Source: Bacteroidales bacterium
GTDB lineage: Bacteria > Bacteroidota > Bacteroidia > Bacteroidales > VadinHA17
Length of the DNA: 34,568 nt
NCBI GenBank assembly: GCA_019429325.1
Contig: JAHYJA010000016.1
Location: 1 to 34,568 of the forward strand
Reading direction: 5' to 3'
Of the stretch, positions 1 through 34,568 are shown piece after piece. The notes beneath the pieces are model-generated. The model was not told the DNA's origin and made no database searches. It saw nothing but the letters and a program-made list of their open reading frames with translations. Position numbers and translations under genes: made by a program. Position 1 is the first letter of the stretch. Every line of letters begins with the position of its first letter.

Positions 1-497
1 GCAGGGCGGGGGTCTTTCGGTCAGAAAAAGCCTGAAGAAGTTTTCCTGCCAATCCTTTGCTAAAGACCGACCCCCCCTGGCCCCCCCATGGGAGGGGGGG
101 ATACTCTGGCCTTATGACAATTTGTAATAGTCGCAGAGGATTAACCCCCCTGTTCAGGGGGGTGCCCTGCGCCAGCAGGGCGGTGGTCATTCGGTCAGAA
201 AAAGCCTGAAGAAGTTTTCCTGCCAATCCTTTGCTAAAGACAGACCCCCCCTGGCCCCCCCTGAGAGGGGGGGGATACTCTGGCCTTATGACAATTTGTA
301 ATAGTCGCAGAGGATTAACCCCCCTGTTCAGGGGGGTGCCCTGCGCCAGCAGGGCGGGGGTCTTTCGGTCAGAAAAAGCCTGAAGAAGTTTTCCTGCCAA
401 TCCTTTGCTAAAGACAGACCCCCCCTGGCCCCCCCTGGGAGGGGGGGATACTCTGGCCTTATGACAATTTGTAATAGTTTTAGAGAATTAACCCCCC
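1..497. repeat. 174-bp hairpin-rich tandem repeat, about 2.9 copies
   Basis: Near-identical units begin at 1, 175 and 349, a period of exactly 174 bp; the third copy loses similarity from about 477 and ends at the 3' flank of alaS. The window opens inside the array, so more copies may lie to the left. Each unit contains a C7/G7 inverted repeat (81-100 in copy 1) and, in copies 1 and 2, two adjacent perfect hairpins. Copies differ by point changes and small changes in C/G run length, and the inverted-repeat character survives these changes. I see no ORF of convincing composition. This is a non-coding intergenic repeat of unknown role. Confidence 0.93.
144..181. repeat. Pair of adjacent perfect hairpins inside the 174-bp repeat
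   Basis: Two hairpins abut with no spacer: ACCCCCCTGTTCAGGGGGGT (144-163, 9-bp stem, 2-nt loop) and GCCCTGCGCCAGCAGGGC (164-181, 7-bp stem, 4-nt loop). The same pair recurs at 318-355 in copy 2. There is no adjoining T-run, so this is not a standard intrinsic terminator; it resembles a REP/BIME-like palindromic unit. The function is unknown. Confidence 0.8.
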
Positions 498-525
498 AAT
501 TTTGGGGGGTGACACGCGAAGCGTG
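491..525 (-). terminator. Hairpin pair downstream of alaS, possible transcription end
   Basis: Two inverted repeats lie just past the alaS stop: ACCCCCCAATTTTGGGGGGT (491-510) and CACGCGAAGCGTG (513-525, 5-bp stem, GAA loop). They sit where repeat copies 1 and 2 carry their own hairpin pair, but with different sequences. No good U-tract follows on the minus strand, so termination is a guess based on position and stem strength. Confidence 0.35.
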
Positions 526-533
526 CCGGGGGG

Positions 534-3176
534 TTATAATTGTTGCAGATACTTTTTAACCTTTTCCAGAGCCCTGTCAATTCCTCCGGGGTGGCTTCCT
601 CCGGCAGTGGCGAAGAATGGCTGTCCGCCGCCGCCCCCCTTTATCTCGCCCGAGATCTCCTTTATTATACTGACGGCACTGAGCTTCCTCTCCTTCACCA
701 GCTTATCGCTCACCATAATCACTAAATGAGCCTTGCCTCCGCTCTCCGATCCAATAGCCAGTACAGTGTTGTCCGATCTGTTCCTGATCCCGAAGGCGAC
801 ATTCTTAAGCAGGTCGGCAGGCTGGTTGTCGGCACGGTCTGCAAGCAGGGTAATGCCATTTATCTGTACGGCATTCTCTTCAAGGTTTCTGATCATTGAC
901 ATCACTGCCTGAGCCTGGAACTTGTCGAGGCTCTTCCTGAGTGATGCGTTTTCCGAGATAAGCTTTTCCACGCTATCCCGTACATTTCCGGTGTTTTTGA
1001 GCAGTGAAGAGATATCGTTCATGAGAGCGAGTCTCTCGTTGATATATTCCTCCGCCCTGGCGCCGGTAAGTGCCTCAATCCTTCTGATGCCCGCCGCGAT
1101 AGCTGCTTCCGAGATTATTTTCACGATACCGATGCTTCCGGTACTGCTGACATGGGTTCCGCCACAGAGTTCGACCGAGTCGCCGAACTCCACAACCCTT
1201 ACGGTATCCCCGTATTTCTCACCGAAGAGCGACATTGCTCCCATGGCTTTTGCCTCTCCCACCGGCAGGCCGTCAGTCACCTTGCTGTTCAGGTCCTGCC
1301 TGACGAGGTGGTTTACCATCCCTTCGATCTTTTCAATTTCATCTCTTGTAAGCTTGCTGAAATGGCTGAAATCGAACCGGAGCCTGTCGGGTGTAACAAG
1401 CGACCCCTTCTGTTCAACATGGTTGCCAAGAACGGCCCTTAATGCGTAATGAAGGAGATGAGTGGCAGTATGGTTTCCCGCGGTCATCTGTCGTTTTTCC
1501 CGGTCGACGATAGCCTTGAAGGGACCCGTCGGATCAGAAACCATCTTTTCAGAGAGGTGTATGATAAGGTTGTTTTCCTTTATGGTATCTTTTATCACAA
1601 TGGATTCATCCGCTGAACGGAGAATACCCGAGTCGCCTGCCTGTCCTCCGGCCTCGGCATAAAAGGGTGTTCTGTCGAAAACGATATGGTATGCCTCTTT
1701 CCCCTTCTGATTCACCTTCCTGTATCTTGTGATCAGCACATCATCTTCGGTCGTTTCATAACCTGTGAAAAGGGTGCTCCCGGTATCCCGTACGGTTATC
1801 CAGTCGCCGGCTTCGACTGAAGCATCCTCCCGCGACCGTTTCTTCTGATTCTTCATCTCATTCTCAAATCCTGGATCATCAAGTTCCATCCCCTGTTCCC
1901 TGAGGATCAGGCGGGTAAGATCGACCGGAAACCCGAAAGTGTCGTACAGCTCGAATGCCGTTTTCCCGGGCAGAAGTGCCGTGCCCTCTGTTTTAAGGTC
2001 AGAGATCGTTTTTTCGATCAGCCGGAGACCGCGTCCCAGTGTTTTCAGGAAGGCGTTCTCTTCCTCGTATATTATTCTGGATATCTGATCCTTGCCGGCC
2101 TCAAGCTCAGGGTAGTAACTGCCCATTGTCTCTGAGAGCACAGGAACAAGACGATGGATGAACGGCTCTTCCATGCCAAGGTTATTATAACCGTATCTCA
2201 CTGCCCTTCGCAGAATTCTCCTGATGACATAGCCTGCTTTGTTGTTCGAAGGAAGCTGCCCGTCGGCGACCGAGAAGGCTACTGCCCTGAGGTGATCGGC
2301 AATGACCCGCATAGCAACGTCCCAGGTGTTCCTTACTCCATACTCCTTCCCCGTTATCTTTGAGATCTCCTTTATTACCGGCTGAAAAAGATCTGTGTCG
2401 TAGTTCGATTTGACTCCCTGCAGGATCATGCAAAGCCTTTCAAAGCCCATGCCTGTATCCACATGTTTCGATGGCAGTGCTTCAAGCTTCCCGTCGGACC
2501 GGCGATTATACTGGATGAATACGAGGTTCCATATTTCAATAACCTGCGGGTCTCCCTTGTTCACAAGCAGATGGCCGGGCACTTTTCTCCGCTCCTCCTC
2601 ATCCCTTATGTCGACATGAATTTCCGAACAGGGTCCGCAGGGTCCTGTTTCCCCCATCTCCCAGAAATTATCTTTCTTAGAGCCTTCAAGTATCCTGCCG
2701 GAGGGATCAGTCAGGCAATTCTCCCAACACTTAAATGCCTCATCATCGCGCGGGACATTCTCCCGCTTATTGCCCTCAAAGATGGTAACGTAGATCCTGT
2801 CCTCGGGTATCCCGAGCCTGTCGACAAGCAATTCGCGGCTCCATTCAATGGCTTCCTTCTTGAAGTAATCGCCGAACGACCAGTTACCGAGCATCTCAAA
2901 CATTGTGTGGTGATAAGTGTCATGTCCCACCTCCTCAAGATCGTTGTGCTTGCCTGACACTCTCAGGCATTTCTGGGAGTTCGCAATCCTTTTGTTCAGA
3001 GGCTGCTGGTTGCCGAGAAATATGTCCTTGAACTGATTCATCCCTGCGTTGGTGAACATCAGGGAGGGATCGTGCCTGACAACCATAGGAGCAGAAGGAA
3101 CAACAAGGTGCCCCTTCGACCGGAAAAATTCAAGAAAAAAATTCCTCAGCTCCTGAGCCTTAATCGTAGCAATCAT
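534..3176 (-). CDS. alaS: Alanine--tRNA ligase
   Basis: This cytoplasmic class II synthetase charges tRNA-Ala. It is 880 residues, the normal length. The N-terminal catalytic core contains the motif HHTMFEMLGNWSFGDYFKK (89-107). The zinc-dependent editing domain is intact: HTATH (H569, H573) and CGGTH (C671, H675), which removes mischarged Ser/Gly. The C-terminal C-Ala region holds the glycine-rich signature GGGGGQPFFATAGG; the usual form is GGGGGRPxxAxAGG, so Q replaces R, and I read no consequence into this. The start MIATIKAQELR matches the family start. The gene is divergent from the M23 peptidase pair across a 100-bp spacer, and its 3' end runs into the 174-bp repeat. No clear minus-strand promoter was found in the spacer. 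Confidence 0.98.
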   Translation of the reverse strand: MIATIKAQELRNFFLEFFRSKGHLVVPSAPMVVRHDPSLMFTNAGMNQFKDIFLGNQQPLNKRIANSQKCLRVSGKHNDLEEVGHDTYHHTMFEMLGNWSFGDYFKKEAIEWSRELLVDRLGIPEDRIYVTIFEGNKRENVPRDDEAFKCWENCLTDPSGRILEGSKKDNFWEMGETGPCGPCSEIHVDIRDEEERRKVPGHLLVNKGDPQVIEIWNLVFIQYNRRSDGKLEALPSKHVDTGMGFERLCMILQGVKSNYDTDLFQPVIKEISKITGKEYGVRNTWDVAMRVIADHLRAVAFSVADGQLPSNNKAGYVIRRILRRAVRYGYNNLGMEEPFIHRLVPVLSETMGSYYPELEAGKDQISRIIYEEENAFLKTLGRGLRLIEKTISDLKTEGTALLPGKTAFELYDTFGFPVDLTRLILREQGMELDDPGFENEMKNQKKRSREDASVEAGDWITVRDTGSTLFTGYETTEDDVLITRYRKVNQKGKEAYHIVFDRTPFYAEAGGQAGDSGILRSADESIVIKDTIKENNLIIHLSEKMVSDPTGPFKAIVDREKRQMTAGNHTATHLLHYALRAVLGNHVEQKGSLVTPDRLRFDFSHFSKLTRDEIEKIEGMVNHLVRQDLNSKVTDGLPVGEAKAMGAMSLFGEKYGDTVRVVEFGDSVELCGGTHVSSTGSIGIVKIISEAAIAAGIRRIEALTGARAEEYINERLALMNDISSLLKNTGNVRDSVEKLISENASLRKSLDKFQAQAVMSMIRNLEENAVQINGITLLADRADNQPADLLKNVAFGIRNRSDNTVLAIGSESGGKAHLVIMVSDKLVKERKLSAVSIIKEISGEIKGGGGGQPFFATAGGSHPGGIDRALEKVKKYLQQL

Positions 3177-3205
3177 ATAATAATGGAAATAACCCGTAAA
3201 ATTGA

Positions 3206-3236
3206 TTGTAAAATTAATTTATTTGATTTAGATTTG
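3206..3236 (+). promoter_or_regulatory. Bacteroidota-type promoter for the M23 peptidase gene
   Basis: TAGATTTG (3229-3236) fits the Bacteroidota -7 consensus TAnnTTTG, and a TTG at 3206-3208 lies 20 bp upstream, the expected place for the -33 element. Transcription would start near 3243, giving a leader of about 34 nt before the ATG at 3277. Confidence 0.55.
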
Positions 3237-3276
3237 TCGCTTAAGCAAGAAAAAGTTGGAATAACAGTTAACCCGG

Positions 3277-4242
3277 ATGCGTGACCGGAATTATTTTCTC
3301 GACCTCAACGATCTGCAATTCAAGCAAGTAAGTCTTCCCTGGAAGATCAGAATAAGGCGCCTCCTTTTCTGGGCACTTGCCTCTGTTGCCGTAACGATTT
3401 TGTACGTCTCGCTCTTTCACCATTTTTTCGGGTCACCCAAGGATAAAATGCTTCAGCAGGAGCTCTCCAATGTGAAACTGCAGTATTCAATGCTCGGGCG
3501 ACAGATGGACCAGTCGATGGAAGCCCTCAGCCGGCTGAGTGCTTCCGATGATGTCCTTTACCGGCCGATACTTGACATGGACAGCATTCCCGGGTCTGTG
3601 AGGAACCCCGGGTTCGGAGGTGTTGACAGATTCATGGATCTTTACGGTTATACAAACTCCGGTCTTATGATACGTTTCAGGGCCCGGACGGAAGAGATCA
3701 AAAGCAGGACGAACATCCAGATCGAATCTTTCAGGATCGTTGAGGAGAGAAAAAATGAATGGAAACGGGAGATGGAATATCTTCCGTACATCAGCCCGGT
3801 AAATCCCATCTACCGGCTTGGAGACGGTTTGAAATTCAGGGAGAGACATCCGGTCCTCGGAACACCACAATGGCATCACGGACAGGATTTCAATACCCCT
3901 TACGGAACTGAAGTTTTTGCAACCGGATCAGGAAAAGTTATTAAGGCCGGATGGAGCTACGGAGGATTCGGGAACTACGTCGTAATCGATCATGGTTATG
4001 GATTTCAGACAACATACGGACATCTGAGCAGTATTAAAGTATCTCAGGACATGAATGTTAAAAGGGGGGACCTGATAGGCCTGAGCGGCAGTTCAGGCAC
4101 ATCATCCGGGCCTCATCTTCATTATCAGATCGATATGTATGGTCAGAACAGGAACCCGCTCCATTATTTCAATAACGATCTGAGCGAGGAGGAATATTTT
4201 GAGACGATACAAACGCTGACCTCAGGATTGAGGCTCAGATAA
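3277..4242 (+). CDS. Membrane-anchored M23 family peptidase (first of two paralogues)
   Basis: This is a predicted peptidoglycan endopeptidase of the LytM/M23 family, anchored in the inner membrane and facing the periplasm. A basic N-terminal stretch (24-29) precedes one membrane segment (about 30-50), then a heptad-like linker (about 55-165) and a C-terminal M23 domain (about 180-300). The zinc/catalytic residues are present: H200 and D204 in HHGQD, H249, and H280/H282 in PHLHY. The usual GFGxRxHP loop before the first zinc motif is altered (GDGLKFRERHP). It is a paralogue of the next gene, sharing the N-terminal anchor layout and a DDxLYR...GGV block around 91-118. It could trim cross-links or act in division. 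The substrate is not visible from sequence. Confidence 0.9.
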   Translation: MRDRNYFLDLNDLQFKQVSLPWKIRIRRLLFWALASVAVTILYVSLFHHFFGSPKDKMLQQELSNVKLQYSMLGRQMDQSMEALSRLSASDDVLYRPILDMDSIPGSVRNPGFGGVDRFMDLYGYTNSGLMIRFRARTEEIKSRTNIQIESFRIVEERKNEWKREMEYLPYISPVNPIYRLGDGLKFRERHPVLGTPQWHHGQDFNTPYGTEVFATGSGKVIKAGWSYGGFGNYVVIDHGYGFQTTYGHLSSIKVSQDMNVKRGDLIGLSGSSGTSSGPHLHYQIDMYGQNRNPLHYFNNDLSEEEYFETIQTLTSGLRLR

Positions 4243-4308
4243 CCGGTTTCTGCAGAGTCAGATGTATCGGGTCATTATCACTTTTTTCAAAGATCTGACC
4301 AATTTTTT

Positions 4309-4316
4309 TATCTTTG
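4309..4316 (+). promoter_or_regulatory. -7 promoter element almost touching the second M23 start codon
   Basis: TATCTTTG matches TAnnTTTG perfectly and ends 7 nt before the ATG at 4324, so the transcript would be leaderless or nearly so. No TTG-type -33 element is evident at the expected spacing. Confidence 0.5.
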
Positions 4317-4323
4317 CTGCAAA

Positions 4324-5295
4324 ATGGCCAAAACAAGATATAAGTTCAATCCCGACTCCTTAAGCTTTGACAGGGTACGTCTTAGCTACAAAGCCGTATT
4401 GCTTAGGTTTCTGGCTTATTTTACAGGTTCCCTGATCGTTGCGGCAGTTTATGGCTTCATTTTTACCATTTTGTTTGATTCGCCTGAAGAGAAAGCTCTG
4501 AAACGCGAGATTGAACAGATGACGATCCAGTACACTCTTATGCAGAAGGAGATGGGAAACATCGAAAAGGTTATCAGTCACCTTCAGGAGACGGATGATA
4601 ATCTTTACAGGACAATTTTCGAAGCCGAACCGGTTCATTCGACATTGCGTGAGGGTGGTACCGGCGGAGTGAACAGGTACAAGGAGTTAGAAGGATTTAA
4701 TAATTCAGCCATCGTTCTTGAGACCGCCAAAAGGCTTGACAGGATAAGGAAACAGGTCTATATCCAGTCGAGATCCTTCGATGAGCTTATTGGTCTTGCA
4801 AGGGATAAAGAGGAGATGCTGAAGTGTATCCCCGCAATAATGCCTATCTCCAACAGGGATCTTACGCGCACGGCCTCGGGGTTCGGGCTCAGGATACATC
4901 CGATTTACAAGATCATTAAGTTCCATTCAGGCATGGATTTCACGGCTCCTTCCGGAACGGATATTTACTCCACGGGCAACGGAGTAGTAACAGCCGTACT
5001 CGCCTCGAAAAGGGGGCTTGGCAATCACATCATCATCGATCACGGATTCGGATATACTTCGCTTTATGCCCATCTCGACGGATTTAATGTCAGGAGAGGC
5101 CAGAAAGTGCAAAGAGGCGATGTGATAGGTTTTGTGGGTAACACCGGTATGTCGGTGGCACCCCACCTGCACTATGAGGTCAAGCTTAACGGCGCTTACG
5201 TGGATCCTGTCAATTATTACTTCAACGATCTTACTGCCTGGGAATATGAAAGAATGGTTGAGATCGCTTCTAAAACAGGCCAGTCATTCGATTAG
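4324..5295 (+). CDS. Membrane-anchored M23 family peptidase (second paralogue)
   Basis: It has the same architecture as the preceding gene: an N-terminal membrane segment (about 26-51), a helical linker with likely coiled coil (55-100), and a C-terminal LytM/M23 domain. The catalytic set is complete and more canonical than in the neighbour: GFGLRIHP (186-193), HSGMD (H201, D205), H250, and HLHYE (H281, H283). The predicted role is periplasmic peptidoglycan hydrolysis. The gap to the upstream paralogue is 81 bp and carries its own -7 element; the MerR-type gene follows after 29 bp, so the two may be co-transcribed. The pair presumably arose by tandem duplication and has since diverged strongly in the linker. 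Confidence 0.92.
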   Translation: MAKTRYKFNPDSLSFDRVRLSYKAVLLRFLAYFTGSLIVAAVYGFIFTILFDSPEEKALKREIEQMTIQYTLMQKEMGNIEKVISHLQETDDNLYRTIFEAEPVHSTLREGGTGGVNRYKELEGFNNSAIVLETAKRLDRIRKQVYIQSRSFDELIGLARDKEEMLKCIPAIMPISNRDLTRTASGFGLRIHPIYKIIKFHSGMDFTAPSGTDIYSTGNGVVTAVLASKRGLGNHIIIDHGFGYTSLYAHLDGFNVRRGQKVQRGDVIGFVGNTGMSVAPHLHYEVKLNGAYVDPVNYYFNDLTAWEYERMVEIASKTGQSFD

Positions 5296-5324
5296 CCCTC
5301 CTTACCCTCATTTACACAGGAAAT

Positions 5325-5660
5325 ATGCCATACAAGGAAAAACAGGTTGAGAAGCTTTATTACACCATTGGCGAGACGGCAAGGATGCTTGGGGTGCCGG
5401 TATCGACCGTAAGGTTCTGGGAGAACGAGTTTGATATTCTGAAACCCATGAAGAACAAGAAGGGCAACAGGATGTTTACTGCCGGGGATATCAGGAACCT
5501 GAGGATAATCCATCATCTTCTTAAGGAGGAAGGCATGACCCTTTCGGGTGTTAAAAAGAAGATGTCAGCCAGGTGGGATGAGGCTGAATACAAGCATCAG
5601 ATCGGCGAATCGCTTCAGAGGATCAGGTCGGTGCTTCTTGAACTGCGGGATAATGTCTGA
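5325..5660 (+). CDS. Small MerR-family transcriptional regulator
   Basis: This 111-residue protein has an N-terminal winged HTH of MerR type: YYTIGETARMLGVPVSTVRFWE (12-33), then a wing GNRMFTAGD (47-55) and IRNLRIIHHLLKEEGMTLSGVKKKM. After the DNA-binding domain only about 30 residues remain. There is no effector domain and no Cys pair for metal binding. It belongs to the short MerR proteins found in Bacteroidota beside M23 peptidases. It is likely co-expressed with the M23 gene 29 bp upstream. Target and signal are unknown; regulation of this peptidase locus is only an inference from position. Confidence 0.88.
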   Translation: MPYKEKQVEKLYYTIGETARMLGVPVSTVRFWENEFDILKPMKNKKGNRMFTAGDIRNLRIIHHLLKEEGMTLSGVKKKMSARWDEAEYKHQIGESLQRIRSVLLELRDNV

Positions 5661-5679
5661 TACCCGTCTGGTGTCAGAC
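5655..5679 (+). terminator. Hairpin overlapping the MerR stop codon, possible terminator
   Basis: GTCTGATACC (5655-5664) pairs with GGTGTCAGAC (5670-5679), with one G-T wobble and a 5-nt loop. The stop TGA (5658-5660) lies in the stem. An AT-rich but not T-pure stretch follows, so termination is plausible but weak. Confidence 0.4.
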
Positions 5680-5716
5680 ATATATTTATTTCAGGTTGCC
5701 GTTTAGTGGTTCTTTG

Positions 5717-5779
5717 GTGATCAGTGATCAGTAATCGGTAATCGGTAATCGGTGATCGGTTAACCAGCAACCAGCAACT
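5717..5779. repeat. Heptad-periodic array A (nine 7-bp units)
   Basis: Nine consecutive 7-mers run in one unbroken phase: GTGATCA twice (5717-5730), GTAATCG three times (5731-5751), GTGATCG (5752-5758), GTTAACC (5759-5765), AGCAACC and AGCAACT (5766-5779). The unit changes from GTRATCR to AGCAACY without losing the 7-bp register. The array is non-coding, lies between the MerR gene and the Nif3 gene, and has no known function. Confidence 0.85.
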
Positions 5780-5855
5780 CTTACCCGCCAAAGCCTCCTT
5801 TGGCCACCGTAGCTTTAGCGACGGTGGCGGCGACGGCGGGCAGCAACCAGCAACT
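5765..5855. repeat. 61-bp palindromic cassette flanked by 15-bp direct repeats
   Basis: CAGCAACCAGCAACT occurs at 5765-5779 and again at 5841-5855. Between them, 5780-5840 can fold into a branched structure: an outer stem CCCGCC (5784-5789) / GGCGGG (5835-5840), an inner arm CCAAA/TTTGG (5788-5803, sharing two bases with the outer stem), and an inner arm CCACCGT/ACGGTGG (5804-5827). The layout resembles a short non-autonomous element or REP-like unit inserted into a heptad array with target duplication. No ORF fits inside. The rest of the spacer to the Nif3 gene (5856-5910) is AT-rich with no clear promoter word. Confidence 0.7.
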
Positions 5856-5910
5856 TAGGTTATCAAAGCATCTTATATATAAATAAACTCAGATATTAAG
5901 TGATTTATCT

Positions 5911-7005
5911 ATGAAAGTAAAAGATATAGCATACTGGATAGACACTACCGTACCACTGTCATTCCAGGAGTCATGGGATAATTCCGGACTCCAGATCGGA
6001 AACCCGGAAAAAGAAATATCATCAGCCCTTTTAACCCTCGATATCACCGAAGAGGTTGTGGATGAGGCGATTGCAGAAAACAGTCAGATGATCATCTCGC
6101 ACCACCCCCTTATATTCACCGGTATTAAGAAAATTACCGGCAGTTCACAGACCGACAGGATAATAATCAAGGCTCTCCGGAATGATATTGCGATCTACTC
6201 CTCCCATACCAGCCTCGATGTCTTCAGGAATGGTGTCAGCAGAAAAATGGCTGAAAAACTTGGCCTCAGCAATGTCACACCCCTGGCACCGCTCAGGGAT
6301 AGATTGCTGAAACTTGTCACTTTCGTGCCAGTATCGCATATCGACAGGGTGAGGGATGCAGTTTTCGGAGCCGGGGCAGGCCTGATCGGCAATTACGATT
6401 ATTGCGGTTTTACCTTAACCGGAACAGGCAGCTTCAGGGCAGGACCGGACAGTTCTCCTTTCGTGGGTGAAAAAGGGAAGATCCACCATGAGGAGGAGAT
6501 CCGTTTTGAGACAATCATGTTCTCCCACCTTAAAGAGAGTGTCGTAAAGGCGCTGAGAGGCTCTCATCCCTACGAGGAACCAGCTTTTGATATTTACACC
6601 CTGGCAAACGACACTACGGAGGAAGGGCTCGGATGCAAAGGTGAATTTGCGGAACCGGTGGAGGAAAAGGCTCTGCTGGAGATGGTTTCATCGGTTTTTG
6701 GTTCAAAATGCATAAGGCATTCCGGACTGACCGGCCGGCCGGTGATAATGACCGCTCTGTGCGGAGGGTCGGGGTCGTCGCTTCTGAGCGATGCAATAAG
6801 GTCGGGTGCGGACGCTTTCATTACCGGAGATGTCAGATACCATACATTTATGGAAGCCGGCAGCAGGATCCTCCTGATCGATGCCGGACATTTTGAGACC
6901 GAAAAATTCGCAACAGAGATCCTGTACGATCTAATTATCAAAAAATTCCCTAAATTTGCACTCCGGTTTTCAAATATAAACAGCAATCCGATAAATTATC
7001 TTTAA
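5911..7005 (+). CDS. Nif3-like dinuclear metal centre protein
   Basis: This is a member of the Nif3/YqfO (GTP cyclohydrolase I type 2-like) family, cytoplasmic proteins that form toroidal hexamers with a di-metal site; the exact reaction is unsettled for the family. Metal-ligand motifs are visible: ISHHPLIF (H64, H65), the SSHTSLD region (H99, D103) and, near the C-terminus, DAGHFETE. At 364 residues it is the long form, with a PII/CutA-like insert in the middle (about 130-235), as in Bacillus YqfO. The zinc-ribbon gene begins one base after its stop, so the two are almost certainly one transcript. This pairing of Nif3 with a zinc-ribbon coiled-coil protein is a common one. Confidence 0.93.
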   Translation: MKVKDIAYWIDTTVPLSFQESWDNSGLQIGNPEKEISSALLTLDITEEVVDEAIAENSQMIISHHPLIFTGIKKITGSSQTDRIIIKALRNDIAIYSSHTSLDVFRNGVSRKMAEKLGLSNVTPLAPLRDRLLKLVTFVPVSHIDRVRDAVFGAGAGLIGNYDYCGFTLTGTGSFRAGPDSSPFVGEKGKIHHEEEIRFETIMFSHLKESVVKALRGSHPYEEPAFDIYTLANDTTEEGLGCKGEFAEPVEEKALLEMVSSVFGSKCIRHSGLTGRPVIMTALCGGSGSSLLSDAIRSGADAFITGDVRYHTFMEAGSRILLIDAGHFETEKFATEILYDLIIKKFPKFALRFSNINSNPINYL

Positions 7006-7006
7006 G

Positions 7007-7771
7007 ATGGAAAAAACAAAATCATACGAAACCGAGATCTCGGTTGAGGAAAAACTCAGAGCATTATTCAGACTGCAGCTGGTTGATTCAGAGATAGATA
7101 AGATCAAGACGCTGAGGGGTGAGCTGCCTCTTGAGGTTCAGGACCTTGAAGATGAAATTGCCGGACTCGAGACCAGGCTTGGCAACCTGAGGGAAGAGGT
7201 CGTCACTCTTGAAAAATCAATTTCAAAGAAGAACAATGAGATCACTGAAGCCGAAGGCCTGATTAAAAAGTATGCAGAACAGCAGAACAACGTCAGAAAT
7301 AACCGCGAGTATGATTCTCTTTCGAAAGAGATTGAATATCAGAATCTTGAAATTGAATTATTCAATAAAAAGATTAAGGAGTTCACTATTCAGGCTGATG
7401 AGAAGAAACTGGTGATAGCCGATTCAGAAGCGATCCTCAATGAGAAGAAATCTGATCTGCAGAACAAGCAGAATGAGCTGGAGGAAATTATTTCGGATAC
7501 CCAGAAGGAAGAGGAAGGATTGTATAACAGTTCAGAGACTATCCAGCAGGTCATAGAAGAGAGACTTCTTACAGCATATAAAAGGATCCGCTCCAATGCA
7601 AGGAACGGCCTCGCTGTTGTTACTGTCCAGCGCGACGCCTGCGGCGGCTGTTTTAACCAGATTCCCCCGCAGAGACAACTTGATATTAAATCGAGGAAGA
7701 AGATCATAGTCTGCGAATATTGCGGGCGCATCCTCGTGGATGACGAAATCATCAAGGAGAGCCAGATTTAG
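7007..7771 (+). CDS. Coiled-coil protein with C-terminal C4 zinc ribbon
   Basis: This 254-residue protein is mostly a long helical coiled coil (about 13-190, rich in Glu/Lys/Leu heptads), followed by a zinc ribbon with CGGC (C212, C215) and CEYC (C236, C239). It matches the zf-RING_7/DUF164 family (CT398-like). Proposed roles for relatives are in nucleic-acid or secretion-related scaffolding, but no firm activity is established. The start lies one base after the Nif3 stop, indicating co-transcription and probably translational coupling. It is cytoplasmic, with no signal peptide. The function is not predicted beyond zinc binding and oligomerisation. Confidence 0.9.
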   Translation: MEKTKSYETEISVEEKLRALFRLQLVDSEIDKIKTLRGELPLEVQDLEDEIAGLETRLGNLREEVVTLEKSISKKNNEITEAEGLIKKYAEQQNNVRNNREYDSLSKEIEYQNLEIELFNKKIKEFTIQADEKKLVIADSEAILNEKKSDLQNKQNELEEIISDTQKEEEGLYNSSETIQQVIEERLLTAYKRIRSNARNGLAVVTVQRDACGGCFNQIPPQRQLDIKSRKKIIVCEYCGRILVDDEIIKESQI

Positions 7772-7824
7772 AAGAGGTTAGGGAATACGATCCCGTCCTG
7801 ATATTTTTTATCTTTTCCTGAATC

Positions 7825-9840
7825 ATGAATGCCGCGGAATTTAAGAGGATGATCGCGGAAGGGATTCCCGAAAGCCTGCCTGAGGTCCGCCCTTTCGACC
7901 CTGATATCAGCCATGCTCCTAAAAGAAAGGATATTCTCTCATCCGCAGAGAAGAGACTGGCTGTAAAAAACGCATTAAGGTATTTTCCCCATAAGTTTCA
8001 TCAGACTCTTGCCGGCGAGTTTTTCCGGGAGCTTGAGGAGTACGGGAGGATCTATATGTACCGGTTCCGTCCCGGCTATCAGATTAAGGCGCGCCATATC
8101 GACGACTTTCCATACCGGTCGCGCGACGCGGCTGCGATTATGCTGATGATCTCGAATAACCTCGATCCTTCGGTTGCCCAGCATCCCCATGAGCTGATTA
8201 CCTATGGCGGTAACGGGGCCGTATTTCAGAACTGGGCACAGTACCGGCTTACAATGAAGTATCTGTCGGAAATGACCGGCGAACAGACGCTTGTCATTTA
8301 TTCCGGCCATCCTGCAGGACTCTTTCCCTCGCACCCCGGTGCGCCGCGGGTGGTGGTAACCAACGGAATGGTGATCCCGAACTATTCATCACATGATCAC
8401 TGGGAAAAATTCAATGCACTGGGTGTTTCCCAGTACGGGCAGATGACAGCAGGTTCATATATGTATATCGGTCCGCAGGGGATAGTTCATGGGACGACCA
8501 TTACCATCATGAATGCCGCAAGAAAGCTGGCAGGGATCAGAAGCGCTGCACGACCCTTGCTTTTCGTATCCTCCGGACTGGGCGGCATGTCGGGAGCTCA
8601 GCCTAAAGCGGCGTCGATTGCCGGTGTTACATCCGTTATTGCGGAAATCAACCCCCGGGCAATGGATAAGCGCCATGCTCAGGGGTGGGTGGACGAGGTT
8701 TATGCTGACATGGATCTCCTGATTGAAAGGGTAAGAAAAGCGAGAGCCGGCAATGAGGTCGCATCGCTTGCCTTTAACGGGAACATAGTCGACCTGTGGG
8801 AGAGACTGGCTGAGGAGGAGATACTGGTTGACCTGGGCTCTGACCAGACTTCCCTTCATAACCCCTGGGCCGGAGGTTACTATCCTGCCGGCGTGAGCTT
8901 TGAAGAATCAAACAGGATAATGTCAGCCGAATCTGACAGGTTCAGGGAGCTCGTAAAGGAATCACTCAGGAGACAGGTCAGGGCCATCAACCGCCACACT
9001 GAAAGGGGAACCAGGTTCTTTGATTACGGGAATGCCTTCCTGCTTGAGGCATCACGGGCAGGTGCCGAGGTACTGAATCCTGATGGAGAGTTCAGGTACC
9101 CTTCGTATGTTCAGGATATCATGGGACCGATGTGCTTCGATTATGGTTTTGGCCCCTTCAGATGGGTGTGCTGCTCAAACGATCCTTCGGACCTTGAGAT
9201 AACCGACAGGATCGCCTCCGAAACCCTTTCCGGTATGATGAAAGAGGCTCCGGATGATATCAGGCAGCAGATGGCCGATAATATACACTGGATAAACGAG
9301 GCAGGAAGGAACAGTCTCGTTGTCGGGTCACAGGCAAGGATCCTCTACGCTGATGCACAAGGCAGAACAGCCATTGCAGGCGCTTTTAACAACGCAGTAA
9401 GATCAGGGGAAATTTCGGCTCCTGTCGTAATAGGGCGCGACCATCATGACGTCTCAGGCACAGATTCGCCCTTCAGGGAGACCTCTGACATTACTGACGG
9501 TTCGAAGTACACCGCCGACATGGCTGTTCATAATGTTATCGGCGACGCCTTCAGGGGTGCAACATGGGTATCGCTCCATAACGGGGGAGGAGTAGGCTGG
9601 GGCGAAGTGATAAACGGTGGCTTCGGGATGGTGCTCGACGGGTCCGAAGACGCCGGAACAAGGTTAAGGATGATGCTCCACTGGGATGTGAACAACGGCA
9701 TTGCACGGCGGAGCTGGGCACGCAACCAGGGTGCACTTAAAGCCATCAAAAGGGAGATGGAAAGAACTCCCGGGCTCCGTGTAACCATCCCTTATATAGC
9801 TGACGATAATATTATTGACGAAGCAATGCCACAGCGATAG
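7825..9840 (+). CDS. hutU: Urocanate hydratase (urocanase), long form
   Basis: This enzyme catalyses NAD+-dependent hydration of urocanate to imidazolone propionate, the second step of histidine degradation, in the cytoplasm. It is 671 residues, the longer urocanase type (as in animals and many Bacteroidota) rather than the roughly 555-residue Pseudomonas type. Key motifs are YGGNGAVFQNWAQYRLTMKY, the NAD-binding SGLGGMSGAQPKAA, and a cysteine in FGPFRWVCCS (C449/C450) at the position of the catalytic cysteine of the family signature. A near-match -7 box, TATCTTTT, lies at 7809-7816. No hutH, hutI or hutG is in the window, so the rest of the pathway must be elsewhere or absent. The last 29 bp overlap the convergent ispF. 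Confidence 0.96.
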   Translation: MNAAEFKRMIAEGIPESLPEVRPFDPDISHAPKRKDILSSAEKRLAVKNALRYFPHKFHQTLAGEFFRELEEYGRIYMYRFRPGYQIKARHIDDFPYRSRDAAAIMLMISNNLDPSVAQHPHELITYGGNGAVFQNWAQYRLTMKYLSEMTGEQTLVIYSGHPAGLFPSHPGAPRVVVTNGMVIPNYSSHDHWEKFNALGVSQYGQMTAGSYMYIGPQGIVHGTTITIMNAARKLAGIRSAARPLLFVSSGLGGMSGAQPKAASIAGVTSVIAEINPRAMDKRHAQGWVDEVYADMDLLIERVRKARAGNEVASLAFNGNIVDLWERLAEEEILVDLGSDQTSLHNPWAGGYYPAGVSFEESNRIMSAESDRFRELVKESLRRQVRAINRHTERGTRFFDYGNAFLLEASRAGAEVLNPDGEFRYPSYVQDIMGPMCFDYGFGPFRWVCCSNDPSDLEITDRIASETLSGMMKEAPDDIRQQMADNIHWINEAGRNSLVVGSQARILYADAQGRTAIAGAFNNAVRSGEISAPVVIGRDHHDVSGTDSPFRETSDITDGSKYTADMAVHNVIGDAFRGATWVSLHNGGGVGWGEVINGGFGMVLDGSEDAGTRLRMMLHWDVNNGIARRSWARNQGALKAIKREMERTPGLRVTIPYIADDNIIDEAMPQR

Positions 9841-10288
9841 CAGCAACGCCTTCTCCGCGGCCTGTAAAACCAAGCTTTTCAGTTGTTGTCGCCTTAATTG
9901 AGATATCTTCCGGAGCGGTTTCAAGAATTGCAGAAATTGCCTCTCTCATCTGCGGTATAAAGTCTGAGATCTTCGGCTTCTCTAGGCATACGGTGCTGTC
10001 GATATTCACCACAGTGAATCCTTTCTCCCTGATCAGTTCAAAGCTTCTTTTAAGAAGAATTTTGCTGTCGATATTCCTGAATGATACATCGCTGTCGGGG
10101 AAGTGGAAGCCGATATCCCTTAGTCCGGCCGCGCCCAGAATGGCATCGCACAGAGCATGCAGAAGGACATCCCCGTCGGAGTGGGCAATACAGCCCAGTT
10201 CTGAAGGGATCCTGATACCTCCGAGCCACAGATCCGGTCCTTTCGCGAGCCGGTGGAAATCAATACCCTGCCCGATACGTATTTTCAT
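9812..10288 (-). CDS. ispF: 2-C-methyl-D-erythritol 2,4-cyclodiphosphate synthase
   Basis: This MEP-pathway enzyme of isoprenoid synthesis converts CDP-ME 2-phosphate to MEcPP; it is a cytoplasmic homotrimer with zinc. It is 158 residues, full length. Zinc ligands are visible as D10 and H12 in GQGIDFHR and H44 in AHSDGDVLLHALCDA. The C-terminal signature ATTTEKLGFTGRGEGVAAIAVALL is complete. The start ATG overlaps the porV stop as TGATG (10286-10290 on the plus strand), so it is the distal gene of a porU-porV-ispF unit and probably translationally coupled. Its last 29 bp overlap the convergent hutU. It is a standalone gene, not an IspDF fusion. Confidence 0.97.
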   Translation of the reverse strand: MKIRIGQGIDFHRLAKGPDLWLGGIRIPSELGCIAHSDGDVLLHALCDAILGAAGLRDIGFHFPDSDVSFRNIDSKILLKRSFELIREKGFTVVNIDSTVCLEKPKISDFIPQMREAISAILETAPEDISIKATTTEKLGFTGRGEGVAAIAVALLRQ

Positions 10289-11454
10289 CAGGAGGGAGTC
10301 GTTACGGACCTCATTGAATTAATGTCGAACGAGAGCGAAAAGCGGAGTGTTCGTGCGAGTGGATGGTTATTCGTCCTCGGCATAAGGTAGGAGAAATCGA
10401 TGGTGAACCCTTTAAGCCTGAAGCCGGCGCCTGCGGTGAAGTATTTGCGGTTACCCTTGGTCTGGTGCTCGTGGAAATAACCTGCCCTTATGGCAAACTG
10501 ATTGTTGTACCAGTACTCCGTTCCAAAGGAATAAGTTATCTCGCGCATCTCCTCTTTGAATCCTCCGGGTGCATCGTAGAAGGAACGAAATATGGCTACC
10601 GGTACTGATACATTCGGGTCCTTTCCTGCCACGATCTCCATATCGGCATTATATATCGGGGGTGTGGGAACAAGAAATTTACCCAGATCTATGGTGAGTG
10701 TCAGCTGGTTGAAATTATCAAGATCAATCGTTCCCGAGGTCCCGAGCCTCAGTGTCATCGGGATGAAATCGGAAGTCTGGGAATCAGAATAACTCATCTT
10801 CGAGCCAATATTCGCGAAATTAACACCAAATGCAAACAGGGCATCCTTGCTGAAAAGAGTCGCATCTGTCTGATAGTATCCTGAAATGTCGGCGGCGAAG
10901 GAAATCCCTGGTTTTGTTGCCTCACCTCCTGAATAGTAGCCGCCCGTAAGGTTTGAATAAATAAACCTGAAGGCTGTTCCCCCGGAAAATTTCTCCGAGA
11001 AAAGCCGTGAATAGCCTACGTCGATTGAAAACTCATTAGCTTTAAAAACCTGCATCATGTTTCCATACTCATCTGTAAAAACCACGTCGCCAAGCGACGA
11101 ATAGAGAAGGCTGCCGCTGATCACCTGCCTGCTGTCTATTCTGCTGTAGCCCGAAAGATAGGCAATATCAATATCCGGCACGAGGTTCCTCAGCCAGGGA
11201 GAATATGATATCCCAACGCCACCTGTGCCGTCGATAAATGCAAATTTCGAGGGGTTCCAGTGCATGCTGAAGATATCCGGACTTGTTGCAACACCGGCAT
11301 CACCCATTGCTCCCGATCTGGAATCCGGAGCAATTGTAAGAAAAGGTACCACGGTTTGTATGGCATTAAGAACATCCGGATCCTGTGATGACAACTTTGA
11401 CATACCGGAAACAAGGATGAAAGCTAAAAGTAGTGCAATCGCCTTATTTTTCAT
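10288..11454 (-). CDS. porV: Type IX secretion outer-membrane protein PorV (LptO)
   Basis: This is an outer-membrane beta-barrel of the FadL/PorV family, which carries type IX substrates from the translocon to the PorU sortase on the cell surface. It is 388 residues with an N-terminal signal peptide (about 1-23, ending near SKLSSQ). The typical start of the mature protein is present: VVPFLTIAPDSRSGAMGDAG, with MHWNPSKFAF close behind. The rest is alternating beta-strands ending in an aromatic-rich strand (RTLRFSLSFDI). It lies 69 bp downstream of porU, and its stop overlaps the ispF start. The porU-porV pairing is a hallmark of T9SS-bearing Bacteroidota. Confidence 0.95.
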   Translation of the reverse strand: MKNKAIALLLAFILVSGMSKLSSQDPDVLNAIQTVVPFLTIAPDSRSGAMGDAGVATSPDIFSMHWNPSKFAFIDGTGGVGISYSPWLRNLVPDIDIAYLSGYSRIDSRQVISGSLLYSSLGDVVFTDEYGNMMQVFKANEFSIDVGYSRLFSEKFSGGTAFRFIYSNLTGGYYSGGEATKPGISFAADISGYYQTDATLFSKDALFAFGVNFANIGSKMSYSDSQTSDFIPMTLRLGTSGTIDLDNFNQLTLTIDLGKFLVPTPPIYNADMEIVAGKDPNVSVPVAIFRSFYDAPGGFKEEMREITYSFGTEYWYNNQFAIRAGYFHEHQTKGNRKYFTAGAGFRLKGFTIDFSYLMPRTNNHPLARTLRFSLSFDINSMRSVTTPS

Positions 11455-11482
11455 TTAGATTATGATGTTTTTATAGATTTCG

Positions 11483-11490
11483 CAAATATA
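11483..11490 (-). promoter_or_regulatory. -7 promoter element upstream of porV
   Basis: On the minus strand this reads TATATTTG, a perfect TAnnTTTG. It lies in the 69-bp porU-porV gap and would give a leader of roughly 22 nt. There is no clear -33 TTG. PorV may therefore be transcribed independently as well as from porU. Confidence 0.45.
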
Positions 11491-11523
11491 AAACAAATAT
11501 TTCCGCCGGATATTGTGTGTCAG

Positions 11524-14500
11524 TTATAAAATGATCAGCCGGCCCGAGATGACTGCTTTTTCGCCCGTTCCGGCCGAGGCTGTTACCCTGTATAAATAGA
11601 GTCCTCTTCCTGCCCTGTTGCCGCCGCTGTCGTTTCCATCCCAGACAACAGGCGGGAGCTGGTAACCATTTGGCGGAAGGTTTTCCTTCAGGATCCTGAC
11701 CACACCACCTGCCATGTTGTAAATGGTTATCGTAACCGATATCCCTTCACCCGGACGGTTATGCCCGGCGGTTATATGAGTTTCGTTCAGGAAGGGATTA
11801 GGGTAGTTCATAAGGTTCCTTAAAATGAAGCCCGCATCAGTTTTTACTATAAAAGTGATAGTCTCTTCAGATGAATTATTATAATTATCCCAGGCTTTCA
11901 GGGTAACCGTATGGGTGCCATCGCTCAGTCCTGTAAAAGGGTATCTTATCGTGCCTCTGCTGTAAGTGTCAAAATCGTTCTCAAAATAACTGTTAAGGTT
12001 GATTGAACTATTCCTGTCACCATCCAGATAAGCAGTCAGGTCGTGACCTATGCCCGCTCCGGATCTGTTTATTCCGGCCTCATCCTCGATTATCGCGAGG
12101 AGTTCGGGAGAAGCATCAGTTATGCCCCCGTCCCTGAAAAGGGTGTCATTGAAGTAGAGTTTTATCACGGGTCCTGTTGTATCAGTTAAGGTCTGGCCAC
12201 TGAACCCTCCGGCAATGATATCACTGAAACTGCCGGTTATGTCAGTTTCGTCATTGAAAGCATAGTAGCTGATCTTGCCCGGTCCATAAGAATAGTCCGG
12301 TTCGCGCGGCACCATAAATGTAAATCTGAATTTCCCGTTTACGATCCTTGTTTTACCACTGAAGAGTATATTGTTCCTAAGCCTGAACTCCATCACCGGG
12401 CCACCGTCGTTGGCCAGCGTCTTCATTTTGGTTTCCTTGTCAAACACGATAGTTGCCAGGGTACCGTTGAAGGAGCCGTCCGTCTGCCCGGGGGATGACT
12501 CGATCCGGCCCGAAATGGTAACAAGAGACAGAGCTTTAAGAGTGTCGGTGGCACCGGTAACAGGCATATCGTTGATGGAATCGGTTACGACCTGTCCGTT
12601 CCAGGGGAAAGCGAGGCGCAGGGCAGGATCGCCGAGCAGCATGAAGTTCCTCTTATTGGTCCCGCCACCCGAGTTGTTCTTTGCTATCCTTATTATATCG
12701 CCCAGTCTTCTGGCTCTGCCTTCAGGATCCGGTTCAAGGGCAGCATCATAAATGTTCCTGTTAAGTGTATAATTGGGTGCCGAGTATGCCAGGCGCGTTG
12801 TCGACATCAAAGCAATGGCTCCCCCGTCCTTTCTCAGAAGAAGTGTCTCCCCGGCTGAATTCCGGCCTGATCTTATCCCGGTCACAAAATTATAATCGGT
12901 ATCGTCAAACCGGCTGAATTCGCAAGTCGCGGTAATAAAAAGTGGAAGTCTCCGGCCGTTTTGCCACGACAGAATATCTTCGGGTTTCACCACCCTTTCA
13001 TGCGCCAGGCCGATCTCGTTCCCGTGGCCCGTGTAATTGAAGATCAGACAGCCACTGTTCACACGGTCGCTGATCGCCTTTGTCACGGCCGGGTACGACT
13101 GCCCGTTCACGGATGTGACCTGCGGGTAGGCATCGAGGTAAATCTTGTCTGTATTGATGGCAGGGTATTTTTCTTCAATGAGTGCTGCAAGGCCTTCTGC
13201 ATCAGACATATGAATATTGCCGTCCTCGTCATCGGCTACAAGGCATATCACATTTTTCCAGCTCCCCATGTCAGGATCATTAAGATATCTGCTTATTTTG
13301 GATACCATAATTCCTGCCTGAACCGTGTCAGAGACCGGCAATCTTCCGATACCTATATCCTCAGTGCCGTAATCCTCCCCTTCGTTCTCCCCGAGCAAAC
13401 CAAAGAAATCGTCAGATGTGTAGGACGATATATAGACATTTGAGTTTTTTGTCTGCCATGTCGGGATGAAGCAGGGGTTGCCGGGCGGAGGTGTTTTGTT
13501 CTCAAACGACCCGTCGCCGAAGAGAAGGAGATATTTCAGGGGCCGCGTGCTACCCTGTTGTTTCAGGTATTTCATCCTCAGGAAATTCCTGATTGCAACC
13601 AGATCGGGTATACCTCCTGAGAACTCATTGTATATCTCTGCGGGTGTAACTACCTGAGAGACCAATCCGCTGTTATTCAGATGAATTGCAGAAAGCCGGC
13701 CGGCATATTCGCTGAAGAGGGGGTGTGTAACGATTATCATTTCGGCAGGACCGGAAGCGCGAAGATCCTGGTTTTTAATCCTGTCTGTGATCAGAACGGG
13801 GGCAGGTGCCCCGGCGGCAGTAAATACACAGAATCTCTTAAGGCTCTCAGTGCCGGAAATGAATTTCAGCTTGCCCCCTGTTCCGGAGACAGAGTAAGAT
13901 ACCATTTCAGGTTCTGTGGGATCGGTAACGTCCCATATTATTATGTCCTGTGCAGCGTTGTCCATGCTGAATTCGGTGATCCTTCCCGGTGCAACCGACC
14001 GTGAATCAGAAATATGCATCGGATCACCCATATATATATTTCTCTTTCTGGCATGCAGTCTGACATAATCCACCCAGGCCCTGGCACCTGACTCCCCGTT
14101 GTTGAAATACCTCATCTCATAAACAGGGGATGATGAGGAGGGGATGTGCGAACCCGTTACAGTTGCAATCTGTGCATACGTTCCTGTTGAGGAAGAAAGG
14201 GTTACAGGAGGCAGCATGAGGGCATCATGAATCGTCTCCCCTTCGCGGAACCTGAAGATGGTCTGAACCGACGCTCTTGCCAGTACCCTGATGGTGTGCC
14301 TGATCTCCTCGCCGGGCACTAAACTGTTAAAGGAGGGATCAACAGTAACTGATCCATTAATCGCGACAGGCTGATACCATTCCCTTCCCGATCTGAGGAT
14401 GTTCTCTGATTCATATTCATGAATGAACAGACCATCAGAAACATCGGAGGTGTGGTTTGCCGGCTGGTCCGGCGCTTCTGCGGTTCCGATACGTCTGCCC

Positions 14501-14952
14501 CTGCCGTTGCCTGAAGTTATGAAATACCAGGCAGTGTCGGAATAATTATGTCTAAGGAAGTCATAATTTCCCGACTCTTCGTCATAGATCCACCTGTGGG
14601 TGCCCTGCGCGTAGAACAGAAGATAATCGCCTTCGTTGAAGATCCCGTCGCTGCCCGTCTCAAGGTGAACAGCGGTCTCAACAAGGTTGTCGGCCCCGGT
14701 ATCATTATTATAGTAGGAAAGCTGGCCCATGTTATTGCAGTAGATCGCCGGATCGGATGGATCATCCAGTCCCAGGGAGACCAGCCGGCTGTAATTTATC
14801 CTGTAAACACCATCGCTGGTGACAGCCATTCTGAACCACCTGCCGGAGGCAAGGACCGATGATTCTGCAAAACTCTCCCTTGTCGCCTGTGCCCGCAGAC
14901 CTGTTATGTCAGCCAGGGAAAAAAGAAACAGTATCTTAAGAAATCTGATCAT
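11524..14952 (-). CDS. porU: Type IX secretion system sortase PorU
   Basis: This is a gingipain-like C25 cysteine peptidase on the cell surface that removes C-terminal sorting domains from T9SS cargo and transfers the cargo to anionic LPS. It is 1142 residues, normal for the family. A signal peptide (about 1-21) is followed by a beta-rich N-terminal region, then the C25 domain with catalytic H643 in NYTGHGNE and C677 in TATCEFSRFDD. This spacing is close to the H657/C690 pair I recall for Porphyromonas gingivalis PorU. Ig-like beta domains follow, then a C-terminal sorting-type domain starting MNYPNPFLNETHI (about 1047). It is divergent from the porP-like gene across 114 bp; a near-match -7 box (TATCTTTA) lies at 14962-14969. 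Confidence 0.95.
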   Translation of the reverse strand: MIRFLKILFLFSLADITGLRAQATRESFAESSVLASGRWFRMAVTSDGVYRINYSRLVSLGLDDPSDPAIYCNNMGQLSYYNNDTGADNLVETAVHLETGSDGIFNEGDYLLFYAQGTHRWIYDEESGNYDFLRHNYSDTAWYFITSGNGRGRRIGTAEAPDQPANHTSDVSDGLFIHEYESENILRSGREWYQPVAINGSVTVDPSFNSLVPGEEIRHTIRVLARASVQTIFRFREGETIHDALMLPPVTLSSSTGTYAQIATVTGSHIPSSSSPVYEMRYFNNGESGARAWVDYVRLHARKRNIYMGDPMHISDSRSVAPGRITEFSMDNAAQDIIIWDVTDPTEPEMVSYSVSGTGGKLKFISGTESLKRFCVFTAAGAPAPVLITDRIKNQDLRASGPAEMIIVTHPLFSEYAGRLSAIHLNNSGLVSQVVTPAEIYNEFSGGIPDLVAIRNFLRMKYLKQQGSTRPLKYLLLFGDGSFENKTPPPGNPCFIPTWQTKNSNVYISSYTSDDFFGLLGENEGEDYGTEDIGIGRLPVSDTVQAGIMVSKISRYLNDPDMGSWKNVICLVADDEDGNIHMSDAEGLAALIEEKYPAINTDKIYLDAYPQVTSVNGQSYPAVTKAISDRVNSGCLIFNYTGHGNEIGLAHERVVKPEDILSWQNGRRLPLFITATCEFSRFDDTDYNFVTGIRSGRNSAGETLLLRKDGGAIALMSTTRLAYSAPNYTLNRNIYDAALEPDPEGRARRLGDIIRIAKNNSGGGTNKRNFMLLGDPALRLAFPWNGQVVTDSINDMPVTGATDTLKALSLVTISGRIESSPGQTDGSFNGTLATIVFDKETKMKTLANDGGPVMEFRLRNNILFSGKTRIVNGKFRFTFMVPREPDYSYGPGKISYYAFNDETDITGSFSDIIAGGFSGQTLTDTTGPVIKLYFNDTLFRDGGITDASPELLAIIEDEAGINRSGAGIGHDLTAYLDGDRNSSINLNSYFENDFDTYSRGTIRYPFTGLSDGTHTVTLKAWDNYNNSSEETITFIVKTDAGFILRNLMNYPNPFLNETHITAGHNRPGEGISVTITIYNMAGGVVRILKENLPPNGYQLPPVVWDGNDSGGNRAGRGLYLYRVTASAGTGEKAVISGRLIIL

Positions 14953-15066
14953 TATCGGAGGTAAAGATACTGAAGTACTTCTTCTTTTTCCTTATTTTGT
15001 ACTTCATATAGTTCGGGGCTAAAATAATAACGGTGTAGGAACGTTGATATTGCAACTTCTGTTCAT

Positions 15067-16035
15067 ATGATTCCGAGGATCTCACTCATACTGGTTTTTC
15101 TCGTGGCAGCCGTTTCCCGGGCCGGCGGGCAGGATACCTGGTATGGCCCCGGCTACCAGACCATAATAATGAAAAACCCTGCTTCGGCAGGAAGCGACGG
15201 GGAGGGCAAACTGAGATTGTCCTATATGAACTTTTATCCGGGCAACAGCTTTAACCTTCACTCCGTCTATCTGTCGTACGACACATATGCCGAGGCGCTT
15301 CACGGCGGCATAGGGGTCACACTGTCAAATGACTATCTTGGAGGCATACTGAATGATATGAGAGGAGGATTATCCTATGCCTACTTTCTCCAGGCAGGCA
15401 GGGATTTTTACATCAATGCAGGGCTCTCGGCATCCGTCTGTCACCGGTCGTTCAGGTTCGGAGGAGCAATCCTGCCCGATCAGATAGATCCCACAGGGGT
15501 GGTCGCATATCCTTCAGCTGAGTTGCTGGTGAACACAGGCAGGGCATTTTTCGATATCGGCACAGGTTTCATTTTTATTGCAGGCAGGTTCACCGGAGGT
15601 TTCTCCCTTAACCATCTCGCTCAGCCTTATCTGTCTGAATCGGAATCACCTGAGGAGAGGATTGACAGAAAACTATTTGTCCATCTGTCGGCAGATCTGG
15701 AAATCAATGAGAGAAAAGGCTTTGTGCTGCAGCCAATGGCGTTTGCTGAACTGCAGGGAGATTACCTAGTTGCCGGAGCCGGAATGGCGGCCGGTACCAG
15801 GTATCTGAAGATCAATGCTGTAGTTAATGCTGGCAATAATGGCAATATTGATCTGCAAACAGGATTTTACATCAGCACGGGAAGGCTTGACATTGGTTAT
15901 AACTACCTGTTTAATGTCAGTGCCCGCAACACTTTCATGCCATTTTCTCTGCTTCACCAGACCGGGGTGTCGTTCAGGCTGGGGAATGTTAAAAAAAGTT
16001 ACAACATCAAAACAATAAATTATCCTGAATTGTAG
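15067..16035 (+). CDS. PorP/SprF-family type IX secretion outer-membrane protein
   Basis: This 322-residue protein has a signal peptide (about 1-21, cleavage near SRAGGQ) followed by the PorP/SprF pattern: NPASAGSDG, then alternating amphipathic strands and GGLSYAYFLQAGRDFYINAG in the middle. Family members are outer-membrane barrels linked to the T9SS and to attachment of particular surface adhesins. Flavobacterium SprF, for example, serves SprB. Several paralogues usually exist per genome, so I give no symbol. It is the first gene of the plus-strand unit that continues to gldJ 82 bp later. No large adhesin gene sits beside it, so its cargo is not indicated by context. Confidence 0.88.
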   Translation: MIPRISLILVFLVAAVSRAGGQDTWYGPGYQTIIMKNPASAGSDGEGKLRLSYMNFYPGNSFNLHSVYLSYDTYAEALHGGIGVTLSNDYLGGILNDMRGGLSYAYFLQAGRDFYINAGLSASVCHRSFRFGGAILPDQIDPTGVVAYPSAELLVNTGRAFFDIGTGFIFIAGRFTGGFSLNHLAQPYLSESESPEERIDRKLFVHLSADLEINERKGFVLQPMAFAELQGDYLVAGAGMAAGTRYLKINAVVNAGNNGNIDLQTGFYISTGRLDIGYNYLFNVSARNTFMPFSLLHQTGVSFRLGNVKKSYNIKTINYPEL

Positions 16036-16036
16036 T

Positions 16037-16084
16037 TATATTTGATGATTGAAAAATATTGTGTCCGGAATGTTTGTATATTTG
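16037..16084 (+). promoter_or_regulatory. Two identical TATATTTG -7 elements upstream of gldJ
   Basis: TATATTTG occurs at 16037-16044 (one base after the porP-like stop) and at 16077-16084, exactly 40 bp apart. The downstream copy would give a leader of about 27 nt before the gldJ ATG. No TTG sits at ideal -33 spacing for either copy, so only the -7 match supports them. Confidence 0.45.
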
Positions 16085-16117
16085 AGATCTTATTAAAGTC
16101 ATAAAACTAAACGCATT

Positions 16118-17602
16118 ATGTATAGATTCAGAGCTTTGCCGGTTGTAGTATTGGCTGCATTGATTCTTTTTTCCTGCAATAGCGCCAAGAGGGGTGCAAA
16201 TGTCTCATCCACAACAGGATGGAGATACAACGATCCCGACAACGGGGGGTTTGAGGTCACTCTCGGAGCCGAACAGCAGACTGGTCCCGGCCTCGTGCTT
16301 ATTGAGGGAGGCCGTTTTACCATGGGCAGAGTGCAGCAGGATGTAATGTTTGACTGGAACAATGAACCCAAAACGGTTACAGTGTCGTCATTCTATATGG
16401 ATGAGACGGAGATCAGGAATGTGGATTACAGGGAGTATCTTTTCTGGCTGAGAAGAGTATATAAGGACTACCCCGAGGTGTACAGGAGGGCTTTGCCTGA
16501 CACGCTGGTCTGGAGGAGCCCCATGGGATTCAACGATCCTTATGTTCAGTATTACTTCCGCCATCCTTCCTACAACAATTATCCGGTTGTGGGAGTGAGC
16601 TGGGTTAAAGCCAATGATTACTGTCTGTGGAGGACCGACAGGGTCAACGAGCAGCTGCTTATCAATGAGGGAGAACTCAATCCCGACCCCAACCAGCTGA
16701 ACGAGAAGAACTTCAATACTGAGGCATACCTTGCGGGGCAGTACGAGGGAGTGGTCAATCAGCTGAGACCAAGCCTGAACCCCAATCAGACGGAAAGACG
16801 TACCAATTTTGAAGATGGTATCCTTCTTCCGGCATACAGGTTACCTACAGAGGCTGAGTGGGAATTTGCCGCCTATGCCCTGCGCGGCAACACCTATGAT
16901 GAGAGAATTTATGAAAGAAGAATATATCCGTGGGATGGACACAACGTGAGAAACGCCGCCAGGAGGAACAGGGGCGAGATGATGGCCAACTTTGTAAGGG
17001 GCAGAGGCGATATGATGGGAGTGGCCGGAAGCCTTAACGACAATGGGAGCATTACAACCGAAGTGAAAGCATACTGGCCAAACGATTACGGTCTCTATTG
17101 CATGTCAGGAAATGTAAATGAATGGGTTCAGGATGTTTACCGTCCTCTCTCGTTCCAGGATGTCGATGGTTTTAACCCTTTCAGGGGCAATGTCTTCACC
17201 GATCTCAGAAGAGATGCAAACGGCAGCATCGTTGCAAAGGACCGTCTGGGCCGCCTTTATATCGACACTGTCAAGGATATTGATGTAGCTGACAGATACA
17301 ACTATCAGAAGGGTGATTACAGGAATTACCGCGACGGTGACCTTGGATCATCAATATCAACATCGGCCGACTGGACCACGGAAGACAACAGGCCCGGATC
17401 TCTGAGAATGTATGCCCAGGATGAAACCGACTTTGTTACACTTATCAACGATAACGCCCGCGTTTATAAAGGCGGTTCATGGAAAGACAGAGCCTACTGG
17501 CTTAATCCCTCGACCAGAAGGTTTCTCGATCAGGAGAGCTGCCGCGATGATATCGGCTTCAGATGCGCGATGATCAGAGTGGGCAGTCCCTCAGGTTTAT
17601 GA
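16118..17602 (+). CDS. gldJ: Gliding motility / type IX secretion lipoprotein GldJ
   Basis: This outer-membrane lipoprotein has a SUMF1/FGE fold and is needed for the T9SS and gliding machine; in Flavobacterium it stabilises GldK. It is 494 residues. The signal peptide ends in the lipobox LFSC (Cys20). GldJ hallmarks are visible: GPGLVLIEGGRFTMGRVQQD, VSSFYMDETEIRNVDY, NNYPVVGVSWVKANDYCLWR, LPTEAEWEFAA and SGNVNEWVQDVY. Near the C-terminus KGGSW and DDIGFRCA are kept, but the segment corresponding to the FGE catalytic Cys pair is without cysteine (AYWLNPSTRRF), so it is structural, not a formylglycine-generating enzyme. It is followed by a strong terminator and murF. A GldK paralogue is the main alternative, but the start-of-domain sequence favours GldJ. 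Confidence 0.88.
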   Translation: MYRFRALPVVVLAALILFSCNSAKRGANVSSTTGWRYNDPDNGGFEVTLGAEQQTGPGLVLIEGGRFTMGRVQQDVMFDWNNEPKTVTVSSFYMDETEIRNVDYREYLFWLRRVYKDYPEVYRRALPDTLVWRSPMGFNDPYVQYYFRHPSYNNYPVVGVSWVKANDYCLWRTDRVNEQLLINEGELNPDPNQLNEKNFNTEAYLAGQYEGVVNQLRPSLNPNQTERRTNFEDGILLPAYRLPTEAEWEFAAYALRGNTYDERIYERRIYPWDGHNVRNAARRNRGEMMANFVRGRGDMMGVAGSLNDNGSITTEVKAYWPNDYGLYCMSGNVNEWVQDVYRPLSFQDVDGFNPFRGNVFTDLRRDANGSIVAKDRLGRLYIDTVKDIDVADRYNYQKGDYRNYRDGDLGSSISTSADWTTEDNRPGSLRMYAQDETDFVTLINDNARVYKGGSWKDRAYWLNPSTRRFLDQESCRDDIGFRCAMIRVGSPSGL

Positions 17603-17625
17603 AAAAACAAATGCTTGTGATAACA

Positions 17626-17659
17626 GCCTCATTATGCCACCATAATGAGGCATTTTTTT
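17626..17659 (+). terminator. Strong intrinsic terminator between gldJ and murF
   Basis: GCCTCATTATG (17626-17636) and CATAATGAGGC (17641-17651) form a perfect 11-bp stem with a CCAC loop, followed by A and seven Ts (17653-17659). The murF ATG begins at 17665, only five bases after the T-run. The T-run is on the plus-strand side, so it acts on gldJ transcripts. Confidence 0.88.
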
Positions 17660-17664
17660 AAGAT

Positions 17665-18957
17665 ATGAACACAGATCAGCTATACCAGATCTTCCGGCAA
17701 TCCGCCGGAGTTTCGACAGATTCACGGACAGTTAAAAAGGGAGAGCTCTTTTTTGCACTCTGGGGAGAAAATTACAACGGGAATGAATTTGCCTCCGAGG
17801 CACTTGAGAAGGGAGCCTCATGGGCGGTTATAGATGATCCGGCATACGAATCGGAGAAAACCATCCTTGTCGACGACTGTCTTTATGAACTTCAGGCACT
17901 GGCGACACATTACCGTAAAGAACTAAAGGTACCGGTTCTCGCCATAACAGGCACCAATGGCAAGACAACTACGAAGGAGCTGATTGCCGCCATTGCCGGA
18001 AAGAAATACAGGGTGCACTGCACAAAAGGCAATTTCAACAATACCATCGGGGTGCCTCTCACAATACTTGCCGCACCCGCCGATACAGAAATGATGGTAC
18101 TGGAACTGGGAGCCAGCCATATTGGTGAAATACGTACACTTTGCCTGATAGCCAGGCCTGATTACGGTATAATAACAAATATCGGAACATCACACATCGA
18201 TGGATTCGGTTCATTTGACGGAGTTGTGAAGGCAAAAACCGAATTGTATGAATACCTGCGCAAGGTAAACGGCATAGCTCTCTATAACGACAGGGATCCC
18301 ATCCTTACGGAAAAGATCTTTAAACTGATCAACAGAGCTGTTCCTCTTTCCGATCCTACGGGTACCGAACTGAAGGTAAGCCTGCTGTCCTCGGGACTGA
18401 ACCTGGAAATTGAAGTTTATCACAACCATAAAACCTTCAGAATAAAGAGCAAACTTTTTGGTAAATATAATCTTGAGAATATCAGAACGGCCATAGCAGC
18501 AGGTCTGTTCCTTGATGTGGAAATGGAGGATATTGCTGATGCTGTTGAGAAATATGAACCTGTGAATAACCGGTCGCAGGTCAGGAAAACAGCGGCCAAC
18601 ACGGTTATCTGTGATTCATACAATGCAAATCCTGCGAGCATGAGGCTGGCTTTGGAGTCGTTCGCTGAAACTGGTTCAGACAAGAAGATGGTTATTCTCG
18701 GAGATATGCTTGAACTTGGTGAGAGAAGCGATGAGGAACATATTTCAATCCTGAATGAACTCCGCAGGATGAAGAACACTGAAGTGTTGCTTGCCGGTTT
18801 GCTCTTTCAGAAACATGCTGCGGATTATGGTTTTAGTGCATTTCCTTCAACGGATTCCCTTATGGTGCATCTGAAAACCAAACCGGTAAAGGGATATCTG
18901 GTCCTTGTCAAAGGATCACGCGGTATTGCGCTTGAGAAGGTTTATGAATTATTATGA
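17665..18957 (+). CDS. murF: UDP-MurNAc-tripeptide--D-alanyl-D-alanine ligase
   Basis: This enzyme performs the last cytoplasmic step of the peptidoglycan monomer peptide: ATP-dependent addition of D-Ala-D-Ala to UDP-MurNAc-tripeptide. It is 430 residues, full length. An N-terminal Mur ligase domain with STDSRTVKKGELFFAL (17-32) is followed by the ATP-binding P-loop TGTNGKTTTK (95-104), the central motif ELGASHIGEI, and a C-terminal domain with ICDSYNANPASM. The start MNTDQLY lies just after the gldJ terminator. No TAnnTTTG box was found between gldJ and murF, so expression relies on read-through or an internal promoter. The last 16 bp overlap the convergent metallophosphoesterase. Confidence 0.96.
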   Translation: MNTDQLYQIFRQSAGVSTDSRTVKKGELFFALWGENYNGNEFASEALEKGASWAVIDDPAYESEKTILVDDCLYELQALATHYRKELKVPVLAITGTNGKTTTKELIAAIAGKKYRVHCTKGNFNNTIGVPLTILAAPADTEMMVLELGASHIGEIRTLCLIARPDYGIITNIGTSHIDGFGSFDGVVKAKTELYEYLRKVNGIALYNDRDPILTEKIFKLINRAVPLSDPTGTELKVSLLSSGLNLEIEVYHNHKTFRIKSKLFGKYNLENIRTAIAAGLFLDVEMEDIADAVEKYEPVNNRSQVRKTAANTVICDSYNANPASMRLALESFAETGSDKKMVILGDMLELGERSDEEHISILNELRRMKNTEVLLAGLLFQKHAADYGFSAFPSTDSLMVHLKTKPVKGYLVLVKGSRGIALEKVYELL

Positions 18958-20129
18958 TTCTGGCTGCCTGCATTGTCAGGCCGGCCAAACGTAATATTTA
19001 TCAGGACCACTTCCGAACGGCTGCCCGACCTGATCCGCGGACCCCACAGACCATAGCCTGAAGAGACAATATAGTGCGTGTTGCCCTTTTTCCCGTACCC
19101 GTAGCTCAGTTCGTACACCATGCGTGTTATATAGTTGAGGGGCCATATCTGTCCGTTGTGAGTATGCCCCGACAGCTGAAGGTCAATACCGTTTTTCTCA
19201 GCCTCATCCAGCCCAATGGGCTGGTGATCAAGAAGGATCATCGGTTTTGAGGTGTCTGCGAGCCTGACAAGATCCTCAAGCGGCATGCGCTCCTTCCCGT
19301 AAAAACGGCGCGAATCCCTGTCAAGCCTGCCGATCAGTTGTATGCCACCCGGCAGTTCGGCTACCTCATCCTTCAGAATCCTTATCCCCTTGCTTTCGCT
19401 GTAGGGAACGGTCCGTTCCGCACCTCCGATAAACTCATGATTACCGGTAATCGCATACATTCCTGCATCGCAGTGCGGACATCTGAAATACTTCAGAAGA
19501 TCACCCCTCAGCACAGGCCCTATCTCCCCGTCAATAATATCACCGAGCAGAAACACCGCATCCGGCTTAAGGCTGTCGAGCATGTCCGATAATTTCCTGA
19601 TGCTCCTTTTGCGTATGATGCTCCCGAGATGAATGTCGGAGACAGCCGCCACCTTCATGTATGTAACATCACCGGCAGGCTTGTCAATGGCAATATCGTA
19701 GTGCTTTACCACAGGTATCACCGCATTGATAAATCCTCCGGCTATCAGAAGAATCGTGAGAGTAACAGTGGAAAGGTAGGCCCATTTTCTGTAGATCATT
19801 ATGTTACCGTCGTTTACCAGTCCCGTTATACGAAGGAAGAGCCCGGCTAAGTCGGAGATAATCAGAAACATGAATGCATAAAGGATAAACCCCATCCAGA
19901 ATCCTCCGATAATGTTGAGGATATCCGAGAATACCGAAGAGTGCCGGCTCTCCATTATTTTTCCTGCGACAAATGTCGACGCGAGAAGAAGAAAGACAAT
20001 GAAATAGAGTATTCTGCCTGTTCTGAACCCCGGTATTGCATTGTACCCTTTCAGATAGATGTATATATTTGCAGCTGAATATATTGAGAGTACAATTGTC
20101 AGGAATATTAAAAACTGGTAGTTCTTCAT
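18942..20129 (-). CDS. Membrane metallophosphoesterase (YkuE-like)
   Basis: From the start MKNYQFLIFL (20129) the protein is 395 residues. I prefer this start to one 60 bp further upstream because it lies one base past the stop of the glycosyltransferase gene, begins directly at the first membrane segment, and avoids a 59-bp overlap. About four to five membrane segments (1-145) are followed by a calcineurin-like phosphoesterase domain with the metal motifs VSDIHLGS (D165, H167), LLGDIID (D197), GNHE and SGHTHNGQIWP. Relatives such as YkuE act on lipid or nucleotide phosphodiesters; the substrate here is unknown. It is the last gene of the mtaB-to-phosphoesterase unit, and its 3' end overlaps murF by 16 bp. 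Confidence 0.9.
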   Translation of the reverse strand: MKNYQFLIFLTIVLSIYSAANIYIYLKGYNAIPGFRTGRILYFIVFLLLASTFVAGKIMESRHSSVFSDILNIIGGFWMGFILYAFMFLIISDLAGLFLRITGLVNDGNIMIYRKWAYLSTVTLTILLIAGGFINAVIPVVKHYDIAIDKPAGDVTYMKVAAVSDIHLGSIIRKRSIRKLSDMLDSLKPDAVFLLGDIIDGEIGPVLRGDLLKYFRCPHCDAGMYAITGNHEFIGGAERTVPYSESKGIRILKDEVAELPGGIQLIGRLDRDSRRFYGKERMPLEDLVRLADTSKPMILLDHQPIGLDEAEKNGIDLQLSGHTHNGQIWPLNYITRMVYELSYGYGKKGNTHYIVSSGYGLWGPRIRSGSRSEVVLINITFGRPDNAGSQNHNNS

Positions 20130-20130
20130 C

Positions 20131-21162
20131 TTAAGTTGCTTTTGTTGACAGACTGCTGAACGTTTTACAGCCTTTAATATAAAACTCAAAAACGATGCTC
20201 TTGTTCAGTATAAGGTCATCATTTTGTACTTCCCCCCGCTTCATGGTCCGTTTTCTTTTCTCCCTTAGCTTTCCGAGACTGTTGTAATAACCGAGGTGTG
20301 CCCTTCCCACTGACAATGCATTTCTGAACTGCCCTTTGAGCATAAAGCGGATCAAAGCCAGTCCGTCAAGGATCCGTCTGAGAAACAATATTTTAAACAG
20401 TTGTTTTTCAGGGAGGTTTTTATGGAGCAGGAAGAGGTTATTACGAAAGTTCAGGTAAGTCTTGAAAGAAGAAGAATAGGAGAGGGTCCCTCCCCCAACG
20501 TGGTAAACAACTGATCCGGGTATGGAGACCACCCTGTGGCCGGTGTTGTGAAACCTCCAGCAAAGGTCTATCTCTTCCATGTGGGCGAAATAATCAGGGT
20601 CCAGACCGCCGCAAGCGGTGAAAGCTTCAGCACGGACCATCATACAAGCTCCGCTGGACCAGAATATGTCAGATATGGTATCGTACTGCCCGGTGTCTTT
20701 TTCCATGTTATCAAATATGCGGCCCCTGCAAAAAGTGAATCCGTATTTGTCGATGAATCCGCCTGCTGCCCCGGCATATTCGAAATGGTCGCGGCGATCA
20801 TATGACAGGATCTTTGGCTGGCATGACGCAACATCCGGGTTAGTGCCCATGTAATCAAGCATTGGCCTGAGCCAGCCCTGTGTGACCTGGACATCGGAGT
20901 TCAGAAGTACAAAATACATTGCTTCAATCTGCTGCAGGGCAAGGTTATATCCTCCTGCGAATCCGTGGTTCTTTTCAAACCTGATTAGCTTCACATTGCT
21001 TAAATTATCAGCAACCCATTCAGCCGATCCGTCAGTTGATCCGTTGTCGGCAACGCAGATGAGTGTCTCGTGGTCCGATGAATATTCAATTACCTGAGGC
21101 AGGAAGAGCTTAAGGAAGGAGAGACCGTTCCAGTTGAGTATAACGATAGCTGTCTTGATCAT
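20131..21162 (-). CDS. Family 2 glycosyltransferase
   Basis: This 343-residue GT-A inverting glycosyltransferase of the rhamnosyltransferase-like group transfers a sugar from a nucleotide-sugar donor in the cytoplasm. The N-terminal motif AIVILNWNGLSFL is followed by the donor-binding DNGSTD (39-44), FEKNHGFAGGYNLAL, and the DxD-like LLNSDVQ (88-90). HMEEIDLCWR is the acceptor-side acidic motif. C-terminal hydrophobic/basic helices may bind the membrane. It sits between an LpxL-like acyltransferase (13-bp gap) and a membrane phosphoesterase (1-bp gap), which suggests a role in lipid A, lipid-linked glycan or capsule assembly. The exact acceptor cannot be read from sequence. Confidence 0.93.
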   Translation of the reverse strand: MIKTAIVILNWNGLSFLKLFLPQVIEYSSDHETLICVADNGSTDGSAEWVADNLSNVKLIRFEKNHGFAGGYNLALQQIEAMYFVLLNSDVQVTQGWLRPMLDYMGTNPDVASCQPKILSYDRRDHFEYAGAAGGFIDKYGFTFCRGRIFDNMEKDTGQYDTISDIFWSSGACMMVRAEAFTACGGLDPDYFAHMEEIDLCWRFHNTGHRVVSIPGSVVYHVGGGTLSYSSSFKTYLNFRNNLFLLHKNLPEKQLFKILFLRRILDGLALIRFMLKGQFRNALSVGRAHLGYYNSLGKLREKRKRTMKRGEVQNDDLILNKSIVFEFYIKGCKTFSSLSTKAT

Positions 21163-21175
21163 CCGTGTAAGTTCG

Positions 21176-22039
21176 TTAGTATTTCCAGCGCCGGTGGCTC
21201 CAGATCCAGTGCTCCGGCTTTTCCCTGATCAGTTCCTCGAGCCGTTTTACATGAGTCTCTGTGACCAGATATTCCGGCAGCCCTGCCGTCTTCTCAAAAA
21301 GGAGTTCTGCAGTGAGATTATAGTATCCCCTGCGTACTTTTTGCATGTTGAAAAAGATCACGGCCATGTCATATTTCACCGCGATCTTCTCCGGTCCCAG
21401 GAATACCGGGGTATCCTGATTCAGAAAAGTTGTGCGGTACTTTATCTGACTTTTTGCAGGGGTCTGATCGGCCATCAATGCATAGAGTGACCTGATATTG
21501 TTGTTTCTATTTCTGATGATCACTCTCACAATTTCCGACATCGGGGTAAGGATACTGTTGTTTTTTTCTCTGATGTTGTTCAGGAACCTGTTGAATAAAG
21601 GATTCTGAAGAGGTTTGTATACTCCTACAACCTTGTGCCTGAACCATAAGGGCATTACCAGCAGCCATTCCCATGTATTGTAATGGCTGTGAACAACCAT
21701 CAGATCACGCCCTTCATTGTAGAGCCTTTCCAGGAGCTCCGGATTGGATAGTGTAACTCTTCTTAATAACTGCTGGTTGCTCATATGAGTAAGCTTCAGT
21801 GCCTCTATTACCAGGTCTGAAAGGTGCCTGTAGAATTTTCGGGCTATCACCGACAGCTCCTTTTCAGTTTTTTCCGGAAATGAATTCCTGAGGTTCATAA
21901 GCACTATTTTCCTCCTGTATGAGGGGAAGTAGCAGAGCAGAATGAACAGAATGTCGGAAAAAAGATACAGAACCCTGAGGGGCAACAGGGTGATGATCCA
22001 GTTGATTCCGTAGAAAATATAAAATCCTATATAGCCCAT
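21176..22039 (-). CDS. LpxL/LpxM-like lysophospholipid (lipid A) acyltransferase
   Basis: This 287-residue protein has a hydrophobic N-terminal segment (about 1-38) typical of HtrB/LpxL-family acyltransferases at the cytoplasmic face of the inner membrane. The HX4E catalytic motif is H119-YNTW-E124 within VVHSHYNTWEWL. Further family blocks are GVYKPLQNPLFNRFL and the terminal EKPEHWIWSHRRWKY, the typical C-terminal motif. It most likely adds a secondary acyl chain to lipid A, or acylates another lipid. It is part of the closely spaced minus-strand unit: 10 bp after the inositol-phosphatase-like gene and 13 bp before the glycosyltransferase. Confidence 0.93.
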   Translation of the reverse strand: MGYIGFYIFYGINWIITLLPLRVLYLFSDILFILLCYFPSYRRKIVLMNLRNSFPEKTEKELSVIARKFYRHLSDLVIEALKLTHMSNQQLLRRVTLSNPELLERLYNEGRDLMVVHSHYNTWEWLLVMPLWFRHKVVGVYKPLQNPLFNRFLNNIREKNNSILTPMSEIVRVIIRNRNNNIRSLYALMADQTPAKSQIKYRTTFLNQDTPVFLGPEKIAVKYDMAVIFFNMQKVRRGYYNLTAELLFEKTAGLPEYLVTETHVKRLEELIREKPEHWIWSHRRWKY

Positions 22040-22049
22040 CCTGCCGGTA

Positions 22050-22847
22050 TTAATCCTTCAGCATAAAATTACTTAGAATTTCAACTGTTTCCGACCATAT
22101 ATTCATATTTGTTGCAATGATCTCCTCGCCGGTCAGCTTATTCATGTTTCCGGAGAAATCGCTGACTATTCCCCCAGCTTCCCTTACCATCAGCATCCCG
22201 GCCGCGACATCCCACAGGTGAAGGTCGTACTCATAAAAAGCGTCAAATATTCCGCAGGCGACATAGGCCAGGTCGACGGATGCTGAGCCGAGCCTTCTCA
22301 CACCATGGGAGTGCTTAAGGAAATGTGTCAGACACTCAATATATTCCGGTAGCCTCTCAAAATTACTATACGGGAAGCCTGTAGCGACAAGTGATCTGCT
22401 TAATTTATCCGTATCAGAAACCCTTATGGGCTCACCGTTCAGCCAGGCGCCTCCGTTTTTCCAGGCGGTGAAAACTTCGTTTCCGGAGACTTCATAGACC
22501 ACGCCGGCCACGACTTCACCATTGTCTGTAAGTCCGATGCTTATCGCGTAGGGGTGCAGCCCATGCATAAAATTGGTTGTGCCGTCGAGCGGATCGATGA
22601 CCCAGGACCAGCGGATACCTTTCTTCTCCGAGGTCCCCTCCTCAGTTATGAAACCTGCTTCCGGAATGATCGTTCCCAGCTTTTCAACAAGCATCTCTTC
22701 AGCGCCCCTGTCGACATAGCTCACAAAATTATTGAGCCCTTTGCTCTCGACACTCCGCTTGTCAAATTTTTTTGACTCGCCAAGGATGAAAAGGGCTGTT
22801 TCGCGGGCAGCCTCCACCATTTCAGTGCAAATATTTTTCAAGTCCAT
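22050..22847 (-). CDS. Inositol monophosphatase family protein (SuhB-like)
   Basis: This 265-residue cytoplasmic enzyme belongs to the Mg2+-dependent, lithium-sensitive phosphatase family. All metal motifs are present: ITEEGTS (E69/E70), WVIDPLDGTTNF (D85, D88) and WDVAAGMLMVREAGG near the C-terminus. The substrate could be myo-inositol-1-phosphate, a related sugar phosphate or (in SuhB-type roles) part of ribosome maturation. The sequence alone does not decide. It lies 9 bp downstream of mtaB and 10 bp upstream of the acyltransferase gene, so it is surely in one operon. Confidence 0.95.
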   Translation of the reverse strand: MDLKNICTEMVEAARETALFILGESKKFDKRSVESKGLNNFVSYVDRGAEEMLVEKLGTIIPEAGFITEEGTSEKKGIRWSWVIDPLDGTTNFMHGLHPYAISIGLTDNGEVVAGVVYEVSGNEVFTAWKNGGAWLNGEPIRVSDTDKLSRSLVATGFPYSNFERLPEYIECLTHFLKHSHGVRRLGSASVDLAYVACGIFDAFYEYDLHLWDVAAGMLMVREAGGIVSDFSGNMNKLTGEEIIATNMNIWSETVEILSNFMLKD

Positions 22848-22856
22848 TTCGGTCTG

Positions 22857-24158
22857 TTAGATTATTTCGACAATTACTTTTCCGGTCACAGTGATCTCCT
22901 TCAGCCTTACCTGTTTTACTGAACCTGCAAGTGCACTTTTCCAGGGGTGCCATGCTCTTATATAGTTGGGTGTGAAACCTGAGATCATCCCGTCGCTTTT
23001 TACCTGCTCAAAGAGGACCTCTGTTGTCCGGCCAAGGTTCATCCTGTTGAATTCCAGTTGTTTTGTTTTTGAAAGGCTGATAAGAAGCCTGCTTCGTCTT
23101 GTTTTTTCTGAATCGCTGACTCTTCCGGGCAGTTTCTCAGCCCTGGTGCCCGGCCTGGCAGAAAAGCTGAACACATGAAGATAGGAGAGGGGCAGACTCC
23201 TCAGAAACAGGTAAGTCTCTTCAAAGTCGGGAGCTGTTTCCCCCGGGAAGCCCACAATTACATCCGCCCCTATGCCTGCGAACGGTATTATCTTCCTAAT
23301 CCTTTCAACGCGTCCGGCAAAATCGCCGGATACGTATCTTCTTCCCATCAGCCTCAGTATCTTGTCTGATCCGCTCTGCAGCGGGATATGAAAATGGGGC
23401 ATTATCTTTTTATTGTGTGCCGTAAGGTCGATCAGCTCGTCAGTAAGCAGGTTCGGCTCTATGGATGAGATCCTTAATCTTTCAATCCCGGTTGTTGCGG
23501 TCAGCTCAGAAAGGAGTGAGGTGAAGCTTTCTCCGGTCGATTTTCCGAAATCGCCGGTATTCACTCCGGTCAGAACAATCTCTTTCACCCCGCTCGCTGC
23601 GATCTTCCGTGCATCGGCCACAAGACTTCTTATTTCCGGATTCCTGCTTCTGCCGCGCGCCAGCGGAACAGTGCAGTATGAGCATCCGAAATCGCAGCCA
23701 TCCTGCACCTTCAGGAACGACCTGGTGCGGTCGCCTATTGAAAAGGAAGGATGAAAAACGTCATTATCAGAAAGCTCCCCTGAGTGTACCCTGGTCTGGA
23801 ATCTTCCCGTAGTGTCCGACAAATAATCAGTCAGACTGAATTTCTCATTGGAACCCAGGACAAGATCCACACCGGGTATGGCTGAAAGTTCCTGAGGCCG
23901 GATCTGTGTATAGCAACCAACTACGGCGATGTACGCATCGGGAGCCATACCAACGAATTTCCTGACTGCCTGCCTGCATTTCCTTTCGGCAGAATCAGTC
24001 ACGGAGCAGGTATTTATTATATAAATGTCGGCCCTGGTATTTGCCTGCACTCTTTCATACTGATCTTCGGGAAAGAGACGTGAGATAGCTGATGTCTCGG
24101 CGAAATTCAGTTTACAGCCAAGTGTATGAAAAGCTACTTTTCTTTTACGGGTTTCCAT
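22857..24158 (-). CDS. mtaB: tRNA t6A37 methylthiotransferase MtaB
   Basis: This radical SAM enzyme inserts a methylthio group at C2 of t6A37 in tRNAs reading ANN codons, giving ms2t6A. It is 433 residues. An N-terminal UPF0004 domain with three Fe-S cysteines (C15 in LGCKLN, C51 in NTCSVT, C82 in VGCYT) is followed by the radical SAM motif CDFGCSYC (C155, C159, C162) and PLARGRSRNPE, then a short C-terminal TRAM-like domain (about 370-433). The start METRKRK fits the family. It heads the closely spaced envelope-gene unit; the upstream DUF1080 gene is 70 bp away and may be separate. Confidence 0.95.
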   Translation of the reverse strand: METRKRKVAFHTLGCKLNFAETSAISRLFPEDQYERVQANTRADIYIINTCSVTDSAERKCRQAVRKFVGMAPDAYIAVVGCYTQIRPQELSAIPGVDLVLGSNEKFSLTDYLSDTTGRFQTRVHSGELSDNDVFHPSFSIGDRTRSFLKVQDGCDFGCSYCTVPLARGRSRNPEIRSLVADARKIAASGVKEIVLTGVNTGDFGKSTGESFTSLLSELTATTGIERLRISSIEPNLLTDELIDLTAHNKKIMPHFHIPLQSGSDKILRLMGRRYVSGDFAGRVERIRKIIPFAGIGADVIVGFPGETAPDFEETYLFLRSLPLSYLHVFSFSARPGTRAEKLPGRVSDSEKTRRSRLLISLSKTKQLEFNRMNLGRTTEVLFEQVKSDGMISGFTPNYIRAWHPWKSALAGSVKQVRLKEITVTGKVIVEII

Positions 24159-24185
24159 TTTGTTTACTGCTTACACCATAGGCGG

Positions 24186-24205
24186 GGGAGCCTCCTGAAG
24201 CTCCC
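24186..24205. other. Small inverted repeat between the DUF1080 gene and mtaB
   Basis: GGGAGC (24186-24191) and GCTCCC (24200-24205) form a 6-bp GC-rich stem with an 8-nt loop. There is no T-run on the mtaB side, so it is not a clear terminator; it may separate the two transcripts or lie in the mtaB leader. Confidence 0.3.
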
Positions 24206-24228
24206 TCCTGTTGCCGGCTAAGCTTCAG

Positions 24229-24909
24229 TTAATCCTGCAGTTTCGTCAGAAAGACGTTTCTGAATTCGATCTCCCTGCCTTCGCTCTGGAGGCAGATGCT
24301 TCCTTCTGTTATTGAGACTTCAGTGCCCCTGTTCTGAAGCACGCCGTTGACAGAGACCTCAATGGTATTGCCCCTGCAGACAACTTCCATGGTGTTCCAT
24401 TCACCGGCAGGTTTCTCCGAAGAGGGATTCGTCTTTCTGACAACTCTTGAAGATTTGTTAATTCTTTCAGCCATGTCGGTTCCTCCCATGCATACGAAGT
24501 CTCCGGCATTGCCATTCGCCAGCTGACATTCGATGCATTTGATCCATATGGTGTCTGGCGGCTGTGCATGTACGAATACACCGCTGTTTGTCGGTTCAAC
24601 CGGCCAGCGCCATTCGACATGGAGCGTATAATCGGAGTATGAGTCTTTCGTCCTCATATAACCGAAAGGATCACCTTTGATAAGGATGACACCGTCCCTG
24701 ACCGTGAACACCGTGGCAGGGTCAACCGATTGATCCCTCAGATGAAAAACCCAGTTGCTCAGGTCTTTTCCGTTGAATAACTGAACTGTTTCCGGTGTCT
24801 TACTCTTTGCACCTTCTTTTTTCTGTTTTGTCTGTCCGCAGAAACTGCAGGTTATTCCCAACAGAATGACAACAGAAGCCGTAATGACAAGTGAGGTTCT
24901 CTTTTTCAT
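24229..24909 (-). CDS. Exported DUF1080 (3-keto-disaccharide hydrolase) domain protein
   Basis: This 226-residue protein has an N-terminal hydrophobic signal (about 6-20) and cysteines at 21 and 24. Neither fits a strict lipobox, so lipoprotein versus soluble periplasmic protein is open. A single DUF1080 domain follows: the start VQLFNGKDLSNWVFH, the middle DYTLHVEWRWP with SGVFVHAQPPDTIWIKCIE, and the end GSICLQSEGREIEFRNVFLTKL. The fold is a concanavalin-like jelly roll; some family members hydrolyse 3-keto-glycosides and others probably only bind sugar. It stands alone rather than in a polysaccharide utilisation locus, so no substrate can be inferred. Confidence 0.9.
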   Translation of the reverse strand: MKKRTSLVITASVVILLGITCSFCGQTKQKKEGAKSKTPETVQLFNGKDLSNWVFHLRDQSVDPATVFTVRDGVILIKGDPFGYMRTKDSYSDYTLHVEWRWPVEPTNSGVFVHAQPPDTIWIKCIECQLANGNAGDFVCMGGTDMAERINKSSRVVRKTNPSSEKPAGEWNTMEVVCRGNTIEVSVNGVLQNRGTEVSITEGSICLQSEGREIEFRNVFLTKLQD

Positions 24910-24960
24910 AGAATTGATTTTAATCTGTTAATAATAATTAATATATTCATTTTCAATCAA

Positions 24961-24988
24961 CCAGCAACCAGTAACCAGTAACCAGCAA
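24961..24988. repeat. Heptad-periodic array B (four units of CCAGYAA)
   Basis: CCAGCAA, CCAGTAA, CCAGTAA, CCAGCAA run without interruption at 7-bp period, preceded by the related CAATCAA (24954-24960). The unit is the same word as in the right part of array A at 5764-5778 and 5841-5854. The array sits in the 108-bp spacer between phoH and the DUF1080 gene; the remainder of the spacer is AT-rich. Confidence 0.8.
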
Positions 24989-25017
24989 CCTGTACAATAA
25001 ATCGCTTTTTGACTCTT

Positions 25018-26352
25018 TCATAGCAGTTTGCTGGCCAGTTCGGCCAGGAAACTCCTTTCCCCCTTTACGAGGTTTACGTGGGCAAAGATCTCCTGGTCCT
25101 TCATTTTATCGGAAAGATAACTCAATCCGTTTGAAGCAGTATCGAGGTATGGTGAATCGATCTGCTCAATGTCGCCGGTAAATATCATTTTCGTGCCTTC
25201 TCCGGCCCTGGTAATGATGGTTTTAATTTCGTGGGGAGTAAGGTTCTGGGCTTCGTCAACTATGAAGAAGATGCTTGAGAGGCTTCGTCCCCGTATATAT
25301 GCGAGAGGAGTGATCACGAGCTTTTCCTCCTTCATCATATCGTTGATGCGCAGGAACTCGGGGCTCTGAGTGCTGAATTTATGCTTTATGACTGTCAGGT
25401 TGTCGTACAGCGGCTGCATATAGGGATCCATTTTTTCTTTTATATCACCGGGGAGAAAACCCAGGTCGCGGTTGGCAAGAGGTACTATAGGACGGGCAAG
25501 GAAAATCTGTTTGTATCTTTTCTGCTGATGGAGGGCAGATGCCAGCGCGAGAAGGGTTTTTCCCGTCCCGGCCTTGCCGGTAAGCGAAACAAGTTGTATA
25601 TCAGGATTCATGAGGGCTTCAAGGGCAAAGGTCTGTTCGGCGTTCCTGGGGTCAATCCCATAGGTGGTCTGCTTGATTACTCTGGTAAGTTTTTTATTAA
25701 CAGGATTATAATGAGCAAGGGCGCTGGCATTGTTGTTTTTCATAATAAAAAACTGATGACCTGTCATACCTGCATCAAGGCTGAAATCCATTGCGCTGAC
25801 ACCCTCGGGCATCTCATACAGCTTGTTGATGAGATCATGGTCAACCCCCTCGATAACCCTTATCCCCTTGTAGAGATCGTCGATATTGGTAACCTTGTCG
25901 TTCTGGTAATCCTGAGCGGTTATTCCCAGCGATTTGGCCTTCATGCGCAGGTTGATATCCTTGGTGATCAGTACCACCACCTTGTCTTTATTGGTGCTGA
26001 AGACATAATCAGCAATGGCCAGTATCCTGTGATCGGCGGTTCGCTCGGGGAACGACTGGCTTACTTTAACTGAGAAATCCTTGCCTGTTTCGATATGCAG
26101 GTTTCCCAGGTTCTCGCCAAGAGGAATATTGGCTGTCAGCAACATATCACCGGAGAGCCTGTCGAGCTCCCGGGTGAATTCACGGGCATGGAAATTGATC
26201 AGATCATTTCCCCTTTTGAACTTATCAAGTTCCTCAAGGGCAACAATCGGTATTATTACATCATTTTCTTCAAAATTGTAAATACATTTATAGTCGTGAA
26301 GCAATACGTTGGTATCGATTATGAAAAGTTTTTTGTTGTTTTTTTTCTTCAT
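25018..26352 (-). CDS. PIN domain-PhoH ATPase (PhoH2/YlaK type)
   Basis: This 444-residue cytoplasmic protein fuses an N-terminal PIN RNase domain (about 8-150) to a C-terminal PhoH ATPase (about 230-444). PIN acidic residues are visible: D13 in IIDTNVLLHD, E40/E41 in VALEELDKF, D107 in TADHRI, D132 in TKDINLR. The ATPase has Walker A TGKAGTGKT (258-266) and Walker B FFIVDEAQN (D366, E367). Relatives from actinobacteria act as RNA helicase/RNases, and the family is often present in bacteria without an adjacent antitoxin gene. I see no small antitoxin ORF next to this one. The start MKKKNNKKLF is supported by a preceding -7 box. Confidence 0.94.
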   Translation of the reverse strand: MKKKNNKKLFIIDTNVLLHDYKCIYNFEENDVIIPIVALEELDKFKRGNDLINFHAREFTRELDRLSGDMLLTANIPLGENLGNLHIETGKDFSVKVSQSFPERTADHRILAIADYVFSTNKDKVVVLITKDINLRMKAKSLGITAQDYQNDKVTNIDDLYKGIRVIEGVDHDLINKLYEMPEGVSAMDFSLDAGMTGHQFFIMKNNNASALAHYNPVNKKLTRVIKQTTYGIDPRNAEQTFALEALMNPDIQLVSLTGKAGTGKTLLALASALHQQKRYKQIFLARPIVPLANRDLGFLPGDIKEKMDPYMQPLYDNLTVIKHKFSTQSPEFLRINDMMKEEKLVITPLAYIRGRSLSSIFFIVDEAQNLTPHEIKTIITRAGEGTKMIFTGDIEQIDSPYLDTASNGLSYLSDKMKDQEIFAHVNLVKGERSFLAELASKLL

Positions 26353-26409
26353 TATTAAGAGCTTATTATCAGTTGTTTAACAGGGAAACAGTTTTTTTCT
26401 CCGGATCAG

Positions 26410-26417
26410 CAAAAATA
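26410..26417 (-). promoter_or_regulatory. Candidate -7 promoter element for phoH
   Basis: The minus strand reads TATTTTTG, which matches TAnnTTTG, about 58 bp upstream of the phoH start. There is no TTG at -33 spacing, so support is weak. Confidence 0.3.
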
Positions 26418-26472
26418 ACGAAAATATGGTATAAACCGGCATGTGAGGGGAAAGTATGTAATTTCGGATTGC

Positions 26473-26584
26473 GGAGCGGGGAGCAGGGAGCGTAGAGCGT
26501 AGAGCGTAGAGCGTAAAGCGAAGAGCGGGGGGCTAAGGGCAAGGGGCGAAGGGCAGGGAGCAGGGGGCAGGGAGCGAAAGGCGA
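26473..26584. repeat. Heptad-periodic array C (16 purine-rich units, invariant GC core)
   Basis: Sixteen consecutive 7-mers in one phase span 112 bp. Positions 4 and 5 of every unit are G and C, and positions 1-3 are always purines (examples: GGAGCGG, AGAGCGT three times, GGGGCTA, AGGGCAG). The region forms part of the 519-bp phoH-folC spacer and is non-coding: 7-bp units force a frame change every repeat, and the short open frames that cross it are low-complexity. Function unknown. Confidence 0.88.
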
Positions 26585-26586
26585 GG

Positions 26587-26662
26587 TTGTTTGATTTTTG
26601 AATTGTGATTTTTGATTTTAAATCACAAATCAAGACTCACGAATCACAAATCACAAATATTG
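26587..26662. repeat. Heptad-periodic array D, partly inverted (ATTTTTG / AATCACA units)
   Basis: The left part has ATTTTTG (26594-26600), AATTGTG, ATTTTTG (26608-26614). The right part has AATCACA (26621-26627), AATCAAG, ACTCACG, AATCACA, AATCACA (to 26655). The right units resemble the reverse complement of the left ones, so the array is an imperfect palindrome centred near 26618 as well as 7-bp periodic. It is shifted 2 bp in phase relative to array C. Confidence 0.75.
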
Positions 26663-26681
26663 TCTTCGGTCTTTTATGGCT

Positions 26682-26702
26682 CAGTGCACAGTGCTCAGGC
26701 TT
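26682..26702. repeat. Short heptad run CAGTGCA, CAGTGCT, CAGGCTT
   Basis: Three related 7-mers lie directly in line within the same spacer, between arrays D and E. It is too short to stand alone; reported because of its neighbours. The rest of 26703-26754 shows nothing recognisable. Confidence 0.4.
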
Positions 26703-26754
26703 TGTCAGCCATAGCTGGACGAAGGACAGCGACGGCTGGGCTCAGGGCAAGAAG

Positions 26755-26838
26755 TTCTTTCTCCGGTCCTCGGTCTTCCGTCTTCCGTCTTCCGTCTTCG
26801 GTACTGGAGTCCGGGGAGTTGCCGGTTGCGGGTTGTTG
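26755..26838. repeat. Heptad-periodic array E (TTCCGTC units, then GTTGCSG units)
   Basis: Starting with TTCTTTC at 26755, units TCCGGTC, CTCGGTC, TTCCGTC (three times, 26776-26796) and TTCGGTA follow. After two looser 7-mers, GTTGCCG, GTTGCGG and GTTGTTG (26818-26838) continue in the same 7-bp phase. The array ends about 33 bp before the folC start. No TAnnTTTG promoter word is seen between it and folC. Confidence 0.75.
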
Positions 26839-26871
26839 AATGAAAGTTTGTTCTGATTAAAGTCGGCAGTT

Positions 26872-28161
26872 ATGAATTATAAAGAGACACTGGAATTCCT
26901 CTATGCTCAGCTTCCCGCCTTCCACAGGATAGGTAAGGCGGCTTACAGGAACGATCTGGGCAACAGCGTAGCTCTCGATGATTACTTTGGGCATCCCCAC
27001 GGAAAGTACCCGACGATCCACGTGGCAGGCACCAACGGAAAAGGATCGGTATCACACATTGCCGCATCGGTGCTGCAGGAAGCAGGCTGGAAAACCGGAC
27101 TCTATACGTCGCCTCACCTGAAGGATTTCAGGGAGCGGATACGGATAAACGGGGAGATGATACCGAAAAGGAGAGTCACGGAATTTGTCAGGAAGCACCA
27201 GCGGATTATTGATTCACTCAGGCCGTCGTTCTTCGAGCTTACCGTGGCTATGGCGTTTGATCATTTCGCGAAGGAAAAAGCTGAGGTGGCCGTGATTGAA
27301 ACCGGACTCGGAGGAAGGCTCGATTCGACGAATATTATTAATCCAATTGTTTCGGTCATTACAAATATTGGTCACGACCATGCGGATCTCCTTGGTCCGT
27401 CAATTGATAAGATTGCTGCTGAAAAAGCCGGGATAATAAAGAGAGGCATCCCTGCTATAATAGGAGAAAAACAACCGGATACTTACAGGATATTCATGAA
27501 AAAGGCAGGAGAGGTGGGGGCGCCCATCTGCTTCGCCGACAAAAACTTTGCCTGTTCTCTCGGGGAGTTTGACTATGTAACCGGTGAGCGGAGTTACCGG
27601 ATAAAAGAGAAAAGCACCGGCAAGGAATATGCCGGCCTTACAAACCTGGGAGGCGATTACCAGGCGAAGAACCTCGTAACTCTTCTTCAGGTCATTGAGA
27701 CTATCCGCAAGTCATTCGGAATAACAGATGATCATGTAACAGAGGGAATAAGAAATGTTGTGGCGAACACAGGACTTATGGGAAGGTGGCAGGTTCTTAA
27801 GCGTAACCCGCTGATAGTGTGCGACACAGGACATAACAAGGAGGGACTGGAGTACGTTACCCGTCAGATCGCTGCAACTCCCGGAGCTGGACTCCATATA
27901 GTACTGGGATTTGTCGACGACAAGGATCTCAGTTCAGTATTGCCCCTGTTTCCGCCTGATGCAAAGTATTACTTCACAAAAGCCTCTGTACCCCGGGCGC
28001 TTGACGAAAAGAGGCTCATGAAGGAAGCAGTGAAATACAGGCTTGAGGGCATGAGTTACCCTGACGTTAAAAGAGCTTTTAAAGCAGCGCTCTTTGCAGC
28101 ATCGCCGGAAGACATGATTTTTATCGGAGGCAGCACATTTGTTGTTGCGGAAGTCGTCTGA
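26872..28161 (+). CDS. folC: Folylpolyglutamate synthase / dihydrofolate synthase
   Basis: This cytoplasmic Mur-ligase-family enzyme adds glutamate to dihydropteroate and to folates, using ATP. It is 429 residues, full length. The P-loop VAGTNGKGSVSH (51-62) is followed by the folate-binding TSPHLKDFRERIRING, the central IETGLGGRLDSTN, TNIGHDHADLLG, and the C-terminal-domain motif VCDTGHNKEGLEYV. The start MNYKETLEFLYAQLP matches the family. It is preceded by the heptad-array spacer and followed after 33 bp by the 5'-nucleotidase-like gene, which may be co-transcribed. Confidence 0.96.
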   Translation: MNYKETLEFLYAQLPAFHRIGKAAYRNDLGNSVALDDYFGHPHGKYPTIHVAGTNGKGSVSHIAASVLQEAGWKTGLYTSPHLKDFRERIRINGEMIPKRRVTEFVRKHQRIIDSLRPSFFELTVAMAFDHFAKEKAEVAVIETGLGGRLDSTNIINPIVSVITNIGHDHADLLGPSIDKIAAEKAGIIKRGIPAIIGEKQPDTYRIFMKKAGEVGAPICFADKNFACSLGEFDYVTGERSYRIKEKSTGKEYAGLTNLGGDYQAKNLVTLLQVIETIRKSFGITDDHVTEGIRNVVANTGLMGRWQVLKRNPLIVCDTGHNKEGLEYVTRQIAATPGAGLHIVLGFVDDKDLSSVLPLFPPDAKYYFTKASVPRALDEKRLMKEAVKYRLEGMSYPDVKRAFKAALFAASPEDMIFIGGSTFVVAEVV

Positions 28162-28194
28162 ACATTGTATATTTATTAATTAATACCCTCTAAT

Positions 28195-29994
28195 ATGAGA
28201 AAAACGGTCATGATCACCAGCCTGTTGCTGATCTCAGCAGCACTCTTCCCGCAACCTGAAAGGAAACTGGTCATCCTTCATGCCAACGACCTTCATTCCC
28301 GTCTGACCGGTTATGCACCTGAATCGGCGTATACACCACTGACAATCAATGATGACAGAACGGTTGGAGGCTTTGCCAGGATAGCCACGGTCATTATGGA
28401 TGAAAAGAGGAAGAACACAGGGACCACCATCGTTGTTGATGGCGGGGATTTTCTTATGGGAACTCTTTTTCATCACCTCGAACCAACGACGGGTTTTCAG
28501 TTGCCACTGATGAAAGAGATGGGGTTTGATGCTGCATGCCTGGGCAATCATGAGTTCGATTTCGGGCCCGGAAAGCTCGCGGAGATAATTAACAGTTCTC
28601 GCCTCAGAGGGGAGATCCCTTCTCTCCTGCTTGGCAATGCCATTTTTGACAGGGACGACCCGGCGGATGACAGTCTTGAGGAGCTTGTAAACCGGGGTAT
28701 CATCAGGGAGACCATGATTATTGAGAAGGAGGGTCTGAAAATCGGGTTCTTCTCCATATTTGGTAAGGTTGCCGATCACGATGCTCCATACGCGGTCCCG
28801 GTTAAATTTGAAAAGCAGAAAAGCGCAGCCAGGAGACTGGTACAGGAGCTGAAAAATGAGAACTGCGACATTATAATATGCCTTTCACACAGCGGAATTC
28901 AAAAAAACAGGAAAGGGGAATATGCCGGTGAGGACATCGATCTTGCCAGGTCAGTAAAGGGAATTGATGTGATAATCAGCGGCCATACTCACACCCTTCT
29001 TGAACAGCCTCTTACAGTGAACGGGGTGAAGATAGTCCAGACCGGCGATTACGGAAGATTTGTCGGCAGGATGGAACTTACAATAAGGGACAGGAACGTG
29101 ATCCTCGATAATTACAGGCTTATTCCGATCGACGACAGAACCCTGGGGGAAAACCGTATTCACGATCTTATAGAAGCACAGAAAATAATGGTCACTCAGA
29201 AGGTACTTTCTCCGCTTGGTTACGACTTTACCTCTCCCGTTGCCGAGAATGATTTTAGCCTCGGATGCGATGAATACGGGAACGTGGGTGAAAGCAACCT
29301 CGGGCCGCTGATTGCAGATGCCATTCATTATTACGTCAACAGGCACAGCAAAGCCGGGACAGACGTCAGCATGGTTGCAGTGGGTGTAATACGCGACAGT
29401 ATTGTAATCGGTACCCAGACGGCGCCTGATATCTTCAGGGTAATGTCGCTGGGCTCGGGAAAGGATGAAGTGCCCGGATATCCCCTCTCACGGCTCTATG
29501 TCACCGGCAGGGAGCTGAAGACCGTGCTTGAAATACTGCTCGTCGCATCAAAATCAACCCCGGCCTACCACTGCTTCTATTCCGGCCTGAGGGTGAACTA
29601 TAATCCTTCGAAGGGACTTCTTCGGAAGATCCGCTCAACCGAGATCCTTATGCCCGACGGAACGTCCCGGCAGGTGTCATTCTCCAAAAAAGATACGGAA
29701 TTATACTCACTGACGGCAAATTCCTATATGCTTGAATTCATCGGGATAATTAAAAAAATGAGCTTCGGCCTTATCAATGTTGTTCCGAAGGATGCTGAGG
29801 GCAGGAAAGTGACAGATATGAAAACCACGGTTATTGACATGAACGACCATCTCGATGGGGTTCAGGAAGGGAAAGAATGGCTGGCACTTATGGAATACCT
29901 TGGTTCGATGAGGGATACCAACGGAAACGGCATACCTGATATAGACAGGAAATATTCCTCAGCCGTCCGAACCTTCTTTCCCGAGGGAAATTAA
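28195..29994 (+). CDS. Secreted bifunctional metallophosphatase / 5'-nucleotidase
   Basis: This 599-residue exported enzyme of the UshA/CD73 family hydrolyses nucleotide (or UDP-sugar) phosphates in the periplasm. A signal peptide (about 1-19) precedes a calcineurin-like metal-binding domain: LHANDLHSR (H29, D32, H34), VDGGDFLMG (D82, D85), CLGNHEFDFG (N118, H119) and SGHTHTLLEQP. The C-terminal 5'-nucleotidase substrate domain spans about 340-570 with ESNLGPLIADAIHYY. The last segment has DTNGNGIPDID, a dockerin/Ca-binding-like loop. The gene follows folC after 33 bp; a near-match -7 box TATATTTA lies at 28168-28175. Its 3' end is 4 bp from the convergent M28 peptidase gene. The exact substrate is not decided by sequence. 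Confidence 0.93.
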   Translation: MRKTVMITSLLLISAALFPQPERKLVILHANDLHSRLTGYAPESAYTPLTINDDRTVGGFARIATVIMDEKRKNTGTTIVVDGGDFLMGTLFHHLEPTTGFQLPLMKEMGFDAACLGNHEFDFGPGKLAEIINSSRLRGEIPSLLLGNAIFDRDDPADDSLEELVNRGIIRETMIIEKEGLKIGFFSIFGKVADHDAPYAVPVKFEKQKSAARRLVQELKNENCDIIICLSHSGIQKNRKGEYAGEDIDLARSVKGIDVIISGHTHTLLEQPLTVNGVKIVQTGDYGRFVGRMELTIRDRNVILDNYRLIPIDDRTLGENRIHDLIEAQKIMVTQKVLSPLGYDFTSPVAENDFSLGCDEYGNVGESNLGPLIADAIHYYVNRHSKAGTDVSMVAVGVIRDSIVIGTQTAPDIFRVMSLGSGKDEVPGYPLSRLYVTGRELKTVLEILLVASKSTPAYHCFYSGLRVNYNPSKGLLRKIRSTEILMPDGTSRQVSFSKKDTELYSLTANSYMLEFIGIIKKMSFGLINVVPKDAEGRKVTDMKTTVIDMNDHLDGVQEGKEWLALMEYLGSMRDTNGNGIPDIDRKYSSAVRTFFPEGN

Positions 29995-29998
29995 CAGG

Positions 29999-31630
29999 CT
30001 ACCATTTGCTGAAGGGATTATCCACGACAATACGATTCTTCGAGTTAGCCAGTGTGAATCCGATATCGAAGATTGTCCTGGTTATCAGCTCCATTTTCCC
30101 GTAATCGAGCTTTTCGGCTGTATCAGCGGGCGTGTGATAATCAGTATGTAATCCTGTAGTAAAGAATAGCACCGGAATATCTTTCCTGACGAAGTTATAG
30201 TGGTCGCTTCTCGAAAATAACTGCTGAGGGGCATTTCTTCCGCTCAGGCTGTAGTCAAAGCTTACAGGGCTCCTTTTATCAGCTGCGTCAGCGACGGCCC
30301 TCAGCTCCCTGCTCTGGTCGCCTGTAATGACAAAAACGGAAGAGGGTCCTGTCATAGGATTATCGGCAGTCGTGTCGGCCACACCCTTCACCCTCCCGAT
30401 CATGTCAATATTTATATTTGCGATTGTATTCTCCAGCGGGAACAGGGGATTATTAACATAAAACTGTGAGCCGAACAGCCCGATCTCCTCACCCGATACC
30501 CAGAGGAACAGAAGAGACCTCAGTGGTTTTTTGCCGAGGCTCGCATACGCCTGAGCCAGCTCCAGCAGGGCAGATGTGCCTGAAGAGTTGTCGTCGGCTC
30601 CGGCATGCACCAACCCTCCGCTCTCCCCCATATGGTCATAGTGACCCGAGAAAACGACAATCTCCTTTTTCAGAACGGGATCGCTCCCCTCAATATATCC
30701 GGCAACGTTGTTAAGCACAACTTCTTCGGTGCGGGAGGCTTCAGTTATTTTTAACTGCCTGCCCGTTATTTCAAAGGAGTTGGGTTTCATTTCCCTGTCA
30801 ATCTTATTCTGAAGATCTTCGAGTGTCTGCCCCGTGTCCTTAAGCAATTCGTCAGCCACGCTTCTGTGGACAAACATTATAACCGGCATGCCCGGCAGGC
30901 TGGTTATTACCTCCTTTTCTCCCTTCAGTGTCTTACTCGAACTGAGCTCCCCTGCAATTCCGGGATATTGCCGTTCGATCGACTCAAAACCTGATTTTGG
31001 GTCAGAAACAAACAGGATCGCCTTTGCCCTGGAGAAGATAAGCGTAGTAAGTTTCCACTGTATGCTCATAAAGCCAGCCCATCCGGGCTCTTCGAAGAGA
31101 TATTTCTTCCCGTCCTCCGACAGCGGGGCCCTGTTCATGACCAGAATTATCTTCCCTTCAGTGGTCAATCCATCAAAATCATTATAGTTGTACTTGTCAC
31201 TCCTGATGCCGTAACCCGCGAACACCACATCACCTTCAAGTGTAAAATCTGACGCTCCGGTGGGAAGCAGTTGATATATAGGCTCTTTTATGACAACCGG
31301 TTCCTTTCCATCACTGATTATTTCTATTGAAGTCTTGTCATAATCTATCGATTTTCTGATGATCGAATAAGGCTGGAAATAACTGTCGCCATTGGCAGGA
31401 GCAAGGCCGATGAGCCTTATCTGTGACCGGATATACTCCGATGTGATTTCCAGTTCAGGTGAACCGTTCATCCTGCCTTTAAGCAGTGGTGATGCCAGGA
31501 AGGAGACATGACTCCCGAGATCTTCCGCCCTGATCTGATTTACTGCCTGTGAGGCCTTTTGTGAAATGGCCGGACAGGATAATAATACTGAAAGAATTAT
31601 TGCTGTAAGAATGGCAGAGGCTTTTTTCAT
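29999..31630 (-). CDS. Exported M28 family aminopeptidase-like peptidase
   Basis: I place the start at MKKASAILTA (31630, 543 residues) rather than 36 bp further upstream: this gives a clean signal peptide, and the upstream ATG lies inside the -7 promoter box. A signal peptide (about 1-24) precedes a PA-type insert (about 100-280) and a zinc peptidase domain with all M28 ligands visible: SGHYDHMG, GADDNSSGTSALLE, VSGEEIGLFGS, NINIDMIGR and GLHTDYHTPADT. It likely hydrolyses peptides in the periplasm or at the cell surface. No C-terminal T9SS sorting domain is seen, so I do not expect PorU processing. It is convergent with the 5'-nucleotidase-like gene. Confidence 0.94.
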   Translation of the reverse strand: MKKASAILTAIILSVLLSCPAISQKASQAVNQIRAEDLGSHVSFLASPLLKGRMNGSPELEITSEYIRSQIRLIGLAPANGDSYFQPYSIIRKSIDYDKTSIEIISDGKEPVVIKEPIYQLLPTGASDFTLEGDVVFAGYGIRSDKYNYNDFDGLTTEGKIILVMNRAPLSEDGKKYLFEEPGWAGFMSIQWKLTTLIFSRAKAILFVSDPKSGFESIERQYPGIAGELSSSKTLKGEKEVITSLPGMPVIMFVHRSVADELLKDTGQTLEDLQNKIDREMKPNSFEITGRQLKITEASRTEEVVLNNVAGYIEGSDPVLKKEIVVFSGHYDHMGESGGLVHAGADDNSSGTSALLELAQAYASLGKKPLRSLLFLWVSGEEIGLFGSQFYVNNPLFPLENTIANINIDMIGRVKGVADTTADNPMTGPSSVFVITGDQSRELRAVADAADKRSPVSFDYSLSGRNAPQQLFSRSDHYNFVRKDIPVLFFTTGLHTDYHTPADTAEKLDYGKMELITRTIFDIGFTLANSKNRIVVDNPFSKW

Positions 31631-31663
31631 TTTTGGGTAGTATTTAATTTTTGAACAGGATTC

Positions 31664-31696
31664 CAAAGGTAATAAGATTTTTATTCTGTTATCAAA
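31664..31696 (-). promoter_or_regulatory. Bacteroidota-type promoter of the M28 peptidase gene
   Basis: On the minus strand TTTG (31693-31696 plus coordinates) is followed after 21 bp by TACCTTTG (31664-31671), matching the -33/-7 pattern of the Bacteroidota housekeeping sigma factor. The leader would be about 27 nt to the ATG at 31630. This is the best-formed promoter in the window and it decides the start codon. Confidence 0.65.
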
Positions 31697-31824
31697 CAGT
31701 CAGGAACAGATGCATTCATAAACCTTCCTGTTAAAATTAAAATCATATTTACAAGGAAAATATTACTTTTACCTCGTATTGTTGTGAAGGTATTGTTTCA
31801 AAGCTATTTTAACGGGAAAAAGGA

Positions 31825-34568
31825 ATGAATTCGTACAGGCACAAACCAGCGTTTCCCTGGCCGCTGATGGTTCTCTTCCTGATAATCTCCGCTACCAGCA
31901 TAATCCTGGGTTTCCTCTTCTACAACAATCAGAAGAAGGGTCTTATGAGGGACCGGCAAATGGAGCTTTCAGGCATCGCCGATCTTAAAGTCCGCCAGAT
32001 TGCCCAGTGGCGGCTGGAAAGGATCGGAGACGGGAATTTTATAAGGGCAAACGTCTCACTTGTCAACCAGTTGTCTGAATATCTGAGCAACGTAAACCAG
32101 GCAAGCCTGCTGCCTGAGATAACCCGGAGCCTGCGTACCCTTACAGAAAACTCTGACTACAGAAGTATACTCGTTATTGACACTGCCGGTAACCTGAGAT
32201 TGGCATTTCCTGAAAAAGACACCCTCGAAAGGCATCATATAATTCCTGTCCTTAAGGAGGTTATCCGCGACCGTAAAGCAATACTGACAGACCTTCGACG
32301 CACTGATCAGCCAGGGAGTGCCCGTATTGATCTTATTGTTCCTCTAACAGACTCTGATAGCAATGATGCTGCTGTTGTCGCATTTATGGCACTCAGAATT
32401 GACCCTGAGGAGGTCCTCTATCCCCTTGTCCAGCAGTGGCCGGTCCCGGGCCGCACTGCCGAATCGATACTGCTCAGGCAGGAAGAGGATGAGGTTGTCT
32501 ACCTTAACAAACCCAGGTTTTACACTGAAAAAGGGACCGGATTACGAAAATCGGTCTACGAGGAGAAACTGCCCGAGGCAATGGCTTTCCGAGGCATTGA
32601 GTCAACTGTCGACGGTGTGGATTATCGGGGGGCATCGGTTGCGGCCGTAATGAAGAAAGTGCCCGGCTCCAACTGGTACCTTGTCGCCAAGATGGATCAC
32701 AACGAGATATTATCCGACCTGGACGACAGGATGACTATGGTCACCATAATAATCATTCTTTTCATCCTCACCGTCGGGCTCTTCCTGGGTATTATCGAGT
32801 GGAACGAGAACGTCAGATTCTACAGGAGGAAATATGAAGCAGAACTTGACCGCCTGGCGCTGGTAAAACATTTCGATTATATCCTTAAATACGCAAATGA
32901 TATAATCTTCCTTACCGACAGGAACAATGTAATCATTGAAGCCAACGACAAGGCTCTGGAGTCCTATCAGTATGAACGGTCAGTGTTTATCGGCATGAGC
33001 CTTAACAGGATCATTTCTCCGGGAGAGAGCGGGATTGTAAGTGAAAACAGGAAAATCCTCGACATCAAAGGATCCGGCACCTTCGAGACCATTCACATAA
33101 GAAGGGACGGGACGGACTTTCCCGTAGAGATTAGCGCACGAATGGTTGAAATTGAAGGAGTTAAGTATTACCAGTCGATCTGCCGCGATATTACTGAGAG
33201 AAAGCAGGCGGAAGAGGCTCTCAGGGAAAGCGAGGAGAGGTTCAGGAAAATCTTTGAGGAGAGCCCTCTCGGTATTGCAATGACCGGTAAGGATCTGGGC
33301 ATCCTGAGGGCAAACCCCTCTTTCTGCGCGATGATCGGTTATGATGAAGAGGAGCTTAAGACATTCACTTTCGTCAATTTCACCCATCCCGATTATATTA
33401 AGGGTGATGAGGTACCGATGATGCAACTGCTTGCCGAGGAGATCCCGATTTATCATACCGAGAAGCGCTATATAAGAAAGGATGGCTCGATGCTGTGGGG
33501 TTCTACCACAGTAAGCATTATCAGGGATAATAACGATGAGGTTCAGTACTTCATGGCAATGGTTGAAGACGTAACATTGCGCAAGCAGACAGAAATTGAA
33601 CTTGAAAAATCGTTCTCCCTGCTTAAGGCCACCCTTGAATCCACTGCTGACGGGATACTTGTTGTCGATTCCTGTGAGAGAATCGTACAGTTTAATCAGA
33701 AATTTGTCGAAATGTGGAAAATCCCTCCCGAAATTATTGATTCAGGAGAAGATGAGACAGCCATACAGTTTGTTCTCGACCAGTTGGCCTATCCCGAGAA
33801 TTTTGTCAGCCAGGTCAGACAGCTTTACACAGAGAATGAGATCTCGACATTCGACCTCCTCGAATTCAGGGATGGCAGGATTTTCGAACGTTATTCACAA
33901 CCCCAGAAGATTTCGGGCAGAAGCGTTGGGAGAGTCTGGAGCTTCCGTGATATTACGGAACGGAAACGCGCTGAAGCTGAGCTTATTGCTGCCAAGGAAA
34001 GAGCAGAGGAGAGCGACAGGCTGAAAACCGCATTCCTCCACAATGTGTCTCATGAGATCCGTACGCCAATGAACGCCATCATTGGATTTTCGGCTCTGCT
34101 CAGCGAACCGGACACCACCGAGAAGGAACGGACAGAATATATAGATATCATATTCCAGAGCGGCAGTCAGCTGCTATCGATCATTAATGATATAGTTGAC
34201 ATTGCCAATGTGGAGAGCGGGCAGGTTAAGCTTAATGTAAGGGACATGGACCTGAACCTCTCCCTTAGAAGCCTGAAGGACCAGTTTAAATATAGGGTAC
34301 AGCCGGGGATCGTTTCACTGAACCTTAAAACCGGTTTGCCGGATGAGAAAGCCTTCATACGTACAGACAGCATCAAACTTATCCAGATACTCTCAAACCT
34401 TATAAATAATGCCACCAAGTTTACGACCGCAGGCAATATTGATTTCGGCTACAGCCTGGATGACGGATTTCTCAGATTCTATGTCAGGGATACCGGGATT
34501 GGGATACCTCCCGAGTTTCATGATAAGATATTCGAAAGATTTTACCAGATAGACAACAGCGCCTCAAA
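31825..34568 (+). CDS. Multi-PAS sensor histidine kinase (3' end outside the window)
   Basis: At least 914 codons are present; the frame is still open at the window edge. A stop (TAA, 31810-31812) lies just upstream in frame and the first ATG is at 31825 after AAAAGGA. Membrane segments at about 13-33 and 303-324 enclose a periplasmic sensing region (34-302), probably dCache-like. Three PAS domains follow (about 348-462, 468-590, 593-715), two ending in the PAC word DITER. The HisKA domain has the phospho-acceptor H743 in FLHNVSHEIRTPMN, and HATPase_c shows the N-box LSNLINNATKF (N862) and G1 box RDTGIGIP (888-895). Whether a receiver domain follows, making it a hybrid kinase, cannot be seen. 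The ligand is unknown. Confidence 0.95.
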   Translation, partial: MNSYRHKPAFPWPLMVLFLIISATSIILGFLFYNNQKKGLMRDRQMELSGIADLKVRQIAQWRLERIGDGNFIRANVSLVNQLSEYLSNVNQASLLPEITRSLRTLTENSDYRSILVIDTAGNLRLAFPEKDTLERHHIIPVLKEVIRDRKAILTDLRRTDQPGSARIDLIVPLTDSDSNDAAVVAFMALRIDPEEVLYPLVQQWPVPGRTAESILLRQEEDEVVYLNKPRFYTEKGTGLRKSVYEEKLPEAMAFRGIESTVDGVDYRGASVAAVMKKVPGSNWYLVAKMDHNEILSDLDDRMTMVTIIIILFILTVGLFLGIIEWNENVRFYRRKYEAELDRLALVKHFDYILKYANDIIFLTDRNNVIIEANDKALESYQYERSVFIGMSLNRIISPGESGIVSENRKILDIKGSGTFETIHIRRDGTDFPVEISARMVEIEGVKYYQSICRDITERKQAEEALRESEERFRKIFEESPLGIAMTGKDLGILRANPSFCAMIGYDEEELKTFTFVNFTHPDYIKGDEVPMMQLLAEEIPIYHTEKRYIRKDGSMLWGSTTVSIIRDNNDEVQYFMAMVEDVTLRKQTEIELEKSFSLLKATLESTADGILVVDSCERIVQFNQKFVEMWKIPPEIIDSGEDETAIQFVLDQLAYPENFVSQVRQLYTENEISTFDLLEFRDGRIFERYSQPQKISGRSVGRVWSFRDITERKRAEAELIAAKERAEESDRLKTAFLHNVSHEIRTPMNAIIGFSALLSEPDTTEKERTEYIDIIFQSGSQLLSIINDIVDIANVESGQVKLNVRDMDLNLSLRSLKDQFKYRVQPGIVSLNLKTGLPDEKAFIRTDSIKLIQILSNLINNATKFTTAGNIDFGYSLDDGFLRFYVRDTGIGIPPEFHDKIFERFYQIDNSAS

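Follow-up and report, generated by a model that had tools for sequence, protein, structure and literature searches.

Short-period arrays in the gene spacers of a Bacteroidales genome and their possible relation to intergenic S23 elements

The window, by which we mean the whole 34,568-nucleotide stretch of DNA analysed here, contains intergenic arrays of 7-bp units. We give about an even chance to the reading that they derive from a class of intergenic hairpin elements with the layout of 23S rRNA intervening sequences (IVS), either as arms or as what is left of arms. Seen directly are the local association of S23 genes with arrays, the equal period and the inverted match of the two arms at many S23 loci, the polarity of the arrays, the spread over phyla and one orthologous site upstream of leuS. 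A complete element would consist of a G-rich array of 7-, 8- or 9-bp units, a short leader, a gene for an S23/IVP four-helix-bundle protein and the reverse complement of the array. Such elements would enter spacers, and their transcripts may fold so that RNase III cuts the stem, by analogy with the Coxiella IVS in vitro. Loss of the S23 gene would leave hairpins and single arms, and repeated nested insertion could produce spacers with several unit words. The most economical guess for the origin of the arms is slippage in one of them, copied to the other by hairpin-templated synthesis. Tentatively, and below an even chance, the intergenic S23 element might be a mobile class across many phyla, with stems of self-matched 7–9-bp arrays, whose proliferation, nesting and decay makes much of the heptamer content of spacers, including those of Xanthomonas, Nostoc and Bacteroidota. 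New here are the unrelated words at orthologous spacers, the polarity by spacer half and the S23 genes between matched arrays.

Arrays in the window

The arrays and associated features are as follows, with the gene context and the means of detection.

5717..5760, + strand: G-rich arm, heptad array GTRATCR, past the stop of a MerR-type gene (TRF, lag scan)
5762..5778, - strand: C-rich arm, part one, heptad array AACCAGC (TRF)
5784..5840, no strand: palindromic insert CCCGCC...GGCGGG within the AACCAGC array (read from the sequence)
5841..5854, - strand: C-rich arm, part two, two further AACCAGC units, ahead of a NIF3-type gene (by eye)
24958..24990, - strand: heptad array CAACCAG, adjoining the stop of a PhoH-like gene and G-rich in the sense of that gene (TRF, lag scan)
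26473..26578, + strand: G-rich arm, heptad array of GAGCGTA units that grade into RRRGCNN (TRF, lag scan; GAGCGTA type called at 26473-26527)
26585..26660 (arrays 26590-26658), no strand: heptads TTTGATT / AAATCAC as an inverted pair around a very small loop, an S23-less hairpin (fold, genome matches)
26683..26703, no strand: short heptad run around CAGTGCT (by eye; under the lag-scan threshold)
26764..26799, - strand: C-rich arm, heptad array TTCCGTC/CGGTCTT, ahead of a Mur-ligase/FolC-type gene (TRF, lag scan)
26818..26838, + strand: three GTTGCSG-like units (by eye), G-rich in the right half of the spacer, contrary to the polarity rule described below

These arrays are real. In a lag scan of the window over periods 4–30, the threshold was reached by 7, 14 and 21 only, and the four period-7 arrays compare with none in 100 dinucleotide shuffles (512-34568); the three array spacers likewise yielded none in 200 shuffles. 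The original prediction, that 7-bp steps recur at three sites and lie between genes, is thus borne out by TRF, by the lag scan and by eye, all arrays falling between larger ORFs. Its middle array is indeed a heptad array, with limits of 24958-24990 rather than 24961-24988. It had further proposed that two arrays change unit midway without loss of register. The words before and after share no anchor, and non-periodic bases separate the end of TTCCGTC (26799) from the start of GTTGCSG (26818); therefore, a register-keeping switch cannot be claimed.

The hairpin at 26585..26660 folds with -20.6 kcal/mol (z -4.6) and has 14 matches in its own genome, itself included, three others of which span query bases 13-79 of 86. 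An ORF-less hairpin of this type is present at three distinct sites of the genome. The array spacers of the window contain no S23 ORF; the genome has seven PF05635 matches, none of them (0/7) on the window's contig. A palindromic insert comparable to that at 5784..5840 sits at another locus (L055) in an array of another word.

Periods, words and polarity

Intergenic arrays in 1.96 Mb sampled from the genus and order number 73 with period 7, 26 with period 8 and 11 with period 9, and none with period 5 or 6; a crude ORF call places a further six, two and four arrays of periods 7, 8 and 9 within ORFs. Period 7 is therefore the mode and not the sole period. Some stretches (L128-L131 and L143-L147) had entered the sample through GGTRATC matches, and without them the counts are 52, 16 and 10. 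The special place of 7, which the original prediction had staked on periods of 6, 8 or 9 being less frequent, also held in 321 kb of this genome (23 arrays of period 7, nine of 8, five of 9, none of 5 or 6). The genome has 42 arrays in 341 kb, beside which its seven S23 copies are few, a point against the element reading. In the window, head-to-tail 7-bp units occur beyond chance, and in the samples heptamers are the commonest units and mainly intergenic, as in LSSR/SSR arrays.

Unit words drift gradually along arrays, and where spacers are orthologous between sister species, the words of their arrays can be unrelated. The combination proposed from the window, one period with differing words, describes a genome- and genus-wide class. 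The accompanying claim that no single repeat family is spreading is partly wrong: GGTRATCRGTRATC has 70 matches in the window's genome against none for the reversed word, and the ORF-less hairpin recurs as described above.

Solo arrays are polarized by spacer half, with G-rich to C-rich counts of 32:7 on the left and 11:37 on the right (1.96 Mb, genus and order), or 25:2 and 9:25 without the stretches chosen through GGTRATC. This polarity is independent of gene direction, holding in co-directional, convergent and divergent spacers, and is a rule for which any model of array growth has to account. The arms of S23 genes are oriented alike (upstream, G-rich 55 to 9; downstream, C-rich 63 to 6), and their period spectrum (90 of period 7, 35 of 8, 13 of 9 and one of 11) resembles that of the solo arrays.

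S23 genes between matched arrays

S23 genes were identified as PF05635 matches, and TIGR02436 was above cut-off in all five proteins tried. Of 198 genomes from the phylum of the window, taken as Bacteroidota, 157 have such genes, as do 35 of the 41 genomes of the genome-level search. Annotated loci lie between protein genes, not inside 23S rRNA, so we say that these elements work like an IVS and not that they are rRNA IVSs. The genus/order loci are 50 of 177 matches. The search supplied 30 of them, one for each genome; the other 20 were picked among the matches listed, from G000, G001, G010, G015 and G023, without sight of their flanks. A second, named set covers several phyla. Loci with less than 100 bp on a side (L182 and L192 among them) were dropped, leaving 47 of 50 and 78 of 80.

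An array lies within 250 bp of S23 at 37 of 47 genus/order loci (79%) and 42 of 78 named loci (54%), compared to 9% in either set of control ORFs (130 of 1417 and 21 of 230; controls from genus/order stretches only); the remaining 36 named loci lack an array at the threshold used. A control from ORFs of the named loci themselves gave two of seven with an array, too few ORFs to be informative. Near S23, arrays are crowded: the 24.2 kb closest to the gene contain 58 and the outer 87.8 kb contain 15 (genus/order), and in the named set the closest 39.4 kb contain 64 and the outer 181.7 kb contain 33, the outer part being more coding. Arrays on both sides were found at 17 of 47 and 14 of 78 loci. 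The two arms have the same period in 17/17 and 13/14 of these (30/31 in all) and are reverse complements.

Complementarity holds for S23 loci as a group, at many but not all of them, and four sets exceed their cross-locus arm pairs. The mean inverted arm score is 21.7 versus 12.2 for cross pairs at 48 genus/order loci, 20.1 versus 11.3 in the named set, 20.3 versus 11.5 in complete plasmids (16 of 34 records with an S23 match) and 16.8 versus 11.8 at 20 loci of nine single-contig genomes, taken from the best-scoring matches listed. The mean for 123 control ORFs is 12.5, and their three best scorers are S23 genes. Inverted scores exceed the cross-pair 99th percentile at 15/48 and 24/80 loci, and direct scores at 3/48 and 9/80; at some loci the arms are direct instead of inverted. 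In the single-contig genomes, an array was found at only 6/20 S23 loci, and on both sides at 0/20. The orthologous site upstream of leuS is S23-filled in three sister species (G010, G012 and G004); a fourth, G006, has a hairpin with a similar word there and no S23.

Several comparisons speak against a simple link. Eleven spacers without S23 have arrays in their left and right halves; the periods are equal in 5/11 (0.50 expected), and the inverted score is 7.6 versus 6.4. In spacers lacking S23, polarity is kept and matched arms are not, which counts against simple decay, as does the copy-number result that follows. The original prediction had suggested looking for a gene that correlates with the tracts; S23 is such a gene locally, but across 23 genomes, on small samples, the number of S23 copies is no significant predictor of array density (rho 0.29, p 0.18). 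The same applies to the number of RVT_1 genes (rho 0.33, p 0.12), and among 25 genomes of the genus the counts of GGTRATC and of S23 are not significantly correlated (rho 0.29, p 0.17). Period changes on S23 lineages were 21 for all 75 sequences versus 28.0 when shuffled (0/300 as low), 10 versus 15.0 for the 34 from genus and order (1/300, orthologous loci among them) and 11 versus 13.0 for the 41 named ones (34/300). As the named set alone is not significant, no deep link between period and S23 lineage is claimed. The words of the original prediction recur in S23 arms (GTRATCR 9, TTCSGTC 4, GGGRGCA 3, CCAGYAA 2, AATCACA 2, GAGCGTA 0), on the strand fitting the polarity in 19/20, but this is weak evidence since reversed words also match (4, 3, 0, 0, 1 and 0, in the same order). 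No insertion or excision of S23 was observed in the genomes compared.

Known repeats and alternative explanations

Cyanobacterial STRRs are among the known heptanucleotide repeats. Heptamer arrays have been published as GGGNATC LSSRs in Xanthomonas and Nostoc (PMC4692102), as TAACTGA in Beggiatoaceae, and in Cyanobacteria and Bacteroidetes (PMC4679880), so the arrays cannot be called an undescribed system, as had been supposed. Like ours, the Xanthomonas, Nostoc and Beggiatoaceae repeats are intergenic 7-bp units at many loci, and Xanthomonas, with 70–75 inverted pairs and the G-rich strand downstream of stop codons or in antisense ahead of starts (PMC4692102), has the polarity seen here. They differ in that our arrays have many words, include periods of 8 and 9, can be unrelated in word between orthologous sites and form matched arms at S23 genes; the available text of the published accounts shows no S23 link. 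Our search of the literature, whose scope excluded preprints and most subscription papers, returned only the Coxiella heptamers for such a link. In the Coxiella 23S rRNA IVS, two to three tandem GACAGAT heptamers precede the S23 ORF and RNase III cuts at the first in vitro; according to the same source, the structure of S23 proteins is solved and their function is not known (PMC4990558). The likeness lies in an S23 ORF between complementary arms with tandem heptamers before it, whereas our elements are in protein-gene spacers and have arms of many different short-period words. Stem cutting in vitro is a feature of Coxiella; our elements are known from sequence. The dominance of heptamers among bacterial simple repeats has stood as a question since 2007 (PMC4679880, PMC4692102). 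Matching mirror-image arrays beside S23 in several phyla provide a concrete genetic partner for these long-known, unexplained repeats. Joined, the two form a testable unit, with a gene that can be deleted and an arm pairing that can be broken, and S23, so far an rRNA curiosity, would become a frequent inhabitant of the spacers of protein genes.

One alternative is that pairs of inverted arrays came first, as hairpin sites of a general kind, and that S23 elements insert in their loops, just as IVSs sit in rRNA helices. The filled and S23-less states at leuS and the ORF-less hairpins of the window's genome are in its favor, but two-array spacers lacking S23 rarely have matched arms, so suitable empty sites look scarce, and we regard it as somewhat unlikely. 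Plain replication slippage preferring 7-nt units, owing to the contact length of the polymerase, would make the arrays neutral microsatellites, with S23 merely residing in array-rich spacers. It is the published proposal for heptamer SSRs (Mrazek 2007, as cited in PMC4679880; see also PMC4692102) and agrees with the gradual drift of units and with periods of 8 and 9. However, it predicts neither a polarity independent of gene direction, nor one word at many loci in one orientation, nor the equal-period, reverse-complement arms at S23, and we consider it unlikely.

Break-end scars, in which 3′ ends are extended with G-rich 7–9-nt units in a telomerase- or terminal-transferase-like manner and then joined, would give G-rich left and C-rich right arms in spacers of every gene arrangement, as observed. 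The distant similarity of S23 to Avd of diversity-generating retroelements (DGRs) also fits; among the four S23 proteins of G001:C71, Pfam bAvd passes its cut-off in one and falls short in three, and NCBIfam DivGenRetAVD is below cut-off for two of five S23 proteins. Yet RVT_1 is present in only 18/41 genomes, unlike S23, and a reverse transcriptase as required arm maker was rejected. A resident enzyme of the telomerase-like or DGR kind does not regularly accompany the arrays: the window's genome has one RVT_1, and G015 (97% complete) none, despite 63 GGTRATC matches and 10 S23 genes. Ku-dependent end joining was rejected as well, with Ku in 0/41 genomes; as the genomes are drafts, neither absence is absolute. 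Such scars would also leave the central S23 unexplained, and we judge them very improbable. An assembly artefact is hardly credible: the window's genome is a draft of 263 contigs, but the same kind of arrays flank S23 in complete plasmids of Nostoc, Anabaena and Calothrix and, more weakly, in single-contig genomes.

Short-period arrays in the window and in its genome

The window, which is the entire contig C213 of a 3.39 Mb genome in 263 contigs, holds heptad arrays in three spacers:

Spacer 1: between the MerR-type and NIF3-type genes
Spacer 2: between the 3-keto-disaccharide hydrolase and PhoH-like genes
Spacer 3: between the PhoH-like gene and a Mur-ligase/FolC-type gene

The original prediction of genuine 7-bp arrays is borne out, as a lag scan over periods 4–30 detects the window arrays at periods 7, 14 and 21 only and shuffled sequences give none. 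Across 321 kb of this genome, window included, arrays of period 5 through 12 number 0, 0, 23, 9, 5, 1, 3 and 2; period 7 is the commonest, followed by 8 and 9, with none at 5 or 6. The proposed change of word without loss of register is not supported, since unrelated words have no common anchor and non-periodic bases interrupt one of the two cases.

Elsewhere in the window, a 174-bp tandem repeat with CCCCCCCTGG runs lies at the contig end (1–511; 2.9 copies, 94% matches), and CCTGG/CCAGG runs resembling these adjoin phoH in two sampled loci (L039 and L042). Very long arrays run to contig ends at two other loci (L107:19008–19239 and L144:1–209), and thus arrays may break assemblies and be undercounted in draft genomes.

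S23 genes between matched inverted arms

A contig of the relative G001 with arrays in most spacers carries four genes of the Pfam 23S_rRNA_IVP (S23) family, which is related to Avd of diversity-generating retroelements; XCC0516 of Xanthomonas campestris (2gsc) is its best sequence match among solved structures. The approximately 25 same-strand ORFs of this contig (C71; L130, L128, L129) also include glycosyltransferases, AAA_14/DUF4143 ATPases and AbiEii-like genes. S23 genes were detected in 35 of 41 relatives and, across the phylum, in 157 of 198 genomes; this genome has seven, none of them in the window. In loci read by eye, an array (arm) stands on each side of the gene, the downstream arm being the reverse complement of the upstream one:

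L194: GTAATCGG..S23..CCGATTAC, inverted arms
L182 (this genome): GGGGCAGG..S23..CCTGCCCC-like, inverted arms
L197: CCGAAGACGGAAG..S23..CTTCCGTCTTC, inverted arms

An array lies within 250 bp of S23 at 37 of 47 genus/order loci and at 42 of 78 loci from named organisms. For control ORFs the counts are 21 of 230 among small ones and 130 of 1417 among those of at least 100 aa, all controls being drawn from the genus/order stretches and thus unmatched to the named set. Arrays on both sides number 17 and 14 for the two S23 sets, versus 2 and 13 for the controls, and their periods are equal in 17/17 and 13/14 S23 cases versus 1/2 and 5/13 control cases. At the named loci, 64 arrays fall in the 39.4 kb adjoining S23, compared to 33 in 181.7 kb farther out, where more of the sequence is coding.

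The match of one arm to the reverse complement of the other (inverted score) averages 21.7 for arms of one locus (48 loci) versus 12.2 for arms paired across loci. Control ORFs average 12.5 (n = 123), and their three highest scorers proved to be S23 genes. The named loci (n = 80) give 20.1 versus 11.3, and the 99th percentile of cross pairs is exceeded by 24 of 80 in the inverted orientation and by 9 of 80 in the direct one; inverted arrays are visible, among others, in Geobacter (L237), Clostridia (L266, L268), Sedimentisphaerales (L223) and Ignavibacteria (L244).

Assembly error could in principle generate such arrays. As a general cause it is very unlikely, since the flanking arms are also present in complete plasmids and single-contig genomes. 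Plasmid loci score 20.3 versus 11.5 (16 of the 34 records with a match; 15 cyanobacterial, one Gemmatirosa), as exemplified on a plasmid of Nostoc edaphicum by AGTAGGG..S23..CCCTACT between its two ribonucleotide reductase genes. The 20 loci of single-contig genomes score 16.8 versus 11.8, with nine above the 95th percentile; their arms are shorter, with an array at threshold in 6/20 loci and on both sides in 0/20. At three loci of cyanobacterial plasmids (L343, L347, L349), S23 lies between CRISPR-associated genes (cas6/cas4, cas10/Cmr3 family); between cas6 and cas4, the arrays are inverted in Anabaena sp. 90 and direct in Pseudanabaena galeata.

A precedent comes from Coxiella: in the intervening sequence of its 23S rRNA, two to three tandem GACAGAT heptamers precede the S23 ORF, the RNase III cut coincides with the start of the first, and copy number differs among strains; the passages of that paper that deal with the heptamers handle them as a single case (PMC4990558). 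A similar leader, GTGCTA-like and then CGCTGC-like directly before the ATG, was seen by eye 5′ of seven S23 ORFs (L161, L163, L165, L179, L187, L190, L193), which points to a promoter or RNA feature shared within one S23 subfamily.

Period, polarity and unit words of solo arrays

Solo intergenic arrays, away from known S23 neighbourhoods, and S23 arms have close period spectra, with periods of at least 10 commoner among the solo arrays:

Solo arrays (1.96 Mb): period 4, 1; 7, 73; 8, 26; 9, 11; 10, 6; 11, 7; 12, 3; 13, 1; none at 5 or 6
S23 arms (all four S23 sets, best array per side): period 7, 90; 8, 35; 9, 13; 11, 1

Polarity is also common to both. Left arms of S23 are G-rich in 55 cases and C-rich in 9 (4 ties), and right arms C-rich in 63 and G-rich in 6 (2 ties). 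Solo arrays, counted outside known S23 neighbourhoods, are 32 G-rich to 7 C-rich in the left half of spacers and 11 to 37 in the right (p = 3.4e-8), or 25:2 and 9:25 when stretches chosen for GGTRATC matches are omitted. Because the rule holds separately in co-directional (p = 0.0004), convergent (0.01) and divergent (0.006) spacers, transcription direction does not set polarity. Viewed from the genes, it is the rule described for Xanthomonas and Nostoc, whose G-rich repeats lie in sense orientation downstream of stop codons and in antisense orientation upstream of start codons; inverted repeat pairs number 70 and 75 in two Xanthomonas genomes and are few in Nostoc (PMC4692102).

This genome contains 70 copies of the word GGTRATCRGTRATC and none of its reversal. 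Among 41 genomes the word is also frequent in G015 (63), G008 (24), G001 (19) and G012 (13), reaches 12 in G036, from another family, and has 0–2 matches in the rest. It is present in 43 of 198 genomes of the phylum (at most four copies in all but this genome), versus 5 of 198 for the reversed control. These uneven counts indicate that words do spread inside a genome, in bursts.

Stretches of up to 20 kb from 20 congeners (376 kb), centred on phoH owing to the window's arrays in congeners picked irrespective of theirs, contain nine arrays of period 5–12 at a stricter threshold. Eight fall in the two phoH-flanking spacers, in six genomes, with differing words and periods:

Period 7: GGGCTCA, GCCTGAC, GAAGCCC, GGCAAAA, GGGCACA
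Other periods: AAACCCTG, period 8; AAAGTGTCT, period 9; one array of period 10

Shorter runs at phoH can be made out by eye in other congeners; in many, the spacer is short and lacks an array. A recurrent period-9 family, GTCRTGCAG, supplies both solo arrays and S23 arms (L013, L021, L022, L278, L174, L175, L180).

S23-filled and S23-less sites, and a possible source of solo arrays

The leuS leader, compared in 15 genomes of the genus, exists in both states. Homologous S23 genes occupy the same position between GGAAGAC-type arms in G010, G012 and G004 (upstream arm of G004 by eye). In G006, GGAAGCC/GGAAGTC units form a hairpin that lacks S23 (z −3.1). The leader of this genome, also without S23, contains an ATTGCGG array and, by eye, TGCCAAC and TCTTCCG runs. 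G013 has the G-arm alone and G007 a short C-arm seen by eye; the remaining genomes have no array at threshold. Window positions 26585–26660 form an S23-less hairpin (z −4.6) built like that of G006, and relatives of it stand at two further sites, on C120 (flanks recurring on C240) and C154. Three leuS leaders (L316, L319, L322), from species without heptad arrays, contain a repeat of the ACCACAGAG..CTCTGTGGT or CTTTGTGGTTAAA type.

The layout, the match of arms around S23, the polarity, the spread over taxa and the two states of the leuS site are observed. From these we infer that intergenic S23 genes and their arms constitute elements, which may nest, may decay into solo arrays and, in their intergenic copies, may be cut by RNase III. 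Arms could grow and match through slippage and hairpin-templated copying between them, a guess that needs the fewest new parts. Counting against simple decay are 11 spacers that lack S23 and bear arrays in each half, where neither word nor period matches; thus either arms diverge fast after S23 loss, or solo arrays have another source with the same polarity. Arrays also far outnumber S23 genes in this genome (42 in 341 kb versus 7 in 3.39 Mb), and S23 number has no significant relation to array density across 23 genomes.

Of the original candidacy for an undescribed system, the reality and intergenic position of the arrays stand; as repeats, they are mostly of a known kind. The tie of S23 to matched inverted arms, with a common period spectrum and polarity, was not found in the literature searched, and it makes the heptamer question testable.

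Small palindromic inserts (CCCGCC..CACCGTAGC..AGCGACGGTGG..GGCGGG and relatives) occur at window positions 5784–5840 and 26709–26738 and in L055. They sit within or beside arrays of differing words, and may be another family of repeats, one with arrays as its target.
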